IMG/VR virus record: IMGVR_UViG_3300029922_000001
Coordinates: 62,001-126,000 of that record
Strand: one strand, 5' to 3'
DNA from: a virus
DNA: 64,000 nucleotides
Each line of letters starts with the position of its first letter. Position 1 is the first letter of the stretch. The position numbers and the translations under genes were made by a program. This document shows, piece by piece, positions 1-64,000 of this stretch. The notes under the pieces were generated by a model, which made no database searches, was not told the DNA's origin, and saw only the letters and a list, made by a program, of their open reading frames with translations.

Positions 1-1688
1 GTCGTTTCCCAGAGAACTATAAAAAAGCTAGATATGACTATCTAATTGACTTAATCTATCATGATGATGAATTAGAAGCAGAAGGTGGCGAAATCTCCAA
101 TGAAGAATTAGAACTCCAAAAGCTTCAAGAACGTCACGTTTCAGATAAATTTGCTACTGAAATGGATTTAATTACTAAAGGTGATTTGCTTCCAGAAGTA
201 AAAAAACAAATTTTAGATAAAATTAAAATGCGTAGAAGATTCTTTGAATTAGTTTTAGTTATGGGACGTAGAGGTAGCAAGAGTTTTATTGTTTGTATTA
301 TTGCTCTATACGAAGCTTTTAAACTATTACAAATGGGACATCCACAAAGTAGAATTCCTTCTGCTATTGACTCAACCGTTTTTACTATCTGTAATGTTGC
401 TGTTTCACAAAAACAGGCTGACTCTGCTATTTTCACTCCTTTGTCAAGTTATGTGAACTCTAGTCCATTCTTTACTCAGTGTATTGGTGGTCAAAATAGT
501 CAAGAAATTCACTTATTAACAGAACATGATAAACAAGAAAATGTCCTTAGAAAGAAAAAAGGATTAGATCCTCTAACTGGAACTATTCAAATTATATGCG
601 GACATAGTAACTCGTCTTCATTGGTTGGACGTTCTATGATCGTCGTTATCATTGACGAAATGGCTGAAATGGCTCAAGAAGGTGGGGCTGGTGTTGACTA
701 TGAATTGTACGAAAAACTACTTCCTGCTATCTCAAGCTTTGGTTTGGAATATGGAAAAATGATTAGTATTTCCAACCCATTAGGTCCTCATGGTAAATTG
801 TATGATCTATACAAAGATAGTTTTGATTCTAAAAGCAGTTTAATGTTTCAATTGTCAACTCATGAAGCTAACCCATTCATTCCATTAGACTTCCTTGAAG
901 CGCAAAAAACTAGAAATCCAGTTACTTACGAAATGTTTTATGGAGCTAGGTTTGGAGATGCAGGTAGCTCACCTTGGATACAAGCAGAACATGTGGATAA
1001 AGCCTTTGAAAATGGATATTGTAGAAGTCGCTTAGAAATGGGTGAGCCTGGAGTATCTTATTATGCTCATTTAGATCCCGCTAGAAGTAATGACTATTAC
1101 GCATTAGCCATTGTACATCCTGAAATGACTGGTTATTACAATCCAGATGGTAGCCCTATTAATAAAATAATTGTAGATCATATTCACGTATGGAAGCCTT
1201 TGAATGATCACAAAATAGACAGTAACGAAGTAGATCAATACATCATTAATTTATCTCAAAAAATATTTTTAAAACAAGTTTCTTATGACCAATGGGAAAG
1301 TGAAAACTCAATTAAGAAATTACAAGGTTTCAATATCAATGCTGTATGTACTACGTTTAATCCAGACTACAAACGTTTAGCATATGGAGAATTATATGAA
1401 CTCTTTGTTAGTGGTAGAATTGAATTCTATGGTAAGAACACTATTATAGCACAGCCAAATGGCACAATTATGGAATTAAATGAAATTGATGAAGCTAAAA
1501 AACAATTCAAGTTATTGCAACAAAAATTCCAGGCTAATAAAAGAAAGATTTATACATTACCTAATGCTTTTGATGATATTCCTGACGCCTTAGCTGGTGC
1601 TTGTTATCAGGCATTACAAAAGCAAGTATACCAAACTTCATTTAGACCAAGAGCAGTGTATTTACCATATAGAGGGGGACGCTTCTAA
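1..1688 (+). CDS. terL: Terminase large subunit (TerL), 5' partial
   Basis: This is the DNA-packaging motor ATPase and nuclease that cuts concatemers and drives DNA through the portal. The frame is open from base 3 with no stop, so the gene begins upstream of the window and the ATG at 162 is internal. The Walker A motif GRRGSKS lies at 264-284, and Walker B (VVIIDE) has its Asp-Glu at 654-659. The C-terminal half has an RNase H-like nuclease pattern: an Asp in HLDPARSND near 1075, an acidic pair in SYDQWESE near 1290, and a late Asp in DDIPDALAG near 1575. The stop overlaps the 3' end of the reverse gene that follows by 4 nt. A hairpin at 1667-1701 spans this junction. Family assignment is secure from the motif order; the exact subfamily was not resolved. 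Confidence 0.93.
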   Translation, partial: RFPENYKKARYDYLIDLIYHDDELEAEGGEISNEELELQKLQERHVSDKFATEMDLITKGDLLPEVKKQILDKIKMRRRFFELVLVMGRRGSKSFIVCIIALYEAFKLLQMGHPQSRIPSAIDSTVFTICNVAVSQKQADSAIFTPLSSYVNSSPFFTQCIGGQNSQEIHLLTEHDKQENVLRKKKGLDPLTGTIQIICGHSNSSSLVGRSMIVVIIDEMAEMAQEGGAGVDYELYEKLLPAISSFGLEYGKMISISNPLGPHGKLYDLYKDSFDSKSSLMFQLSTHEANPFIPLDFLEAQKTRNPVTYEMFYGARFGDAGSSPWIQAEHVDKAFENGYCRSRLEMGEPGVSYYAHLDPARSNDYYALAIVHPEMTGYYNPDGSPINKIIVDHIHVWKPLNDHKIDSNEVDQYIINLSQKIFLKQVSYDQWESENSIKKLQGFNINAVCTTFNPDYKRLAYGELYELFVSGRIEFYGKNTIIAQPNGTIMELNEIDEAKKQFKLLQQKFQANKRKIYTLPNAFDDIPDALAGACYQALQKQVYQTSFRPRAVYLPYRGGRF

Positions 1689-1701
1689 GCCCCCTCTGTA
1701 T
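1667..1701. terminator. Hairpin spanning convergent stops of TerL and the reverse gene
   Basis: The arms 1667-1678 (ending AGAGGGGG) and 1690-1701 (starting CCCCCTCT) pair over 12 bp with one G-U, around an 11-nt loop that holds the stop codons of both converging genes. There is no U-tract on either side, so it may be a bidirectional pause or a 3'-end stabiliser rather than a classic intrinsic terminator. Confidence 0.5.
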
Positions 1702-2086
1702 CTGAAGTATATAATAAAGTGCGTTCTTTATCTATCAAACCAATTATTTCCCAACAACCTTGAATGATCCAATGTTCCTCTTTAGGATGCCATGCTAACA
1801 CTAAATCTAGATTTAGTTCTTTAATTTTTGGTGCATTAACACGACCAAGAACAATATGATACCAGTCATTGCGTTTAATATAGTTAGTAACAGCATATGC
1901 ACCAAATAAACGTTTTTTAGCACCCTTGTTTGCTTTAATTTCGTCAGGAGAAGCAATCCAATATATTTTCTTATTTAAGTTAGTGGCTTTGCTATATTCT
2001 TTAAGTGTCATGATCTTATTGTTCTTGTCTACCATGTTGGGAACCTGATAACCACCTTCTATTTTAAAACATTGATCTATATTCAT
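1685..2086 (-). CDS. Hypothetical protein, 133 aa, reverse-strand island
   Basis: The function is not recognised. The protein is mixed alpha/beta in composition, rich in Trp, Lys and Ile, with no signal peptide, membrane segment or known motif. It is a single reverse gene between + strand virion genes and ends convergently inside the TerL stop. Its start has no SD. Instead a TATAAT hexamer sits 5 nt before the ATG, which supports transcription starting at or near the start codon. That promoter-like element and the lack of a competing ORF on the other strand make it a likely real gene. The position suggests an independently transcribed accessory (moron-like) gene. Confidence 0.7.
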   Translation of the reverse strand: MNIDQCFKIEGGYQVPNMVDKNNKIMTLKEYSKATNLNKKIYWIASPDEIKANKGAKKRLFGAYAVTNYIKRNDWYHIVLGRVNAPKIKELNLDLVLAWHPKEEHWIIQGCWEIIGLIDKERTLLYTSDTEGA

Positions 2087-2091
2087 GCTTT

Positions 2092-2097
2092 ATTATA
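2092..2097 (-). promoter_or_regulatory. TATAAT element 5 nt before ATG (leaderless-type promoter)
   Basis: It reads AGG-TATAAT-AAAGC-ATG on the reverse strand. No SD is possible in the gap and no TTGACA-like -35 is visible. One of a recurring set in this window. Confidence 0.55.
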
Positions 2098-2138
2098 CCT
2101 AAGCAGGGTAATTTATTTATCGTATTGAATTAGAAAAT

Positions 2139-3305
2139 ATGAGTAAACGTATCGCGCAGTTTGGTGGCATAGGAGGTATGTCCAATCAAGGTGCCCCTGG
2201 AAGGTCGCCAATTCAATTTGGTAACGCAGGAAACAATGGTAAACCCAATGCAATACAACCTGATGTTGTATTTGATAGTTTATTAAGTCCTTATCAAATT
2301 GGTTGTGATATTGAAAGAAGTATTGAAAATCAATTGGAAATCTTCCATACCGATATGGAAGCTGACCAAATCGCGTATTTAGATCCAAAACAAAGACAAA
2401 AAATTAAAGATGGTCAATATCTTCAAAGAAGAGATGAATATCGTTATAAGCCTTTGGCTAGTGACGAAAAGCCAAGATACCCTAAATTTGTACCTACAGA
2501 AACCGCTTTAAACAATAAGAGGGTAAACGATGATGCTAGATTAAACCAAGATAATGTCGTTGAACATATTAAACCAGACAGAATTCATATGTCTGCTAGA
2601 AAACTCAATAATGATGCTTTAAGATTTATTTTCGCAGATAATAAATTCGAAGAAGATTTAGATGAAAATTTTGATAATGGTGTTTTCGGGATGAACGCTG
2701 ATGGTGCGGAAATTGCAAGATCACCAACTTCTATGGGTGTTGAAGAAGATACTAATATCAATAACATGAAAAATGAAGGTCAAGATAAATATCATATGGA
2801 CCCTGCTAGTGGTGGATACAATTCCCCAAGTGCGCAATACGAAAAAGGTGGTATTGGTGGACGTAGCCAAGCAGATATTGAACATATGTTAAATGACGAT
2901 AAAGATGTTAGTGTAGGTGGTTATGGTAATAAATTACCAGAAAACGGTCAATTCTCTACATTATACGAAGGTGCTGCTGCCAACTATATTCAACCAGATC
3001 AATATTACAAGACAGATACAGAAGCTAAAACCTCTGAACCTGAATTAGATCCACAAATGAAAGAGTTATTAGATGGTATTATGAATAATTCAGAAGTTAC
3101 TACTGAATCCAAACTAAACTTACATAACAAAGTACAAAATCCTTCTCTTCAGGGTCCACCAACAAAGGACATGGATGCTGGATACAGTCAATATGATGCA
3201 TTAGGTAACAGTAAGGATAATAAATTCTATCAAGAAGCTGAAGGCGCAAACACTTGGAAGAATAACCCAGGTTCAATTGCTCAGCCTAGTAGCCCAATGC
3301 CTTAA
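2139..3305 (+). CDS. Hypothetical virion-type protein, Gly/Asn-rich, 388 aa
   Basis: The function is not recognised. The N-terminus (MSKRIAQFGGIGG) and long stretches are rich in Gly, Asn, Asp and Gln with few hydrophobic runs, as in a largely disordered or extended structural protein. Residues about 45-120 are more ordered and charged. It lies between TerL and the sugar mutase in the late region, so a virion or assembly role is inferred only from context. The start has neither a good SD nor a clear TATAAW element. It shares a short K/R-x-A N-terminal signature with several other proteins here. Confidence 0.7.
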   Translation: MSKRIAQFGGIGGMSNQGAPGRSPIQFGNAGNNGKPNAIQPDVVFDSLLSPYQIGCDIERSIENQLEIFHTDMEADQIAYLDPKQRQKIKDGQYLQRRDEYRYKPLASDEKPRYPKFVPTETALNNKRVNDDARLNQDNVVEHIKPDRIHMSARKLNNDALRFIFADNKFEEDLDENFDNGVFGMNADGAEIARSPTSMGVEEDTNINNMKNEGQDKYHMDPASGGYNSPSAQYEKGGIGGRSQADIEHMLNDDKDVSVGGYGNKLPENGQFSTLYEGAAANYIQPDQYYKTDTEAKTSEPELDPQMKELLDGIMNNSEVTTESKLNLHNKVQNPSLQGPPTKDMDAGYSQYDALGNSKDNKFYQEAEGANTWKNNPGSIAQPSSPMP

Positions 3306-3318
3306 TATAAAATACGTG

Positions 3319-3324
3319 TATAAA
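3319..3324 (+). promoter_or_regulatory. TGTATAAA element 7 nt before the mutase ATG
   Basis: It reads GTG-TATAAA-TTAAAAT-ATG. There is no SD between it and the start codon, so the predicted mRNA is leaderless or nearly so. Confidence 0.5.
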
Positions 3325-3331
3325 TTAAAAT

Positions 3332-4429
3332 ATGCATTACGATTTTCTAATTGTAGGAACTGGCTTTTATGGAGCTACCTTTGCTAACATAGCCCATGCC
3401 AAGGGCTATAAGGTTAGAATGATCGAACAACGCAATATTCCTGGTGGGAATAGCAGTACTGAATTAATACACAACATAAATGTTCATACTCATGGACCAC
3501 ATATTTTTAGAACAAATAAAGAGGAAATATGGGAGTTCATTAATCAATTCACTAAATTTCATCATTATTCACACAGACTAAAAGTAAGTCATAATAATAA
3601 ACTTTATTCCTTTCCCATCAATTTAATGACAATGCATCAGGTTTGGGGTGTAATGTCTCCAAATGAAGCAAAAGATAAGTTAGAGTCTGTAAGAGTTCAT
3701 AATGATAATCCAAAAAATATGGAAGAGTATTGTCTTTCTTTGATTGGTGAAGAATTATATGAAATTTTCATTAAAGGATATACCACTAAACACTGGGGAA
3801 GATCCCCTAAAGAACTACCTGCTTGGATTGTAAAGCGTATCCCTGTACGTTTCAATCTAGATGATCACTATTACCATAATGATAGTCAATATGAAGGTAT
3901 TCCAATTGGTGGTTACACGCGCATGTTTGAGAATATGTTAATAGACATTCCTGTAGATTACAATACTAACTTCATGGAAAATAAAAAAGAACTCAGCAAG
4001 ATAGCAGATAAGATTATCTTTACGGGTTGTATTGATGAATATTACGATTATGCTTTAGGTCGATTAGAATATCGTTCTTTAGATTTTCATCACGAAGTAC
4101 ACAAAGGAGATTATCAAGGTTGTTCTGTTGTTAATTATGCAGATGTAAATATTCCTTATACTCGTATTGTAGAGCATAAACATTTTGAACATTCTGATTC
4201 GGAATACACAATTATAACTAAAGAATATCCCAAAGCTTATACTACAGGTTCCGTTCCATACTATCCCATTAATGATGATACCAACAATAACTTATTTAAG
4301 AGTTACCAAGAGTTAAGTTCTCATGACAATAATGTGGTTTTTGGTGGCAGACTTGGTTCGTATAAATATTACGATATGGATCATGCAATTGCGGCTTCAA
4401 TGACACTTTCAAAAAGGTTATTGAATTAA
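3332..4429 (+). CDS. glf: UDP-galactopyranose mutase
   Basis: This FAD enzyme interconverts UDP-galactopyranose and UDP-galactofuranose, the precursor of galactofuranose-containing glycans. The N-terminus has the dinucleotide fingerprint IVGTGFYG (residues 7-14) followed by an acidic strand end and PGGNSS. The family signatures HTHGPHIFRTN (residues 52-62), YTTKHWGRSPKELPAW (about 151-166), KRIPVRFNLDDHYY and GIPIGGYTRMF are all present in the right order. The length of 365 aa is normal and nothing is truncated. It lies among late virion genes with its own promoter-like TATAAA and no SD. With the glycosyltransferases at 47973-53360 it implies a phage-directed glycan. Flavin and substrate binding are inferred from the family. 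Confidence 0.93.
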   Translation: MHYDFLIVGTGFYGATFANIAHAKGYKVRMIEQRNIPGGNSSTELIHNINVHTHGPHIFRTNKEEIWEFINQFTKFHHYSHRLKVSHNNKLYSFPINLMTMHQVWGVMSPNEAKDKLESVRVHNDNPKNMEEYCLSLIGEELYEIFIKGYTTKHWGRSPKELPAWIVKRIPVRFNLDDHYYHNDSQYEGIPIGGYTRMFENMLIDIPVDYNTNFMENKKELSKIADKIIFTGCIDEYYDYALGRLEYRSLDFHHEVHKGDYQGCSVVNYADVNIPYTRIVEHKHFEHSDSEYTIITKEYPKAYTTGSVPYYPINDDTNNNLFKSYQELSSHDNNVVFGGRLGSYKYYDMDHAIAASMTLSKRLLN

Positions 4430-4448
4430 AAAATAGAAAGTAAATTAT

Positions 4449-5210
4449 ATGGGGTTAATCCAAACATTAAGATTGGCAAGCGTCTTAGATGGCATAGGCG
4501 ATGACGGCGATTATGAAAAAGCTGACGCCTTAGATCGTCATGTTCTTGCACAAATAGGTTATATTAACCAAAACCCATCAATTAACTGGTTTTTAAGACC
4601 TTGGAGCGATCACGCGCAAGAATTTAAAGATTCAGATTCTAAGCGTCAAAAATTCCATCAATCTACTATCCCAACTTATGGTAGTGGTTATACTCAAGCT
4701 CCTGAAGATTTTTCAGTTCAACCTAAAAAAGTACAAAATGTAAATGTTAGTGAATCTGCAAAACAAATTTTACAAACCATATCTGCACGTCCATGTTTTC
4801 TAAATATCAGCCTTAGAGGTTGTGGCGCTCAAGGAAGTGCTGTATTTGATGTTAAGATTACCAATAAACCACAAGGCGATAGGCAATTCCCTGTCTCCAC
4901 TGATATGTTTGTGGATTTTATGCCTGATACTGAAGGACACGAAAACGGTATATTAGATTGGAATGGTAAGAATTTTGTTTTTCAATCTCCAAACAAATGT
5001 AAACCACAAACCCAAAATACAAAAGAAGTGAGCGACACTTCTACTACTTTATTTAACATGGACGGTGGTAGCGGTGTTAACGGTCCAGCTTATGTAGTTA
5101 ATGACTACAAGAGTATTGGTATGAACGGTGGTAAAACTGGACCATTCGAATGGAATAGTCAACATCGCACTGAAGGCGTCGGAAGTTGGAAAAACGCCAT
5201 GCCAACATAA
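4449..5210 (+). CDS. Hypothetical virion-type protein with N-terminal ADxLD module, 253 aa
   Basis: The function is not recognised. Residues about 3-37 form a predicted helical hairpin (LRLASVLD, then EKADALDRHV) that matches a module recurring in other proteins of this window. The rest has a Ser/Gly/Asn-rich central segment and a beta-rich C-terminal part (NISLRGCGAQGSAVFDV and following). No signal peptide or membrane segment is seen. It is 19 nt downstream of the mutase gene on the same strand, without a strong SD. Confidence 0.72.
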   Translation: MGLIQTLRLASVLDGIGDDGDYEKADALDRHVLAQIGYINQNPSINWFLRPWSDHAQEFKDSDSKRQKFHQSTIPTYGSGYTQAPEDFSVQPKKVQNVNVSESAKQILQTISARPCFLNISLRGCGAQGSAVFDVKITNKPQGDRQFPVSTDMFVDFMPDTEGHENGILDWNGKNFVFQSPNKCKPQTQNTKEVSDTSTTLFNMDGGSGVNGPAYVVNDYKSIGMNGGKTGPFEWNSQHRTEGVGSWKNAMPT

Positions 5211-5255
5211 AGGAATTTGGAAATCGTTTAATAATATAAATATATAGGAGATAAT

Positions 5256-5972
5256 ATGCCCCGATCACCAATTAGACTTGTAAGCCAACAATATGATCTT
5301 GATATTTTCAATGGATCTTTCGAAAACGATGAAGTAGATGGTTTATCCGATTTACAACGCACTTTATTATCTAATGCATCTGTAACTAGAGAAGCATCCA
5401 AAAAGAAAGAACACTTTACTTCTTTATTGGAAATAATCGCTAAATCAGAAGATACCGTAGTAACTGCTGCATCCAAGATTGCTTACAATGATGACACTAA
5501 AATTTATCGTGTTCCAACTGAAATCAATGACGTAGAATTAATTGGCTTAAAAACTCATGGTTTAGTTCAGGGACAAGGTAGATTAGTTAAACTTACTGAA
5601 AGTGGTACTAATTTATTAAGAGATAAGTGGCTTACTTCCGAAAATAATATCAAACAAAAGAGAACCAAACCTAAATTTGATATTTTGAAAGAGCCAAAAT
5701 ATTCATATAGTGCAGCTAACGCCAATTATGTTGATAACTCTGCGTTTAAGGCTGTTGCTAGTTTGAATGATGAACAGAAAGTTGTGTTAGCTGAAAGTAT
5801 CTTAACAGATATTAAAGAAGGATATAATGATGAATTCATTAATGAAAGTCATGCTTATTTACGTCATTTAATCGGTTTAGAAGAAAATTGTCCTAATATT
5901 AACATCGCTACACGAACATTAGTTGCAAATCGTCTTGCATCTTCTGTACAAAGCAATAGACGCAATGGTTAA
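5256..5972 (+). CDS. Hypothetical protein, possible winged-helix segment, 238 aa
   Basis: The function is not recognised. Residues about 70-130 (IYRVPTEINDVELIGLKTHGL, then LVKLTESGTNLL) read like a winged-helix DNA-binding segment, with an LTxxG beta-wing pattern. This is a weak, eye-level resemblance. The C-terminal third is helical. The start is well set by AGGAG at 5246-5250, just before ATG 5256. The last 8 nt (ATGGTTAA) overlap the next gene start, so the two are likely translationally coupled. Confidence 0.72.
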   Translation: MPRSPIRLVSQQYDLDIFNGSFENDEVDGLSDLQRTLLSNASVTREASKKKEHFTSLLEIIAKSEDTVVTAASKIAYNDDTKIYRVPTEINDVELIGLKTHGLVQGQGRLVKLTESGTNLLRDKWLTSENNIKQKRTKPKFDILKEPKYSYSAANANYVDNSAFKAVASLNDEQKVVLAESILTDIKEGYNDEFINESHAYLRHLIGLEENCPNINIATRTLVANRLASSVQSNRRNG

Positions 5973-6687
5973 AGTTAAGTTAAACAGCACAGAGTTAATA
6001 GATATTTGCGGAGAATTAGTTCGCAAAACTGGAGTAAAGAAAGACAAATCTTTATTTAAATTACCTCCTAATTTCACTAGTGACAAAATCACTAGTGAAA
6101 AAAACTTAATAGCTTTGTTTCGTGTTTTATCCGAATATGAAGACGGCAGACATTTGAAGTTAATTAATTTGCCACAACTATATAATAAGTATGGCGGTTT
6201 ACCAATTTTAGAAGATAGTCAATATCGTACTGTACATAATTGGTTACAACAAGCACATTTTGCGTTTAGAGCAATTTTAGTCGAAAAAGCCATGCGACAA
6301 TTTGATAACCTTAATGATGCTGCTAAATGGGTTTATGAGCAAATGTATTTTAATAAACCTAGAAAATCATTTATTGCTAAAGACGGTAATGTTTACAAAC
6401 CACTTCGATATGCAACCTCTGAAGTTATTTTAAAATGGATTCAACAGGAATGTGAACAAAATCAACTAAATAAAGAATATGGTGCAAAAATCACAGTTGT
6501 AGAGTGGGAACTATACGGTTTACACGGAAAACTAAGAACTGCACAAAAAAATCTAACTCAAGAAATAAATTCAGTAGTAAAAATTGCAAAAACTTTAGAT
6601 TATAAAGGTTTTGCTCCCAATGCTGACGAACTAGATGATAAGTTAAATTCTTTTCTTGAGAATTTAGAAATAATGGATGGTGTTTAA
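5965..6687 (+). CDS. Hypothetical protein with C-terminal ADELDD module, 240 aa
   Basis: The function is not recognised. The protein is helix-rich, with no membrane segment. The C-terminus carries a clear copy of the recurring module (IAKTLDYKGFAPNADELDD, encoded at about 6586-6642). ATG 5965 is chosen over an upstream in-frame ATG at 5923 because it makes an ATGGTTAA overlap with the preceding stop, an arrangement seen at five junctions here. The gene contains a perfect 12-bp inverted repeat at 6072-6100. Confidence 0.75.
   Translation: MVKVKLNSTELIDICGELVRKTGVKKDKSLFKLPPNFTSDKITSEKNLIALFRVLSEYEDGRHLKLINLPQLYNKYGGLPILEDSQYRTVHNWLQQAHFAFRAILVEKAMRQFDNLNDAAKWVYEQMYFNKPRKSFIAKDGNVYKPLRYATSEVILKWIQQECEQNQLNKEYGAKITVVEWELYGLHGKLRTAQKNLTQEINSVVKIAKTLDYKGFAPNADELDDKLNSFLENLEIMDGV
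6072..6100. repeat. Intragenic inverted repeat, 12-bp perfect arms
   Basis: TTTCACTAGTGA (6072-6083) and TCACTAGTGAAA (6089-6100) are perfect reverse complements around a CAAAA loop. Each arm contains the palindrome TCACTAGTGA. It encodes FTSDKITSE within the 5965 gene. Confidence 0.7.
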
Positions 6688-6691
6688 AAGC

Positions 6692-9004
6692 ATGAAGATT
6701 AAGATAGCCAAAAATGACAATTATAGTTATAGTTTTGAATATACTAAAGAAGAAAAAAAACGTCTTAGCGATTGGGCTATTTATGTAGAAGCTTTTGCAA
6801 CCACAGAAAGTGATAATTTAAGAACATCTTCTAGTATGATGTTGCAGATTAGAAACGCTGCTTTAATTAAAGACGTTTCCGGTCTTCCATCTGCTTTGGA
6901 AAATCTTTTTAGTCGTATTGAATCCTGGCGCAATCAAATTAGAAAAGTAGCTGATGCTAGACAAGATATTCCCCCTCAAGAAAAAGAAAGATTTGTTAAA
7001 ATCCAATTAGCTCTTAAAATTCAAGAAGTACTAACATCTAATTCAGAACTTAGAGATGCTTTGTTTACTCATATTTATGAATTATCAGATAAAATTGCAC
7101 ATAGCCCTAATTACTTACAAATTCCTCCTGGTTTTAGTGCTGAAGATGCTGTTGCCTATATGATTCGCAATACAATGGACTTAGATAAAACCGCTGCTTT
7201 ATCAGATAATGCTAATCGCGGTAAGATGTCTAGTTCTATTGTTGACTGGTTAGCTGGTTATGCTCCAGAAGCTAGTGGTGGCACTAAAAACTGGGAAAGT
7301 TATATTGCTCCTTTGTTAAGACAAAAGGGTAAAAATGCTGTTTCTGTTTGGAATAAAGGTAACAAGAGCGAAGAAGCATTAGAATATGAAGGTTCTGATG
7401 GTAAGACAACTGAAAATGCAAATATTTATCAAAATAGACAGCAAGATCCACATGCTTTAGTTGATGTTAAACCAGTTAATTTGTCTGCTTGGACAAAAGA
7501 AATGTTTAACAGCGTTAGAAACTTAGTTATGAAGTTGGCAAACAAGAATCCAGAAAAATACGAAGTTCTTGCGGAAAAATTTGGTACTTATACCGAAGCT
7601 ATGAACACAGTTGTAGCACAAGCTAAAAAAATAGATCAAATGCAAATTGGCTATTTCCAAGATAAAAACCCAGAAACTCTAAAGCAAATTCAAAATGCAG
7701 TACAAATTTTCCAAACTTCATTTATGAAGGCTCATGAAATTTTTCCAAATACCTCAAAGGGTTTTGCGGATGAATTAGCAGACATTTTAGAAGATTTCAT
7801 TCCTCAAGCACCAGTTGCTGAAGAAGTTGTTAATCCACAAACTGGTGAAACCGAAGTTGCACCACAGGTTGGAGAGACTGAAGAAAAAACAGATGATTTA
7901 GCTTGGATTGAACAACATGCTCCTGATTTAGCTCGTAAATTATTGAGTATTGGTGGTAAACCAGGTATGTATGTAGAAAATGGTTCTACCAAACCATATT
8001 CTAAGATGCTTGGTCAACAAGGTCCAGAAGGTCAACCTGTAATGAAATATTACATTGGCTTATCTAAACTATTACATTTAGGTATTAATTCTATTGGAGA
8101 TTTAAGTGACTTGTTAGATGAAACACGTTCATTGTCTTCTCAAAATTACGAAGCTATTATCTCTCATTTGATTACACAAGCTGGTTTTTACGAAAGTAGA
8201 TATCGTGCAGTTATGTTGTCTAAACTTTCTTCACCATCTCAGTATAAACCAATTTTCGGTAAATTCTTATTTGATTTGATTGCTCAATTTGGCGATAAGT
8301 ATTATGCTTATGCCGTTAAAGCTGCGGAAGAAAGTGGCGAATTGGCTCAAAATCCTCAAGCAACACAAGCTATTCAAGCTGCCAAGGATACTCTTATTAC
8401 TAATTTGCGTTCAGCCGCAAAAGCAAGACTTGGTGGAAAGAAAGAATTAGATGATTCTCAAGTTGAAAATATGACTCAAGCTAATGACGTATTCAGAGGT
8501 TTATTGTCAAGTATTGATCCTTCAATGAGAGCCGCTGCTTACGAATTCTTTAAGGACGAAATTGCAAAACGTCGTCAAGAGAAACTAGAATGGGGTGGTA
8601 ACTTCGGTGGTACAGCATTAACTCAAGAGGATCTTGAAGAAATCGCAAATGAAGTTTTCCAGAAAGTTTATTTGAATGGTAAAGTTGATATGTCACTTAG
8701 AAGTAAGGGCAAGAATCCTTATGAACCAGCTAAAGGATTAAGCTTCTTACAGCCACACGTTATTAAACAAGAACTTCAAAAGCTTAACACACCTGGTACT
8801 AAAGGTGATAGTTGGATGATGGGCATGGACGATTTGACTAAAGAAACAAGAAAAACTCCAGAAGCCACAGTGCGTGTTAAACTAAAAAGATGCGCTTCTA
8901 AAGAAGAACTTAATGATTTAGCTGCATATTACGATACTATTTCAAATTATGAATTTGCTGACAAGGTAGATAGATTAATTTTCAAATGGTATGCCAATGA
9001 CTAA
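6692..9004 (+). CDS. Large hypothetical late protein with C-terminal ADxVD module, 770 aa
   Basis: The function is not recognised. The protein is largely helical, with long charged amphipathic stretches, an acidic linker near residues 375-405, and no membrane segment or signal peptide. The C-terminus (LAAYYDTISNYEFADKVD) is another copy of the ADxhD module. The late position and size would suit an internal virion or assembly protein; that is inference. ATG 6692 lies 4 nt after the previous stop. ATG 6677 in the same frame, overlapping that stop by 11 nt, is an equal alternative that adds five residues. No SD precedes either. Confidence 0.75.
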   Translation: MKIKIAKNDNYSYSFEYTKEEKKRLSDWAIYVEAFATTESDNLRTSSSMMLQIRNAALIKDVSGLPSALENLFSRIESWRNQIRKVADARQDIPPQEKERFVKIQLALKIQEVLTSNSELRDALFTHIYELSDKIAHSPNYLQIPPGFSAEDAVAYMIRNTMDLDKTAALSDNANRGKMSSSIVDWLAGYAPEASGGTKNWESYIAPLLRQKGKNAVSVWNKGNKSEEALEYEGSDGKTTENANIYQNRQQDPHALVDVKPVNLSAWTKEMFNSVRNLVMKLANKNPEKYEVLAEKFGTYTEAMNTVVAQAKKIDQMQIGYFQDKNPETLKQIQNAVQIFQTSFMKAHEIFPNTSKGFADELADILEDFIPQAPVAEEVVNPQTGETEVAPQVGETEEKTDDLAWIEQHAPDLARKLLSIGGKPGMYVENGSTKPYSKMLGQQGPEGQPVMKYYIGLSKLLHLGINSIGDLSDLLDETRSLSSQNYEAIISHLITQAGFYESRYRAVMLSKLSSPSQYKPIFGKFLFDLIAQFGDKYYAYAVKAAEESGELAQNPQATQAIQAAKDTLITNLRSAAKARLGGKKELDDSQVENMTQANDVFRGLLSSIDPSMRAAAYEFFKDEIAKRRQEKLEWGGNFGGTALTQEDLEEIANEVFQKVYLNGKVDMSLRSKGKNPYEPAKGLSFLQPHVIKQELQKLNTPGTKGDSWMMGMDDLTKETRKTPEATVRVKLKRCASKEELNDLAAYYDTISNYEFADKVDRLIFKWYAND

Positions 9005-9356
9005 ATTTAAAGTGGTTTTGATAGCTAATAACGAAGCAAAAAGAGAGAAGGGGTTAATGTTTACCAAGCCCCTTCATTCTGACGAAGTTGCTTATTTTAC
9101 TTTCACTAAACCTGATTGTTATGGATTTTGGAATAAAAATGTTTCTTACGATTTAACGTTAGCTTTTGTAGATGAAAATCATAAAATCATAGATTTCAAG
9201 GATTTAAAAGCCGAACAAGAAAAAACAGTTTATCCTGATACTCAATTTGTAAAATATGTTATTGAAGCATCAAAAGGCGCATTTGATAAGTATAAAATTA
9301 AAATAGGCGACGTGGTTCATCACAATGATGACGAATTAACAATCCACTCTTCTTAA
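8997..9356 (+). CDS. DUF192 family protein
   Basis: The DUF192 pattern is clear: VVLIANNEAKREKGLMF at the N-terminus, then FWNKNVSYDLTLAFVDENHKI, and a C-terminal EASKGAFDKYKIKIGD segment. The family is small (about 110-160 aa) and common in bacteria, often exported; its biochemical role is not established. Here there is no signal peptide, so the product should stay cytoplasmic or be packaged. ATG 8997 gives the ATGACTAA overlap with the preceding gene; ATG 8991 would add two residues. No SD is seen, so translation is probably coupled to the 770-aa gene. Confidence 0.85.
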   Translation: MTKFKVVLIANNEAKREKGLMFTKPLHSDEVAYFTFTKPDCYGFWNKNVSYDLTLAFVDENHKIIDFKDLKAEQEKTVYPDTQFVKYVIEASKGAFDKYKIKIGDVVHHNDDELTIHSS

Positions 9357-9447
9357 ATTTTTTGAAAAACTATTTTGTTTTAGATTTCAAAAAAAAAGGG
9401 TTTATTATCTTTTTATTGAACGAATAGATACTGGAGATAAACCAACA
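9357..9447 (+). promoter_or_regulatory. Intergenic leader and probable promoter region before the acidic protein gene
   Basis: This 91-nt AT-rich spacer contains TTTTTTGAAAAA, repeated before the protease gene at about 18125-18137, and AAAAAGGG at 9393-9400, related to AAAAAGGATTTTT before two other genes. An SD (GGAG) precedes ATG 9448. A promoter is likely here, but no standard -10 or -35 pair was found. Confidence 0.4.
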
Positions 9448-10548
9448 ATGAGAATTTTCCCAACAGCCCGTCAAGACAAACCATTAGAAGCCAAAGAAGT
9501 GCTTTCTACTATTAATTATGAAAACCTACCTGGTGCTATTGCTGACATTAGAAGTGGCAAGCACGAAACTCAATTAGATGATCTTTTAAAGGTTCTTTTA
9601 AGCGAAAAAAGTCAAAATTCACGTCTAGCTTCCAAAGATGAAGATGATGATGAAAATGATTTTACTGGTTTAGAAGATTCTCATGTTCATGATGAAGACG
9701 AAACACCAAGTAAAGGTAAATTTGCTAAAACATCTGACAACGAATGCAATAAACCAGAAAAAGGTAAGTTTGCTGATACTGATAATGATGACGAAAGCGA
9801 AGACAATGATGATGAAGAAGGCAAAGACGACGAAGACGATGACGAAGTTGAAGCTGATGCCGACATGGATACAGAAGCTAAATCTGGCGAAGAAAATAAA
9901 AAGCGCAAAGGCGTTTTCTCTGATGCTAAGAGAGTTATCCGTTTCACTAGCCCAGAACAAATTAGTGCTAGAGCATTGAATGAAGCACAAGCTGTTAACG
10001 ACCAAGTTCTAGTTAGAGCAATCTTATCCGCTAGAAATGATCGTCGTGTTGCTGTTGCTAAAAAGATTGTAGAAACAACTTCTACTCAAATGCAAAAAGA
10101 AGCACGTATCAACACAAAGACAACTAAGCAAGTTGCTGCTGCCGCAAAGAAAGAAGACGCACAAACAACTAAGCCTAAAACAGTTGCATCAACCACAACT
10201 CCTAAATCACGTAATGGATTTAAGACAGTTGATAAGATGTCTACTGCTGAAAAGAATCTATTCGCTTTAACTGCTAAAGAAAGTGGTTTACCAGAAGCTT
10301 ACATTCAAGCTTGTTTCGGTGTTAAATTTGCAGAAGCTGAAGATAGTTCACACGTCAAAGCTATCAAGTCTGTAATGGCTTCCAAGATGGATGCTGAAAC
10401 AAAGAAAGCCGCTGTAACAGCTATGATCAAAACTTCTATGTTAGATAAGGAATCTGAAAATCGTGTTATTCACTATTGGAAAGATGAACTTCACTATCAA
10501 GATACTGAATGGATCAAAGCTCTTGTAGAGGACTATAAAGCTGAGTAA
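9448..10548 (+). CDS. Highly acidic late protein, possible scaffold or core component, 366 aa
   Basis: No family was recognised. Residues about 65-150 are dominated by Asp and Glu in runs, followed by a Lys/Thr/Ala-rich linker (about 200-260) and a helical C-terminal domain. Acidic, partly disordered, helix-rich proteins near portal and protease genes are often scaffold or prohead core components; that is inference. Ser-rich and Lys-rich reading frames on other frames here are shadows of the acidic repeat. The SD GGAG lies at about 9434-9437 before the ATG. The downstream spacer holds the split ribosome-binding site of the next gene. Confidence 0.78.
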   Translation: MRIFPTARQDKPLEAKEVLSTINYENLPGAIADIRSGKHETQLDDLLKVLLSEKSQNSRLASKDEDDDENDFTGLEDSHVHDEDETPSKGKFAKTSDNECNKPEKGKFADTDNDDESEDNDDEEGKDDEDDDEVEADADMDTEAKSGEENKKRKGVFSDAKRVIRFTSPEQISARALNEAQAVNDQVLVRAILSARNDRRVAVAKKIVETTSTQMQKEARINTKTTKQVAAAAKKEDAQTTKPKTVASTTTPKSRNGFKTVDKMSTAEKNLFALTAKESGLPEAYIQACFGVKFAEAEDSSHVKAIKSVMASKMDAETKKAAVTAMIKTSMLDKESENRVIHYWKDELHYQDTEWIKALVEDYKAE

Positions 10549-10550
10549 TA

Positions 10551-10599
10551 AGGAGGTATCCCCCTTAGTTAAGAACTAAGGGGGATAATTTAAAACATG
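10551..10599 (+). promoter_or_regulatory. Split ribosome-binding site: AGGAGG, 14-bp hairpin, then ATG
   Basis: A perfect AGGAGG lies at 10551-10556, 40 nt before ATG 10597, too far for direct use. Arms 10557-10570 (TATCCCCCTTAGTT) and 10574-10587 pair perfectly over 14 bp with an AAG loop. Folding removes 31 nt and leaves exactly 9 nt (10588-10596) between SD and ATG, a normal spacing. T4 genes 25 and 38 use hairpins in this way. No U-tract follows, which argues against a simple terminator. Confidence 0.7.
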
Positions 10600-10785
10600 A
10601 GAAGCCCAATTCAAAGAGCAGAACAAGGTAATTTAGATCATTATATTAAGTATTTAGAAGAACATAAGAATACTTCTAATCCTTTTGCGGATTTATTCTT
10701 GGGACAAAAAAACGCTTCCGGTCCTGAAAATACTTACATTCAAGCAGGTACTTTGATTGACCTTAGCGAAAAGAATAATCATTAA
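10597..10785 (+). CDS. Small hypothetical protein, 62 aa
   Basis: The function is not recognised. The protein is short, hydrophilic and mixed in charge (MRSPIQRAEQGNLDHYIKYLEEHK at the start, interrupted by an acidic-aromatic stretch), with no membrane segment. Its start follows the hairpin-spanned AGGAGG described at 10551-10599. Its stop overlaps the AAAGGAG of the next gene, so the two are closely coupled. Reality is supported by the dedicated ribosome-binding arrangement and by tight packing between neighbours. Confidence 0.72.
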   Translation: MRSPIQRAEQGNLDHYIKYLEEHKNTSNPFADLFLGQKNASGPENTYIQAGTLIDLSEKNNH

Positions 10786-10795
10786 AGGAGTTAGA

Positions 10796-11659
10796 ATGGC
10801 TGAAATTAGAAAAGTATCACAATTAAATGAAATACCAGGTTACGTATCTGCTGCCTTCTTTGGCGAAGAAGAAGAAACAGATTTCGGTGGTAACCGTTAT
10901 GCGTCCTTAAAGGAAAATTCCGTTGGACGTAGATCAATTATTTCTAAAGAACAAAAAGCATGGGAACAAGAACGTTCTGCAAGCACCAAACGTCAAAGTT
11001 GGGAAAGAGATGATAGCCCTAGTGATGACGATAGTATGGCACAATTTTTGAAGAAGTTCCAAAGTCGTGGAGCATCAAGAATCGTACAAGATACTGATGA
11101 TTATAATTCTGGTTACCGTCCTAATCCTTCCAATAACCTAAACGATCCAGTCAACTTCTTTAATGCTGGTGGCGGTATTTTTGGTGATCTTGAATCCGCT
11201 GTTGCTGAAGGTATGGATAGAGAAATGGGAAAGAGAGTTGCCAAGTCTCAAATCAAGCATAACGAAGCATACAATCAAGCTTTAGAAGAAGAACGTAAGA
11301 ATCAATACAAAAAAGTTCTACGTGGAAGACAAGAAGTATTGGCTCATGGTAATGCTTTAATGGCTAACCGTGCTAAAGCGATTTTCCGTAATGGTGAAGA
11401 TGAAGCTATTGGTAGCTCTTTTGGTATGATGGATATGCACTCCGTTATGGCTAGAGAAGAACAGAGAGTCAGAATGGCAGAAAATAATCGTCAAGAAAGA
11501 TTAAGAATTCGTAGAGATACCGGTGAAGAATTAACCAATAATAACAATAAAGATTGGGAAGATAACATTAACTACGGAAGACAATCTTATCAAGATGCTG
11601 ACTTAGGATGGGTTGACTTCATTCCATACGGTCACTCAGAAGGTTTCGAAAGAGATTAA
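10796..11659 (+). CDS. Hypothetical late protein, Arg/Glu-rich, 287 aa
   Basis: The function is not recognised. The sequence is very hydrophilic, with many Arg, Glu, Asn and Gln residues. A Gly-containing linker (about 120-135) precedes a long helical, probably coiled-coil region (about 140-260). No membrane segment is seen. The start is fixed by AAAGGAG at 10784-10790, five nt before ATG 10796; a longer in-frame start at 10757 lies inside the previous gene and lacks an SD. It could be a head-internal or assembly protein from context alone. Confidence 0.75.
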   Translation: MAEIRKVSQLNEIPGYVSAAFFGEEEETDFGGNRYASLKENSVGRRSIISKEQKAWEQERSASTKRQSWERDDSPSDDDSMAQFLKKFQSRGASRIVQDTDDYNSGYRPNPSNNLNDPVNFFNAGGGIFGDLESAVAEGMDREMGKRVAKSQIKHNEAYNQALEEERKNQYKKVLRGRQEVLAHGNALMANRAKAIFRNGEDEAIGSSFGMMDMHSVMAREEQRVRMAENNRQERLRIRRDTGEELTNNNNKDWEDNINYGRQSYQDADLGWVDFIPYGHSEGFERD

Positions 11660-11667
11660 ACATTACA

Positions 11668-12585
11668 ATGGCTAAGAAAACTGCTCAATATTACAATCCA
11701 TCAACTCCTGAAAATTTGCTATTGCAACCAGGAGTTGATGGTCTTGGCAATGCTACTAATGGTGTATTGAGTCCTAGAGAACTATATGATTCATTAAAAA
11801 AAGTTCTTGAAAATACTGATCCAGAATTAGTTCTTGATGAATTAGAAGCAGTTTTAGAAAAATCGAGTAATCCAGACATTAAAGCTCAAATTCAAAGCGT
11901 TATTGATGCTGAAAAATTTGAAGGACATGGCAAGCCAAAAACACAAAACCTAGACACTGGAGAATTTCACAAAGATGGTCCTGCAAGGGCTAGAGAATTA
12001 ATGGAGGATCTGAAACCAATGATCAAAGCAGAAGAACAACAGCCACAACAGCAACAACAACAGTCACCACAGCCACAGCAACAACAGCAAGTAGTGGCTA
12101 AAGTTAGAAAGAATGATAAGCCAGCTAAGGATGACAGTAGAGGCAATCCTTTCAAGGTTTTGCTTGGTCAAATTGGTAAATTAAAGGATCATGGCGCAAG
12201 TGATAGTGAAGTTAAGAAATTCTTACGTAAAGATGGTATTTTTGGTGATGATATAATTGATAAAGGTCTTAAAATCTATAAAGATTTACAAAAAAAGAAA
12301 TCTAAAACACCAAAGAAAGCTTTTAATCTTAATGAATATCGTATCGCATTAGCTGCATCCGAAAAAGAGCCTGAAACAATTTATGATGTTCCACCTGATT
12401 TCATCAAGAGAAGCACTAATGAATTGATGGCACGTTTAGGTTGGTTAAAGTCATTAGAATCAATGACTAAAGACTCTCCCATAGGTGAAGGTAGAGAAGC
12501 TTTTAGTAAAGAAGGCGCTTCTGAGGAAATTACTAAAATTAAAAAAGCTTTACGTAGTAGAGGATTTGACGAATCTGAAATCTAA
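11668..12585 (+). CDS. Hypothetical late protein with Gln-rich linker, 305 aa
   Basis: The function is not recognised. It starts MAKKTAQYYN, one of several N-termini here with a K-x-A motif. A helical region (about 35-110) is followed by a Gln/Pro-rich linker encoded at 12034-12090, then two more helical segments with many Lys residues. No membrane segment is seen. The gene is 8 nt after its neighbour with no clear SD, so coupled translation is likely. The antisense Cys-rich ORF across the linker is a shadow of the CAA/CAG repeat. Confidence 0.75.
   Translation: MAKKTAQYYNPSTPENLLLQPGVDGLGNATNGVLSPRELYDSLKKVLENTDPELVLDELEAVLEKSSNPDIKAQIQSVIDAEKFEGHGKPKTQNLDTGEFHKDGPARARELMEDLKPMIKAEEQQPQQQQQQSPQPQQQQQVVAKVRKNDKPAKDDSRGNPFKVLLGQIGKLKDHGASDSEVKKFLRKDGIFGDDIIDKGLKIYKDLQKKKSKTPKKAFNLNEYRIALAASEKEPETIYDVPPDFIKRSTNELMARLGWLKSLESMTKDSPIGEGREAFSKEGASEEITKIKKALRSRGFDESEI
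12034..12090 (+). repeat. CAA/CAG-rich tract encoding a Gln/Pro linker
   Basis: Nearly uninterrupted CAA and CAG codons with occasional CCA sit inside the 11668 gene. This is a likely slippage hotspot and a flexible linker between helical parts. Confidence 0.8.
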
Positions 12586-12607
12586 ATAGTATTGAGAGGT
12601 TTAAAGA

Positions 12608-14029
12608 ATGAGAAAAACAGCAGGACACGAAGAAATTATCCACAGTGACACTTTTCCCAGTGCAACAGATAAGTACGATCCATGCGGAGATGATGCTAAA
12701 GATTACGAAACCTTAGAAGGCGAAAATCGTCGTGAGGAATCTTTTGATCATTCTATGGAAAATCAAGGTTGCGAAGGTGAAGGTGGTGCTGAAATAGATG
12801 GTAGTAAATTACTTAACATCTTTGAAAATGCTGTAACTCCTGTTTTTGAAAAATTACTTGATGGTCACGCTGAAGAAGGCGAAACTATTGAAGAAGACGT
12901 GAAACATGGTCCTTCTAGTAGCGTTAAGGTAATGAAGATTGACAATCCTTTAGATGTTTTCGGAAATGATGATTTTGATCATGGTTGTCCAGTTATTCAA
13001 CAATTAGAAAAAAGCTTAGGTGGCGATTTACCAACTAAACTACAGCCTTTATTTGATTGGGATGAAATAAGTGAAGAAGGCGATGAAAATAAAGAAGGTT
13101 TAATGCAATTAGCAAACACCTATAATCAATTTGTCAAACACTTATCTAAACTAGTGGAAGCACAAAAACTTTCTAACTTGAGAATGGCTTATTCTTACTT
13201 AAACAAGACTATTCAAGATCCAACTAATGTCGAAGTTAAATACAAGGCATTAAACAGTTTGAGAACCGCACAAAAGTATAGCAATAATCCAACAGAAATT
13301 GCTATACTTAGCAAAGCAGTTGATGCTGTCTTGAAAGGCACTCCAGAATTTTTAGATGCTGCTAAATACAGAACTCACCAAGTTTTCGCTTCCAATGTTG
13401 TAGCACCTAATATTAGAACAGCTTACACTACATTAGCTACTCAACCTGGTGAAGACTTCCTAATGTGTCCTAAAGGTTTGGATATGTTAGGTTATCCTAT
13501 TGCTATGGAAATTAGCAAGTGTAGAGATAATTGTATTGATAGTAGAGTAAATAGAGAATCAGGTGCAATCACTTGTGGCTATAAAGCTTGGATTAATAAT
13601 GTTGCTGATTCTAATAAGAAAGCAATGGCAAGATTAGATGTTCACAGACACCCAGATAATAAGAATAGCTTATTGTCTCTAAAGGCTGGTGAAAGAGGAC
13701 ATGATGATCCTACAATTACTACCGAAGCATCAATGAAGAAAGCAAAGCTTAACGATTCTAAAGTTTCAGATAAGACCTTAGCTGTTCAATTAGATGAATT
13801 CCATAAAGATGGCGAAAGATTGCAAGATCAAAAAGAAAAGGCAGAAAAGAAGGTTAAAGAATCCGATCTTCATGGTGTTGATGCTAGAAATACCAATAAA
13901 GATTCAGATGATAAAAGCTTCTTTGCTGGAATCGAAAAAAATCACAAAGCATTAACTGACGAAGATGTTAATAGATCACTTAATGCATGGTTAAACAAGC
14001 ATAGAGAAGACAATAAAAAGGGGAAATAA
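12608..14029 (+). CDS. Hypothetical late protein with four-Cys cluster, 473 aa
   Basis: The function is not recognised. The N-terminus MRKTAGHEE is followed by an acidic region (to about residue 150) and a helical middle. A cysteine cluster follows (CPKGLDML, then SKCRDNCIDS, then ITCGYKAW; encoded at about 13465-13585) that could bind a metal. The C-terminal 120 residues are charged and helical. The SD GAGAGG at about 12594-12599 precedes ATG 12608. The gene abuts the next one (14030) without a gap. The head-region position suggests a capsid-assembly or internal protein, by inference only. Confidence 0.76.
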   Translation: MRKTAGHEEIIHSDTFPSATDKYDPCGDDAKDYETLEGENRREESFDHSMENQGCEGEGGAEIDGSKLLNIFENAVTPVFEKLLDGHAEEGETIEEDVKHGPSSSVKVMKIDNPLDVFGNDDFDHGCPVIQQLEKSLGGDLPTKLQPLFDWDEISEEGDENKEGLMQLANTYNQFVKHLSKLVEAQKLSNLRMAYSYLNKTIQDPTNVEVKYKALNSLRTAQKYSNNPTEIAILSKAVDAVLKGTPEFLDAAKYRTHQVFASNVVAPNIRTAYTTLATQPGEDFLMCPKGLDMLGYPIAMEISKCRDNCIDSRVNRESGAITCGYKAWINNVADSNKKAMARLDVHRHPDNKNSLLSLKAGERGHDDPTITTEASMKKAKLNDSKVSDKTLAVQLDEFHKDGERLQDQKEKAEKKVKESDLHGVDARNTNKDSDDKSFFAGIEKNHKALTDEDVNRSLNAWLNKHREDNKKGK

Positions 14030-14383
14030 ATGAACAGGAAATTAGTATTACAGAAATTATGCATAGCGGCAAATGAATTAGATGGTCATCAATTCAAAAA
14101 AGAAGTTGATGCTATTACTGTTATTATGAGAAGGGTAGCAGGTATGTATGATGATATTAGTCATGAAGAAAACTGGCATCAAGTTGACCAAAGTCATAAA
14201 GAACCTTTTGACGGCGAAGAAGAAAATGAATTAGATATGCAAAATAATCTCCCTGATGAACGTTCACAATGTGAATTACTAATAAAATGGCTGAAGCTTA
14301 AAGGAATAGAAATTACTAATAAACACATAGCTTATGATAAAGAATTTCTAAGTAAACTTTATCAATCAGTATATTCCTTATAA
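14030..14383 (+). CDS. Small hypothetical protein with N-terminal helical module, 117 aa
   Basis: The function is not recognised. The N-terminal 35 residues (KLCIAANELD, then KKEVDAITVI) resemble a weak version of the ADxhD helical module found in other proteins of this window. The middle is acidic, and the C-terminus has a short helical domain. No membrane segment is seen. It starts immediately after the preceding stop, with AAGGGG about 8 nt before the ATG as SD. Confidence 0.72.
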   Translation: MNRKLVLQKLCIAANELDGHQFKKEVDAITVIMRRVAGMYDDISHEENWHQVDQSHKEPFDGEEENELDMQNNLPDERSQCELLIKWLKLKGIEITNKHIAYDKEFLSKLYQSVYSL

Positions 14384-14384
14384 A
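14379..14384 (+). promoter_or_regulatory. TATAAA element overlapping the previous stop, 9 nt before ATG 14394
   Basis: It reads CCT-TATAAA-GATGTAATT-ATG. It overlaps the stop codon of the 14030 gene. No SD is present in the gap. Confidence 0.35.
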
Positions 14385-14393
14385 GATGTAATT

Positions 14394-14828
14394 ATGTGGT
14401 ATAAAAAGGCTTTAGCTCAATCTTCGGGTTTTAGGATTGCATTACAAAATGAACCAGTGCAAACGCTTCAAGACTTAATGCAAGCCTTTCCACAACTTGC
14501 TCAAATGAACACTCAACAAATTGCAGAGTTCATCAGTAAAAATTTAGATGCTAGTACATCACCTACTGATGTTAATAAGTTATTACAACAAGCAACAAAT
14601 GCACCTGATCCTGATAATAGTAGCACGGAATCTAAATTGGATATGGGTTTACACCAACAATATGAAGGTAATACTAATATTAATCCTCATGGTGTTCCAC
14701 AAGATATGAATCCGCAAATTATATGGCAAGGTATGCCTCAATATCAAACAGTAGGCGCACGTATTGAAAATCCTAATCTACCTACAGATAAAACATTTGT
14801 AGGAACCACAATAGGAAGTTCCGTGTAA
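14394..14828 (+). CDS. Small hypothetical protein, MWYKKAL N-terminus, 144 aa
   Basis: The function is not recognised. The N-terminus MWYKKALAQSSG is closely echoed by the PHP-like protein at 45587 (MWYRKALRK). The middle has a helical segment rich in Gln, and the second half is Pro/Asn/Gly-rich and probably extended. It lies directly upstream of the portal gene on the same strand, 22 nt apart. No SD is seen; a TATAAA element lies 9 nt before the start. Confidence 0.7.
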   Translation: MWYKKALAQSSGFRIALQNEPVQTLQDLMQAFPQLAQMNTQQIAEFISKNLDASTSPTDVNKLLQQATNAPDPDNSSTESKLDMGLHQQYEGNTNINPHGVPQDMNPQIIWQGMPQYQTVGARIENPNLPTDKTFVGTTIGSSV

Positions 14829-14836
14829 ATAAATTG

Positions 14837-14842
14837 TATAAC
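14837..14842 (+). promoter_or_regulatory. TGTATAAC element 8 nt before the portal ATG
   Basis: It reads TTG-TATAAC-AAAACATC-ATG, with no SD between it and the start. It fits the recurring leaderless-type pattern. Confidence 0.45.
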
Positions 14843-14850
14843 AAAACATC

Positions 14851-17475
14851 ATGAGTGAAAAAAATATTCCATTAAGGCAAGTTCTGTCCGAGACTGCACA
14901 AAATGTGACAAGAAATGGTAACAAGCAAAAAGTATCTGTTAATGAAGCAATCATTAACAATGCAATGGACGTTATGGTTCCATTTCCTCGTCCTCATGCA
15001 ACTTCCTTTGAAGGTCGTGGTGCTTCTAGAGATCAAGGTTTAACAAGAACAGCCAATAGAATGAATCGTATTGCTTTTGGTGGAATGGGCGGCGGTGGTA
15101 TGGGTGGCGGTATGGGTGGAACTATTTCCACTCCACCACAATTTTATAGACCACAGTTAACCTCTATTGCTTTTAACACTGTTACACAAAGAAAAGAAGT
15201 ATATAACCAAGTTGATTGGTGGTTAAGAAATGAACCTATTATTGCTGCTGCTATTTTATTCTATTCTAGATTTCCCTTTTCTGGTTGGAAATTAGAAGGT
15301 TGCACCAGTTATGTAAAAGAATATTTCGAAAAGTTAATTGCTAAACTAGAGTTTGCTAAATGGCTACCATTAATTGCACAAGAATACTATGCAATGGGAG
15401 ACTGTTTTGTACAAGCTGAAATTAATTGTCCACTTTGTCATGGAAGTATGCAAGATGAATCAGGACAACCATGTAAGCATGAAGGTGCTGTTTGGAAAAA
15501 TCTTTACGTACATGATCCATCTTCTATCGAAGTAAGTAATGCTTATCCTGGTATGCCACCACAATACTACTTAACACCAACAGAAGAAATGAAAAGAGTT
15601 GTTATGGAAAAGCATCCTCGTGAACATTATGAGGCAATTCCAAATAAACTCAAGATGACTATTGCACAAGGTAATCCTATTCCTTTAGATCCTAGTTGTC
15701 TTACACACTTTAAACATTTTGGTAATGCTTATGCACCTTTTGGCAACTCTTTAATTAAGCCACTATTTCCATTGCTTATGTATAAAGATAGATTGCGCCA
15801 AGCACAATGGTTAATTGCAGAGAGGCACATTCTACCCATCAAAATCGTTAAGTTGGGTTCTGATAAGCGTTATGCTGGTGAAGCCGATCTACAGGCAGTA
15901 CAAGAGGAATTAGCAGCAGTTGCTAACGATCCATTCTTGACCTTAGTCGTACCTCATGACTTTGATTTTGAATTTTACGGTGCAACAGGTAAAGTACTTC
16001 AAATTACAGAAGAATTTGGACTTATTGAAAAAGAAATGATCAATGGTTTGATGCTTAACCAAGCTATTCTTAGTGGTGAAGGTCCTTCATACGCTAATGC
16101 TTCTATCGGTTTACTTGTTATGGCAAGACGTTTAGAAGAATTTAGAAATATAGTTGCAGAATGGATTCAAGAAAAATTATTCAAACCTGTTGCTATGTGG
16201 AACGGTTTCGAAGAAGAAGATGATACAGGTACTACTAAATATATTTATCCTAAGATTAAGTTTGATGACTTACAACTTAAAGATAACACTGGAACACTAC
16301 AGATTGTTATGCAATGTGTTGCTCAAGGATTCTTACCAGTACAAACTATTGTTGAAATGTTAGACTTAGATTGGGATACTCAAGTTGAAAGATTACGCTT
16401 TGAACAATCTATCAATATTATGCAAACCCCATCTGTTACTGGTACTGATATGGGAACAGGATTTAGAGGTCCAATGGGTGCGGATATGTCAGGTGGAATG
16501 GCTCAACAAGCTGGATTACCACCATTACCAATGGGTGGAATGGGTGCTGGTGCATCTGGAAATCCTGGTGGTGCTGGTGGCGGTGGTGCTTTGCCAGGTC
16601 AAGGAAACATCCCAGCAGTAGCTACAATACATTCACCTTGGGCTAGAGTTGCACAAGAAGTTCCTGAAGCTTACAGAATCGCACAAGATTTAACACGTCA
16701 CATTTATAACGAATACAATTTCTCTCAAGTTGATCAAACTAGTAGAGATAAAGGTAGTTATTCTTTGGTTAGAACCGCAGAAGAAAGTATTGGTATGTAC
16801 CGTAAAGCACATGCTATTACTAAAGAAGTATTTATGGAAGCATTAGATAATCCTAGATACAAGCGTAAGGCATCTAGAATCAAGAGTGCGGCTCATGCTA
16901 AGTTCTTAGAAACAGTTCGCCCTATTACTGGTAGAGGTTTCGATAAGCAACTATTACCTGAAAATGAAGTTTACTTTGTTGATTTTGGTAATTTTGTAGG
17001 AACTGGCGTACCAATGAACCGTCTCGCTATTAGAGATTACTTCTTTGATGATTCAGTACAAGAAATTGATGGCGTCAGAGTTGTAACTGCTCAAAGAAAG
17101 CCACAAGTTAATTTGCCTAAAGAGTACTTTACCAGTATCGAACAAGCACTTTACAATATCGTACTTGAAGCTGGTATTCCTTATGCATTTTATGCACAAT
17201 TTGCGGCTGGACCTGATGGTAAATACAAGATTGATGGTGCTTTCCCAGCAATTAAATTAGGGTTTGAAGCTGACTCAGAATCTTTCCACTCTCATGATGA
17301 TCAAATTGCTAGAGATAGACAAAGGGATCAAGAGTTAATGTCTCAAGGTTGGACAATTATGAGATTTACAGATCACGACATTAAACAAAAAGATAAAGAG
17401 GTACTTCGTGTTATCCAAGAAGTTGCATCAAAAATCATGGGACAATCCAGTAACTCCAATACTATCCAACTTTAA
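14851..17475 (+). CDS. Portal protein fused to a C-terminal DUF559/Vsr-like nuclease domain, 874 aa
   Basis: The portal forms the dodecameric ring for DNA entry and tail joining. Residues about 105-545 carry portal features: WWLRNEPIIAAAILFYSRFPFSGW, then an acidic-aromatic core, the clip and stem region (QWLIAERHILPIKIVKLG), and a helical wing (EFRNIVAEWIQEKLFKPV). A Cys/His cluster (C193, C196, then C and H near 210) may bind zinc. A Gly/Met-rich linker (about 545-595) leads to a C-terminal domain with D795, E806 and D808 in the order D-x10-E-x-D, then RDQELMSQGW and MRF. This is the DUF559/Vsr-like PD-(D/E)xK pattern. At 874 aa it is far longer than a typical 450-550 aa portal. The portal call rests on pattern and context. 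Confidence 0.85.
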   Translation: MSEKNIPLRQVLSETAQNVTRNGNKQKVSVNEAIINNAMDVMVPFPRPHATSFEGRGASRDQGLTRTANRMNRIAFGGMGGGGMGGGMGGTISTPPQFYRPQLTSIAFNTVTQRKEVYNQVDWWLRNEPIIAAAILFYSRFPFSGWKLEGCTSYVKEYFEKLIAKLEFAKWLPLIAQEYYAMGDCFVQAEINCPLCHGSMQDESGQPCKHEGAVWKNLYVHDPSSIEVSNAYPGMPPQYYLTPTEEMKRVVMEKHPREHYEAIPNKLKMTIAQGNPIPLDPSCLTHFKHFGNAYAPFGNSLIKPLFPLLMYKDRLRQAQWLIAERHILPIKIVKLGSDKRYAGEADLQAVQEELAAVANDPFLTLVVPHDFDFEFYGATGKVLQITEEFGLIEKEMINGLMLNQAILSGEGPSYANASIGLLVMARRLEEFRNIVAEWIQEKLFKPVAMWNGFEEEDDTGTTKYIYPKIKFDDLQLKDNTGTLQIVMQCVAQGFLPVQTIVEMLDLDWDTQVERLRFEQSINIMQTPSVTGTDMGTGFRGPMGADMSGGMAQQAGLPPLPMGGMGAGASGNPGGAGGGGALPGQGNIPAVATIHSPWARVAQEVPEAYRIAQDLTRHIYNEYNFSQVDQTSRDKGSYSLVRTAEESIGMYRKAHAITKEVFMEALDNPRYKRKASRIKSAAHAKFLETVRPITGRGFDKQLLPENEVYFVDFGNFVGTGVPMNRLAIRDYFFDDSVQEIDGVRVVTAQRKPQVNLPKEYFTSIEQALYNIVLEAGIPYAFYAQFAAGPDGKYKIDGAFPAIKLGFEADSESFHSHDDQIARDRQRDQELMSQGWTIMRFTDHDIKQKDKEVLRVIQEVASKIMGQSSNSNTIQL

Positions 17476-17487
17476 TAAGTTGGATAG
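17462..17487 (+). terminator. Hairpin at the portal/kinase junction with the portal stop in its loop
   Basis: CTATCCAACTT (17462-17472) pairs perfectly with AAGTTGGATAG (17477-17487) around a TAAT loop that contains the portal stop. No U-tract follows, so it may act as an mRNA end or processing structure, or tune kinase translation, rather than as a strong intrinsic terminator. Confidence 0.45.
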
Positions 17488-17497
17488 ATTGCCTGGA

Positions 17498-18124
17498 ATG
17501 CAATTAGGTCATTATTTCAAAGAAAATTATTACTTTATTGAATATAATGCCTTGCCAGAAAACTTATTACTACAAAAAAATAAGTTTCACACTAATTTAC
17601 TTCAAGCTGTTGACTGCATAGAGTCTAACAATAAATATTATGTTGTGTATCCTTTTATTCAAAACAAATACGATTTGATGAAATTGGAATATAATGATAA
17701 ATACACAAAAATAAAACAAATTGTTGATGTTATTAGAGTATTGCACGATGAAAATTTAATTCATGGAGATATACAGCGTAGAAACATCTTAATTGATGAA
17801 GATATACATTTGATTGATCTAGAAACACTGTCCATTAATGACACAATTAGTACTCAGTTTTTAAAAGTACCAGAATTGGTTTATGGTGGGAATTTAAATA
17901 AGCAAACTGACATTTACATGCTCTGTTTATTAATTTACGAAGTTTTAAACGAAAGTGTTATACCAATATTAAAAACCCCATTAGCTTCTATATGCTATTA
18001 CAACACGCTCCAACCTGTCCGCAACAGGTTAAATAAAACACTTTTCGATGTTATCCAAACAGGTTTATCTCCAAACCCCTTAGAACGTAAAGTGGATGTT
18101 CAAGAAATTTATAATTCTTTTTAG
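17498..18124 (+). CDS. Reduced protein kinase-like protein, 208 aa
   Basis: It resembles Ser/Thr-type protein kinases in the C-lobe. The catalytic loop is HGDIQRRN (H89, D91, N96), matching HxDxxxxN. The DFG position reads LIDLE (D107). A PEL segment stands for APE, followed by TDIYMLCLLIYEVL, the F-helix TDxxxxG-like region, and an Arg late in the domain. The N-lobe is short and no Gly-rich loop is obvious, so ATP binding by the usual route is uncertain. It lies between portal and protease genes. ATG 17498 follows the hairpin. A GTG at 17408 would give a 238-aa form overlapping the portal. Substrates are unknown. The gene ends in TAG. Confidence 0.75.
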   Translation: MQLGHYFKENYYFIEYNALPENLLLQKNKFHTNLLQAVDCIESNNKYYVVYPFIQNKYDLMKLEYNDKYTKIKQIVDVIRVLHDENLIHGDIQRRNILIDEDIHLIDLETLSINDTISTQFLKVPELVYGGNLNKQTDIYMLCLLIYEVLNESVIPILKTPLASICYYNTLQPVRNRLNKTLFDVIQTGLSPNPLERKVDVQEIYNSF

Positions 18125-18176
18125 ATTTTTTGAAAAAATAAAGGTTTTGCCTATGAATTTTAGAAAGGTGAAATAT

Positions 18177-18215
18177 ATGTGGTTTTTCAAAAAATCATTT
18201 CTGAGCATCGTTTAA
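18177..18215 (+). CDS. Possible 12-residue leader peptide upstream of the protease start
   Basis: AAAGGTG precedes ATG 18177 by about 6 nt. This ATG opens a short frame, MWFFKKSFLSIV, that stops at 18213-18215. Its stop overlaps AAGGGAG (18214-18220), which lies before the protease ATG at 18233. It would fit translational coupling, or the SD may instead serve the GTG at 18179. Confidence 0.3.
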   Translation: MWFFKKSFLSIV

Positions 18216-21200
18216 GGGAGCCAAAAGAAAACATGATACGCAAAGGAATATCAGGCGGTGTAATAGGTTTAAACAATTTAATTTGTTTGAACAAAAAAGA
18301 AGCAAACGCAATTAAGGCTAGAATCTTAACGGCATCTAGTTTGCGTGAAAGTGCCCGTATCGGTTTGCAACGTTTGTATGCAGACCCCGAAGATGCACTA
18401 AAGAAATATAAAGGAACCGAATTTGACATCGCCAACGAAATGCTTGAACGTCGTGGCATGAAATTACTATGGGTTAGATGTAGAGCTATTGACGCTAACG
18501 TAGTAAATGCTAATGGTGATTACTTCTCTACTAAAGAGTTATTGAAAGAAACCATACACAATGGCAAAAAAGTTCCAGCCTATAAAACATTTGAAGGCGT
18601 ACCAATTTATACCAATCATGAAAATGATGACATTGAAAAAGCAAAAGGTACTGTAGTTTATGCAGAGTGGGACGAAAAGGAAGAAGCGGTTTATTGTGTA
18701 TTTTACATAGACGAAGAAGCTTATCCCGAAATTGCTCATGCTATTCGTGGTGGAATTATGCACGACGTTAGTATGGGTTGTTTTATTCCAGGTACTAGAG
18801 TATTAACTAATTCAGGATATAAGAATATTGAAAATGTAAATATAAACGATTTACTTTTAGATAAAGATGGTAATTTTACCACTATAGTTAATAGACAAAT
18901 TAAAATTAAAAACGAAGATATTTTTGACATTAAATTTAATGGCGGCTTAACCATTAGTGCAACAAAAGAACATCCTCATTTTGTATTTAAAAAAGATGTA
19001 TGGAAATCTAGAAAAACTAGAAATAAACCAGGCAAAGGAAAAGAACGATGGTCTTATAAAGATATTGGAGAGCCAATTGAAATTACTTCTGAAAACTTAG
19101 AAGTTGGTGACGTGCTAGTAACACCTATTAATCAGGTTGAATTAAATCCTGATAATATAACTCCTGATTTCGCTAGATTATTAGGTTATTTTTTGGCTGA
19201 AGGAAATTTTCTTAAATACAATGATTCTATTAAAGAATTAGAGCTTACTTTTGGTCTTCACGAAAAATATACATTAGTTCAAGAATTTATTACACTTTTT
19301 TCAAAAGAATTTCCAAATTCTACAATTAGAGTATATGATCGTATACCTAACAATAATTGTGTTATTAGAGTATATGACACTGAAATAGCTAATTTATTTT
19401 ACAAATATTGCGGAGAATATTCTGATAGTAAAAAACTAGATTCATCATTAATGTTCCTTCCTAAAAATATTCAATTAGAATTAATCAAAGGGTATTTTAA
19501 TGGTGACGGTTGTATTCATCGTGCTAAAGATCGTGTTATTGGATTAAGCGCATCTTCTTGTTCTTTGGATTTAGTAGAACAAATCTCAATGATATTATTT
19601 AGAAATGGAATTTATCACAAGAAAAATGGAAGAATTAATGGGAAATATATTGAATATACCAAATCTAAAGAAGCATGGAAGCAGAAAGGTGATTTTAGGA
19701 AAACATATTATGAAATTTCTATTCCTCAAGCTTATTGTCCTCAATTGTTAAATGAAACTAGATTTGATTTTCAACCCAACTTACGACAAGATAATTTTCA
19801 TTATGGTAATTGGATAATTCATCCAATTAAAAACATAATCAAAAGACACTATGAAGGATTAGTATATAATTTTGAAACAGAAAGCCATACATATATGGTT
19901 GAGAATTTTGCTACTCATAATTGCGCGGTTCAATCTGGTAATTGTTCAATTTGTGGCAAAGAAGCAGTTAAGGAAGATGATTACTGTAGTCACATGAAGA
20001 ATTACAAGGGTAAGAAATTCCCTGGAACTGGCGAAATTGCTTACGAAAAGAATAAAGATATTAAGTTTATTGAAATCTCTATTGTTGCAGATGGTGCTTT
20101 TGATTCTTGTATGATTAAAGAAATTTACGAACAAGAAGAAATTGAAAATGCTGCTTCACAATTAAGACATAAGACTGCAAGTGTACAAGCAAACATTCTA
20201 TTAGCTGAAAACAATCTTCCAGAAGACATGCTTGAAAGAAGAAAGAGTGAAGAATTCTTACGTGCTATCAATAATTGTAATATTGAAATCTTTAGATTCG
20301 CTGAAAAATTAGGACACACAACTAGAATAGCTCAAGAAGCTGGAACATTAGTTGGTGGACAAATGGGTGGTGGACAAATAGGACAAAACGCTACAGTTAA
20401 TACACTAATGCAATTACTAGGTATTGATCCTACTACTGGATTAAATATCTTAGACATGTTGAACTTAGCTCTTAACTTCTTAGAAGTTGCAGTTATGGAA
20501 TTACTTTCTAAGAGTAGTTCAGTTAAGCTTGAGTACGTTAACAAGGTGACTAAAGCTATGACAGATTTACAAGATGTTATGGAAGACGTTATTAATGACG
20601 GTGTTGATGTTGCACAACAACCACAAGGTGTTCAATTACAAGGTGGTCCAGTTTCACAACAGCAACCAGTACCAGGACAGCAACCACAAGGACAACAACA
20701 ACAAACTCAAGTACCAGGTCAAGGACAACCAGGACAGGTACAACAGCAAGCAAATGTTATGCCAATGGCTTATCAACCAGCAGTTGGTCAGGTAACAGGT
20801 CCTATGTTTGGCGCTTTACCTGGTGTTACAGCTACATCAAGTAATAGAAAATTAGTATGGGCATCACATGATGACGATGATGTTCGTGAGGTTTTTGCCT
20901 CTAGCAATAGAGGTACCAGTGTAAAGAAAGTTAAATCTTTCGATGAAGCTTTAACTCACATTGGAGAAGTAGTTATCAAACTAGCAAGTGCAGTTGGTGT
21001 TGCTGACGATTCATCACTAAAAGCACTCAATTTTAAAATTAAAAAGAATCAAGAACAAAGCAAATCGACTCAACCCGGAGGAAACAATATGGAAAACAAC
21101 ATCTTCAACGAAATGGCGCAAAGACATCGTTTGCGCAACGCATCCAAACTCTCTATTGATGCAGTGTTTACAGACCACTCAAATAGATATAGTGTAGCCA

Positions 21201-23788
21201 TCTCAACAGATGGAACTGTCAAAGCGTCTGTAGACAACAAGCGTGTTGCTTGGGATTGTAGATTGAACGATACTCAAATCGAACGTCTTCAAAACAATGA
21301 CATTGCTCCTGTAGGTAACGAAATTCTAGATACATTTGTTGGTTTTGTTAAAACCGCAGAAACAGAAGGACGTAAAATTCTTGCATACGAAAAGCCAAAA
21401 ACTGTTACTAACATTTTCGAAGTTAGCTTAGAAGGTGAAAGAACTGGTACTGATGATGATGTTAGAGAAAACACTATCAAACCATTAAGAACCGGTGTTG
21501 AAGACGAAACTCAAGAAGTTAAACTTGAAAAGTATCGTACAGGCGTTAAAGAAGATGTTAGAGAAAATCTACTAGCAGATGAAGCTGGTTTATATGCACG
21601 TCGTAACGAAGAACGTGATATTGCAGAAGTTCTTTTGGAAGATGCTCGTGTTGGAGTTAATGAAGAAGTATTAGAAAATAAGCTTAATCATCACCGTGCC
21701 CAAGAAAGCAGTGTTGAAACACATGAAGCTGTTGCTAAAGTTCTAAGTGGTTTTGGTAATGCTGTACTAGCATCTAAGAATACTCCAGATGAAGTAGTTA
21801 CTGCCGCTATTGAATTAGCTAAGAAAGACAACTTCAATGAATTATTGGTAGTTGCTGCTGCTGGAACACAAACTAGAACAAAAGTTGCTTCTAGATATGC
21901 TTTCCACAACAAACCACTTCCTACACTATCTGCTTCTGCCGCTGTTCTTAATGAATTAGGTAAGGTAATCGTTAGTGGAGTTTCTGCTGTTGATGTTGCT
22001 CAAATTGTTAGAGAAGCAAGTGCAAATAAAGATCATGCTGTTAAAGCAGCATATATTGATGCTAAAGGTAAAATGGGAGAAGACTTCTCATTCGACGCTT
22101 ATTATTCTCAAAGAGAAGCAAGTAAAACAGACGCTATTCGTGTCGCGTTAGCTAGTTTATCAGGCGATGCAAATGATAACATTTCAGGTGTTGAACAAGT
22201 TAAAACAGCTTTGGCTGCTATGGCAAAAACAACTGTTGCTATCAAAGTTACACCAAAGGAAATTCTTACAGTATTAGCTAGTGTTGATGCTAAGCAATTA
22301 TCCAAGGACTTAACAGTTGCAAGAGATGCTAAAGAAGTTAAAGCAAGAAATGATTTACGTGAAAGAGTTGCCTTCTTTGAAGGTGCAAACATCCGTATCG
22401 CTAGTGAAGTAGACATCTACAATACTATCGTAGGTTACTTAGCTGACTATGCCAACAAAGATAAGTTCAATACATCTTCTATCGTAGAAGCTATTGGTAG
22501 AGTTGTAGACAAACCTCGTTATGCTGAGAAATATGTTTCTCGTTTAGCTTTCTCAAGTATTAGAGAAGCTGAAGCTACTATTACAGAAGACACAAACATC
22601 ACTCGTCGTCTTCAATGTACATTGGGTGAATTAGGATTAGACGCTAAAGATGAAAACTTTGACGACATGTTAAAGCAAAAAGTTGCTGAACTATTCGTTC
22701 AAAGAGGATATCCTATTGATCCAAACAACTTTAATCTAACTGATGTTATGATTACTGCTGAAGGTGCATGTACAGCAACTATTAGTACACGTTCAACAAA
22801 GACATTCAAAGTTGATCCTAGTGAATCTGGTGAAGATGAAAATGTAATCTCAGTAGATGGCGCTCCTACTCCTTTTGAACCAGAAGCACAACCTACAGAG
22901 GGTGAAGGCGTTCCTCTTGTTCCTACAGATATGTCTCTACCTCCGACAGATCCAAACGAACAACCAACTATCATGACTGCTGGTGCAATTGCTCTTAGAA
23001 AAGCTAAGAGAGAAAATCTATTAAGATTAGCTCAAATGCCAGGTGGCGGTGGTGGTGGAATGCCAGGTGCTGGCGGTGGAATGCCAGGTGGTGCTGGTGC
23101 TGCTGGTGCTGCTGGCGCACCTGATTTATCTGGTGCTGGTGACGGTCCTGGTGTTGGTGCATTAACCAATCCTCCTGATGGTGGATTAGATGATATGGGT
23201 GGAAGTGATCAAGCTACTGAAAACAAGGATTCTATGCCTACTCCTGGTAAGCAACTTCCTTGGGGTTCAATCTGTCCTGCCTGTGGTTCTGCTAGTGTTT
23301 CATTAGTAGACGGTAAAGGTAGCTGTGCTGATTGTAAAGCTGAAATCACATATGAATTCAAAGCAACAGTTATTCCTGGTAGCAAGAAGAATGAAGAAGC
23401 TCCTACAGATGAAATGTCTATGGACATTCCAGGCTTAGGAACCTTGCCAGGTGCTGAAGCTGGTGCAAATGGTGCAACCCCTCCTGCTGGTGGCGCACCA
23501 GGAATGGGCGGTGCTGCTCCTGCTGGTGGACAAGCTCTACTACAAGCACAAGCTTCTTGGTTAGCTGATAGTCGTACTTTTGTTAGAACAGCACAAGCTG
23601 ACTTTAACAAAGCTACAGAACAAGTTCTACCTCCTGGTTTCATCTGTCCTGGTTGTGCAAACAGAGAAGTTAATAAACTTGGATCTCAAACATTCTGTTA
23701 CGCTTGTAAGACAATAAGTAAGAGTCAAATTATAGCTTCCAGAATCCCTGGAAAGGTTATAGCTAGAGTCACTTGGGTTCTTAAATAA
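18179..23788 (+). CDS. Prohead protease precursor with intein and long C-terminal extension, 1869 aa
   Basis: This is a maturation protease of the HK97/U35-like type that cleaves scaffold and capsid N-termini in the prohead. The putative catalytic His is H147 (in YTNHEND) and Ser is S198 (in HDVSMG). An intein occupies residues 201-581, three residues after that Ser. After excision, MG joins CAVQSG, then CSICGKEAVKEDDYCSHM (possible zinc site) and FIEISIVADGAFDS, matching the family's EiSlV motif. The remainder, residues about 640-1869, has a Gln/Pro linker, RTGV-type repeats, a Gly-rich linker, and two Cys-x2-Cys zinc ribbons near 1699-1720 and 1823-1845. The start is GTG 18179; ATG 18233 is a plausible alternative behind AAGGGAG. 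A strong in-frame internal start lies at 21089. Confidence 0.88.
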   Translation: MVFQKIISEHRLREPKENMIRKGISGGVIGLNNLICLNKKEANAIKARILTASSLRESARIGLQRLYADPEDALKKYKGTEFDIANEMLERRGMKLLWVRCRAIDANVVNANGDYFSTKELLKETIHNGKKVPAYKTFEGVPIYTNHENDDIEKAKGTVVYAEWDEKEEAVYCVFYIDEEAYPEIAHAIRGGIMHDVSMGCFIPGTRVLTNSGYKNIENVNINDLLLDKDGNFTTIVNRQIKIKNEDIFDIKFNGGLTISATKEHPHFVFKKDVWKSRKTRNKPGKGKERWSYKDIGEPIEITSENLEVGDVLVTPINQVELNPDNITPDFARLLGYFLAEGNFLKYNDSIKELELTFGLHEKYTLVQEFITLFSKEFPNSTIRVYDRIPNNNCVIRVYDTEIANLFYKYCGEYSDSKKLDSSLMFLPKNIQLELIKGYFNGDGCIHRAKDRVIGLSASSCSLDLVEQISMILFRNGIYHKKNGRINGKYIEYTKSKEAWKQKGDFRKTYYEISIPQAYCPQLLNETRFDFQPNLRQDNFHYGNWIIHPIKNIIKRHYEGLVYNFETESHTYMVENFATHNCAVQSGNCSICGKEAVKEDDYCSHMKNYKGKKFPGTGEIAYEKNKDIKFIEISIVADGAFDSCMIKEIYEQEEIENAASQLRHKTASVQANILLAENNLPEDMLERRKSEEFLRAINNCNIEIFRFAEKLGHTTRIAQEAGTLVGGQMGGGQIGQNATVNTLMQLLGIDPTTGLNILDMLNLALNFLEVAVMELLSKSSSVKLEYVNKVTKAMTDLQDVMEDVINDGVDVAQQPQGVQLQGGPVSQQQPVPGQQPQGQQQQTQVPGQGQPGQVQQQANVMPMAYQPAVGQVTGPMFGALPGVTATSSNRKLVWASHDDDDVREVFASSNRGTSVKKVKSFDEALTHIGEVVIKLASAVGVADDSSLKALNFKIKKNQEQSKSTQPGGNNMENNIFNEMAQRHRLRNASKLSIDAVFTDHSNRYSVAISTDGTVKASVDNKRVAWDCRLNDTQIERLQNNDIAPVGNEILDTFVGFVKTAETEGRKILAYEKPKTVTNIFEVSLEGERTGTDDDVRENTIKPLRTGVEDETQEVKLEKYRTGVKEDVRENLLADEAGLYARRNEERDIAEVLLEDARVGVNEEVLENKLNHHRAQESSVETHEAVAKVLSGFGNAVLASKNTPDEVVTAAIELAKKDNFNELLVVAAAGTQTRTKVASRYAFHNKPLPTLSASAAVLNELGKVIVSGVSAVDVAQIVREASANKDHAVKAAYIDAKGKMGEDFSFDAYYSQREASKTDAIRVALASLSGDANDNISGVEQVKTALAAMAKTTVAIKVTPKEILTVLASVDAKQLSKDLTVARDAKEVKARNDLRERVAFFEGANIRIASEVDIYNTIVGYLADYANKDKFNTSSIVEAIGRVVDKPRYAEKYVSRLAFSSIREAEATITEDTNITRRLQCTLGELGLDAKDENFDDMLKQKVAELFVQRGYPIDPNNFNLTDVMITAEGACTATISTRSTKTFKVDPSESGEDENVISVDGAPTPFEPEAQPTEGEGVPLVPTDMSLPPTDPNEQPTIMTAGAIALRKAKRENLLRLAQMPGGGGGGMPGAGGGMPGGAGAAGAAGAPDLSGAGDGPGVGALTNPPDGGLDDMGGSDQATENKDSMPTPGKQLPWGSICPACGSASVSLVDGKGSCADCKAEITYEFKATVIPGSKKNEEAPTDEMSMDIPGLGTLPGAEAGANGATPPAGGAPGMGGAAPAGGQALLQAQASWLADSRTFVRTAQADFNKATEQVLPPGFICPGCANREVNKLGSQTFCYACKTISKSQIIASRIPGKVIARVTWVLK
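18779..19921 (+). mobile_element. Intein with LAGLIDADG homing endonuclease, 381 aa
   Basis: This is an in-frame protein-splicing element. It begins with Cys (CFIPGTRVLTNSGYKNIENV; block A) and has block B-like TKEHPH. It ends VYNFETESHTYMVENFATHN just before Cys+1 (block F/G). Two LAGLIDADG motifs are present: LLGYFLAEGNF and ELIKGYFNGDG. All expected splice residues are there (Cys1, penultimate His, terminal Asn, Cys+1), so splicing looks functional. It sits within the conserved VSMG-C active-site motif of the prohead protease. The endonuclease would favour copying into intein-free alleles at that site. Confidence 0.95.
21077..21091 (+). promoter_or_regulatory. Internal Shine-Dalgarno GGAGG and in-frame ATG
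   Basis: GGAGG at 21077-21081, then 7 nt, then ATG at 21089, in the same frame as the protease (codon 971). The spacing and sequence are as good as any start in the window. Confidence 0.65.
21089..23788 (+). CDS. Nested in-frame product of the protease gene, scaffold-like, 899 aa
   Basis: Translation from ATG 21089 would give the C-terminal half alone. This half starts MENNIFNEMAQRHRLRNASK and is helix-rich, with Arg-Thr-Gly-Val/Glu-Asn repeats (about residues 110-200), a Gly-rich linker near 640, and two zinc ribbons at the end. A protease and a scaffold sharing one frame by an internal start is known from lambda C/Nu3. Here the role as scaffold is inferred from that arrangement and from position before the capsid gene. 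The product would not carry the protease or the intein. Expression has not been shown. Confidence 0.55.
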   Translation: MENNIFNEMAQRHRLRNASKLSIDAVFTDHSNRYSVAISTDGTVKASVDNKRVAWDCRLNDTQIERLQNNDIAPVGNEILDTFVGFVKTAETEGRKILAYEKPKTVTNIFEVSLEGERTGTDDDVRENTIKPLRTGVEDETQEVKLEKYRTGVKEDVRENLLADEAGLYARRNEERDIAEVLLEDARVGVNEEVLENKLNHHRAQESSVETHEAVAKVLSGFGNAVLASKNTPDEVVTAAIELAKKDNFNELLVVAAAGTQTRTKVASRYAFHNKPLPTLSASAAVLNELGKVIVSGVSAVDVAQIVREASANKDHAVKAAYIDAKGKMGEDFSFDAYYSQREASKTDAIRVALASLSGDANDNISGVEQVKTALAAMAKTTVAIKVTPKEILTVLASVDAKQLSKDLTVARDAKEVKARNDLRERVAFFEGANIRIASEVDIYNTIVGYLADYANKDKFNTSSIVEAIGRVVDKPRYAEKYVSRLAFSSIREAEATITEDTNITRRLQCTLGELGLDAKDENFDDMLKQKVAELFVQRGYPIDPNNFNLTDVMITAEGACTATISTRSTKTFKVDPSESGEDENVISVDGAPTPFEPEAQPTEGEGVPLVPTDMSLPPTDPNEQPTIMTAGAIALRKAKRENLLRLAQMPGGGGGGMPGAGGGMPGGAGAAGAAGAPDLSGAGDGPGVGALTNPPDGGLDDMGGSDQATENKDSMPTPGKQLPWGSICPACGSASVSLVDGKGSCADCKAEITYEFKATVIPGSKKNEEAPTDEMSMDIPGLGTLPGAEAGANGATPPAGGAPGMGGAAPAGGQALLQAQASWLADSRTFVRTAQADFNKATEQVLPPGFICPGCANREVNKLGSQTFCYACKTISKSQIIASRIPGKVIARVTWVLK

Positions 23789-23794
23789 GCCCTA

Positions 23795-23839
23795 AATGAT
23801 GCCCACTATTTCGATAGTGGGCATCATTGTTTTATTTTT
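23795..23839 (+). terminator. Rho-independent terminator after the protease gene
   Basis: The stem ATGATGCCCACTAT (23796-23809) pairs perfectly with 23814-23827 around a TTCG tetraloop and is followed by TGTTTTATTTTT. It is a textbook intrinsic terminator lying 8 nt after the stop codon. Confidence 0.93.
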
Positions 23840-23971
23840 CCCCAACAGTAAAAAAAACCGCGATATTTATTCCTTCGTTTTCAAATAAAAAGGATTTTTC
23901 CATTTTTTTTAGTATGAGTAATATGTAAGCACTCAATTGAGTGCAAGACAGATCGCAGGAGCGAGTCAAAT
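23840..23971 (+). promoter_or_regulatory. Regulatory spacer with palindrome before the acidic head gene
   Basis: After the terminator the spacer holds AAAAAGGATTTTT (23887-23899), shared with the leader of the 55872 gene, and a perfect 16-bp palindrome GCACTCAATTGAGTGC (23929-23944). Then come GCAGGAG and ATG 23972. A promoter is expected here because of the upstream terminator. The palindrome could be an operator or an mRNA hairpin. Confidence 0.55.
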
Positions 23972-25768
23972 ATGAAGAATAACAATGACAGAATAGCGAA
24001 AGCGATGAGGTTAGCCGAACTTGCCTTAGAAGATAAGCGTGATGTAAATCAATGCATTGATGAAATGCAAACATTCGCAGGTTTATCTCCTGAAGAAGCA
24101 AAGATCGTAACTTCTTCACTCAGAGCGGGACTTTACCCTCAAGAATTAAGAGCGGAAGGTTTCTCTGATGAAGAAATTCAACACCTTATCACTGCTAATG
24201 CTGACTTCGCAACAGACCCAACTCAAACGCCTCAACCATTCCAAAAGCCAGTTAAATCTGGAGTACCTGGAGTAGTTGAATACAAAGACGAAACTGATGA
24301 TACAGATGAAGATTCCGAACCAGCAATGCTAGGTGGAGAAGACGAAGATGAAGATGCAGTAGATGACACTGAAACAAACGAATTTCCAACAACAGACCCA
24401 AGCGAAGATACAGATGACGAATTTGATACAACCGGTAATGATGACACTGCTGAACTAACAGTAGAAGTGCCTAAAGAAAAATTACTTGCCCTTCAACAAG
24501 CTATTGCAGATGTTTTTGCCGAACAAGGTATGGATGACTTTGGTGATACCGAATCTCCATCTCCATTTGACGGTGACGACACTAGTGAATTTGCTAACGA
24601 AAGCGGTTCAGACGAACACTTGCATTCAGGTGACGACGATGAACTCGGTGACGATTATGACATAGAAATTATGGACGACGAACCAGTTCATGGCAAACCT
24701 GCATCACGTGGTTTCCCTAAAGAACCTGATTTCGGTAGTGAAGATGAAGTAGATGATGTTCGTGATTTTGACGATGATAAACATGTTTTATCAAAATTAG
24801 AGGTAGACAAAATGACTAAAGAAGTTTTAGCTAAAAGAAAAGCCGCTAGAGAGGCATTACTAGCACAAGCAAAGACAAAGAGCGTCAGAACAGCATCAGA
24901 TGGAGAGCAAGAAACAAAGGGCGTTGGCTTAGCTGCTGACCCTGCTTCTAATACATTTGATAAATCAAAGGCTGCTCAATTGCACACAGATGAATTTGAT
25001 TTTGAACGTGACAGCTTAGACAATAGTCAAGGCAGTGAACTCGTTAACGAAGCAAAGTGGAAACCTGCAAAACAAGAAATTCCTACTTTGAACAAGGGAC
25101 GTTTAGAACTCAACAAGGCATATACACCTTCTACTATGGAAGGTTCACCAGAAGATCGTTCTGATTACGTTATTGACTTTGATGTTTATGACATTCCAAG
25201 CCAAATGACTGATGCAGAACGTGGCAAATTACCCAAGATTCCTCAAACCGAAGGTGGCGCATTTGATTCTCATAGAGGTCAAGTATTAGCTACTGCTAAA
25301 GACGGTAAGAAAGAAAAGAAAGGCGACAAGGAAGCAGAAAATCTAAAGATTGAAGTTGAAGCGAAAGCTAAGAAAGCTTTAGATGAAGCATTTATTTCTG
25401 AAAGAGCAAGAATGAAGACTGCTTATTCATGTGCTTATAGATTAGTTGCAGCTAACCACATTAACGTGGATGAAGCTGATGGATTCGTAGACATGTGGCT
25501 AGACAATAACGCAACAGCTAAACAAATTAAGGTGCAAACCGGTGTTATGCTTCGTTCTTCTGGCGCTATCAACAATAACAGAATGGCATCATCTGATGCT
25601 CCTTCTACTAGAACAGCTTCAAAATCAACAGTACCAACCTTTGTGGGCTACGGTTCACTAAGCAATCCTGCTGTCGAAGATTTGAAACAGGCATTGAGCG
25701 GGGTTTGGTCCACTCCCAGCAAAGATGAATTTGAACAATGGACTAACAGAAATTTGGAGGATAAATAA
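23972..25768 (+). CDS. Acidic head-region protein, 598 aa
   Basis: No family was recognised. An N-terminal helical part (residues 1-75) is followed by a long Asp/Glu-rich region (about 85-290), then a helical, Lys/Glu-rich C-terminal half with a small folded part near 470-520. The architecture (folded ends, acidic disordered middle) and the place just before the decoration and capsid genes suit a scaffold or core component; that is inference. The SD AGGAG is well placed and ATG 23972 is the first in frame. The stop is 2 nt before the next start. The leader resembles that of the 28996 gene (both GCAGGAG after a hairpin). Confidence 0.78.
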   Translation: MKNNNDRIAKAMRLAELALEDKRDVNQCIDEMQTFAGLSPEEAKIVTSSLRAGLYPQELRAEGFSDEEIQHLITANADFATDPTQTPQPFQKPVKSGVPGVVEYKDETDDTDEDSEPAMLGGEDEDEDAVDDTETNEFPTTDPSEDTDDEFDTTGNDDTAELTVEVPKEKLLALQQAIADVFAEQGMDDFGDTESPSPFDGDDTSEFANESGSDEHLHSGDDDELGDDYDIEIMDDEPVHGKPASRGFPKEPDFGSEDEVDDVRDFDDDKHVLSKLEVDKMTKEVLAKRKAAREALLAQAKTKSVRTASDGEQETKGVGLAADPASNTFDKSKAAQLHTDEFDFERDSLDNSQGSELVNEAKWKPAKQEIPTLNKGRLELNKAYTPSTMEGSPEDRSDYVIDFDVYDIPSQMTDAERGKLPKIPQTEGGAFDSHRGQVLATAKDGKKEKKGDKEAENLKIEVEAKAKKALDEAFISERARMKTAYSCAYRLVAANHINVDEADGFVDMWLDNNATAKQIKVQTGVMLRSSGAINNNRMASSDAPSTRTASKSTVPTFVGYGSLSNPAVEDLKQALSGVWSTPSKDEFEQWTNRNLEDK

Positions 25769-25770
25769 TT

Positions 25771-26451
25771 ATGGCAATGAAAGAACTATTCAGCATATTA
25801 ACTACAACTTATCCAGTTACAGCAGATGCTAACTGGAGACAAGGAGCAGTTATGCTTTTAGACGTTACAACAGGTAACGTATTAACAGCTAATCGTCTAG
25901 GTACTGCCGCTCAAAATGGATTATTCGTCGGTTTTTCCGCTGATAATACCGCTAAGGTAGCTACCGAAATTCAACCTTCTCCTGCTGGATCTAACTATAT
26001 TTCCGGTGGACAATTCTTAGCTAATAACAACGGTTATTTCGTAGCTTTGAAGAGAAACGTCATGTTAACAGTTGCTGGTGAAACAATCACTAACCCAACT
26101 AACTTTACAGACTTAACAGCCGCAGGTAACTCCGGTCCACGTAGAGGATGCTCTGTATTCTCTAATGGCGGTAAGTTTATTACTGACATGTTAGCTTGGG
26201 ACGGCAGCGGTAACGCAGTTCAAACCAACGGTACTAACGCCGACAACACTTCTGGAACCATGTATGCCATCGGTGATTTACTTACCTGGTCCGCTGGAAC
26301 CTACTCTGGAACAACCGGTTTATTGGTTAGAATTGCCTCCGGTGATATGGCTACTTCTCGTGCAGTAGCTCGTATTGAGAATTTACAACTCGGATCTATC
26401 AAGTCTAATACAGTTCAAAACTCAACATTAGCCTTCATATCTGCACTATAA
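25771..26451 (+). CDS. Putative capsid decoration protein, 226 aa
   Basis: The sequence is beta-rich, with Gly, Asn, Thr and Ala dominant and few charges, as in capsid cement or decoration proteins. No motif was recognised that proves this. It lies immediately before the major capsid gene (13 nt apart) behind its own GGAGG at about 25756-25760, and both genes are richer in G and C at third positions than their neighbours, as expected for very highly expressed virion proteins. No signal peptide or membrane segment is seen. An alternative is a head fibre or minor capsid component. Confidence 0.6.
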   Translation: MAMKELFSILTTTYPVTADANWRQGAVMLLDVTTGNVLTANRLGTAAQNGLFVGFSADNTAKVATEIQPSPAGSNYISGGQFLANNNGYFVALKRNVMLTVAGETITNPTNFTDLTAAGNSGPRRGCSVFSNGGKFITDMLAWDGSGNAVQTNGTNADNTSGTMYAIGDLLTWSAGTYSGTTGLLVRIASGDMATSRAVARIENLQLGSIKSNTVQNSTLAFISAL

Positions 26452-26464
26452 GGAGAAAACAAAA

Positions 26465-27334
26465 ATGTCATCAATGATTAGAAATAATAAAGCATATAAT
26501 GAACAAAGAGAAGCCATCATTGCAATGGCAGTGGAAACACCTGATGGTCGTTCCGCTCTTGCTGGAGCTATGGTAGACCCTATCAAGAACGCTCTTAACT
26601 ACCAAGGCGTTATCCGTAAATTAATTATGGTAGACGAACTACCTCAAGGTGCTTACCCTCGCTACGAAAGAGATATTACAGTCAAAAGCTGGATCATCGG
26701 TAATCGTGCTGGTGTACCTGTTAGCGTTATCGAAGGCGAAGACTTATTTATCCCTACAGTCGAATTAGCAGCATTGCCTACAATTCGTCTCCAAGAGGTG
26801 AAAAGCAGGAGATATTACATAGTAGATCGTGCCCAAGTTAAGGCTAAGGACTCTCTACAACGTCAAGAAGATACTCTAGGATTTGAAGTTATCAACGCTG
26901 CTGTTCCAACAGAACAGTCAATTACAGTAGTTGGACAATTGCAACCTGAGAACCTTAACCACGCTTTAACACTTATTGAAGAACATGAATTGGTCGGAGC
27001 AAAGATAGTCCTTCCTCCTTCACGTTACAAAGATATTAGAGGCTTTGGTAAGGAATTCTTTGATGAAGCAACTCAAAGAGATATCTTAATGACAGGACTT
27101 TATGGACACATTTACTCTGCGGACATCCACGTAAGTACTATGGTTCCTAAGAACTGTGTGTATATCATGGCTCCTGCCCAATTCGTTGGTGCAATGCCTA
27201 TTCGTCAAGACGTTACAGTTATCCCTGCTGACGATCCTCGCAAGCTTCGCTTGGGTTGGGTAGTCTACGAAGATATCGGTATTGGCGTCATCAACGACTA
27301 TTCTTTGGCTCGTATTCAAGTAACTGTTTCCTAA
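26465..27334 (+). CDS. Major capsid protein, HK97-fold type, 289 aa
   Basis: This is the likely shell subunit. The layout fits compact HK97-fold capsids: an N-terminal helical arm (to about 60), then YPRYERDITVKSWI, a P-domain with long helix (LNHALTLIEEHELVGAKIVLPPSRYKDIRGFG), and a C-terminal A-domain (VYIMAPAQFVGAMPIRQDVTVIPADD, then WVVYEDIGIGVINDYSLA). The position downstream of the protease and decoration genes and followed by a terminator supports it. The SD AAGGAG is strong. Length is at the short end for this fold and there is no obvious long propeptide, so cleavage by the protease may be limited. The assignment is by pattern and context, without a search. Confidence 0.8.
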   Translation: MSSMIRNNKAYNEQREAIIAMAVETPDGRSALAGAMVDPIKNALNYQGVIRKLIMVDELPQGAYPRYERDITVKSWIIGNRAGVPVSVIEGEDLFIPTVELAALPTIRLQEVKSRRYYIVDRAQVKAKDSLQRQEDTLGFEVINAAVPTEQSITVVGQLQPENLNHALTLIEEHELVGAKIVLPPSRYKDIRGFGKEFFDEATQRDILMTGLYGHIYSADIHVSTMVPKNCVYIMAPAQFVGAMPIRQDVTVIPADDPRKLRLGWVVYEDIGIGVINDYSLARIQVTVS

Positions 27335-27353
27335 GAAATGGTACTGGTTTGGA

Positions 27354-27385
27354 AAGAAAACCCTGGAGAAGTCCGGGGTTTTCTT
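27354..27385 (+). terminator. Intrinsic terminator-like hairpin after the capsid gene
   Basis: Arms 27354-27366 (AAGAAAACCCTGG) and 27373-27385 pair over 13 bp with one G-U, around a 6-nt loop, and are followed by GTTTATC. The U-tract is weak, but the A-rich and U-rich flanks are built into the stem. Confidence 0.8.
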
Positions 27386-27411
27386 GTTTATCATTATATG
27401 AAAAAATGATT

Positions 27412-27417
27412 TATAAT
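27412..27417 (+). promoter_or_regulatory. TATAAT element 5 nt before ATG 27423
   Basis: It reads TATAAT-TAGTC-ATG, just after the capsid terminator. It fits a leaderless start; no SD exists in the gap. Confidence 0.6.
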
Positions 27418-27422
27418 TAGTC

Positions 27423-27869
27423 ATGAAGACTTACACCTATCATAGAGAACACGAAGTTGGATATCGTCGTGGTTTATCTAATCAGTTACTGTATATAGCC
27501 ATATCACAAGCAGTACTAAAAGGCTTTCAGACCACCAATAAAGAATGGAATGGATACACCTTAGATGATATGGATCGAAAAGATCGTTTTAATAAATTTG
27601 AAGAACTTTTTAATACGGCTTATCCTACACCTAAAATACAAAATGAAAACTACTACAATTCATTACCATTTTGTTTTCATTCTTTAGCCAATCATATTTT
27701 CTATACTGCTATAAGTTGGACTACAGAAGAATGGAATAATGAGACTTCCCCACACACCACTATTGATGGTAGTACTAAAATGTTAGAATTTTATGAAGAT
27801 ATCTACCAACTGTTTACTGGGTTATTAGATGAAGATGAAAAACCAGACTATTTAAAACCATTCATATAA
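27423..27869 (+). CDS. Hypothetical protein, 148 aa
   Basis: The function is not recognised. The protein is compact, rich in aromatic residues, His and Asn, and probably globular; no signal peptide or membrane segment is seen. It starts 5 nt after a TATAAT with no SD. Its 3' end overlaps the reverse-strand gene by 22 nt, and its terminator is embedded in that gene. It appears to be a small independent transcription unit placed after the capsid operon. Confidence 0.72.
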   Translation: MKTYTYHREHEVGYRRGLSNQLLYIAISQAVLKGFQTTNKEWNGYTLDDMDRKDRFNKFEELFNTAYPTPKIQNENYYNSLPFCFHSLANHIFYTAISWTTEEWNNETSPHTTIDGSTKMLEFYEDIYQLFTGLLDEDEKPDYLKPFI

Positions 27870-28432
27870 GGTTCTCTAAGTGTAATAATATCATTATATT
27901 TACTCATTACTGATTTCAAATCAGTAATTTTTATTACATACATTTTCATTAATGGGAGTACTAAAAATCCATATTCTAGTTTAGCTGGTAAATTCACAGG
28001 ATACAACTCAAATTTATTTTCCAAAGCGAACCCTTTTAGCATATGATACCAGGCATCCACATCTTTAATATAAGTAGTATTGGTTTTAATATTTTGCTTG
28101 GTGAATAAACGATATTCTATATGATGTATTACATCGTCTATTTTTGTTTGTAATAATTTAGCAATTTTATCTGCATCAAAATAAACATTAACAATTGGAG
28201 GATTACCTAAATCTTCTAAAATTTTATCTACTTCAGTTTGAGAATAAACAATATAATGTTTACATGTATCATTAGTAAAATACCCATCAGTAGTTAAATT
28301 ATATTTTTGTATTACCGATTCTAAACAAATATCCCCAATAGTGGTTTTCATGCGGTTTAAATTAGATTTTTCTAATGCTATATCTTTAAGTTTCTCTATC
28401 ATCCCATCGGGAATGTTAATTGTAATTCTCAT
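27848..28432 (-). CDS. Hypothetical protein with RHH-like N-terminus, 194 aa
   Basis: The N-terminus MRITINIPDGMIEKLKDIALEK resembles a ribbon-helix-helix DNA-binding segment (beta strand then helix), a weak match made by eye. The remaining 170 residues are mixed alpha/beta and not recognised. ATG 28432 is chosen because a TATAAT lies 7 nt before it. An in-frame start at 28462 would overlap the upstream gene by 1 nt and add ten residues. The end converges with the 27423 gene. It might be a small regulator or a toxin/antitoxin-like accessory gene; evidence is thin. Confidence 0.65.
   Translation of the reverse strand: MRITINIPDGMIEKLKDIALEKSNLNRMKTTIGDICLESVIQKYNLTTDGYFTNDTCKHYIVYSQTEVDKILEDLGNPPIVNVYFDADKIAKLLQTKIDDVIHHIEYRLFTKQNIKTNTTYIKDVDAWYHMLKGFALENKFELYPVNLPAKLEYGFLVLPLMKMYVIKITDLKSVMSKYNDIITLREPYMNGFK
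27906..27932 (+). terminator. Intrinsic terminator inside the opposing coding region
   Basis: ATTACTGAT (27906-27914) and ATCAGTAAT (27920-27928) pair perfectly around TTCAA, and TTTTTATT follows on the + strand. It lies 37 nt after the 27423 gene stop and within the 3' coding part of the reverse gene. Confidence 0.7.
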
Positions 28433-28439
28433 ACGACAT

Positions 28440-28445
28440 ATTATA
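28440..28445 (-). promoter_or_regulatory. TATAAT element 7 nt before ATG 28432
   Basis: It reads AGG-TATAAT-ATGTCGT-ATG on the reverse strand; the AGG prefix is the same as at 2092-2097. It lies in the junction with the upstream gene. Confidence 0.5.
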
Positions 28446-28461
28446 CCTGATTTACTAGACA

Positions 28462-28839
28462 TTAAACACTTTTACGATCTTTTTTGAATACCGTATTGTC
28501 CTCTAATGTAGGTTTTGTTGTAATTTCTTCTTTTTTCTTTCGGTAGATTCGAACACTTTTTTCTTTGAGCCTACCCACTGGTTCAGTGCTACTTTCATGA
28601 TAAATATTACCATCTTTATCAATATTGTGACCCACAATATTGCCATTTTTATCGTAAACCTTACCACTGTGTAAAGAATACATCTTACTTCTTAATGTAC
28701 CCTTTGAATTAGGTGATCTAAAAATACCTTTCGTTGGCAATAATTGACTTACAACCATATGCAATTCGTCTGCCTCTGCGAATCTTTGCTGTGCCTCTAA
28801 TGCTTCAGAAATTTCCAAAAGCTTTAAACGAATATCCAT
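28462..28839 (-). CDS. Small protein with N-terminal ADEL module, 125 aa
   Basis: The function is not recognised. Residues 3-35 (ISEALEAQQRFAEADEL) are a copy of the helical ADxhD module. The middle is Gly/Asn-rich with KVYDKNGNIVGHNIDKDGNI, like two short beta-hairpin repeats. The C-terminus is strongly basic (KKKEE, KKDRKSV). No membrane segment is seen. A TATAAC element lies 8 nt before the ATG and no SD is visible. It is the upstream member of a two-gene reverse unit. Confidence 0.68.
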   Translation of the reverse strand: MDIRLKLLEISEALEAQQRFAEADELHMVVSQLLPTKGIFRSPNSKGTLRSKMYSLHSGKVYDKNGNIVGHNIDKDGNIYHESSTEPVGRLKEKSVRIYRKKKEEITTKPTLEDNTVFKKDRKSV

Positions 28840-28847
28840 AGTAATAT

Positions 28848-28853
28848 GTTATA
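28848..28853 (-). promoter_or_regulatory. TATAAC element 8 nt before ATG 28839
   Basis: It reads TTT-TATAAC-ATATTACT-ATG on the reverse strand, with no SD. Confidence 0.4.
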
Positions 28854-28890
28854 AAATTTGCCACCTAAATCCTCTTCCGCTATTTAACTG

Positions 28891-28898
28891 TATAAATA
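28891..28898 (+). promoter_or_regulatory. TGTATAAATA, exact T4-type late promoter core
   Basis: TATAAATA preceded by TG, 97 nt before ATG 28996, with an SD later in the leader. It supports the view that TGTATAAW is a real promoter motif here. Confidence 0.5.
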
Positions 28899-28960
28899 TA
28901 TAAGCAGGAAAATGTGTTATTTTCGTTATAAAATAAATATAATAAGATAATCAATATCAA

Positions 28961-28988
28961 AATTTGTTTTCCCAACAAATTGCAGGAG
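28961..28988 (+). promoter_or_regulatory. Leader hairpin followed by SD of the 28996 gene
   Basis: AATTTGTT (28961-28968) pairs with AACAAATT (28974-28981) around TTCCC. GCAGGAG follows at once. The same hairpin-then-GCAGGAG order is found before the 23972 gene. Confidence 0.45.
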
Positions 28989-28995
28989 TAAATCA

Positions 28996-29751
28996 ATGAA
29001 TATTAAAGCAATAGCAAAAGAAAGACAAGTCATCTCAGAAGTTTTAATGCAAGTGGCAAACAAATTAGATGATATGCTAGATGTTAACAGGGCAGATGCA
29101 TTAACATTAATGGCAAGTGAATTATTAGAGGAATATGTTCCCAGACTACCCAATAGACAAGCTCAAAGCGTAAACGATCAGCACTCTAATAGAGACGAAT
29201 ATACTACCAATTTTAATTATTCCGAAAGAGAAGACGAAGAAGATGAAGATGCAGAATACGATAGGTTTATTCACGCTGACGATGATGAAGATTTGGACTT
29301 TGATTTTGATGGTCGTGGTAGGTCTGTTGAAGTTAAAGAATTAGATAGTATTGATGCTTTTGCTAGAAGTCTTATGGAAAAGGGTGGTAGAACCTCTGAA
29401 GCTGCAATTGTTAGAGATGGTATTTCTTTTGGATCAGATCCTTATGCTGAATTTATGAAAGCTAGAGCAGGTAAAGATGGTGGCAAACGAACCATAGATA
29501 AAGGTGCTGGTTATCGTGAAATGCAAGAGCGTATTGCAGCGCAAGCCGATAGAGCAGCTAGAAAGAACGGGACAATGGTTGAAGAAAGAGTTCAAACTCC
29601 AGAAGATATCATTTTCTCTAGAATTATTGAAGCTAGAAAAGTGTATGGTACATTAATGAGAAAATCAGAATTAAGTCCAAGTGATGATAAGAAGTATATG
29701 CAAGTTACACAATTCCTCAAACAGTATGATCCACAATATACAGGAATGTAA
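28996..29751 (+). CDS. Acidic late protein with N-terminal ADAL module, 251 aa
   Basis: The function is not recognised. The N-terminus (VANKLDDMLDVNRADAL, about residues 19-35) is a copy of the recurring helical module. A Glu/Asp-rich stretch (about 75-115) follows, then a helical, Lys/Arg-rich C-terminal part (about 150-250). No membrane segment is seen. The start is set by AGGAG at 28984-28988. The stop is 2 nt before the next gene. It resembles the 23972 protein in composition and leader, but not in recognisable sequence. Confidence 0.74.
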   Translation: MNIKAIAKERQVISEVLMQVANKLDDMLDVNRADALTLMASELLEEYVPRLPNRQAQSVNDQHSNRDEYTTNFNYSEREDEEDEDAEYDRFIHADDDEDLDFDFDGRGRSVEVKELDSIDAFARSLMEKGGRTSEAAIVRDGISFGSDPYAEFMKARAGKDGGKRTIDKGAGYREMQERIAAQADRAARKNGTMVEERVQTPEDIIFSRIIEARKVYGTLMRKSELSPSDDKKYMQVTQFLKQYDPQYTGM

Positions 29752-29753
29752 CA

Positions 29754-30341
29754 ATGGAAATATGCCTTAAAAGCACCAATAAAGAATATACAAAATTAGC
29801 GATTAACACATTTTTGTCTGATGTTAAAGATTTGAAAATTGATAATGATTTTAAGTCTACACCAGACAAAATTATATTCCATGATAGTGTTTTTATGTTT
29901 ACGACTAACCCCGTAGAAAAAGTGATAAATCATATCAATAAGCATGGTGCTTTCTTTTCACAACGTAGTCCCTTACTATATAATAATTCAGATGGAGTGT
30001 ACTTATTAAGGTCATTAGGTATTATTCCACACGATTTCACTTCAGTACAACCTGATTTATCTGAAATGAATACAGACTTTATTGCAGATAATGAATCAAA
30101 AGAGAGTGTTCTTCTTTATTGCTTTGATGGACTAGATAAAATATTTAAATACAAAACCATCGACAATTATTCCAAATACTATAACGAATATTTCGACAAC
30201 AGATATATATTACATGATTCTGGAGTTAAAAAACAAAAAACATATATCACTAATTTGTTTGGATTTGAAATTACCTCTAATGAATATATTAACTTGTTTG
30301 CTGCGGAATTTAAGGCTTGTAAGCAGCAAGGTTGGTTGTAA
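29754..30341 (+). CDS. Hypothetical protein, 195 aa
   Basis: The function is not recognised. The protein is mixed alpha/beta, rich in Asn, Lys, Tyr and Phe, and looks globular, with no signal peptide or membrane segment. CAGGA before the ATG is a weak SD, and coupling with the gene 2 nt upstream is likely. Its 3' end overlaps the converging reverse gene by 32 nt. Confidence 0.7.
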   Translation: MEICLKSTNKEYTKLAINTFLSDVKDLKIDNDFKSTPDKIIFHDSVFMFTTNPVEKVINHINKHGAFFSQRSPLLYNNSDGVYLLRSLGIIPHDFTSVQPDLSEMNTDFIADNESKESVLLYCFDGLDKIFKYKTIDNYSKYYNEYFDNRYILHDSGVKKQKTYITNLFGFEITSNEYINLFAAEFKACKQQGWL

Positions 30342-30969
30342 GAGTGTTAGGACCCTGATATTTGTTTAATCCAAAATCGTATTGAACAGTTTTACGAGGA
30401 ACATTATTACCATAAATGTTTTTCTCTGGTAAATATTTTCTTTCACAAGGAAAACCGATGTTTTTTCCAAGTCTATTAATAACGGTTTCAGTGTACATTC
30501 CACGATGTTTATTGATGTCAATAAGAGAATTTAAATAATCTTTAATTGAGATTAAAAACTCATGTTTAAATAGTCCTAAATTAGTAAATCCTACTGGACT
30601 AAACGTACAACTATCAACCGCATTGTACTCTTTGCTGTTAATCATTTGCATTGTCTTCTTGTAAAAACTTAATGATGTTACCTCACAAGTATCATGTATA
30701 AAACACCAATTTTTTACACCTGTTAGTTTGGTAGCCTCAATAAAGGAAGTGTAATCTGATGAATTATGCGTTGCATATATATATAAAACACCATCCCTGT
30801 ATTCAGAACCTTCCATATTACAATTACCGAATATAACCAGTATATTTTCTTTAGGAATGCCATATCTCAATAAACTGTTAAGACATCTTACTCCTGCAAC
30901 ATCAAAATAAGTTGGTACGCTATTGATAACATACATTAAGTCTATTACATTTCCTCTGGAAACATCCAT
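30310..30969 (-). CDS. HDTC-motif protein, paralogue of the N-terminal domain of the 51212 protein, 219 aa
   Basis: The molecular role is unknown. It is clearly related to the first 190 residues of the glycosyltransferase at 51212-52681. Shared landmarks in order are GIPKENILVIFGN, YATHNSSDYT, CFIHDTCEV (H92, D93, T94, C95) and FTNLGLFKHEF. The fold may be a nucleotide-sugar-binding or GT-A-like domain, with HDTC near the usual metal-binding position, but no DxD is present. GGAGG at nine nt before ATG 30969 fixes the start, which overlaps the upstream gene by 25 nt. It is the last gene of the long reverse-strand block. Confidence 0.75.
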   Translation of the reverse strand: MDVSRGNVIDLMYVINSVPTYFDVAGVRCLNSLLRYGIPKENILVIFGNCNMEGSEYRDGVLYIYATHNSSDYTSFIEATKLTGVKNWCFIHDTCEVTSLSFYKKTMQMINSKEYNAVDSCTFSPVGFTNLGLFKHEFLISIKDYLNSLIDINKHRGMYTETVINRLGKNIGFPCERKYLPEKNIYGNNVPRKTVQYDFGLNKYQGPNTLTTNLAAYKP

Positions 30970-31718
30970 TTAGGTAAACCTCCATATCTATCAAATTCTT
31001 CTTGGCTATCTGGTGTAGTAGACACACTAACACTTGTTGGAATATCATTCTGTTGTGCAAATAAAGCATGTGTTCTAGCCATTAAAATGAGTTTATACTT
31101 TTGATATTTAATACAACCTAAATTCATGTAAACATCATATGGTAATGAAACAAAATGAGTTAAATCATCTACTTCTAAAATAATAGCTGGAACTGGCGTA
31201 GTACCATTGCTTTTATTTTTAAAATATTCAAAAGCACTATTATATAACAAACCAGCATCTTCAGTAGATAATTCGTAATAATTTTGATAAACATACCAAA
31301 ATTCTTCCGCAAATTCTTCTGTAAGTTTTCTGCTAACATTTTCTTCTTGTAATATGTTATTATTAATATCATACACCCACTTTAGACATTTAGGTATAAC
31401 ATTGCGAATTTCAAATGTTTCATTATAAAATGTATCTTCACCATGAGTTGCAAATGCCTGTGCTTGAATATCTGCCTTTTCCTGCCAAGTTAATTCACGC
31501 ACACAACAAATTGTTTTATTAACTAAAATCATAAAACAACCATCGTCCACTTTCTCATTAAGAAAATCTATATCTACACTAATATCTAGTTGTTGATTTT
31601 TTAAAAATTCCACAGCAGTTTGTGGTGCTGAAAAACTATTAGTGTTTTTACGCTGATTTTGCTTCATGTATTGCGCAATTTGCTGAGCAAAACCTTGGGG
31701 TGTCATTCCGTTATCCAT
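30945..31718 (-). CDS. Hypothetical tail-block protein, 257 aa
   Basis: The function is not recognised. It follows the virion-type genes of the reverse block. A Gln/Asn-rich N-terminus (residues 1-30) precedes a globular, acidic alpha/beta region, with a Ser/Thr-rich tail near 230. A tail-assembly chaperone is one possibility from size and place, but nothing in the sequence proves it and no slippery site was identified at its end. GAGG lies before ATG 31718, and the start makes an ATGGATAA overlap with the upstream gene. Confidence 0.68.
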   Translation of the reverse strand: MDNGMTPQGFAQQIAQYMKQNQRKNTNSFSAPQTAVEFLKNQQLDISVDIDFLNEKVDDGCFMILVNKTICCVRELTWQEKADIQAQAFATHGEDTFYNETFEIRNVIPKCLKWVYDINNNILQEENVSRKLTEEFAEEFWYVYQNYYELSTEDAGLLYNSAFEYFKNKSNGTTPVPAIILEVDDLTHFVSLPYDVYMNLGCIKYQKYKLILMARTHALFAQQNDIPTSVSVSTTPDSQEEFDRYGGLPKWMFPEEM

Positions 31719-33108
31719 TATTTGTTGCCTCTATAACATCTGTTGGAATTAAAAACTCAGAAAAATTACCAACAGATAAATCTCCTAAAAAGTATTGATA
31801 TGGCACTGTAGTTTGAGCATTTGGTGCTGCACGAGCGATGAAATTCAATGTTACGTCTACACCAGCAGCGGTGAATTTTGCACTTGGCTCTTGTAAATCA
31901 ACATTTGGTAAAATGAACAAAAATGGACCACCAAAATACATCGCAAAGGCATAGCCTGGATATCTAATACCTAACACTCTATTATAAATATCTTGTGGCA
32001 TAAATAGATTGACTGTTCCACTTACTGCTCTGGTGTTAATAGCTACATATTTAGGACCAAACATGGCATTTCTACCCTCGTCGCCCACTGCGGTAAATTT
32101 TAATTCTTGAGTAACAGTTAAAGACATACCTTTAATCTTAATAGTTAATAAACCATTGTCATCAAACCAATCAGAATCTTGATAAGCAGATTGAAGATCA
32201 TCAAAATTATTCCAAGATGTTGTGCCATCACTAGAAGCTTGTTCCCATAAGATCATACAGTCTCGAATATTAGCAGAACGATAAGCTTCATATTCATCAA
32301 CAGTAGTAATATTGTCTGAATTACTACTATCATTCGTAATTAAAGTAACATCTCTTTGAGTTATATCAGGGTATTCTGCCTTAAAATAACTAATTCCATC
32401 AGGACTTGAATCTCCATAATCTACACCAATTGTAGGCATTAAAATAGCTTTACTACCAGCATATTTGGCACTAATTGTTACAGGACCTTCTATACCTTCT
32501 GTGCTTATCTGGATATGTTCCGCAAATAATGGTCCAAAATTCACTACATTTTGAAAACTATTCGTAATACACATAGGAAAGGCTGGAACTATCATACTTT
32601 GCCACACGATTAATTCGGCGGGATATGATACAGTATCTGCATATAATATGCTTTGTAGTGTTGTGTTTTCAGTATCAGAATAAGTATAAGTAGTAACTGG
32701 GTTTTGATTTACCAAAGGGTGAAATGTCAAACCTGCTCTAAAAATATTTTCATCAGAATTAAAAGTATTAAAAACATTTACAGAAAAATGCGTGGGTAAA
32801 GCTGAAATGGGTTGCCCCGCATTTGAGTCATGATCTTTGCACCATAATGGACTAAATATACTCGTATTATCTAAATATGCCCATTCAACTAAAGATGATT
32901 GGTTAGTGCTTAAATTAGATTGTATTGTCTGTGCTAATAAATACATATTCCACACATAAACATTTTTAGTGATAGAAGTTTGTGTTCTAGCTGACATTCT
33001 TAATTGATTAGGATCAGACCAAACATATGGTATAAAATCCGAGATTGAAGCAACATAAATAGTATGTTCCGCACCAGAAGGAAAAAGCCTATTAATCTCT
33101 TTGGGCAT
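31711..33108 (-). CDS. Virion-type protein, beta-rich, 465 aa
   Basis: No family was recognised. The protein is beta-rich (Ser, Thr, Asn, Tyr and Val dominate). Near the C-terminus are segments reminiscent of tail tube or baseplate beta-barrels (TVTQELKFTAVGDEG, then YVAINTRAVSGTVNLFMP). This is a loose visual resemblance only. The SD AGGAGG precedes ATG 33108. It overlaps the upstream gene by 17 nt and the downstream gene by 8 nt, so it belongs to one polycistronic unit. Secretion signals are absent. Confidence 0.72.
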   Translation of the reverse strand: MPKEINRLFPSGAEHTIYVASISDFIPYVWSDPNQLRMSARTQTSITKNVYVWNMYLLAQTIQSNLSTNQSSLVEWAYLDNTSIFSPLWCKDHDSNAGQPISALPTHFSVNVFNTFNSDENIFRAGLTFHPLVNQNPVTTYTYSDTENTTLQSILYADTVSYPAELIVWQSMIVPAFPMCITNSFQNVVNFGPLFAEHIQISTEGIEGPVTISAKYAGSKAILMPTIGVDYGDSSPDGISYFKAEYPDITQRDVTLITNDSSNSDNITTVDEYEAYRSANIRDCMILWEQASSDGTTSWNNFDDLQSAYQDSDWFDDNGLLTIKIKGMSLTVTQELKFTAVGDEGRNAMFGPKYVAINTRAVSGTVNLFMPQDIYNRVLGIRYPGYAFAMYFGGPFLFILPNVDLQEPSAKFTAAGVDVTLNFIARAAPNAQTTVPYQYFLGDLSVGNFSEFLIPTDVIEATNNG

Positions 33109-33508
33109 AACGCTTACCTCCTGTCATTTTCATCCACTTTTTAGCTATCGCTTTAATAAGACTGTGGTGAATTTTTTTAATATTATCTCTAGTAATCGGT
33201 ATTGTTTTTTCTTCTTTGCCTTGTTTAATATTCCAAGCAACAAAGAAATTTAAAATTATTTCTGGGTAAAGAATCTTGGATCTCAATAATCTTTCATTAT
33301 CTCTAGCTAGAACACAACTAGCTTCCGTTATGGTTGAGAAATTTTCCCAATCCCTACCTTTAGCAAAACATTCTATCGTAAGAATATGCTCCCCTGTTGC
33401 ATCATCTGGTTCCAAGCAAACACCAATAGGTTGTTGCGTAACATTATGATAAATTACACTAAATTTTTGTTCCAATGGAAACGTAGAATCATCAATAAAT
33501 ATAGACAT
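33092..33508 (-). CDS. Small virion-block protein, 138 aa
   Basis: The function is not recognised. It is a globular alpha/beta protein with a helical, basic C-terminus (IHHSLIKAIAKKWMKM, then GGKRYAQRD), perhaps DNA- or protein-contacting. The first in-frame ATG (33523) gives five extra residues, but the ATG at 33508 lies 6 nt after a TATAAA preceded by TTG and is taken as the start. No SD is seen. Confidence 0.68.
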   Translation of the reverse strand: MSIFIDDSTFPLEQKFSVIYHNVTQQPIGVCLEPDDATGEHILTIECFAKGRDWENFSTITEASCVLARDNERLLRSKILYPEIILNFFVAWNIKQGKEEKTIPITRDNIKKIHHSLIKAIAKKWMKMTGGKRYAQRD

Positions 33509-33514
33509 ATTAAT

Positions 33515-33520
33515 TTTATA
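33515..33520 (-). promoter_or_regulatory. TTGTATAAA element 6 nt before ATG 33508
   Basis: It reads TTG-TATAAA-ATTAAT-ATG on the reverse strand; nearly identical to the element before the 824-aa gene. Confidence 0.5.
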
Positions 33521-34877
33521 CAATATTTAAAGTTGAATATTCTAAATCTGGATAACTATATGAAGTTTGATGATATGAATACCATTTTAGTGTTGCAATA
33601 GACTCTTCATTTACTGGTACCTTTCTTTCACCTGGGGACCAAACAACACCAGGTATTGTTAAGGCAAAATTACTATAATCTAGTTTAAGACCCGATTGTA
33701 GAGCATTATTTAATGAATTGATGTATCCGTTGCCTACTAGTTTTTCTAAGACAGCAGAGGGTTGTAGAGGGCTATAAACCTCTACTATACCTTCGATCAA
33801 TCTACCACTAGAATAAATTAAAGTAGGGAAAGAGTTTTCATATGTGCGTTCTGGATATTCACTTAATGAATCATCCGCAAACTCTGCTGTTAAATTGTTT
33901 TTTATACTAAAGGTGGTATTGTAAATTACTTCATTTTGTATATGTGGTGTTTGAAAACCGGTGGTTAACCCTTTACCAAAATATTGATAAGAATTATAAG
34001 TACCACCCAAACCAGGTGCCAAATAAAGCTTAATGGTATTTCCCAAAATAGGAGTGATAATCTGTTCAAAATCATAATCCTGAGTAATATTTTGAAGACA
34101 ATTGTAAAGTGCAACTTGATAACTTCTATCTATTTTTAACGCTTTAATTGTTACTGATGCGGTTAACTCTTCTTTGGAATTTGCAGTAATAGTAATAGTG
34201 TCAATTAAACATGGACCAATCAAGCCATTACCTAATGACCATAATAAAAATGTTGGACTTTTAATGGTTTTAGTTGTGACAATATCGGTGTCGTCTATGA
34301 ATACAAGAAATTTGGAGCCGTCTGGTAAAGAACTTCCTAATTGTAATGTTCTATGTATTTTATCAGCCCCAGAAACCATAATATTGGAAATTAATTTTTG
34401 ATTTTGATCTAAAATAGAAACTAATAATGACGATTTTTGACTTAATAGTTCCTCAAATTCAATCACATTATCTACTGAAACTAGTCTAGTTTCATCATTA
34501 TAGCTTAATATTTCTGTTTTAATAGCTAATGGAGTACCATAAACTGCTAATCCAGCCAAAGACCATAAAGAAGCAAAACTAGCCTGTACAAAGCCTTGCG
34601 CTGGTGAAAAAATAGGAACTTGAAATGATATGCCTAAATCCAATGTACTTCCAGCAATGTTGATTTTATCTACAGCACCAATCATAGGTGTTGGCTCTAA
34701 ACGAGTGTTGAATCCAACCTCCATATTCGACACAGGAAAGATATGATGATGTTTAATATCACTAATATCTGCGCTAAACAAGATGTCTTTATAGTTACCT
34801 GGCACTAAAGCTACAATATCATTGTAACCCTTATTATAACCAAAAATCTCTAAAAACTCTTCTAAATATTCTATCAT
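33516..34877 (-). CDS. Virion-type protein, beta-rich, 453 aa
   Basis: No family was recognised. A short acidic N-terminal part is followed by repeated beta-strand patterns with many Ser, Thr, Leu and Gly residues and few charges. It lies in the reverse structural block. ATG 34877 overlaps the upstream stop (TGA) by 4 nt (ATGA), so the two are translationally coupled. It might be a tail or baseplate component; there is no motif to say which. No signal peptide or membrane segment is seen. Confidence 0.7.
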   Translation of the reverse strand: MIEYLEEFLEIFGYNKGYNDIVALVPGNYKDILFSADISDIKHHHIFPVSNMEVGFNTRLEPTPMIGAVDKINIAGSTLDLGISFQVPIFSPAQGFVQASFASLWSLAGLAVYGTPLAIKTEILSYNDETRLVSVDNVIEFEELLSQKSSLLVSILDQNQKLISNIMVSGADKIHRTLQLGSSLPDGSKFLVFIDDTDIVTTKTIKSPTFLLWSLGNGLIGPCLIDTITITANSKEELTASVTIKALKIDRSYQVALYNCLQNITQDYDFEQIITPILGNTIKLYLAPGLGGTYNSYQYFGKGLTTGFQTPHIQNEVIYNTTFSIKNNLTAEFADDSLSEYPERTYENSFPTLIYSSGRLIEGIVEVYSPLQPSAVLEKLVGNGYINSLNNALQSGLKLDYSNFALTIPGVVWSPGERKVPVNEESIATLKWYSYHQTSYSYPDLEYSTLNIV

Positions 34878-37348
34878 ATTGCATTTTCCACAGTTACCAA
34901 ATCACTAATTGTCCACAAAACTCTATTGTCACTAGTGACATTAAAATTATTTCCAACCTGCACGTACATATAATCAATAGTATCAAATAAATCCGTAGTG
35001 GCACCTAATAATGTTTTAGTTCCACGTAATGTACCTTGTGTCAAGGTTGTAGTTAGGGTGTTTGTAGCTCCAGTAATAGTATTTCTAGCATAAACAGTTA
35101 ACAGTATATCATTAGTTAAAGCAGTTGCGGCAGGTGGAGTAGCACTCGAATTTGTAACAACAGGAGTACCTAATAAATCATTTGTTAAGGTTAATAATGG
35201 TACATTAGCCACCAATCGTGATGGTTTATTTGTCACTTCACCAGTAATGTAAACGCCATTACTGGACATCTGAGTACCAGGTTGACCATAATCAAGAAAG
35301 CCATATACAGTAATAGGTAATGTTCCAGAAATTTCAGAGAAACCAGTAACAGTTAATGGATTGGTATAATCTGAAGTTCCATAGCTTGTTGAATTAGTAG
35401 TGTATGTACTATTTGAACCAGTAGATTGCATCGCTATTTGAAGTAATCCTAAAGCATCCGTTGGGAAATATAAAGCAATATAATGGTCCCCTGCTGGTAA
35501 TTGAATAAAATTATTAAATGTTATAAAGCAATTAGTTGTCAATGTTGAATTAGTACTGAAATTCGCAAAAGCAAATGAAGATGATCCATATTGGCTAGTT
35601 GGTACACTTGTTCCAGAAGTAGAAGTTCCCCAATAAAAAGCCTGTATTCCATCTAACAAAGTCAATAAGGTAGCTAATGTTCCATTACTTACTGGTATTA
35701 ATGGAATATTGACACCACCCAATAAGCATCCTGTACTGGTAACGTGAATCAATAAAAAGTTATTGTTGATAATGTAATATCCATTAGGTGTGCAACTATC
35801 TGGAATTGGTGGCGAAATATATTTAAATCCACCAATTGGCGATAAACATAAACTTTCTATATTTCCGATTACATTAGAATTTCGATATATATTGTAGGTA
35901 GTATTTGCATTTGTAGTCCAGTTTAATTGATTAGCAATATAAATACTGTTACCATTTGATGCAGTAACCACCAAGGGTGTCGGTGCGCTTTCTAAGCCGT
36001 TTATATCAACACCAGTAATATTGTAAATTATCGTTCCTGTGGTTAAACTACCATTTGGTAAGTCAATAGTGGTTACAGTTACTGCGCTACTGACTGGCGG
36101 CGTGGCTGCGGAATTAGCTTGTTGTTTAGATATTAAATCTCCCCTAAAAATACCCAAAGTATGCATTGTGTCTTGCTGTTTATTAAGACTAAAATAAGCC
36201 TTAGAAAAAGATGTTGGAAATTCAAATCGTTGTAAATTGTTAAAACTAATACCAGGAGCGTATGAATTTACTGCTTCAAATGGTTGCCCTGCCCAATATT
36301 GAACGAAGCTTTGTCCTCCACCATCAATGGCGTTTGTATATTGCACTAAACTTTGAATAAGATTTGCAGCACTAGTGTAATTAAGACTTGTACCAATAGA
36401 TTTTTTTAAAGTGTTATAATCATTAATTAATCCAGTTTGTTCTGTTGTACTCAATCCAGTTGTTAAAGAATAAAGATTTTGTATATCTTGAATTTGATAA
36501 TTATTTGAAGTAACTAATGTTGGGCTATTTGGATTAGAAACCAGTAGCTTAGCAATAGGTAATACGTCATTTGGTATATATGGAAAATATGTACTTACAT
36601 CAGGATAACATAATACAGGAGCATTAAAAAAAGTATTAATTTTAGGTTGATATATGAATGTAACTCTAGTTTGAGCAGGAAAACTACTGCCTACAATTCC
36701 ATAACTAATACTACTATTGCCAATACCAATAGAAGGACTAGATGGGCTGACATAAAGAACTCCAGTATTTAAATCTCCATCAGAGAATTCAATAACCGTA
36801 TTATTCACAACGGCTTTAATAGGAAATCCTAAATTAAAAACACTTTTAATGTCTTGAACGGTAATATAAGTTTGATTAGTTGTTGCGACATTAGTCGTTA
36901 CGGTATTTAATACAGTGGATGCTTTGGTGAGTTCTGAATATTTCAAACCAAGTAGAACGCCGTAATAATAATTAGGATCTACTGAGTTTTCTGTGTAAGT
37001 CATTGCAAAACTAGTAGCAATAGGCACTGTCTGAGTAGGGATATTAACGATTTGCCCCTTAAATCCAACTTGCCCTCTATTAACAAGCACTTGACGACTC
37101 ATTAAATCAGTTGTTGTTGGTGACATGCCATTAGGATTAGCTTGTGTGGGCGTAACTAAGAAACCGTTAGGAACATCTAAAATACCGAAATAAGGTAAAC
37201 CATTAGTGGCTAAAGAATTAATCTGTTCAAGTTCAAATAAAGCTGTGCCAGGTGTATTGGTATCCCCAATTCCAGAATTAATTAAAGTATAGGCGTTTCC
37301 TATGCTTCTCACTAAATCATAAATATATTCTTTGATGACTATTGGCAT
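34874..37348 (-). CDS. Large beta-rich virion protein, 824 aa
   Basis: No family was recognised. It is a Thr/Ser/Asn/Gly-rich, low-charge protein typical of tail fibre or baseplate adhesins. It includes a fibronectin-like segment near residues 440-500 (TGTIIYNITGVDINGLESAPTP) and other beta-sandwich-like stretches. No catalytic motif is seen. ATG 37348 follows TATAAA by 6 nt; an in-frame ATG at 37363 would add five residues. The 3' end overlaps the next gene by 4 nt and uses TGA. Confidence 0.74.
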   Translation of the reverse strand: MPIVIKEYIYDLVRSIGNAYTLINSGIGDTNTPGTALFELEQINSLATNGLPYFGILDVPNGFLVTPTQANPNGMSPTTTDLMSRQVLVNRGQVGFKGQIVNIPTQTVPIATSFAMTYTENSVDPNYYYGVLLGLKYSELTKASTVLNTVTTNVATTNQTYITVQDIKSVFNLGFPIKAVVNNTVIEFSDGDLNTGVLYVSPSSPSIGIGNSSISYGIVGSSFPAQTRVTFIYQPKINTFFNAPVLCYPDVSTYFPYIPNDVLPIAKLLVSNPNSPTLVTSNNYQIQDIQNLYSLTTGLSTTEQTGLINDYNTLKKSIGTSLNYTSAANLIQSLVQYTNAIDGGGQSFVQYWAGQPFEAVNSYAPGISFNNLQRFEFPTSFSKAYFSLNKQQDTMHTLGIFRGDLISKQQANSAATPPVSSAVTVTTIDLPNGSLTTGTIIYNITGVDINGLESAPTPLVVTASNGNSIYIANQLNWTTNANTTYNIYRNSNVIGNIESLCLSPIGGFKYISPPIPDSCTPNGYYIINNNFLLIHVTSTGCLLGGVNIPLIPVSNGTLATLLTLLDGIQAFYWGTSTSGTSVPTSQYGSSSFAFANFSTNSTLTTNCFITFNNFIQLPAGDHYIALYFPTDALGLLQIAMQSTGSNSTYTTNSTSYGTSDYTNPLTVTGFSEISGTLPITVYGFLDYGQPGTQMSSNGVYITGEVTNKPSRLVANVPLLTLTNDLLGTPVVTNSSATPPAATALTNDILLTVYARNTITGATNTLTTTLTQGTLRGTKTLLGATTDLFDTIDYMYVQVGNNFNVTSDNRVLWTISDLVTVENAI

Positions 37349-37354
37349 AACTAT

Positions 37355-37360
37355 TTTATA
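37355..37360 (-). promoter_or_regulatory. TTGTATAAA element 6 nt before ATG 37348
   Basis: It reads TTG-TATAAA-ATAGTT-ATG on the reverse strand, without an SD. Confidence 0.5.
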
Positions 37361-37369
37361 CAAATTTTT

Positions 37370-38248
37370 TCACAGACTGATACCAAACTTAGCCAAAATA
37401 TAAGCCTTCAAAGCTGGTGGCATAAGCGGATTCCCTGTCCAATAAGATTGGAAATTCGTATAAGATTTTGCCCAATGTTGAATTGCTAACAACAATTGTG
37501 AGTTCAAATTATTTTGAGAAACATCAGTTAAGGCTTTAGCTTTAATGATGGCAGGCAATAAATTGACTGCCATATTTTCTTCTGCAAAACCAGGATAACA
37601 TTGATTTCGTCTTACATCATAAATTGTAGTATTACCCACAATAATATCATTACCCCCAGTACGAGTATAAGAATTTAAATCGACCAAAAATCTATACAAT
37701 TCAACAGCGGTTTGTCCACTAGATAAACTAGGCGATGTACCAGGTGGAGTTAAACCATTTAATAATTTACTATTTAAAACATCTATACTGTAATTTGCAA
37801 TATTAACTAAAGGCTCAGTAAAAGTAATAATAATTTCCGCAGATACAGGTGTTGCGGGTGGTCCTATGGTTGGTTCAGACATAACCAAATAAATAGATCC
37901 CATCAAATATACGCCTTGCACGGTTTCACTAGAATTATTGGGGTAATATTTAGCTAATTCACCAGAATTGTATGTATATAAATTAGCTAACAACGTATAG
38001 TTAGTAGCAGCACTTGTATTGCTAAATTGATTTCCTTCTCTAATAAATCCAGGTCCAATGTTAATTACAGTCCCAGTGCCAATATTTAAGATATCATAAC
38101 CGAAAGCAAGAACCTTTTGCGTATTCGGTGTTGTTATATACCCACCTAACGCAAATTCTTGTAAATTAGACATTACACCCTGACTGCCATTAACAGTGTT
38201 TATGGCAGTTACTAAATTTGAATAATGTTGTACTAAACTATCTTCCAT
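37370..38248 (-). CDS. Virion-block protein, 292 aa
   Basis: No family was recognised. An N-terminal helical segment (NLVTAINTVNGSQGV) is followed by beta-rich sequence (INIGPGFIREGNQF and following), then a helical C-terminal part. The beginning looks similar in style to the N-terminus of the 1753-aa protein (helix, then beta), which might reflect a shared docking part. AGGAG lies before ATG 38248, and the start overlaps the upstream stop by 1 nt (TAATG). Confidence 0.7.
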   Translation of the reverse strand: MEDSLVQHYSNLVTAINTVNGSQGVMSNLQEFALGGYITTPNTQKVLAFGYDILNIGTGTVINIGPGFIREGNQFSNTSAATNYTLLANLYTYNSGELAKYYPNNSSETVQGVYLMGSIYLVMSEPTIGPPATPVSAEIIITFTEPLVNIANYSIDVLNSKLLNGLTPPGTSPSLSSGQTAVELYRFLVDLNSYTRTGGNDIIVGNTTIYDVRRNQCYPGFAEENMAVNLLPAIIKAKALTDVSQNNLNSQLLLAIQHWAKSYTNFQSYWTGNPLMPPALKAYILAKFGISL

Positions 38249-41200
38249 TATTGACTCCTAATTATTAGCAAATCACCAGGTGGGGCACCGTAATTTGCAT
38301 CACTAATATCATTCATTGTCTTACCTACACCTATATATACAATACTATCGGCATAACCTAATGAAATTGGTGTAGCATGACCAACTGAATACGAAGTATT
38401 TGGATCAATAAATCCATAATCATTTGCTGACAATAATGTTTGTTGTGCAGTTGGTACATTACCAGAATTGGTTACAACATAAGAACTAATAAGAATCTTA
38501 TCCGCGCTTAAACTAGCTGATGTATTACCACCGTCTATTTCAAAAGTATATAATTCTTGAACAGGCACAATATTGAATACCAAAGTGTATGGTTGAGTAA
38601 GTGTGTTGCTGTTACTGATTGGAGTGTCGCCACCACCAGCATTAGGTGTTAAGCTAATCTTTGTAAAACCTAATGAACTAACAGTATCGGCATTAATAAC
38701 CACACCGTTAATCTTTAAGACAAAATTCTTAGGAACACTAATAGACCACTGATATGTATTTGAAGTGTTAAGTGCTAAATAGTGCTTCAAAACATAAGTG
38801 TAAGCAGTACCATTAGTGGTGACAATGCTAGGCAACGCAAATCCACTATTGTAATATTTCTCTTGATTTGTTCTAAGTTGGGTTTGCGCATTAACCGTCC
38901 AAGTTTCTTCCCAACCATGACTAAACCACTTAACTTCGATAGGTGTATCAGTAGTTATTGCTTCAGTTGGCGCTCTACTAAGGAAGTAATCAACCTGTAA
39001 TGGATAGAATACACCATTAGTCAATAGAATAGCAGAGGAATTATTTGTTTCAATAACTGCATTTGTTGGTTGCCAATTATTAATGATATAACTATCATTA
39101 AATGTAACTCTAACACCGTCTCTACATACCACCTGAATATAGTAATAAGTTTGTTCTGATAATAATGGAGCAAAAGACCCAACAAATCTAGCTCTATAAT
39201 AATCAATATTTGGGCTGATAGGAACGGTGTTATATTGATAATAGGCTTGAGAAACACCAGTATTTAAGCTATTGGAATTAATAAATTTAATTACTGAGTT
39301 ATTTAAATCAAATCCACCTGTGAAATTGCCGTCCATGTTTTGTACGCTATCAACAGTAGATGCCACCCAGAAGCATTGCCAAGCTGGGTAACGACTTAAT
39401 GAACCATAAACATTTTGTATTTCACCATCTAATTTTTTACGTACAACAAAATAAATATTAGAATTTGGATCTACCCATTGATATTCGGTTCCATCATAAA
39501 CGGCTCTTGGGTATAATGAAATTTCCTGAGTGTAAGGTAATTCATTAGCTGTCCAACTCCAATAACCATCCACAGTATATACACCAGCTTGTTCTCTTAA
39601 ATTATTAGGTCCTGGCAGTTGAGGGATATCAGAACGATTGAACGCTCCTAATGCTAATGGTGTTTGATATCTAAATAACAATTGAGTTAAATTAGTATCT
39701 GGCAACCATGCACCATCAATAGATTGAGCAATATGACCTATTTTACTAATAGTTGTGTTACGTAAACCAATTAGAATATTTCCACCAATCACTTCTACGG
39801 AATTCATAGATACAGTATTGTATTTCTTGAGAACAATCCAATACAGAACATTGTGTGTAGGAGCAAAAATGTTGTTATTAGGGAATGTAAATTCTAATAA
39901 AGTTTGAGTACTAGATAAACTGTTAATGGGAACAGGTGAACTAATAGCATAATTCGAACCTGATACTAACATGATACTATCACTTGGTTGAGTTCCGCTG
40001 GCAGCATGAATTTCGGCAACAATTACATCGTTATCTGAGTTTAACAACGTAGTAAAATCACATTGAATTTGTAGGGATATAGAAGCAATTGAATTACTAC
40101 CAGATGTATATTTGATGGGTATTGCAAAACTCTCTCCAACCCACGCTGTAAATAAATCAATAGTGTTTACATAAGTGTAATCTAGGTTAGATACTGTAAA
40201 ATTACTATTATTATAAACAGTTAATAATGGTACACCTGTTCCAATTAACCAAGTACCTCCATTGAAAAATCTATTAGACCAATCTATATCATTTAATGGA
40301 GTACCTGTTGTTATAGGATTTGATGGTATTTGAGTTGGAGCAGAAGTGCTATTATCCACTGAGTTGGAGTCACTAATAAGTCTACCACCAACAATGCTAC
40401 CACCAAAGCGTACAACAGACCAATATGATGCATTTGCATCTAGATTTAACACAGCACCAAATGTAAATTGTATTTTAGGTATTGGTAGAGTGTAATTAAA
40501 TACTGGAATAGCACTATATGGAATTAGATCACTACTACTTAATAAAGTTGAACCTGGTATACCATTATTGTCTAAGTAAACCTCTAAAATTAAACCTTGA
40601 GTAGCTACATTACCCACGGCAGCTACAGCATCATTAAGTTCAATTGCCAATGGAAGACCAATACTAGTAATAGTGCTTACTTCAGATGTATTAAAAGCAA
40701 AAGCAGTATCATATTCAATGATTTTAGCTATACCAGAGCGTGGATTTTGTATTAGATCACTATCGCTAATTGCTGCTGCGGGATCTTGATACGTATAACG
40801 TGTTTCAAGAATACCTGGACTCAATCCAGATGGTGCAATAGTAAATGAGTCTGCTCTAACCTGTGTATAATCATTAACCTGATTTTCGTTACCAACAGTA
40901 ACTCCACTATCATTACCATATGAACTTTCAATATTATTACTCCAATATGGAATGCTACTTATGGTGTATTGTGTTATATTCATAGCCACTGACTGAACAC
41001 CAATAAAGCTCTGTTCGTGTTCCCTAGTGTCAATAACATAAAACACATTACCCTCATCTAAATACTGTTGAATCATATCCGCAATTTGACTAGCGGTATA
41101 ACCTTGATCCTGTAACTGAGTGGTATATTCTTCTTCAGTAGGGGGTCTATTTAAAGTACCTGGAGGGTTAACCTCTCTCATATACAAAGGTCGAGATTCT

Positions 41201-43509
41201 CCCATGAATAAATCTGGCACAACTCCTGCATATCCATATGCAGACCATTCATTAATAGTATTCAACGTCGAAGACGTATAATAACCGGCTACAGATTGAC
41301 CCAAAGATAACCTTCTATTATAAGCATCTTGATTCAGATAATATAATGATGAATCAATATACCAATCTTTAATTATGACACTAGTATCATATGCCTGAAG
41401 ATATAAACGCAAAGTATAGTCTAAAGTAACGCCAGTGCCACCAGGGTAAATTCCTTGATAATTACATTGATCTGATGATTGTAAGAAAATTTCTAAAGGT
41501 GCATTAACAGGTAACCATTGATTAGTTAAATAAAGATTATTTGAATCAAATCTTACTAACTCTGTAGATGGTGCAACTCCACAAAAATCAGCAATAGATA
41601 TTCTTTCATCACTGTTGAATTGTATAGCTAATGGTTCATTAGGCAATCTGGCAATAACCGAATTATCAACAGGTGCTTTAAGGTAATTTCTAAATAGAAT
41701 CGAACCAATTGAATTGGGGTCAACAAAACTAGATGTAGTATCTGCTAAAACTGGATTAACATCAGCAAAACCTACTGTGATCAAAAATTGAGCATAATTA
41801 TTAAGCCATTCATATAATCCAGACCTTAAACTAACAACAAAAGAATATAAGGCTGGCAAAGTATATTGAACTAAATCTAAACTTCCAAGTGGTTCTTCAG
41901 CTATGTCATAAGGCACTTGTTTTGACCATACAACGTCGATATCTTGTAAGGTGGGACTAAACGTACCATTCCAACTAGAAAGGTTATTATTCGTGAATAA
42001 ATTTCTGCCAACTACATTAGATAATACGTTGTTGCGATATTGATCGTTAGAACCTTTGACAATGAATTTAGCTAAAGCAATGTAGTTATTAGGGATTTCT
42101 GGGAAGTATTTGAATTTTTCCCAATCAGCTTGTGTAAATTTAGCTTCAACTGGAGGACCCAATAAGAATTCATATTGCATATATTGAGACGCACCCTGTG
42201 TAATGGCTACTAAGACAACACCCATATATTGATCTTTAGTTAAAGATGCAATACCATTCAAGCTATTTGGTATAGAATTACTTGGTATTAAGTTGTATGT
42301 TTGATTGATGATATATTGACTAGGTGGATCAATAAAAACAGCCGAACCATCTTCCATAACTGCATTAGAGTAGTTGTTAGCAATAAGATAAGTTATTCCA
42401 TTATATGGACTAGTTGTAGACCAAGTAAATAGAGAATTATTTTTATTATAAAAGAAGCTTTTTCGTGGTCCAATAATGACATCACTACTATTAAGAATAG
42501 TAGCGGCAGGTTGAGTTGGTGTACTACCAGCTTTAGTATAGCTTTGGGTATCAGCATCCCCGAAATACATGATAAATAATTTTTCTATTCCATTAGACCA
42601 TGATGAATCAGTTATGTGTGTGGATGTTAATGAAAAAGTTAATGTATACAAGTTCTTAGTTGTATCAAAATAAATTCTAAAGTTATTAATTTGAATTGGT
42701 ATCGTACCTGCGTTGGGTTGACTGACATACTGATTGGTGCTTTTATTAAAATATAAATTACCAAAAGTAGTTAATGTAAAGTCAACAGGCATTTGTGATA
42801 TCGTGTATGACCCAGCCCCTATCAAATCTGAATTAATCACATTACGAAATGTTCTACAGCCTTGGAAATAGCTAGAATCTAAATCAAGTTGGTAACTTCC
42901 ACTAGTATAAGCTGAACCTGTAGAGTTATTAATAGCGATAATTCTTGCCGTTTCCCAAAGATGAACCCTAGCAAAGCTTGAACCAGTCCAAGCTACTGGG
43001 TAACTATATCCCAATCTATTAACACTACCCGTTTCACCCGTAGATGCAGTATTGTTTTTATTTAAATACGCATTATTAGTATTAGCAATAGGCGTTTGAG
43101 CTAAATTGTAATAAAACCAAGAATTATAATCCCAAACTTCCCATCCTTCAGTACAACAAGGACCATCTAACAACCACGTTCTTGGTGTTGTGGCGGGAAG
43201 TTGAGGAAAGCCAATTGGTGACGTGAAGCCAGCAGATGAATCTGCAAAGCGACTATCAAAACAATCTAAATAACCTTGAGTTGCAAATAATGGTGTATCT
43301 GACACACCAAAAGTTAAGTTATCTTTTAATGAAATATTATTGTCGTGATAGAAAGTTGAAATTCTTAATTTTGCTAACAATGCTTCCAATGATAGTTGAA
43401 CACCAGGATTTTTATCTAAATCCCCCAATGCACCATTTAGTGCTAAATTTATTTTAGAAATACTATCAAATAAATTCTTATATGTGGTTCTGGTAATTTG
43501 TGTTGACAT
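38248..43509 (-). CDS. Giant adhesin or tail-fibre-type protein with PA14-like domain, 1753 aa
   Basis: This is probably a virion surface protein that contacts host glycans. The sequence is very rich in Ser, Thr, Asn, Tyr and Gly and low in charge. Around residues 940-1060 and 1110-1210 are beta-sandwich segments of the kind found in surface proteins (LDNNGIPGSTLL, then LNLDANASYWSVVRFGG). Around 1390-1530 is a PA14-like region (YYYIQVVCRDGVRVTFNDSY, then TNGVFYPLQVDYF). PA14 domains often bind sugars. No long helical tape-measure pattern is present. The start overlaps the neighbouring stop by 1 nt, with no SD. The exact structural role is inferred. Confidence 0.78.
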   Translation of the reverse strand: MSTQITRTTYKNLFDSISKINLALNGALGDLDKNPGVQLSLEALLAKLRISTFYHDNNISLKDNLTFGVSDTPLFATQGYLDCFDSRFADSSAGFTSPIGFPQLPATTPRTWLLDGPCCTEGWEVWDYNSWFYYNLAQTPIANTNNAYLNKNNTASTGETGSVNRLGYSYPVAWTGSSFARVHLWETARIIAINNSTGSAYTSGSYQLDLDSSYFQGCRTFRNVINSDLIGAGSYTISQMPVDFTLTTFGNLYFNKSTNQYVSQPNAGTIPIQINNFRIYFDTTKNLYTLTFSLTSTHITDSSWSNGIEKLFIMYFGDADTQSYTKAGSTPTQPAATILNSSDVIIGPRKSFFYNKNNSLFTWSTTSPYNGITYLIANNYSNAVMEDGSAVFIDPPSQYIINQTYNLIPSNSIPNSLNGIASLTKDQYMGVVLVAITQGASQYMQYEFLLGPPVEAKFTQADWEKFKYFPEIPNNYIALAKFIVKGSNDQYRNNVLSNVVGRNLFTNNNLSSWNGTFSPTLQDIDVVWSKQVPYDIAEEPLGSLDLVQYTLPALYSFVVSLRSGLYEWLNNYAQFLITVGFADVNPVLADTTSSFVDPNSIGSILFRNYLKAPVDNSVIARLPNEPLAIQFNSDERISIADFCGVAPSTELVRFDSNNLYLTNQWLPVNAPLEIFLQSSDQCNYQGIYPGGTGVTLDYTLRLYLQAYDTSVIIKDWYIDSSLYYLNQDAYNRRLSLGQSVAGYYTSSTLNTINEWSAYGYAGVVPDLFMGESRPLYMREVNPPGTLNRPPTEEEYTTQLQDQGYTASQIADMIQQYLDEGNVFYVIDTREHEQSFIGVQSVAMNITQYTISSIPYWSNNIESSYGNDSGVTVGNENQVNDYTQVRADSFTIAPSGLSPGILETRYTYQDPAAAISDSDLIQNPRSGIAKIIEYDTAFAFNTSEVSTITSIGLPLAIELNDAVAAVGNVATQGLILEVYLDNNGIPGSTLLSSSDLIPYSAIPVFNYTLPIPKIQFTFGAVLNLDANASYWSVVRFGGSIVGGRLISDSNSVDNSTSAPTQIPSNPITTGTPLNDIDWSNRFFNGGTWLIGTGVPLLTVYNNSNFTVSNLDYTYVNTIDLFTAWVGESFAIPIKYTSGSNSIASISLQIQCDFTTLLNSDNDVIVAEIHAASGTQPSDSIMLVSGSNYAISSPVPINSLSSTQTLLEFTFPNNNIFAPTHNVLYWIVLKKYNTVSMNSVEVIGGNILIGLRNTTISKIGHIAQSIDGAWLPDTNLTQLLFRYQTPLALGAFNRSDIPQLPGPNNLREQAGVYTVDGYWSWTANELPYTQEISLYPRAVYDGTEYQWVDPNSNIYFVVRKKLDGEIQNVYGSLSRYPAWQCFWVASTVDSVQNMDGNFTGGFDLNNSVIKFINSNSLNTGVSQAYYQYNTVPISPNIDYYRARFVGSFAPLLSEQTYYYIQVVCRDGVRVTFNDSYIINNWQPTNAVIETNNSSAILLTNGVFYPLQVDYFLSRAPTEAITTDTPIEVKWFSHGWEETWTVNAQTQLRTNQEKYYNSGFALPSIVTTNGTAYTYVLKHYLALNTSNTYQWSISVPKNFVLKINGVVINADTVSSLGFTKISLTPNAGGGDTPISNSNTLTQPYTLVFNIVPVQELYTFEIDGGNTSASLSADKILISSYVVTNSGNVPTAQQTLLSANDYGFIDPNTSYSVGHATPISLGYADSIVYIGVGKTMNDISDANYGAPPGDLLIIRSQ

Positions 43510-44381
43510 TAGTTTGGTGCTGCACTTAAAATTGAAACATTATTTGGTCCAAATTCTATTTCTTTATACAATTCTTTGGCTTGGATTTCAAAAGTTGAAC
43601 CATATAAGAGCGCCTTATTCTCACCTTTGTCTGTTGGCTTAATATCAGAAGCGAATACATCAAACAATAGTCTAATTGGTTTACGTAAAAACAATTGCAT
43701 ATTCACGATATTGTTAAATACTTGCTCTGGGCTGTAATTATCAGGCAAAGTGTTAAGTGCAATTTTTACCATATCATTAGATGGAACGTTATTCCAGCTT
43801 CCGTTAACTTTGTTTGCGCGTTGAATATCTCGCCAAAACAAAGTATACGCATGATATGCTAACACAGCAGAAGGTGTTATTGGGAGTGGTAAATTGCCGT
43901 TTGTAACACTCCAAAGGTCTTGTAACCCTGTAGACGCTTCTGCAATGTATGGTTGTAAAACAGCATTTATGTCAGGTTGATTAAGGAAGTATTCAGGGGA
44001 TAGAATTTGCGCATCTGTAAATGGGCAAAGGCTACAAACCCAAATAAATCTATGCTTTCTCATAACTTCATTTACTAGACGAGTAAATTCCAAAATACTT
44101 CTTTCACTATTTTCTTTATCATTGCTTTGTGCATAACAACTAATAGTAAACTTATATTCTTGTTGGCGAACACGAAAAGCTTTAAATGTTGGTGTAACAT
44201 TTGTTCCAAAAATAGAAATAGCAGGAGTGTCTGTGTTTGGAATAATAGTTCTGTCGCCAAAATACCATCCGACTACAGGCTTATCATAAATAGTAGGTAA
44301 GAACTTACCAGCAGAAACTTCTTTCTTTGGTAAATCATTAAAAATAATGCCTAATATTGTATCATATGCCTGTTCTAACAT
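43509..44381 (-). CDS. Putative neck or tail-completion protein, 290 aa
   Basis: No definite family was assigned. It lies between the connector-like protein and the giant fibre gene, a place where neck and tail-completion proteins occur. The first 120 residues have an alpha/beta pattern (TPAISIFGTN, then FRVRQQEYKFTISCYAQSNDKENSERSILEFTRLVNEVM) reminiscent of tail terminator or neck proteins. The C-terminal part is less typical. GAGGGAG precedes the ATG, and the start shares TAATG with the upstream gene. Confidence 0.62.
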   Translation of the reverse strand: MLEQAYDTILGIIFNDLPKKEVSAGKFLPTIYDKPVVGWYFGDRTIIPNTDTPAISIFGTNVTPTFKAFRVRQQEYKFTISCYAQSNDKENSERSILEFTRLVNEVMRKHRFIWVCSLCPFTDAQILSPEYFLNQPDINAVLQPYIAEASTGLQDLWSVTNGNLPLPITPSAVLAYHAYTLFWRDIQRANKVNGSWNNVPSNDMVKIALNTLPDNYSPEQVFNNIVNMQLFLRKPIRLLFDVFASDIKPTDKGENKALLYGSTFEIQAKELYKEIEFGPNNVSILSAAPN

Positions 44382-44869
44382 TAAACTCCCTCAGACTTAT
44401 TATCTTTGTTGACTGGATTAAATGGTGCATTATATAGTGTTCCAGTAACGTATCTAGAACTCTTAGTGGCTCTAATATGATCTAGAACTCTTTCTCCGTT
44501 TTGCACTAATTTCAATTCATTTAAGGCTCTTTTTTCACCTTCTTTTTGTTCTTCTGTCTTTTGATTATCAGAACCTTGTAAGACTTGTTCATAAATGAAT
44601 CTAGCAGTCAATAGACTTGCAATATAAGGAATGGGTTGAGGATAGCCAATAATACCACCACGGTTAGTTTCGCGCAAAGGAACATCATAAATAGTTCCAA
44701 TTGCAGCATCAATTAATCCAGACGCCATTTCAATATAAAATTCAATGGTATCAAGTGGTAGATTATCTGATTGTGGACTACCAAATGTTGGGTTATCATT
44801 ATCGCCCTCGACAAACAAATTAGATGGCAAAAACTTTCTTACACTATTTACATCGCAATATTTAGACAT
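44381..44869 (-). CDS. Head-tail connector-like protein (DUF1320/gp6-like), 162 aa
   Basis: The helical pattern matches small head-tail adaptors: YCDVNSVRKFLP near the start, then a helix with IEMASGLIDAAIGTIYDVPL, and IPYIASLLTARFIYEQVL. In related families this protein joins the portal ring to the neck. The start is ATG 44869, with AAAGGAG nearby and the ATGTCTAA overlap; a longer ORF from 44977 is out of place. Assignment by pattern; no search was possible. Confidence 0.65.
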   Translation of the reverse strand: MSKYCDVNSVRKFLPSNLFVEGDNDNPTFGSPQSDNLPLDTIEFYIEMASGLIDAAIGTIYDVPLRETNRGGIIGYPQPIPYIASLLTARFIYEQVLQGSDNQKTEEQKEGEKRALNELKLVQNGERVLDHIRATKSSRYVTGTLYNAPFNPVNKDNKSEGV

Positions 44870-45587
44870 TTTTAACTCCTTTTCCTGGTTGAGAAGTATC
44901 ATCCTTAATAACTGGATTTTGAGTAATCTGATTATTAAGTCTGTTTTGAATTTCCAAATAATTAGGAACATAATCAATGCCCTGATTTTGTGGTAGTAGA
45001 TTCATTGCTTCAACTTCTTCTCGTCTTTTGAGCGTATAAACATTGGTGTGTGTAAGGTCATCAGCACTTTGAGAAGCTGAAGATACGAATTTAGGATAAT
45101 CTAATTCAATATCATTAAATCCACCAATAGCAGCGTTATAAATTTCAACAGCATCAGGTGCTTCAGGAGTATCCTTAATATGGTTATATCTTTGTGCTTG
45201 TCTTTTTGTGATATTGGTAGCTAAAACAAAACCACCCTTAGAGTGGACAAGTTTAATAACTTCACCAACAGGTAAACCTTCTTGGATTTTTTCTTGGATT
45301 TTATAAATATTTACATGTTCACCTTCTAAACATGTATATTGTTCACCAGGCAAAACCCAAATGTCTAAATTGTTTTGAGTGGCAATTTGAACTCCAAGCC
45401 ATCCTATATTTGGACCATTAACATCAACCAATCCTACAATGTCTAGTCCCTGAAAAATAGCAGTTAAAAGGATATTTCTAACTGCTGTGGAGATTGCATT
45501 AGAATCATTAAGATTATTTAGGTTAGTACAATATATACCTAAATCTATCCTTAATTGATTTTTGCGCAGGGCTTTACGATACCACAT
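44862..45587 (-). CDS. Degenerate PHP-domain (polymerase/histidinol-phosphatase-like) protein, 241 aa
   Basis: PHP domains are metal-dependent phosphoesterases. Here the order of motifs is kept but metal ligands are lost. LRIDLGIYCTN (residues 12-22) stands where HxH should be, VGLVDVNGPN (51-60) where TDHN should be, and VLPGEQYTCLEGEHV (78-92) where PGxE lies. A later region has LVHSKGGFVLATN, where an H-P is normal. The protein is therefore probably non-catalytic or altered. The N-terminus MWYRKAL matches the 14394 protein. Start 45587 is chosen over 45656. It sits between a zinc-ribbon protein and the connector genes. A virion or regulatory role is inferred. Confidence 0.65.
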   Translation of the reverse strand: MWYRKALRKNQLRIDLGIYCTNLNNLNDSNAISTAVRNILLTAIFQGLDIVGLVDVNGPNIGWLGVQIATQNNLDIWVLPGEQYTCLEGEHVNIYKIQEKIQEGLPVGEVIKLVHSKGGFVLATNITKRQAQRYNHIKDTPEAPDAVEIYNAAIGGFNDIELDYPKFVSSASQSADDLTHTNVYTLKRREEVEAMNLLPQNQGIDYVPNYLEIQNRLNNQITQNPVIKDDTSQPGKGVKNV

Positions 45588-45604
45588 ATATATATAGTAC
45601 AAGA

Positions 45605-45644
45605 AAGATTGGCTAAATCCCTTGAGGATTAAATAGCCAATCTT
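45605..45644 (-). promoter_or_regulatory. Two-part hairpin between the 45629 and 45587 genes
   Basis: AAGATTGGCTA (45605-45615) pairs with TAGCCAATCTT (45634-45644) over 11 bp, and an inner AATCC/GGATT stem continues it. The stop of the upstream gene lies inside. The ATG of the next gene follows 17 nt on. It may be a terminator-like or translation-tuning structure; no U-tract is present. Confidence 0.5.
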
Positions 45645-46228
45645 GCTTCGCCACATGATGGGCAGAATTTTTCACTACCCTTAAATCCATAACGGCATTG
45701 AGCGCAAAACATTGCCATGTCACTATCTGTTCTACTGGCAACTTTGTAAATAGCGGGTTCCTTATAAGTAGAAGCGTCATATGAAGGATTTACAGCTTGT
45801 CTAATTATTGAGCGTTGAACTCTAGCTTGAATTGATCCATTACTTAAACCATTAGCCAAGTCATCAAAATTGTCGAAACGGTCAACTAGGGATTCTAAAT
45901 CATTAGAAAGTTCAACTGATTCTACAACAACTTCTTTAACAGGAGGACCATCGTATTTTCTAAATTCATTTCCTACTTTTTCAATACCTTTACTTGCCAT
46001 AAATTGACGCATTTGTGGCGTATCTAATGTACGTTCTAAACCTTCTTCGTAGCTAAGATCATATTTTAGCTCTCCAGTTTCTGGATCTATAGAAGGCTTG
46101 ATGTTAAGATCATTCGTAGGTTTAGCATGAATGACTTTATTGCCAAATTTATCTGATTGAACAGTATGAGCAATTTTACTTTGTTTAAAGCTATGACGAG
46201 CGGGTATCCCTGTTTTAATATCTTCCAT
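45629..46228 (-). CDS. Hypothetical protein with C-terminal zinc ribbon, 199 aa
   Basis: The function is not recognised. The C-terminus has a C-x2-C-x10-C-x2-C zinc ribbon (CAQCRYGFKGSEKFCPSC). The rest is hydrophilic, with a helical middle and an acidic stretch near 110-130. No membrane segment is seen. The leader is long for this genome: TTGTATAAATA lies at 46263-46270 and an AGGTG SD precedes ATG 46228. It is followed by the PHP-like gene in the same direction. Confidence 0.74.
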   Translation of the reverse strand: MEDIKTGIPARHSFKQSKIAHTVQSDKFGNKVIHAKPTNDLNIKPSIDPETGELKYDLSYEEGLERTLDTPQMRQFMASKGIEKVGNEFRKYDGPPVKEVVVESVELSNDLESLVDRFDNFDDLANGLSNGSIQARVQRSIIRQAVNPSYDASTYKEPAIYKVASRTDSDMAMFCAQCRYGFKGSEKFCPSCGEARLAI

Positions 46229-46262
46229 TTTACACCTATTTTTGTTTTTGAGTGTTGTATTT

Positions 46263-46270
46263 TATTTATA
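46263..46270 (-). promoter_or_regulatory. TTGTATAAATA promoter-like element, leadered
   Basis: An exact T4-type TATAAATA preceded by TTG, 34 nt before ATG 46228, with an SD (AGGTG) in the leader. Confidence 0.55.
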
Positions 46271-46279
46271 CAATTTTAT

Positions 46280-46690
46280 TTAGTTCTTTCTGGATTCTTC
46301 TTTAACGCCCCATTGCATACTCACTGGTTTAACATCAAGTTTTCCTTCAATGTCTCCAATGTAATTCATCATGTCATTTTTAGTAACATCTGGTGCGGCT
46401 TCAAGAACGATGGTGAGCGTATGATGAACTAATGGAGCGTGTTGAGCTTCACTAGCAAATTGCTTAACAGCTAATGGGTTACCAGCAGGAGCAGCACCAG
46501 GAACTTGTGGTTGACCTGGCTGTTGACCAGCAAGCATAGGGTTAGTTGCGCCTGATTCAATAGAAGGATCAAACATAGCACCTTCTAGTTGTTGTGCAAA
46601 TCTAGTTAATTCATCGGCTAATGCTACCTCTTTTCTATTAACTCTCAAATTTTCTGCGATTCTTATTAGTTGATAACCAATGCTGCTCAT
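46280..46690 (-). CDS. Small protein with N-terminal ADEL module, 136 aa
   Basis: The function is not recognised. Residues about 8-35 (IAENLRVNRKEVALADEL) are a copy of the recurring helical module. A Pro/Gly/Gln-rich linker follows (about 45-75), then a globular C-terminal part with a His-rich HAPLVHHT and a ferredoxin-like alternating pattern (LTIVLEAAPDVTKNDMMNYI, then KLDVKPVSMQW). AGGTGA before ATG 46690 is the SD. No membrane segment is seen. Confidence 0.72.
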   Translation of the reverse strand: MSSIGYQLIRIAENLRVNRKEVALADELTRFAQQLEGAMFDPSIESGATNPMLAGQQPGQPQVPGAAPAGNPLAVKQFASEAQHAPLVHHTLTIVLEAAPDVTKNDMMNYIGDIEGKLDVKPVSMQWGVKEESRKN

Positions 46691-46701
46691 AATTCACCTA
46701 T

Positions 46702-47961
46702 TTATTTTTTCTGTGTGGGTAATTGATTTCCTTTTTCCACAACACTTTGTTGATATTTTTGTACAGCTTCATAAACCTCATTTGCAGAAGCAGAGTCAAT
46801 ATATTCAATCATACTCTTGCCTTGCCTCATAGCTAGAAGGGCAGATTTCCAAGGAGTTGATTCAGCAATGTAATTAAAAGCAGTATCATCTAAATCTTTA
46901 TTAGCTTGGTATATTTCATTTAAATCATTCATTAAACTAATAACACTAATGACGGGTTTGTGAATAGACATGATTTGAGGTTCACCAATACTAGACATGG
47001 CTGTTGTCGAAGATATAGTGATAACTGTTTTGGTAAACGTCGTACCGCCAGTTCCATCAGTGCCAGTGCTAGGAGAGCCAACATCTAACATAAAAAATTC
47101 TGGAGCATAAAGAGATAAAAAGTCGATAGCTTCTTTATTAGAAGCTGTTGATTGTGCTGTTATAGATCGCTGTTGTGCTTTAGGTATTACACTGGTGTCA
47201 TATGACATAGTTCGCATTTTTAATCGCTTAAAATTAGAATCACACAAGACAATTCCCTCATGAATTTCTTCCAATGTATTTAAATAATTAAATGCTTCTT
47301 CAATACTATTAACTATTAGGTATAATGGTTTATCAACACCAATATCAATATCGTCTATTGATATTTCTTCAAGATTAGAGTCCACCACACACAATAATTG
47401 TATATAAGGTTTGTCATATAGAATACCAACTCGTAAATCTTCATCAAAAACTTCAAAACTGTAACTGTAACCAGGTATTAATTTTGATGTAAACTGTTCC
47501 CAAGTTAAATGATAAACATCCAACAAAATGCTTCTAAAAACATCAGCAAATGTACGTGAGTGATTTGAAAAATTAACTGATCCAGCTAAAATATTTGCCG
47601 TGGGATGTATTCTGCAACCAATATGCCAACTATTTTTATAGTAATACACAAACAATAAAGCGCCGTCATACTTAATAGACGCTCTGGCTTGATTCCAATC
47701 AAAATTACGTTGTACGGAAAATGCATTAGGTTCTCCATAATAGAAAAATGCATTTAATGACTTACATACAACATTCCAACTTTCATTCTCTAAGATTAAC
47801 CCGCGACTCTCTTGAACCATTGGTATATGCAACGGACTAAAATTCGTATAATTGAATAAGACCAATGGTAATTCACTGTCCACAGTAACTTCTATGTTAA
47901 AATCCTGCTTTATATCTTGCAGTGTCTTACCATCTAATAAATATTTTTGAAGCTCCAGCAT
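46702..47961 (-). CDS. RNA ligase, T4 Rnl1-like, 419 aa
   Basis: This is an ATP-dependent nucleotidyltransferase that seals RNA ends, in T4 to repair cleaved tRNA. The upstream ESRGLILEN and YYGEPNA segments and motif I K97-Y-D-G (residues 97-100) match T4 Rnl1, whose lysine is K99. Motif IV is YSFEVF, and motif V is EGIVL then KRLKM. The C-terminal tail is longer and different from T4 Rnl1 (374 aa). It is placed in the late reverse block, not with tRNA genes. T4 Rnl1 also helps tail-fibre attachment, so either role is possible here. A TATAAT lies 10 nt before the ATG. Confidence 0.88.
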   Translation of the reverse strand: MLELQKYLLDGKTLQDIKQDFNIEVTVDSELPLVLFNYTNFSPLHIPMVQESRGLILENESWNVVCKSLNAFFYYGEPNAFSVQRNFDWNQARASIKYDGALLFVYYYKNSWHIGCRIHPTANILAGSVNFSNHSRTFADVFRSILLDVYHLTWEQFTSKLIPGYSYSFEVFDEDLRVGILYDKPYIQLLCVVDSNLEEISIDDIDIGVDKPLYLIVNSIEEAFNYLNTLEEIHEGIVLCDSNFKRLKMRTMSYDTSVIPKAQQRSITAQSTASNKEAIDFLSLYAPEFFMLDVGSPSTGTDGTGGTTFTKTVITISSTTAMSSIGEPQIMSIHKPVISVISLMNDLNEIYQANKDLDDTAFNYIAESTPWKSALLAMRQGKSMIEYIDSASANEVYEAVQKYQQSVVEKGNQLPTQKK

Positions 47962-47971
47962 TTATATTTGT

Positions 47972-47977
47972 ATTATA
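47972..47977 (-). promoter_or_regulatory. TGTATAAT element 10 nt before the RNA ligase ATG
   Basis: It reads ATG-TATAAT-ACAAATATAA-ATG on the reverse strand, at the stop of the upstream gene. No SD is seen. Confidence 0.45.
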
Positions 47978-49859
47978 CATTTTTTATTTTGCAAATACCA
48001 AATGTTGGTTTAGTAGATACATCAACAGGAATTATGTTAAAGTGATATGTTTCTTGAATATTTTTTTGAATGGAATACAATAAATCCTCAGTACCATAAA
48101 TAACCATCAATTGTTTAGGCTGTAAAGTCGGTATTAGTATTTTAAGTAAATTATCCAATTGTGTACCAGCAGTTTGAAGAAATAAAGGATTGGTTGATAC
48201 TGCCAAAGTATCCAACAAAATTAAATCACTATTTTGAACTTGGTATTCAATGTCATTTTCTATGTATGGCTTGTGAAGACTTATAAGCTTTGCCAACATA
48301 AGATGATCTTGATAAATAAGCTTAATATTTTGCGTTATCTTAAATGGTGCATGTTCATACAAATCCTGAAGATCCTTATTCATCCCATTAATAACGGAAT
48401 AGACCTTTTTGCCCTGTAAAGCAGCATGTAGACAAAATATACCATTACCAGGTGTAGCTTCTAAGACACTCTTAATACCATTGCCTTCCAAAATAGAGTT
48501 AAATGTGTTTATTGCATTTGTGTTGGGACTCAAATCATTAGCAAAAGTCCTGCCTGTAGTATTAATAAACATATTTGGGTCCATATCGACATTGAATCCA
48601 ACTTTAGACTTAGCAATAAACCCATCTAACAATGCCCTGGAATTACCGTTAAAATGTAGAATTTTAGCTGGCAGTTTATTAACATCATCTATGCTTTTTA
48701 TTTTATCCAAGTGAGAATGTAGCTGATAATTGTAACTATTCTTAATGAAAGCTGTGTTTTTTAGTCTAATAGTGGCAATGTTAGTTAATATTTGTTCTCT
48801 AATGGAATTAAACTTGTGCGATTCCCAAATTTCTGCTTTTGGAAACATTCTCAATAAGATATCTTCTATTGCATAGAAAGCCTGTCGTGAACCACCATAA
48901 ACACCTGTGTTGATTACTATTTTAGACTTACATTCATCTTCGGTTAACCCTAAATCTATTAATTCTTCAAGATTAGAATCATAAATCCATGATGCAGATT
49001 CATATAGTCTAATATAAGGTGTCATCCCTAATTCTTTAGTGGTGATAAAGACACTATCATCTAAAACCTTCAATGCTTCTAATAATTGACCAACAACATC
49101 TTCTTTAAACAACATATCACAGTCTAAAAATAAGAAATATTCAGAATCACACACATGAGGAATGGAGTGAGAAATTAGTTTCTTACCAATAGCTGTTTTA
49201 TTCTTTTTGTCTTCGCATTTAATTTCAATTACATTATTGTCTAAACAAAACTTTTCAACTTCAGGCGTACTATCAAAAGAAAGAGCGATAAATTGCAGAT
49301 CGTTTAAGTTTGAAACTTCACTTAATGAATCCAGCATGGATTTGAACAACTTTAGGAAGTTGGGTGTAATGGTTGTCATTATTGAGATTGGCTTAGAAGT
49401 GTTTTTAGGAGTTGTATTAGCCCATAAATGAGAGAAGCATCCTTGGAATTTATTAATTTTCTCTTTACTTAATTTGGGATCAATCCAGATGCTATGAGCA
49501 TTACCTGTGGTTTTTAAAGTGAGTATTTTAGCTCCACGTAAATTACAAGCAATGCTTCTCTTTCCATCCCCTTTAATCAATTGTGGTATGTGAGCAACTA
49601 ATAAATCATCCGCATATACAAAAAATTCTGAAAATCTATCATCTAAACAAGTGGAATTTATGCCAACCTCCATAATTAGAGATTCCCATTCGCCGTTTAA
49701 GTCGAAAACTAATTCACTAGGTGGGTGAGCAGAAAAACTACGTGTGTAATATTGATCTTTGACGTTGATCCACTCATTATCATAACCAGTCACACCTGAA
49801 TAACCTATATTCTGGTATCCAGACACTGCTTTAATGGGTTTCAAGTCATCTAAATACAT
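47973..49859 (-). CDS. NPCBM + glycosyltransferase + methyltransferase-like fusion, 628 aa
   Basis: Three parts are visible. Residues about 5-130 are an NPCBM carbohydrate-binding module (RSFSAHPPSELVFDL, then AHSIWIDP). Residues about 155-400 look like a GT-A glycosyltransferase, with FLFLDCDML and a DxD at D246/D248, the usual metal/UDP-sugar site. Residues about 455-625 resemble a Rossmann SAM-methyltransferase (VLEATPGNGIFCLHAAL, then LILLDTLA), weaker than the others. It probably modifies a glycan on virion or host surface. The start shares TAATG with the upstream gene after a GGAG SD. Confidence 0.82.
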   Translation of the reverse strand: MYLDDLKPIKAVSGYQNIGYSGVTGYDNEWINVKDQYYTRSFSAHPPSELVFDLNGEWESLIMEVGINSTCLDDRFSEFFVYADDLLVAHIPQLIKGDGKRSIACNLRGAKILTLKTTGNAHSIWIDPKLSKEKINKFQGCFSHLWANTTPKNTSKPISIMTTITPNFLKLFKSMLDSLSEVSNLNDLQFIALSFDSTPEVEKFCLDNNVIEIKCEDKKNKTAIGKKLISHSIPHVCDSEYFLFLDCDMLFKEDVVGQLLEALKVLDDSVFITTKELGMTPYIRLYESASWIYDSNLEELIDLGLTEDECKSKIVINTGVYGGSRQAFYAIEDILLRMFPKAEIWESHKFNSIREQILTNIATIRLKNTAFIKNSYNYQLHSHLDKIKSIDDVNKLPAKILHFNGNSRALLDGFIAKSKVGFNVDMDPNMFINTTGRTFANDLSPNTNAINTFNSILEGNGIKSVLEATPGNGIFCLHAALQGKKVYSVINGMNKDLQDLYEHAPFKITQNIKLIYQDHLMLAKLISLHKPYIENDIEYQVQNSDLILLDTLAVSTNPLFLQTAGTQLDNLLKILIPTLQPKQLMVIYGTEDLLYSIQKNIQETYHFNIIPVDVSTKPTFGICKIKNV

Positions 49860-51205
49860 TATTTAAGCTCCTTATACAAAAACTCCACATTTGGAGTGAA
49901 ATTCAAAATAGTATTATACTGCTGTAAAAGATTTATTCCGTCATCTGCTGTAAAGAGTAGAACTTTAATATCTCCATACTCAGAAGTTGCAACGATCTTA
50001 TCGTGAACGTTGAAAATTTGCAGATTCTGAACGTTGTGTGGTAATTCACCATACTCTCTGTCTAGCGTAGTTATGTTTTTGCTTCTACATCCATATAGAT
50101 TTAACAAAGCGCCGTGACGATTCCATGTTTCACCATATTTTGACTGTTCCCACTCAGCTAAATACGGATAAAAAGTCTTAATGGCACTATCCATTGCCAT
50201 CATTGCCTTTTTAGAAGCTAAAAAGAAAACCGAGTTAACAACGGTACTATAATGTCTTTCATTCTCATTAATTCGTAATTTTTCTAAGTCGCCTCTACTA
50301 GACACATAAAGATTTAAACCGGGTTCAACCATTGATGATTCGATTGTTGTAATGAAATTAGGTTTATATAATGGTGCAACGACATTATAAACAGGAGTGA
50401 CATTGAAAATATCAACTAAAGGCATAACGTTATCAAAAAATATCACACCAGGAGTGAGACTGATATAGTAATCAGCATTGACAACATAATGTGTTTTGTA
50501 TAAAGCAGTCTGTTCAGTGCCAGGGTTGCTTTTAACCACCATTTCACATTTAACCCAAAATGGTTTAAATGCACTAAATTTCCTCATTACATCTTCTGAA
50601 AGATTAAAATAATAAAGTATTAAAGGCGTTTTAGAACCATCATTAAAAGCGTAAAACGAAGAGAGTGTCTTTAATGCCATTTCCACCTTGTCTTCAGCCA
50701 CACACATAGCAATAGCTGTCTTAAATTTAGCTTTAGGCATGACATTAATTGGAATTCTAATTTTCCCAACAGGACCACTCGTATACACTGGTTTAGTTTT
50801 AAACAATAAAGGCTCTATCCATACTGAATGTGCATGTTGGTGAGTGTTACTGTGTGTGATTAGTTTTAATTGTCGTACACCTTCTAAATTAATATCTAAG
50901 TATACAATACCGTTTTCTTGTTTAATACCATTAGCTATACCTAATAATTCTTTACCAGACCATATTTGGAAATCAATAGAGACATAATCTGAACCTGTAT
51001 CGTTAATTGCGCATCCAATAGTCATCCAAGAGTATTTAGCATCTAAATCGTAAATTAATTCAGAGTTAGAATGAACACTAAGCGAATTCAAGAATTTTTG
51101 ACCTTTGATAGCGATAAATTTATCTTCAAAACCAAGAGTGCCATTTAACCCCAATTCTCCATATCCAGTTTTCTTTTCTATAGGAGTTGTTCTACTGAGA
51201 AACAT
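49859..51205 (-). CDS. NPCBM + glycosyltransferase-like protein, 448 aa
   Basis: Residues about 8-140 are an NPCBM module (LGLNGTLGFEDKFIAIKG, then LSVHSNSELIYDL, then HSVWIEP). Residues about 165-440 resemble a glycosyltransferase (FKTAIAMCVAEDKVEMALKT, then ADYYISLTPGVIFFDN), but the DxD position reads LTPGV, so catalysis is uncertain. It is the sister of the 628-aa protein without its C-terminal domain. A TATAAT lies 5 nt before ATG 51205 with no SD, which marks an independent leaderless-type start inside the block. Confidence 0.8.
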   Translation of the reverse strand: MFLSRTTPIEKKTGYGELGLNGTLGFEDKFIAIKGQKFLNSLSVHSNSELIYDLDAKYSWMTIGCAINDTGSDYVSIDFQIWSGKELLGIANGIKQENGIVYLDINLEGVRQLKLITHSNTHQHAHSVWIEPLLFKTKPVYTSGPVGKIRIPINVMPKAKFKTAIAMCVAEDKVEMALKTLSSFYAFNDGSKTPLILYYFNLSEDVMRKFSAFKPFWVKCEMVVKSNPGTEQTALYKTHYVVNADYYISLTPGVIFFDNVMPLVDIFNVTPVYNVVAPLYKPNFITTIESSMVEPGLNLYVSSRGDLEKLRINENERHYSTVVNSVFFLASKKAMMAMDSAIKTFYPYLAEWEQSKYGETWNRHGALLNLYGCRSKNITTLDREYGELPHNVQNLQIFNVHDKIVATSEYGDIKVLLFTADDGINLLQQYNTILNFTPNVEFLYKELK

Positions 51206-51210
51206 ATCTT

Positions 51211-51216
51211 ATTATA
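51211..51216 (-). promoter_or_regulatory. TATAAT element 5 nt before ATG 51205
   Basis: It reads ACA-TATAAT-AAGAT-ATG on the reverse strand, overlapping the stop of the upstream gene. No SD is possible in the gap. Confidence 0.6.
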
Positions 51217-52681
51217 TGTAATTATTGTTATTAGTGCGAATCCATTGACGAATAGGATTCTGCATGTCTCTTTCGACTGGATGCACCCAGTAATCCATAG
51301 GACCAATTTTGATATTCTCTATATTAAACTCCATTCGAAATTTAATATAATCAAAAGAAATAGGATTACGTTTACACTCTAAATTAGCACCAAGACACAT
51401 TAAGTTAAAGAATATTTCTTCTGTAGCAAATATCTTACTATCATTGATGGCTTGTGCATACAAAGGATCTTTGCAAGCTTGTAATATAGCGTCTGCTCCC
51501 TTTTTGGTAATGACGGTACCAGGATTAAAAGTCCAAAACTGATGGGTTTTTATAGGTATTTTATATTTTTCTACAATTGGTTCCCATATAGCAATTTCAT
51601 CATGAAAAGTGCGAATAGGATATGGTTCCATGTATTCATTAGAATCCTTAACAAAAGCAGGGAATTTATGCGAACCGTTTGGAGAAATCCAAATTCCAAC
51701 TTTAGGATTTTGGATTTTAGACATTAAATTACTATAGCCTTTTTGAAGTAAAAGTTGGTCAGAATCACAGTTTGTAATGGTGTCATAATTGAAATTATCA
51801 TTAGCAAACAACATACAATCAATCATGAAGTCGTGTAAACGTCCATATGATTGAGGTTGTGACTTTGGATGAATATATACGTTTGGGTATTGTTTTAGAT
51901 CAAAATTTTTAAGTAATTTCATATCATGACCACCATTATATAAAATTATCTTACTATGAGGATCAAAATATGTTAAATTTTTAACCATGTCTAGTACAAC
52001 GTCAATCTTTTCGTGTACTAAACAGGCAAACACATTTTGGAACTCTGGTTTAGGCGTAATGACTTTAGACATAGACGGATTTGAATTAATAACAGATAGT
52101 AAAGCTGTAGAGTTCTGATAATGTCTTTGTTTTTTGTAAATTTCAAATTCAGGTAAATAGAATGTCTGAATTTCATCCTTAACACCTAAATCAACCGTCT
52201 TTTGTGTGGTGGGAGTTTGAAATAGGGTTGGTATGACTTTTTCAGCAATAAGCCCTTTTTGTTTGTTGCAGTTTTTAAGTCGGACAAGATAATTACCAAT
52301 ATTTTTCAAAGCCTGAGTTTTGTAAATACCAATATTGAACCAATGTTCATCACACGCTGGATAATAATCGTATTTCATAGGGATACGTCTAATTAGTTTA
52401 CTATAAAAATTATCTCCAACGTCACACGTATCATGAATTAGAAAAACATATTCCTCTTCAATATTTTGTTCAATCACTTCAATAAGAATAGAGTATTCAA
52501 ACGAATTATGCGTCACATAATGATAAACAATGTCATTATTGACTTCAATTTTTTCCTGAGTATTTCCAGTAACCACTACGTAAATATCGTTGGCTGGCAC
52601 ACCAACGCTACATAGTTTTTTAACCAAATTATGTGTTTGATCAATATAATTGATAAATCCAGCAACCATTATTTTAACCAT
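51212..52681 (-). CDS. Two-domain glycosyltransferase-like protein, 489 aa
   Basis: Residues about 1-190 belong to the HDTC family shared with the 30310 gene (GVPANDIYVVVTGN, then YVTHNSFEYS, then FLIHDTCDV; H83-C86). Residues about 210-489 are a GT-like domain, with a clear DxD in TNCDSDQ (D306, D308), and end in a conserved-looking Trp/Pro-rich tail (MDYWVHPVERD). The substrate is unknown. The start is ATG 52681, with GGAG upstream and an ATGGTTAA overlap with the previous gene. Longer in-frame starts lie inside that gene. Confidence 0.8.
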   Translation of the reverse strand: MVKIMVAGFINYIDQTHNLVKKLCSVGVPANDIYVVVTGNTQEKIEVNNDIVYHYVTHNSFEYSILIEVIEQNIEEEYVFLIHDTCDVGDNFYSKLIRRIPMKYDYYPACDEHWFNIGIYKTQALKNIGNYLVRLKNCNKQKGLIAEKVIPTLFQTPTTQKTVDLGVKDEIQTFYLPEFEIYKKQRHYQNSTALLSVINSNPSMSKVITPKPEFQNVFACLVHEKIDVVLDMVKNLTYFDPHSKIILYNGGHDMKLLKNFDLKQYPNVYIHPKSQPQSYGRLHDFMIDCMLFANDNFNYDTITNCDSDQLLLQKGYSNLMSKIQNPKVGIWISPNGSHKFPAFVKDSNEYMEPYPIRTFHDEIAIWEPIVEKYKIPIKTHQFWTFNPGTVITKKGADAILQACKDPLYAQAINDSKIFATEEIFFNLMCLGANLECKRNPISFDYIKFRMEFNIENIKIGPMDYWVHPVERDMQNPIRQWIRTNNNNYI

Positions 52682-53360
52682 TAATAACTCCATCTGTATC
52701 AAAACAAACATTTGTTCCAGAGACTTTCACACTTTGATTTTTGCATAAATACAATAACATTTGATTAACATTAGAATTCACCGAACCACTTTTCATTTCG
52801 GACATCAAATAATCATTAAGCTTCCGATCCCAACCAATTGCAGCAGGAACGTAAAAGTCTTTTGCTCTAACGTAAAAAGACGGTATCGAATAGAATTCAC
52901 TAGTGTTGCTATTATAGTCATTCCATAAATATTGATAATCTTCTGGATTTTTGATAGCACTCAAACTAGAATTTGCCCAAGTGTTAGCAAAACCCAATGG
53001 TATAGAACCCCAAGTTTGATGATAAGGAATGATAAAAGGACAATTTACAATATTTGGAATCACAATAAATTCGGAATCAATCACTGCTAACGAATCGCCT
53101 TCAACCGTATCTTTGATTGAATAAAACCTCTTATGAGTACTTGTTAAAGATAGTAAAAATGGCGTATATGCATCAAACTTGTCAACAGTATGAATATTTA
53201 AATTTGGATAATCTAACTTCAATTGTTGCAAATAGACATATAGATAAATATTGTTTTTATCCACAATTGCCGTCACTTCTTTTATGTCGCTACTTAAAAA
53301 TAAATAGTTCAATATGTTTTTTGTTTTTTCTTTTTGAGTAGAAAATACGTAGACGTGCAT
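52674..53360 (-). CDS. Glycan-block companion protein, 228 aa
   Basis: The function is not recognised. It is a globular alpha/beta protein beginning with a Rossmann-like MHVYVFSTQKEKTKNILNYL and ADIVDKNNIYLYVYLQQ-type alternation, with Trp/Tyr-rich later parts. It is coupled to the two-domain glycosyltransferase and may be a glycosyltransferase relative or partner. ATG 53360 follows a TATAAT by 6 nt; a start at 53375 would add five residues. No SD is seen. Confidence 0.68.
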   Translation of the reverse strand: MHVYVFSTQKEKTKNILNYLFLSSDIKEVTAIVDKNNIYLYVYLQQLKLDYPNLNIHTVDKFDAYTPFLLSLTSTHKRFYSIKDTVEGDSLAVIDSEFIVIPNIVNCPFIIPYHQTWGSIPLGFANTWANSSLSAIKNPEDYQYLWNDYNSNTSEFYSIPSFYVRAKDFYVPAAIGWDRKLNDYLMSEMKSGSVNSNVNQMLLYLCKNQSVKVSGTNVCFDTDGVING

Positions 53361-53366
53361 AATATC

Positions 53367-53372
53367 ATTATA
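53367..53372 (-). promoter_or_regulatory. TGTATAAT element 6 nt before ATG 53360
   Basis: It reads ATG-TATAAT-GATATT-ATG on the reverse strand, at the end of the upstream gene. Confidence 0.55.
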
Positions 53373-53376
53373 CATT

Positions 53377-53943
53377 TTAGCTTTCTGGATTTATCAAAAG
53401 ACTATTTGTATTTGGATCAATTGCAGCTTGAGTTTTGCCTATATTGCCTGTAATCGTATTACTGTCAGTGGATGCCCCACCATAACATGTAATTTCTTTA
53501 ATACCAGTCCAGCCTTTTTCATTTTTATACTGTTCCCATTGTGTTTGATTAACTTGTCGTCCTGGTTCCACAGTATATATTTTTTCGCCGTTCTCATTGC
53601 TACTGGAATGAACAAATAAATTACGTTGACCATCTTTGGATGTAATAATGAAAGGTGGACTATCTGGACCTACTTTGCTTTGGAATTTTTCAATTTCACC
53701 TGGATCTAAGGCGAAACTAGTGATTTGATTACTTTCTAATTTACCACCACTATATGGCTTGATTGGATTCCCGTTTGCATCTGTTAAACTAGAACCTCCC
53801 GTTGGAGCAGTGACAACATTGTAATTCATTTGAGATAATTTGATGTATTGTGCGAATAAATCAGTAATTTGATCTGCCTCCAAATCATAACCCTTTGCAT
53901 CTATTCTGTTAGCAAATTTTAAAAACTGTTCTGCGTATTTCAT
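53377..53943 (-). CDS. Hypothetical protein with N-terminal ADQI module, 188 aa
   Basis: The function is not recognised. It starts MKYAEQFLKFANRIDAKG and has FANRIDAKGYDLEADQI, a good copy of the recurring helical module, over residues 9-25. A Ser/Thr/Gly-rich linker (about 45-75) leads to a globular domain (about 80-170) with a Trp near WEQYKNEKGWTGI. ATG 53943 with GGAG nine nt before it is chosen over a longer frame that runs into the neighbouring gene. Confidence 0.74.
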   Translation of the reverse strand: MKYAEQFLKFANRIDAKGYDLEADQITDLFAQYIKLSQMNYNVVTAPTGGSSLTDANGNPIKPYSGGKLESNQITSFALDPGEIEKFQSKVGPDSPPFIITSKDGQRNLFVHSSSNENGEKIYTVEPGRQVNQTQWEQYKNEKGWTGIKEITCYGGASTDSNTITGNIGKTQAAIDPNTNSLLINPES

Positions 53944-54031
53944 CTGTTTTAACTCCAATATCATTCTCTTTTTTGACGTACATAATAAGGCATATAATAA
54001 ATAAGCTATAGTATATATAAGAAGAATTTTT

Positions 54032-55036
54032 TTATCCCAATCCACTATGCCAAATTTGACGATACATTCTAGACATTCCACCAGGCATTGTATTGGTAGG
54101 AGAGACGATAGAGAAGATATGTGGGTACCTTGAATAAGGTAAAGTTTCCTTATACTTTTCATAATCTTCTTTGTATGTCGCAGCCAATCCCTTAACATAA
54201 TCTGGTGTAATATTACTGTTAACCAACAACCTTTGTGTTTGTTGATTAAGAATTCTTGTTTGTAAGCTTCTCATAAGGAAATAACCAGCCCCTGAAATCA
54301 AAGCTGCATCCCATTCAAATGGTGCTTGAGCTACATTTTCAATTTTATAAGTACCAGGTAAAGCAGTAATTCCTGAAAGTGCCATTTTTAGAGCATCGTT
54401 CATCTCTCTGACAGTAAACATTCTGATTTGATAAGAAGCTACGACATCATCATATGGTTGTACTGCTTGAGGATTACCTTGAGTATTTACAGTATGTACA
54501 ACACCTTGATAATTAGGTTTAATTAATAATCCATCAGGGTAGTTTTGCCCTCCTTTAAGAGTTGTTTGAAAAATAGGATCATGATCACTTAAACCGGAAA
54601 ATCCACCAGGTTCAGCACTAGTAATTCTAAGTTCTAAAGGATTCCAATAATTCCAATTACCATGTTGAAATTTAGCCTTGGTACGTGTGTAATCAAAAAT
54701 CGCTAACTCATTACTTACGTTTACTTCAAGCAAATCTCTAACTTGATAATATAAACTTTGTTTAATTAAAGCTTCTTCACCCACAAATGGACCCATTGTA
54801 GATAGTACATTCATATTGGCATCTAATTCTACAACTTTGTAATAGTCAAATGGAGTACCATTAGCATCGTAATAATCATTAGCTGGAAATGGTATAATAT
54901 CTATTTCTTCATAATCGCCATTAAAGTTTAATGACTTTAGAATTTTATAGTAAGCTACATTTGTTCTGATTGTATAATCCCAAACAATGTAAATGGAGCG
55001 ACTATCATTATATAGCATTTCTCTGAAACATGACAT
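54032..55036 (-). CDS. Hypothetical virion-block protein, 334 aa
   Basis: The function is not recognised. It is an alpha/beta protein rich in Asn, Tyr, Pro and Gly, with no signal peptide or membrane segment. The start ATG 55036 lies just after the reverse-strand terminator of the upstream gene, so it should have its own promoter; only AT-rich sequence (GTAACATATATTT) is seen there and no SD. Confidence 0.7.
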   Translation of the reverse strand: MSCFREMLYNDSRSIYIVWDYTIRTNVAYYKILKSLNFNGDYEEIDIIPFPANDYYDANGTPFDYYKVVELDANMNVLSTMGPFVGEEALIKQSLYYQVRDLLEVNVSNELAIFDYTRTKAKFQHGNWNYWNPLELRITSAEPGGFSGLSDHDPIFQTTLKGGQNYPDGLLIKPNYQGVVHTVNTQGNPQAVQPYDDVVASYQIRMFTVREMNDALKMALSGITALPGTYKIENVAQAPFEWDAALISGAGYFLMRSLQTRILNQQTQRLLVNSNITPDYVKGLAATYKEDYEKYKETLPYSRYPHIFSIVSPTNTMPGGMSRMYRQIWHSGLG

Positions 55037-55049
55037 AAATATATGTTAC

Positions 55050-55087
55050 AAAAAAAGAGAGAAGAAACCTTTAATTTCTTCTCTCTT
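55050..55087 (-). terminator. Rho-independent terminator for the 55105 gene, reverse strand
   Basis: Reading on the reverse strand, AAGAGAGAAGAAA and its complement (55055-55067 with 55075-55087) form a 13-bp stem around a 7-nt loop. They are followed by seven T residues (55056-55050). It is a strong intrinsic terminator. Confidence 0.9.
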
Positions 55088-55104
55088 CATAATACATGTA
55101 TATA

Positions 55105-55872
55105 TTAATCTAGTTCAAGATCAATAGATTCACCCATTCCACCTAAGTCCAAGTCAACATCTGGTTGATCTAGGTCAAGTGCAATATCTCCTTTAGCTGC
55201 GTATCTACGAGTTGCGATACCACCATGTCCATCAGCTTCAGCAACATAGGCATTACCTCTTTGCTGTTGTTGTGGATTGTAAGCTGGTCTATTTAACATA
55301 GCAGGACTAATGATGTTACTCTTATTCTTAGCTAAGTGTTCTGCGAAATCGGCTGGATCTAGGTATTCACCCTTGGCAGCAGCTTCATCAGAAGCAATTT
55401 GGAAAGCCGTGACGAATGAACGAGAGTCATTTGCATATCCAGCAGTAGAGACACGACTCTTTTGCTTACCTGTAGCGGAATTAATATCCATCAATTGTGG
55501 AGCATTACGTCCGTATTTCTCACGAATATGGGATTCTCTTTCTTCTTGTGCCCAAGCTTCTTGTTCTTTTTCTTGCTTTCTCTTACGAAGCATAGTATAT
55601 GTTTTTCTGTCAATACGTTGTAGAAAACCGCAGTCTAGTGCCGCAGTTAAATCGCGTGAACCACGAACGTACATAGGGTTTTCATGAGTTAAATCTTCTG
55701 CCTCAAATGGGGGAATAGATAACTTGATGTCACCAATAAATAAAGGTGTAGGTACAATGCTTCTAACAAGGAAATCGGTTGGATTTGCATCGGTGTTAAA
55801 GCTTCTTTCTTCTGCTTGTGCGTTTTTAGCGCCTAATTTTGACGAACGTTGTGGATTTGATAATTTTCCCAT
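55105..55872 (-). CDS. Hypothetical protein, charged, 255 aa
   Basis: The function is not recognised. A basic N-terminus precedes a region with FLVRSIVPTPLFIGDIKLSIPPFEAEDL, a Glu/Arg/Gln-rich helix (about 100-135), and an acidic C-terminus with DLDQPDVDLDLGG. AAAGGAG lies before ATG 55872. It is followed by its own terminator. The leader carries AAAAAAGGATTTTTT as in the 23972 leader. Confidence 0.74.
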   Translation of the reverse strand: MGKLSNPQRSSKLGAKNAQAEERSFNTDANPTDFLVRSIVPTPLFIGDIKLSIPPFEAEDLTHENPMYVRGSRDLTAALDCGFLQRIDRKTYTMLRKRKQEKEQEAWAQEERESHIREKYGRNAPQLMDINSATGKQKSRVSTAGYANDSRSFVTAFQIASDEAAAKGEYLDPADFAEHLAKNKSNIISPAMLNRPAYNPQQQQRGNAYVAEADGHGGIATRRYAAKGDIALDLDQPDVDLDLGGMGESIDLELD

Positions 55873-55947
55873 TTTTCTCCTTTTTTTGTTTTTACCGTTT
55901 TTACGGGGGTAAATATTGTATTCTGAATTTATATAAAAAATCCTTTT

Positions 55948-56367
55948 TTAAATATTTATAATTTCTGGTGTCATGACTGGTCTTGGTTGAGAAGCTTGTG
56001 TTGGAGCTTCCATAGTGTGTTTTGACTTGATATAAGACTTAGGATTAAGAACGCCTTTAAGGTTTTCATTACCCATCCATAATTCATTTGAATCATGTTC
56101 TCTAGTGCCTGGAGCCGCGTCTTTCTTTCTTGTTTCACGTACACTTTTGCAATGTTGTGCAAATTCTCTACGTTTCTTTGTGGTACCAGATACTTTTTCT
56201 TTTCTAGTCATACCTTCTTGAATAGCGAAGGATGATGGTACTTTGTTGGCGTCATATTTTCCGCAAGGACTTTTGATCGCACTTAAATCTGCTGTCGATG
56301 GAAATAAATCTTCAAACACAAATCTATCTCCATTGTCATCATAATATTCAAATTCATATAATGGCAT
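55948..56367 (-). CDS. FmdB-like N-terminus without cysteines, 139 aa
   Basis: The first residues (MPLYEFEYYDDNGDRFVFE) follow the FmdB/zinc-ribbon start MPLYEYEC, but the Cys pairs are replaced, leaving one SPCGK later. The C-terminal part is basic and Pro-rich. A role is unknown; FmdB proteins are poorly understood regulators. GGAG lies before ATG 56367, and a TATAAACA element lies further upstream. Confidence 0.6.
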   Translation of the reverse strand: MPLYEFEYYDDNGDRFVFEDLFPSTADLSAIKSPCGKYDANKVPSSFAIQEGMTRKEKVSGTTKKRREFAQHCKSVRETRKKDAAPGTREHDSNELWMGNENLKGVLNPKSYIKSKHTMEAPTQASQPRPVMTPEIINI

Positions 56368-56382
56368 TTTTGTTCTCCAATT

Positions 56383-56390
56383 TGTTTATA
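56383..56390 (-). promoter_or_regulatory. CTGTATAAACA element, leadered
   Basis: Reverse-strand TATAAACA preceded by CTG, 16 nt before ATG 56367, with an SD (GGAG) in between. Confidence 0.45.
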
Positions 56391-56418
56391 CAGTGAAGCA
56401 GGATCGTATTTGTTTATT

Positions 56419-56424
56419 TATAAT
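56419..56424 (+). promoter_or_regulatory. TATAAT element 8 nt before ATG 56433
   Basis: It reads TTTA-ish TATAAT-AAATAAGT-ATG in the divergent spacer. It makes the 56367/56433 spacer a two-way promoter region. Confidence 0.5.
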
Positions 56425-56432
56425 AAATAAGT

Positions 56433-58559
56433 ATGAATAAAAAGCCTCAAAAAACAGCGGCGAATTTAGGCAGTTTAGTTGGTCCAGCAGTAATGGGACT
56501 TGTTGGTGCTGCCGCTGAACCATTAGTTGGTGAAGTTACAAGTAAATTACTTGGTGATGCGGCTCAGCCAGCAATTAATAATGCATTAAATCAACCAGCA
56601 GATGGTGATATTGCAGCCCCAGCAAAAGCCCCAATTGATTTTTTAACCGGCTTAGAAACAAAAAATAAGGATTTAGAAAGTTCAATTGGTCGCTTAACAG
56701 GTCAGGATACACAAACCCAAGGTGATACAGCCGCAAAACTAATTGATTTACTTAAACAGGCAGGAATAAGCCCAGCAAAGGCATATCCAGCTTGTCAAGC
56801 TGTATTTCAACAACTCGATGCGCGATTAGCTGGTGGTGACATTAATACGTTTTTAACTAACTACACAAATATATTAATTACAATGTTAAGGGCAAACATA
56901 GAACAGCCTCAAGTCGCTGTTCAAAAGGTTATAGAAATTGCCAAATTTGAACAGCAATATCCATTTTTTAGTAGTTTAGGATATCAACCATCTAAATTGG
57001 CAATTAAAAAATTAAGTGGAGGTAATATTAATGATGATTTAAACTCAATGCTTATGTTAGCCTATGCTCATGGTGGCAGTGAAGAATATGGTGAGGTTGG
57101 AAATGCAATTAAGAATTTTAATCAAATTTTAGAATTAGGCGCAACAAGAACCGATCAATTTGGTGTTCAAAATTTTTGGAAAATTCACGAACAGACTCAA
57201 GAAGCTAAACAAGAAGCCTATATTCAACATGGTAAAGTGTTAATGTCTCTACAAGAGGGTTATGATGAAATTCAAAAAGGAATGGCTCAATCATTAACAG
57301 CTTTAGGTATACCTACGGCTTATGCATCATTAGTAGGAACACCATTAATGATTATTTCTTTTGTTAAAAGTTTAGGTGGAACTATTGGTGGCGGTCCTGC
57401 TCCTACTTTGGCTTTTGTAGAAGATTTGAATATGAGATTAGCTTATGGTAATCATGGTTATAGATATGCACAGACTCCTACTACACCTACTACTCCTACT
57501 ACTCCTACTACACCTACTACACCTATCTCAATACCTCCATCTATTCCTAGTTCTTCTACTACTGATTTAACAACACCCTCAATATCTAAACCTTCTGGTA
57601 TGGGTTCAAAATCTATGTCAGGTACAGATCCAGCAAAAATGTCTTTATTAATGGAACAGGTAGTAAATACTATGCAAATATTGGATAAAAATTATCATAT
57701 TTATGAATCACTTATTCCAAATATGCAAGATCCTATTAAAACTGATTTGTCAGTAATGAAACCATCTCAGACTATGGATTTTGTTAATAGCCAACTACAA
57801 ATAGTTAATGATATTAAACCTATAATATTAAATGTATTAAGCTCGTTGACGAGATCTAATTCCATGTCTGATTCTACATTAAATTCTACTAATAATGAAG
57901 TGCAACAACTTGGAAAATATCCAAATCAATCCGATCTTTTAAAAATATTAACATATGAGTTCGCGCTTGAATCTGTGAAAGTTTCTTATAGTTTTGCAGT
58001 ACCATTGGTTCAATTAATGAATCAATTACGGAAAGAAAAAGCTGCTAGTGAATCTTATTTAGGATTCAAAGGTAGCGGGTTAAATCTTCCTGCAATTAAT
58101 ATAGAAACAATGATTAACTTAAATATGAAAATTAAAGATATTTATGAACAAGCCGCGACTGCGTATTCTGATCTATCAGGATCAGGTGGTGATAAAATTA
58201 CTGGTTTAGTTTCTAGTTGTCAGGCTAAAGCCGCTGAAGCTCTTTCTGAAGCATCTAAATTGATACAACAATACAATCTCGGTGGAATGAGTCTTGGAGC
58301 TAGTGTAAACCCTATAGATCGGTTAGAAAGACTTGCTGAAACTAGAAAATTAACTTTTGATGAGGTTTTGAAGTTTGCTGAAATCGCTCAAGAAGATAAA
58401 AAGCCTGATGAAGACGATGATGCTGGTTATGATTTTAGTGAACTTTTAGCTCATGTCAAAGATAAAAGTGATGACGAAATATATGATTATTTTGATGACT
58501 TATTACCTGGATATGGAAAACTTTATGAAGACATTGGTGAAGGTCATCATCAAAGCTAA
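56433..58559 (+). CDS. Large virion-type protein with Thr-Pro repeat, 708 aa
   Basis: No family was recognised. The N-terminus (MNKKPQKTAANLG) is followed by an Ala/Gly-rich, membrane-active-looking stretch (SLVGPAVMGLVGAAAEPL) of about 25 residues. The middle is helical. A Thr-Pro repeat is encoded at about 57474-57527, then come more helical segments and an acidic end. It could be an internal virion or tail protein, possibly membrane-interacting at its N-terminus; that is inference. TATAAT lies 8 nt before the start and no SD is seen. This gene begins the + strand part after the divergent spacer. Confidence 0.74.
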   Translation: MNKKPQKTAANLGSLVGPAVMGLVGAAAEPLVGEVTSKLLGDAAQPAINNALNQPADGDIAAPAKAPIDFLTGLETKNKDLESSIGRLTGQDTQTQGDTAAKLIDLLKQAGISPAKAYPACQAVFQQLDARLAGGDINTFLTNYTNILITMLRANIEQPQVAVQKVIEIAKFEQQYPFFSSLGYQPSKLAIKKLSGGNINDDLNSMLMLAYAHGGSEEYGEVGNAIKNFNQILELGATRTDQFGVQNFWKIHEQTQEAKQEAYIQHGKVLMSLQEGYDEIQKGMAQSLTALGIPTAYASLVGTPLMIISFVKSLGGTIGGGPAPTLAFVEDLNMRLAYGNHGYRYAQTPTTPTTPTTPTTPTTPISIPPSIPSSSTTDLTTPSISKPSGMGSKSMSGTDPAKMSLLMEQVVNTMQILDKNYHIYESLIPNMQDPIKTDLSVMKPSQTMDFVNSQLQIVNDIKPIILNVLSSLTRSNSMSDSTLNSTNNEVQQLGKYPNQSDLLKILTYEFALESVKVSYSFAVPLVQLMNQLRKEKAASESYLGFKGSGLNLPAINIETMINLNMKIKDIYEQAATAYSDLSGSGGDKITGLVSSCQAKAAEALSEASKLIQQYNLGGMSLGASVNPIDRLERLAETRKLTFDEVLKFAEIAQEDKKPDEDDDAGYDFSELLAHVKDKSDDEIYDYFDDLLPGYGKLYEDIGEGHHQS
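57474..57527 (+). repeat. Short tandem repeat encoding Thr-Pro-Thr
   Basis: About six copies of a 9-nt unit of the form ACWCCTACT inside the 56433 gene, giving a flexible Thr/Pro linker. Confidence 0.8.
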
Positions 58560-58576
58560 TACTGTACAAAGAAAAT

Positions 58577-60913
58577 ATGTCAGTTTTCTTGAGAGATGAT
58601 GTATTCTTAAAACCAGAAGAGTTAAATGCAGATGTAGATGATGCCTATGAAACGGTATCATCTATATTTGGAAGACGTGCTTATGCATTACCACCAGAAA
58701 ACTTTATCGTTAGTTACTTAGGTGAAAATAACGAATGGGAATATGTAAAACCTGAAAAAGCCACATTACCTTCTAGACTTATGAGGGTGTTTATGCCAAT
58801 GACCGTTAATGAGCTAAACAGGAATTTGCCTCAATCTCCAACATTTCCATCTAGAGGTAGTATAGCGTCATTTAAAGAAGAATTTAAGCCCAAAGCGTTA
58901 GATGATTTCTCTAAGATTATAAACATTGGAACAACTAAAAATAAAATTCAAGAAGATGAGAGTTTAAGAGCATATGATTTTAGACAACTAGAAAGAGCAG
59001 AACGTTTAGGCGGTTTATCTTTAGAAGAAAAACACATATTAAAGAAGTTTAGAGATCGTCAAAGAAAAGAACAAATTGAATCTAAAACTCAGTTAAATTT
59101 ACTTTACAAACAAACTCAAGAATCATATGAGTTTAAAGGTTTTGTTAGTGATGAACCTTCTAACCGAAACGCATTGACATTTAATAGTTTCATTAATTTA
59201 GATAATAAAAAAAATAGTGAAATGGCTATGTTTGATGGTGCGGTAGCGGCAGCAGAAAGCAATGTGTTACCAGGGGTTGATTTATTAGACCTTATGAAAA
59301 CACCAGTAATTCCATTGAGTGAACTTAAATTTATTACTACTAGTTTACCTCATGGAACTATTTATTTAAGATCCTCTGTTGATGATTTAAATCTAGTTGA
59401 GCCTAATTTAGAACCATTCTCGGAGTCTGTTTTTACTATAGAATTGCCTAAAGAAGTGGGTGACGAATCAGTTAAAAAATATAGTGTAATTGCTACGGAA
59501 GAAAAATTAGATACAAATATTTACTATATCAATAGCAGTGAAAATATTATGGAAATTGGTCATAATATATCTAATTTCCTAAACGAAGGCGTTAGTGGAT
59601 CAAACTATTATGATGCAGAATTAGCAGATATTCAAAATGGTTCTCTAAAGATTGGCAAATTATCTGGAACTCTACAAAATTACAAGAAAGATGCTATTAA
59701 GAACTATATTTTTTACATTAAGACCAAACATGCCGCTAGATTTGCTGATCTTTTGAAGCAATTTAATAATGAAAAATTTGTTATTAAGTGTATTGAAGAC
59801 ACATTAATGGTTATTGTTGATAAATCCATTGATCCGGTGGGTGTTTATAACTGGATTCAACAAACTTTAACTAAAAATGTTATAGATATTCAAAAGAAAA
59901 TCGCTTTATCAGAGGTTAGAGATAACACAATTTCACTTCCTATTTCTTTACCTAATTTAAGTGATAAAGTCGTTTTTGAAACCCCAATTTCGGTAAATGA
60001 AGTTGAGCTACCATTTATTGAAACACAACACATTACATTAAAAAATATAAACATAGATGAATCTAAGTTAGCTCAATTAGTTAATCAGAAGTTAATACAT
60101 AAAGGCGCTTATGCGACTAAAAATACTGATTCAGAATGGCAAATTAGGTCTAAAAACCAGAATGGTATTAATTTAGCTGAATACATTGCTGAAATTGTAG
60201 ACGAACTAGTATATCAGCACACCAATGCGCCAGTTGTGAATGATTTTTCTTATAAATCTTCTCTAGAGGATAGTTTATTTATTGACCAAGATATACCCAG
60301 TATTGTCAGTAAATATAAAACATCTATTAAAGACAAGGTGATGAAACTTTACAGTTTGGAAACAGGAGTCCAAACCAATGTGGTTGAGAACCATATTGTC
60401 GAAAAAATTATTGGTAATGAAATTGACAAAAATCCATTAATTGGTGTAGATGTTGAAAAAGAAATTACAGTCAACTTAATAAAAAATATTATTGAGCAAA
60501 TCAAACTGTTAGACTCCTTTAAAACCAATTACACCAATGAGGGTACTAATACTAATTTTGTTAATGCAAGATTAGTGGAAAATAGATTTAGAAATTTGCT
60601 TCAAAAAACCACAAAAGAGGTTAAAACAGAATCTAAGTCTAAGTCGTCAACGGACAAAAGTGTGAATTCAATTCATAATATATATGAAAACGAAACAATA
60701 CATGAAATTGTAAAAATTGTAGAAGAAAGAAGTGATAAAAAAATAGAATCTAAATCTGTTGATATTGATAAGCAAATTCAAAAAGCACAACGTGACATTG
60801 AAAAGAAAATGAAATTTGAATTGGAATTTATTTTACCTAAAATGATGAAAGAAGAAAGAGATCAACTGCTTAAAGAAAGTGAAGCAATGTTAATGAAGAA
60901 ACTAAACGGTTAA
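58577..60913 (+). CDS. Large hypothetical virion-block protein, 778 aa
   Basis: No family was recognised. It has a globular N-terminal part (residues 1-90), a helical charged segment (about 140-200), mixed alpha/beta regions to about 620, and a Lys/Glu-rich coiled-coil-like C-terminus (about 690-778, with AQRDIEKKMKFELEFILPKMMKEERDQ-type pattern). No signal peptide or membrane segment is seen. It lies 17 nt after the 56433 gene without an SD and is followed by the giant protein at 1 nt distance. Confidence 0.74.
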   Translation: MSVFLRDDVFLKPEELNADVDDAYETVSSIFGRRAYALPPENFIVSYLGENNEWEYVKPEKATLPSRLMRVFMPMTVNELNRNLPQSPTFPSRGSIASFKEEFKPKALDDFSKIINIGTTKNKIQEDESLRAYDFRQLERAERLGGLSLEEKHILKKFRDRQRKEQIESKTQLNLLYKQTQESYEFKGFVSDEPSNRNALTFNSFINLDNKKNSEMAMFDGAVAAAESNVLPGVDLLDLMKTPVIPLSELKFITTSLPHGTIYLRSSVDDLNLVEPNLEPFSESVFTIELPKEVGDESVKKYSVIATEEKLDTNIYYINSSENIMEIGHNISNFLNEGVSGSNYYDAELADIQNGSLKIGKLSGTLQNYKKDAIKNYIFYIKTKHAARFADLLKQFNNEKFVIKCIEDTLMVIVDKSIDPVGVYNWIQQTLTKNVIDIQKKIALSEVRDNTISLPISLPNLSDKVVFETPISVNEVELPFIETQHITLKNINIDESKLAQLVNQKLIHKGAYATKNTDSEWQIRSKNQNGINLAEYIAEIVDELVYQHTNAPVVNDFSYKSSLEDSLFIDQDIPSIVSKYKTSIKDKVMKLYSLETGVQTNVVENHIVEKIIGNEIDKNPLIGVDVEKEITVNLIKNIIEQIKLLDSFKTNYTNEGTNTNFVNARLVENRFRNLLQKTTKEVKTESKSKSSTDKSVNSIHNIYENETIHEIVKIVEERSDKKIESKSVDIDKQIQKAQRDIEKKMKFELEFILPKMMKEERDQLLKESEAMLMKKLNG

Positions 60914-60914
60914 T

Positions 60915-63900
60915 ATGTTAAGTCCCTACATGAATCAAAATAATCCATTACCTAAAGGTGCCTATCAGTGGGTGCCACCCGTTCCCGCGAATGGCTTAGC
61001 TACTGCTGGAAGTACTGCTGGATTTAACTTTCTATCTATTGTAAGAGGAACTTTTAGAAATGATGTTCCTAAAGATACACCAAACGATAGTAGAACTTAT
61101 GCCACTATTACTACTTCATATTCAGGCACAGTTAACGGTGTATCAGATAAGAATGATATTTCGAGAAACTACCCATTTTGGGCAGCTTTTAGACGAAAAA
61201 GAAGACCTAGTTGGAAGGTTGCAACACCACCAGTTGGAGTTAATTTCACTATGACTGCTGATGATAATGGTGTCTTAGAGTATAAAATTGATCTTGGATC
61301 TAATCAAAACATATCAGCTATGACAATGGAATATACATTAGTTGTAGATCCTAATTTCCCATATTGGAAAGACTTACTTGCTGATGCAGATGATACTAAT
61401 AACGCTAATGATCAACAAAACTTTGCCTCTGGAAATGTTACTGCGGTAAATTGGACACAATATCACCCTATGCAGATAGTTGGTATACCAGATGGATCTA
61501 ATACAGCTACAGAATATCCCTTGTTAGTTAAAAATAAATATCAAGCTTTAGCTATTACTGGTGTTAAGGGTAGTGGATTTGAAAATCTAACTAATATGCA
61601 GCAAAACCCCGCAAATGGAACACAGTTATATGCTCCAGGTGGTACTTTTACGTTTAATTTAGGTGCCCCTACTAGTTTTCCGAATATTCGTTATATTATT
61701 ATTCGTCAAAGAAATCCAGAATACCAAAATTTAACTTTATCTATTAATCGTATTTTATTATTTAATAATTCTAGAGTTAATATGGCAGATAAACAATATC
61801 CTGCTCAAGCATTTGGATATCAAGCGGATTTAGAAGCTAGTGTATATATAGATGGTAGTTCTTCTGGTGGTATTTATCCAAACTTGGAACCTGGTAGACC
61901 ATTAATATACTTTAAGATTTTCTCTCCAGAAGATTTAAATGCAAGTATTGGATTCGCACATGCAATAGATGTTAGATTTTTATTAGTTTGGTTTCCTATG
62001 TTATCTCAAGCTGGAGCAACCGCATATATGGCAATTAATGCAGGTCCATTGCCTGGATTAAAGCAATTGGCGTATAGCATGAACGCTACACTAGATAACA
62101 CGAATATTAATCCAATTTATGGATATGCAGTTAATTTAGACGCGGATAAGTTAGTTAATGATATTATCAGTTTTGATATTCAGCGCGGAACTGGTACTAC
62201 AACTACTCCACCTACTACTTGGTCAGAACTTCCGCAACCTAATAATCCAGTGTCAGAAAGTGATACAAATTATCAGTTTAATGGACCAATGGTTAGTCGA
62301 TATTTATATTTAGATACGTTACCTTTTAATGGCAAAACGCTCAATGATACATTTCAAACTAAAACGCCAATGTGGTATCGCATCAATCAAACATATAGCC
62401 TTGGTTCTGCGTCAGGATCAAGATTAAGCCCTGCTTTTCAGCCTTCACGATATTCTGAGGGTAGTCCTATGCAAATGGCTCCTGGGAGCGAAGTAGGTAA
62501 TTTGCCAACTACTGTTATTGCAAGAAGAATTAAAGATTATGTCTTGAGTGACCCTACTCAAGTTATGAACAGTTCACCGGTTGCTATTTTCATTGCTGAT
62601 GATCCAAATCCTCCTGCTGGTAGTGCTACATTTACCTCTGGTGTATTTAATTTTAGTTTTGCCGCTCATACTGATGATGCCAATAATGTTGCTGAAACTT
62701 ATTTAGTTGCAAGATTTTGGTTTCACCCAGTTGGCGTTACTTTTAATGCCCAAAATCCTCATCAATATAGAAGTGTTTCAGAGTTGATTTTTATTACAAA
62801 TAGTGCTGGAGAACAGGTTATTAGCAGACAAAACCCTGCTGATGTTTCGCAATTAATGATTTCCCCAGCGTTGGGTACGGATGATGCCAATTACTCTATT
62901 AACAAATACATTACTTCTGCTCAAGGAACGGGTGTTTCTAATAATGTGTGGACTTTCCCATCATCGTTTTCTCAACCTGGTAACACTTATAACCAAGGAA
63001 GATTAGTAATAGGTTTATATATTGTTACCGTTCCAAATCCTGGTGATACGACATTAAATTCAGTGAATTCAGCAACTTCTTCTGATTCATCTCCTAAAGT
63101 TTATATTACTGTTGATCCCACACGTATGAGTGTTACAACTACTATTGGTCAAACTATTACTGGTAACTTATTTCCAACTCAACCTAATTTATTTGGAACC
63201 GCAAATTATGAGTCCGTACCAGAACCTTTATATCTAAATGCTACTACATTAGCTGGCGCGACTTTAAACGCTACAAATAATTGGTACATTTACAATAATT
63301 CAGTTGCCACTCCTACTGTTAACAGCCCAGACACTGCTTTGAATAATTTAATGATAATGACATCTACAAATAACAATATTCAAGTTGCAATTCCGTACAA
63401 AAGTGTTCCTCTAACCTTTAGTTCTAATACAAGGGTGTATGCAGATTTTGTAACAAATAACCTTGTTCTCACTGATGGTAAAATAACTAACGGAACATGG
63501 ACTTTTAGTTTCACAGCAGATCAAGGTGCTGATACCGGATCTATTAGTTATAAATATCAATTTGAAGCATTTTTGTGTACAGCAGATGGCGTTTTAATCA
63601 ATTATATCTTGAAATCTCCTATTCAAGATTCAGCATCATATACGGTAGACTTAACATTACCTTATGCAATTGAATCTAATAATGTACAAATGGTAGTTAG
63701 AGTTTCAGGCTATCCATATTCCACAAATGGTACACCGATTGATTTATCAGTAATACAAACAGAATTAGGAAGTAAACCAGTTGGATTGAGAATTACAAAA
63801 TTCACAGTCTCAGCACACACATTAACCACAATGGATGTTAGTCAAACAGATAGTTTGTTATTGAGTATAGCCTCTTTTGAAGGTTTGCCAATGGTGCCAT

Positions 63901-64000
63901 CAGTGACATTTGGTGGTGAAAATTTTTGGGTTGATTTAGATCCAGACATGAATCAGCAAGTAGTTGTCACGTCCATTGGACCTATGTTACTATCTGCTAC
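60915..64000 (+). CDS. Giant virion-type protein, 3' partial
   Basis: The frame from ATG 60915 stays open to the window end, at least 1028 codons. The sequence is beta-rich (Thr, Asn, Ser, Gly, Pro, Tyr dominate, few charges), with repeated aromatic-Pro and Asn-Thr patterns, as in tail fibre, baseplate or other surface proteins. No motif was recognised and no coiled coil is seen. The start is one nt after the previous stop and has no SD, so coupling is likely. Its style resembles the reverse-strand 824- and 1753-aa proteins, but no shared motif was spotted. Confidence 0.78.
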   Translation, partial: MLSPYMNQNNPLPKGAYQWVPPVPANGLATAGSTAGFNFLSIVRGTFRNDVPKDTPNDSRTYATITTSYSGTVNGVSDKNDISRNYPFWAAFRRKRRPSWKVATPPVGVNFTMTADDNGVLEYKIDLGSNQNISAMTMEYTLVVDPNFPYWKDLLADADDTNNANDQQNFASGNVTAVNWTQYHPMQIVGIPDGSNTATEYPLLVKNKYQALAITGVKGSGFENLTNMQQNPANGTQLYAPGGTFTFNLGAPTSFPNIRYIIIRQRNPEYQNLTLSINRILLFNNSRVNMADKQYPAQAFGYQADLEASVYIDGSSSGGIYPNLEPGRPLIYFKIFSPEDLNASIGFAHAIDVRFLLVWFPMLSQAGATAYMAINAGPLPGLKQLAYSMNATLDNTNINPIYGYAVNLDADKLVNDIISFDIQRGTGTTTTPPTTWSELPQPNNPVSESDTNYQFNGPMVSRYLYLDTLPFNGKTLNDTFQTKTPMWYRINQTYSLGSASGSRLSPAFQPSRYSEGSPMQMAPGSEVGNLPTTVIARRIKDYVLSDPTQVMNSSPVAIFIADDPNPPAGSATFTSGVFNFSFAAHTDDANNVAETYLVARFWFHPVGVTFNAQNPHQYRSVSELIFITNSAGEQVISRQNPADVSQLMISPALGTDDANYSINKYITSAQGTGVSNNVWTFPSSFSQPGNTYNQGRLVIGLYIVTVPNPGDTTLNSVNSATSSDSSPKVYITVDPTRMSVTTTIGQTITGNLFPTQPNLFGTANYESVPEPLYLNATTLAGATLNATNNWYIYNNSVATPTVNSPDTALNNLMIMTSTNNNIQVAIPYKSVPLTFSSNTRVYADFVTNNLVLTDGKITNGTWTFSFTADQGADTGSISYKYQFEAFLCTADGVLINYILKSPIQDSASYTVDLTLPYAIESNNVQMVVRVSGYPYSTNGTPIDLSVIQTELGSKPVGLRITKFTVSAHTLTTMDVSQTDSLLLSIASFEGLPMVPSVTFGGENFWVDLDPDMNQQVVVTSIGPMLLSA

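Follow-up and report, generated by a model that had tools for sequence, protein, structure and literature searches.

The window analysed here covers 64,000 nucleotides (positions 62001-126000) of G000, a phage record of 441,498 bases that is related to Bacillus phage G, and holds genes for head assembly. With genes called simply as longest open reading frames, they include the terminase (162; phrog_2), a portal protein with a C-terminal DUF559 nuclease-like domain (14851), a head maturation protease that probably contains an intein (18179; 1869 aa) and a major capsid protein (MCP; 26465) that matches a major-head-protein family and is 46% identical to the MCP of Bacillus phage G. Two further records, G006 (378 kb) and G011 (178 kb), share synteny with the window, have an MCP 72% identical and encode homologs of the protease. 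With two models, terminase gave no match in G004, G005, G015, G016 or G020, nor in G006 despite its synteny with G000; a tail-sheath model had no match in the records of the phages discussed below, and a T4-portal model had none in these records or in the controls. The protease domain lies at:

18485..18778, + strand: head maturation (prohead) protease domain of 18179 (phrog_18299, E 1.7e-18)

Proteins of this phage that otherwise differ carry at their ends a helical hairpin of about 32 residues, of the form hxxhAxxLD-x7-ADxh[DT]xhhx[KR]xA. The original prediction had described a recurring A-D-x-h-D helical module on nine proteins, and all nine reading frames and peptides are found where it placed them; the module itself is borne out and is more widespread than had been claimed, although the spacing of 5-10 residues proposed between LD and AD is nearly always exactly 7. 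The copies accepted in the window are:

4449..4562, + strand: N-terminal hairpin of the 4449 protein (leave-one-out E 0.06)
6565..6660, + strand: C-terminal hairpin of the 5965 protein (external profile E 9e-6)
8897..8998, + strand: C-terminal hairpin of the 6692 protein (C-terminal hairpins in the same-position genes of G006 and G011)
14030..14146, + strand: N-terminal hairpin of the 14030 protein (external profile E 0.003; leave-one-out E 1e-4)
28735..28839, - strand: N-terminal hairpin of the 28462 protein (leave-one-out E 0.09)
29032..29130, + strand: N-terminal hairpin of the 28996 protein (leave-one-out E 0.13)
46580..46690, - strand: N-terminal hairpin of the 46280 protein, ending RFAQ (leave-one-out E 0.1)
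53839..53943, - strand: N-terminal hairpin of the protein that starts at ATG 53943 (leave-one-out E 0.011)

Such hairpins might be ordinary amphipathic ones whose chance resemblance was chosen by eye, and profile searches bear directly on this reading. A hidden Markov model (HMM) built from five N-terminal copies recovered, above shuffled and reversed decoy proteins, the held-out N-terminal copies 243709 (E 0.0012), elsewhere in the 441-kb genome, and 327007 (E 0.049); a third, 180328, was weaker (E 0.18). An external HMM, made from 87 copies of other phages and containing no G000 sequence, matched six proteins of G000, with E values from 9e-6 to 0.023, whereas the top match in 11 decoy proteomes reached only E 0.14. 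The external profile thus separates true copies from decoys. Leave-one-out profiles of the nine cited copies are less uniform: 5965 and 14030 are strong (E about 1e-4), 53943, 4449, 28462, 46280 and 28996 are modest (0.01-0.13), each at the expected end, and 6692 and 23972 are unsupported, so that the last two, and the modest values of the five, speak for chance. The 14030 copy had been ranked as weak, but it is among the best, and its protein has a paralog at G000 305425. That paralog is one of five further G000 copies beyond the window (180328, 243709, 305425, 323539 and 327007), with possible others at 322343, 327713 and the C-terminus of 193087.

The syntenic relatives provide a second line of evidence. 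In both G006 and G011, the genes that correspond in position to 4449, 5965, 6692, 28996 and 46280 bear a hairpin at the matching end, the calls in the 6692 and 5965 orthologs being judged partly by eye. It is N-terminal in the 4449 orthologs (G006 120465, G011 16709) and at the 28996 position (G006 151406, G011 50226); the 5965 ortholog G006 121545 is 37% identical, hairpin included, and G011 17721 is similar. Between 46280 and its orthologs G006 165974 and G011 65880, the A, L, EL and RxAQ of the hairpin are invariant, and the linker that follows is not alignable. The 6692 copy is accepted on this orthology and synteny despite its failure to separate in the leave-one-out profile. Counterparts of 14030, 28462 and 53943 were sought in the same two relatives and none was found; a GGAG ribosome-binding site precedes the ATG at 53943. 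The ninth protein cited, 23972, is rejected as a carrier since its orthologs share a different conserved N-terminal sequence. Given that orthologs retain the hairpin and that the external profile excludes decoys, chance resemblance is refuted for the copy set as a whole; as a general account it is highly improbable, and it stands for 23972 alone.

About 100 copies occur over at least 13 viral contigs, with up to 19 per contig by profile A2, a profile used for the per-genome counts that includes sequences from the genomes searched; the overlapping records G004 and G005 are counted once in non-redundant figures. Every module-bearing sequence comes from a metagenomic record. The DNA pattern [IM]Axx[LF]D-x7-ADx[LF]D matched 53 stretches in IMG/VR viral contigs; many of these are clear modules flanked by further consensus, and several contigs have more than one. 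A slightly stricter pattern, by contrast, gave 31 matches in 85,000 cellular genomes, none module-like, which again argues against chance. Profile A2 did not find the module in phage G, LR745208 or Tunturi_5, and a short tblastn search with module consensus sequences had no match among 50,697 phage records. Likewise, no homologs of three module proteins were found among isolated phages, and a viral-contig scan with the 5965 protein returned no homolog. Within the collections searched, the module is restricted to viral contigs.

Structure prediction gives the module a confident fold as an amphipathic helical hairpin: a 38-residue construct was modelled as two helices (residues 2-15 and 19-37) with a mean pLDDT of 90.7, and an AF2 model of the whole 46280 protein from its single sequence, low in confidence overall (pLDDT 47.7), nonetheless has the N-terminal hairpin. 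A PDB profile search and Foldseek returned only weak matches or generic two-helix structures. Against Pfam-A, at E up to 10, 29 module sequences showed no TPR, their best match being DUF1902 (0.0017, two members); no PHROGs family was common to two module members, and the cited proteins, scanned against Pfam and PHROGs, revealed nothing that accounts for the module. No earlier description of such a tag was found in the open-access literature.

What sets the module apart is where it sits and what it is attached to. Among proteins of at least 100 aa it is terminal in 70 of 86 copies, against 34 expected. Its carriers are unrelated, with only six similar pairs outside the module among 97, and in an unguided alignment of 75 carriers it is the sole near-invariant part. 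A terminal tag common to unrelated proteins is thus well supported, and this much of the proposal that the hairpin is a docking tag for one partner stands; that all copies dock on a single common partner is a reasonable inference from it. An alternative is that the hairpin is a mere oligomerisation element, pairs of which would form four-helix bundles with no common address. Its amphipathic character, the generic nature of the Foldseek matches and the presence of two or three copies in some proteins would all suit such an element, but one shared sequence at an end of some 100 unrelated proteins from a single set of phages, together with its absence from phage G and the cellular genomes searched, would be unexpected for a generic dimeriser, and this alternative is considered unlikely.

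In light of these observations, the favoured interpretation, held at a probability of roughly 0.55, is that the module acts as a transferable sorting tag at protein ends and brings unrelated late proteins into the prohead, comparable to the capsid-targeting sequences (CTS) of phage T4 and perhaps trimmed at [KR]xA. The hairpin would dock on a partner in the prohead core, the scaffold or the shell; tagged late proteins would enter the assembling head within the prohead core and travel in the virion, some of them possibly to be delivered into the host; and many N-terminal tags may be cut by the prohead protease at [KR]xA, just past helix 2. Of the partners proposed earlier, the best fit is the prohead's internal core or scaffold. 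Loading into the virion is favoured by the recognisable partner domains, each seen once, that are typical of packaged effectors, namely ART-PolyVal, ArdC-N, a GH108 lysin and a peptidoglycan-binding lysin. It is favoured also by genomic context, since many G000 carriers sit amid the genes for terminase, portal, protease and MCP, the genome has a prohead protease, and [KR][TVI]A[QS] is enriched in head genes (see below); and by the precedent of terminal head-targeting sequences in T4 and P1. Against it, a CCA/poly(A) nucleotidyltransferase and an archaeosine-synthase-like protein, each also tagged once, are tRNA-related enzymes and not usual virion cargo, and about half of the G000 copies lie outside the structural region. 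Module genes, looked at informally, were not distinctly closer to terminase than chance would place them, and this carries no weight here.

The same tRNA-related enzymes, together with a single carrier bearing sigma-70 region 3 and several carriers distant from the structural genes, would be accommodated by a phage-made hub outside the virion, for example a compartment for replication or RNA processing or one built on membrane, on which enzymes and structural proteins alike might dock. The lysin, ART-PolyVal and ArdC-N partners and the location among head genes suit the virion better, however, and for one such hub, the nucleus-like compartment of the phiKZ type that had been offered as a possible partner, a search of 17 records with the ChmA shell protein (phiKZ gp54) gave no match at E 0.1 whereas the phiKZ control was found, although a very diverged shell would escape such a search. 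A nucleus-like compartment is accordingly disfavoured, and a hub of any kind is a less probable, if serious, competitor to loading into the prohead.

Whether sorting into the prohead is followed by trimming turns on the [KR]xA that ends the consensus. It falls 8-10 residues past AD in 37 of the 81 N-terminal copies, whereas none of the 9 C-terminal copies has it there (Fisher p 0.009). The related motif [KR][TVI]A[QS], which was picked by eye in G000 before counting so that the G006 and G011 counts are the more independent, numbers 14 in the head gene cluster of G000, 11 in that of G006 and 10 in that of G011 (expected 1.4, 1.6 and 1.3), a seven- to ten-fold enrichment in three phages. In the tail clusters of the same phages the counts are 1, 4 and 6 (expected 1.4, 1.7 and 1.8), and in the remainder of the genomes 21, 30 and 5 (expected 12.7, 14.2 and 5.1). 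Some sites keep their place in orthologs; KTAY in 23972 and RTAY in 12608, for instance, do so in all three. Candidate sites in the window include:

2148..2159, + strand: candidate processing site RIAQ at the N-terminus of 2139 ([KR][TVI]A[QS] enrichment in head genes)
6535..6546, + strand: candidate site RTAQ directly ahead of the C-terminal hairpin of 5965 (KTAL in G006)
11677..11688, + strand: candidate processing site KTAQ at the N-terminus of 11668 (RTAQ at the same place in the G006 ortholog)

These [KR]xA-type sites may be cut by the prohead protease. Counting against this are the lack of [KR][TVI]A[QS] enrichment in G004 (8 against 8.6 expected), its only slight enrichment in G013 (19 against 14.7), and the 5965 site, a weak candidate because it is not kept in G011. 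Alternatively, [KR]xA may be merely the end of helix 2, near which C-terminal copies stop.

A second, minimal N-terminal tag may belong to the same system. N-termini of the form M(x0-3)WY[KR]xA[QSN] recur on unrelated proteins of G000, G006, G011, G003, G001 and G017, and are unlikely to be a promoter artefact since their codons vary. MWYT starts were also considered as a second tag and set aside, most of those in G000 being promoter sequence containing TGTGGTATACT. Partner domains of the WY tag include inorganic pyrophosphatase (InPase), one of the domains whose packaging has been predicted (PMC5512222), zeta-toxin-like, PcfJ and NUDIX. The nucleotidyltransferase has a C-terminal hairpin in G004 and a WY start in G006 and G017, a swap which suggests that both tags may do the same job. 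More speculatively, and with rather less confidence than attaches to the sorting tag itself, huge phages related to phage G might possess a sorting code of two interchangeable terminal tags, the hairpin and the minimal M(x)WY[KR]xA[QS], both abutting a [KR]xA[QS] cut by the prohead protease and together loading dozens of effectors per virion.

The closest parallel is with T4, whose internal proteins enter the head by means of short terminal propeptides later removed by gp21 (PMC9026906), and whose Alt protein is processed at both ends (PMC9026906, PMC9024508), packaged and injected (PMC5512222). Like the module, the gp21-cut CTS of IPI, IPII, IPIII and Alt is terminal, usually N-terminal, and is found on several different proteins (PMC9026906); it has a protease site at the junction of tag and cargo, where the module has its candidate [KR]xA, and G000 likewise encodes a prohead protease. 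The T4 tag, however, is about 10 residues long and cut after L/I-x-E, whereas the module is a predicted hairpin of about 32 residues that occurs at either terminus and on many more proteins. In P1, the capsid localisation signal of DarB is a terminal region that brings this antirestriction protein to the capsid and does the same for a reporter fused to it (PMC9024508); it is terminal like the module, but was described for a single protein and not as a repeated module. The phiKZ gp175 and SPN3US gp245 systems process many internal or ejected head proteins of large phages by a prohead protease (PMC9026906, PMC10052503), with cleavage of the propeptides after glutamate in contrast to the candidate [KR]xA. 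Finally, ART and related polyvalent proteins, which occur in phages and conjugative elements, have been described as, or predicted to be, packaged in virions; they resemble the carriers in overlapping domains (ART and ArdC-N, and InPase among the WY-tagged proteins) and in their late-gene context (PMC5512222), yet they are multidomain proteins defined by their effector domains, whereas the carriers are defined by a common terminal tag. The module looks like an address label of the type known from phage T4, with a different sequence and on a much wider set of proteins.

Whatever its function, a module that occurs up to 19 times per contig and lies outside the family libraries searched is useful for the annotation of unknown proteins. 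If the proposed role in prohead sorting is true, the virion cargo of huge phages could be predicted from among their hundreds of unknown proteins with a short sequence profile, and a modular tag would be at hand for loading foreign proteins into very large capsids. More broadly, the cargo that huge phages deliver to their hosts would become a question that can be tested from sequence.

Besides the two-helix hairpin, a second signature, M(x0-3)WY[KR]xA[QSN], recurs at the N-terminus of unrelated proteins, with 24 strict cases across six contigs: the whole 441,498-base phage record (G000), the syntenic contigs G006 and G011, and the viral contigs G003, G001 and G017. Its partner domains are InPase, PcfJ, zeta-toxin-like, NUDIX and nucleotidyltransferase.

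Carriers of the WY signature
Window 14394
Window 44862, minus strand, ATG at 45587
G000 1627, 228687, 270159, 308393, 330772, 333858, 336291

At the nucleotide level, G000 also holds an extended -10-like element, TGTGGTATACT (or TGTGGTATAAT), which occurs 10 times where 0.6 would be expected. At the positions listed here an ATG lies downstream at a distance of 6-7 bases, an arrangement like that of leaderless transcripts.

Extended -10-like element with ATG, G000
Plus strand: 266876, 296354, 319524, 338820, 351459, 368503
Minus strand: 296299

The head maturation protease (window positions 18179-23788, 1869 aa) probably contains an intein, because its residues 195-590 match endonuclease and intein-bearing families. 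The portal protein (window positions 14851-17475) has a DUF559 / restriction-endonuclease-like domain at its C-terminus, an arrangement conserved in G006 and G011, and some structural-cluster proteins end in zinc-ribbon-like CxxC...CxxC sequences. Besides the window's MCP (26465), five more G000 ORFs, all outside the window, resemble the MCP of relatives, and these are possibly minor capsid proteins or pentamers.

Zinc-ribbon-like C-termini
Window 45629-46228
Window 18179, C-terminus
G006 165343
G011 65190

MCP-like ORFs, G000
9861, 174487, 289080, 290459, 335824

The huge phage LR745208 (L027) has repeated N-terminal sequences of its own, of a different kind, each on two proteins, which are perhaps analogous tags.

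Repeated N-termini, L027
19893, 28171: MTTLRSKLIRLAHxxPxLRPxLLPLLKEA
31416, 33540: LDN[IL]AxLF...KVAMDFA

Finally, the two-helix hairpin occurs in two or three copies per protein in two further viral contigs (G016 46848-48093; G012 15978-16877), and such proteins could possibly serve as hubs for homotypic docking.

Follow-up and report, generated by a model that had tools for sequence, protein, structure and literature searches.

A probable homing intein beside the probable catalytic serine of a T4 gp21-like head maturation protease, at a site shared by many phage records

Genes and features at the locus

The window analysed here is the whole stretch of 64,000 nucleotides corresponding to positions 62,001 to 126,000 of IMG/VR record IMGVR_UViG_3300029922_000001. 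The complete record has 441,498 bases, in which the protease described below was found only once. The window carries a head module in the order terminase (162-1688), portal, protease and major head protein. The relevant features are as follows (window positions; the symbol ^ in the text marks an insertion site or splice junction).

14851-17475, plus strand: portal protein (phrog_16240, E 1.3e-37)
18179-23788, plus strand: open reading frame for the precursor of the head maturation protease; 1869 aa, of which 1488 remain without the intein
18233-18778, plus strand: N-extein with the protease domain, the NANGDYF motif, His147 (nt 18617-18619) and the probable nucleophile Ser198 (nt 18770-18772)
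18779-19921, plus strand: class 1 intein of 381 aa (aa 201-581 of ORF 18179-23788), with Cys1, a TxxH block B, two LAGLIDADG motifs (E341, D443) and His-Asn, followed by Cys+1
19922-20200, plus strand: start of the C-extein, with Cys+1, a CxxC...YCxH zinc finger (C589 ... C603) and a FIEIS motif containing the putative third catalytic acid E632
20201-23788, plus strand: long C-terminal region of the protease ORF with linkers and zinc knuckles, also present in intein-free relatives (ORFs of 1383-1447 aa)
26465-27334, plus strand: major head protein, the likely substrate (phrog_2522, E 1.6e-65)

Translation may begin at ATG 18233 instead of GTG 18179, since the proteins of relatives start at the position that matches MIRKGISGG. 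Because the start codon is ambiguous, the numbering of S198 changes with the start that is taken. Beyond the motifs of the C-extein the ORF runs for about 1200 further amino acids, with linkers and two CxxC knuckles, a length that is common to the relatives and hints at a protease-scaffold fusion. Two other features of the neighbourhood were recorded. The portal protein ends in a DUF559/MTES_1575 nuclease-like domain (aa about 789-858, E 4e-8), which is an unusual fusion, and a protein-kinase-like gene (17408-18124, Pfam Pkinase 6.5e-13) lies between portal and protease and overlaps the portal end.

The host protein is related to T4 gp21

The N-extein matched PHROG 18299, head maturation protease, with an E value of 1.7e-18. 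Homologues of the protease are found in Bacillus phage G (gp19), Rhodococcus phage E3 (gp77, 'prohead protease'), Bxz1-type mycobacteriophages and Tunturiibacter phage Tunturi_5 (gp331, 'head maturation protease'). In 11 divergent homologues the N.N.D motif, the His of the NH/EH motif, SMG and the three Cys of the CxxC...C zinc finger were invariant. Since the protease sequence gave nothing useful against the PDB and had no good match among Pfam models, fold prediction was needed. The protease domain modelled was that of an intein-free relative, L033 (pLDDT 87). When this model was compared with the PDB, T4 gp21 (5JBL) occupied ranks 1-3 (probability 1.00, E 1e-3 to 3e-3, TM 0.54 on target) and herpesvirus proteases appeared at lower ranks; in a viral structure library phage G gp19 came out on top, with many prohead proteases among the matches.

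Alignment of the protease profile with T4 gp21 by hhalign set the Ser of SMG on Ser140 (prob 82, E 1e-5), while the NH motif (His147) corresponds by eye to NH85 of T4 and lies a few columns off in hhalign. Ser140 and His85 are the catalytic residues of T4 gp21. In the window protease the catalytic residues are thus very probably Ser198 and His147. A candidate for the third is the E/D conserved in the FxE/DxS motif, a plausible counterpart of the Asp in T4 and SPN3US. The host had been identified as a prohead protease, with Ser198 as its putative catalytic Ser, in an earlier sequence-only reading. The first assignment is upheld by the PHROG match, the fold match of L033 and the location in the head module, and the second by the invariant SMG and its alignment with T4 Ser140. 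T4 gp21, phage G gp19 and the Bxz1-type proteases share with the window protease the fold, the catalytic His and Ser and the gene order, but they have no intein; moreover, T4 gp21 is far shorter (212 aa), and its hhalign match stops at the Ser, with no zinc finger seen there.

A canonical class 1 intein follows the Ser-Met-Gly motif

The residues at the two junctions of the insertion are S198-M199-G200^C201 and H580-N581^C582 (DVSMG^C...THN^C), so that the intein carries the canonical penultimate His and terminal Asn. Block B reads TKEH (T262, H265), and the two LAGLIDADG blocks read LLGYFLAEG (block C, E341) and YFNGDG (block E, D443). The intein differs in composition from its host, with 27% GC vs 38-39% in the exteins. 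Pfam LAGLIDADG_3 matched above its cut-off (E 1.7e-7), as did the NCBIfam model TIGR01445 (intein_Nterm), for which neighbours lie in frame, and PI-PkoII was found as a PDB sequence match (E 3e-17). The intein as modelled by AlphaFold2 (pLDDT 90) matched the TliVMA intein (E 2e-19), PI-SceI and PI-PfuI, and the best 16 PDB fold matches were all homing-endonuclease inteins, which points to a HINT fold with an inserted LAGLIDADG endonuclease. These Pfam, NCBIfam, PDB and AlphaFold2 matches leave little doubt that the intein call is not due to chance. Finally, exact removal of the intein gives a sequence as in the intein-free relatives.

The intein proposed at first from Cys1, two LAGLIDADG motifs, His-Asn and Cys+1 is therefore confirmed by motifs, profile matches, fold model and empty sites. 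It had been placed at 18179-19921; the end of this interval is correct, but 18179 is the start of the ORF and the intein itself starts at 18779. The active site was also said to be interrupted in the precursor, and indeed the intein keeps the catalytic pair Ser/His apart from the zinc finger and from the E/D conserved in FxE/DxS.

PI-SceI, PI-PfuI, TliVMA and PI-PkoII likewise have Cys1, TxxH, two LAGLIDADG motifs, His-Asn followed by Cys+1, and a two-domain fold. In the fold matches, however, the solved inteins are only 12-17% identical to the window intein, and the hosts of inteins of the PI-SceI/PI-PfuI/TliVMA/PI-PkoII type are ATPases or polymerases, whereas the host here is a prohead protease. 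Inteins with non-canonical penultimate residues have been described in the active centres of mycobacteriophage terminase and portal proteins (PMC5050341), and the window intein resembles those in being located at the active centre of a phage head or packaging protein. The part of this 2016 survey that was consulted lists inteins in terminases, portal, methylases and others, and names no prohead protease (PMC5050341). In the open PMC literature no description of an intein in a prohead, head or capsid maturation protease was found. Thus the type of intein is known, its host family seems unlisted so far, and the hot spot described below is the new part.

Two further insertions of the same phage genome lie outside the window. 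One is an intein in ribonucleotide reductase at an ATNPC^ site (L130; G000:C1:50527-51411). The other, in a PhoH-like ATPase at GSGK^ (L126; G000:C1:188685-189143), is intein-like, and its first residue Ala and Thr+1 suggest an intein of the class 3 type.

The protease is a recurrent target of inteins

Five such inteins were aligned and the alignment was used to scan IMG/VR; the junctions were then read out. Because inteins were the queries of the main search, the counts are those of carriers found and give no prevalence. In total 61 records had at least one intein in this protease, the window and Eggerthella phage LE2-3 included. The insertion was exactly SMG^C in 53 records (again counting the window); this answers the question, raised by the sequence-only reading, of whether viral inteins occur at the same insertion point. 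Some of the 61 records are near-copies of one another, and the number of distinct inteins at the SMG site is 44, with that of the window. Other positions in the protease were NNN^[C/S]D or one residue off (9 inteins), NF^CEH, directly before the catalytic His (2), a zinc-finger Cys (4), AEL^CGH (2), YFG^SN (1) and SMGLN^C (in LE2-3). Ten records had two or more inteins in the protease, and in L106 there were three (L106:3100-8133; YFG^SN, SMG^C and DY^C). The carrier contigs were up to 497 kb long. A portal protein with two inteins (L089:5086-9582, phrog_16240 1.4e-65) represents another multiply invaded head protein.

Among cultured phages LE2-3 was the only carrier found. Its intein (QXJ36673.1) is located in the same protease and is 28% identical to that of the window, but the insertion is two residues further downstream (SMGLN^C instead of SMG^C). 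The gene (L002:3899-7012, MW679026.1) is annotated 'tRNA synthetase' in GenBank. Kamryn-type proteases, with 293 phage records matched, were uninterrupted in 60 of 60 matches listed, spaced evenly down the ranking. Two other cultured phages were discarded as leads for a protease intein: the intein of CampHawk is in UvrD, and those of Campylobacter phage IBB_35 are in terminase, PhoH and RNR. An intein in a prohead protease had been regarded as less familiar than in other enzymes. That holds for cultured phages, with one case found, but not for uncultured contigs, where the identical site was read in 53 records. Taken together, the capsid protease is a hot spot for inteins, apparently an unlisted one.

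Empty sites among relatives

About 30 relatives of the window protease (59-64% identical) lack the intein and read HDVSMG[A/C]xxxxxxCxxC, with unchanged spacing to CxxC. The exact MG-C junction that had been proposed as a check on intein-free homologues is thereby confirmed. Closer pairs were also found: L083 carries an intein and L142, L143, L145 and L146 do not (79-93% identical), and L007 carries one and L152 does not (84% identical). Between L083 and L145 the DNA identity is about 0.9 on each side of the junction. A co-conversion tract, that is a local excess of conservation at the insertion site, was not seen in two pairs.

In carriers at the SMG site the following residue was always Cys, while in many intein-free relatives (L010-L041, L152) it is Ala. 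An automatic listing of 44 distinct intein-free SMG sites, a few of which are not this protease, gave Cys at +1 in 25 and Ala in 17. Similarly, at the NNN^D site carriers have Cys or Ser, and intein-free genes have Leu, Lys or Gln. Since Ala is unable to act as the +1 nucleophile, Ala alleles could not host an SMG intein unless the codon were co-converted. A non-permissive residue after the insertion site could mark resistant alleles.

Mobility and selection of the inteins

The 44 SMG-site inteins were aligned together with that of LE2-3 (n=45). Cys1, the T and H of block B and the terminal Asn were invariant (45/45), and the LAGLIDADG catalytic acids were kept in 44/45 (first) and 45/45 (second, Asp). 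The penultimate His, in contrast, was replaced by K, S, R or G in 15 of the 44 SMG-type inteins. Whole-intein dN/dS was 0.06-0.17 in five pairs, all those that could be computed, some with dS near saturation.

L088, L104 and L082 have exteins that are 83-87% identical and inteins at the same site that are only 32-44% identical; in L059 and L069 the inteins are 91% identical and the flanks 78%. Intein and extein distances nevertheless correlate (r 0.75), so the history is partly vertical or restricted to related hosts, with transfer mostly within related phages. In a quickly built tree that also took in viral and cellular inteins from elsewhere, and in which several branches are weak, the SMG-site label changed 5 times vs 28.7 by shuffling, and the window intein grouped with L042, L045 and L046 (support 98). 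Because well-supported branches force at least three of these changes, the SMG site has probably been invaded more than once. A recent cellular source was considered and rejected: the best 80 genome_contigs matches of the intein lie in other host genes, none in the protease, and many of them at a SufB-like VEG^CTAP junction.

Homing, regulation or decay

A homing mobile element is indicated by the empty sites, by the swapped inteins, by the retention of the endonuclease acids and by purifying selection. We hold it highly probable that the class 1 LAGLIDADG intein is such an element, residing in the head maturation protease gene of a huge tailed phage and spliced out to leave a normal protease. 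The endonuclease would most likely cut intein-less alleles at the constrained DNA encoding the active-site Ser-Met-Gly, and repair of the cut allele would copy the intein in. The sequence AGY/TCN ATG GGN is among the least variable DNA of the protease gene. Methionine has a single codon, and Ser-Met-Gly is invariant; the SMG DNA should therefore vary little and make a good endonuclease target. After translation, the intein would excise itself via Cys1, Asn581 and Cys+1, and excision would join ...HDVSMG to CAVQSGNCSICG... to give a normal T4 gp21-like protease. The predicted peptide across the ligated extein junction is VSMGCAVQSGNCSICGK. For the window intein both splicing and cutting at the SMG site are predictions.

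A second possibility, put forward in the sequence-only reading, is that splicing acts as a switch: the intein would keep the prohead protease silent up to a late signal or a step of assembly and thereby set the timing of capsid maturation. Because the insertion parts the catalytic Ser and His from the zinc finger and the third acid, the unspliced precursor is probably inert, and in many phages inteins adjoin both catalytic residues. The penultimate His that is so often replaced among the SMG-type inteins is also suggestive, for in another phage intein a change at this position altered the splicing rate (PMC5050341). T4 does control its protease, through a self-cleaved N-terminal blocking segment that takes part in the activation of gp21 (PMC9958956) and an annotated inhibitor gene. 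The blocking segment, however, can be read the other way as well, since a protease with its own activation device does not need an intein for control. In addition, the window intein has the canonical His-Asn, the endonuclease acids are kept in nearly all SMG-site inteins, and very different inteins occupy near-identical proteases. The intein is missing from most close relatives and therefore is not a conserved part of capsid maturation. The proposed switch is thus weakened by the patchy presence of the intein, by intein-minus relatives (79-93% identical to another carrier, about 60% to the window protease) and by the swapped inteins, and we regard it as unlikely. A narrower version seems to us similarly unlikely: in many huge phages inteins would have colonised the prohead protease so densely round both catalytic residues that, in some lineages, slow or conditional splicing now licenses an inert and sometimes multiply interrupted precursor and helps to time maturation.

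It is hardly credible that the intein is degenerate and non-splicing, or the allele decaying or an assembly chimera, with the protease dead or supplied by another gene: the deviating base composition of the intein would fit, but all catalytic residues are present, one frame is open over 1869 codons, homologous inteins are under purifying selection, the identical junction recurs in 53 records from many assemblies, and the 441-kb record yielded a single protease copy.

Significance

With the homing element as the preferred reading, a capsid-assembly protease joins the host proteins of inteins. The inteins help to explain why this head gene is mis-annotated (e.g. as a tRNA synthetase) or missed in huge phages. 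What appeared as a single curiosity becomes a system: 44 distinct inteins occupy one site, relatives at 79-93% identity have this site naturally empty, near-identical genes carry very different inteins, and some genes hold two or three of them. Such a system lets one test whether insertion at an active site reflects a conserved DNA target only, or regulation too.
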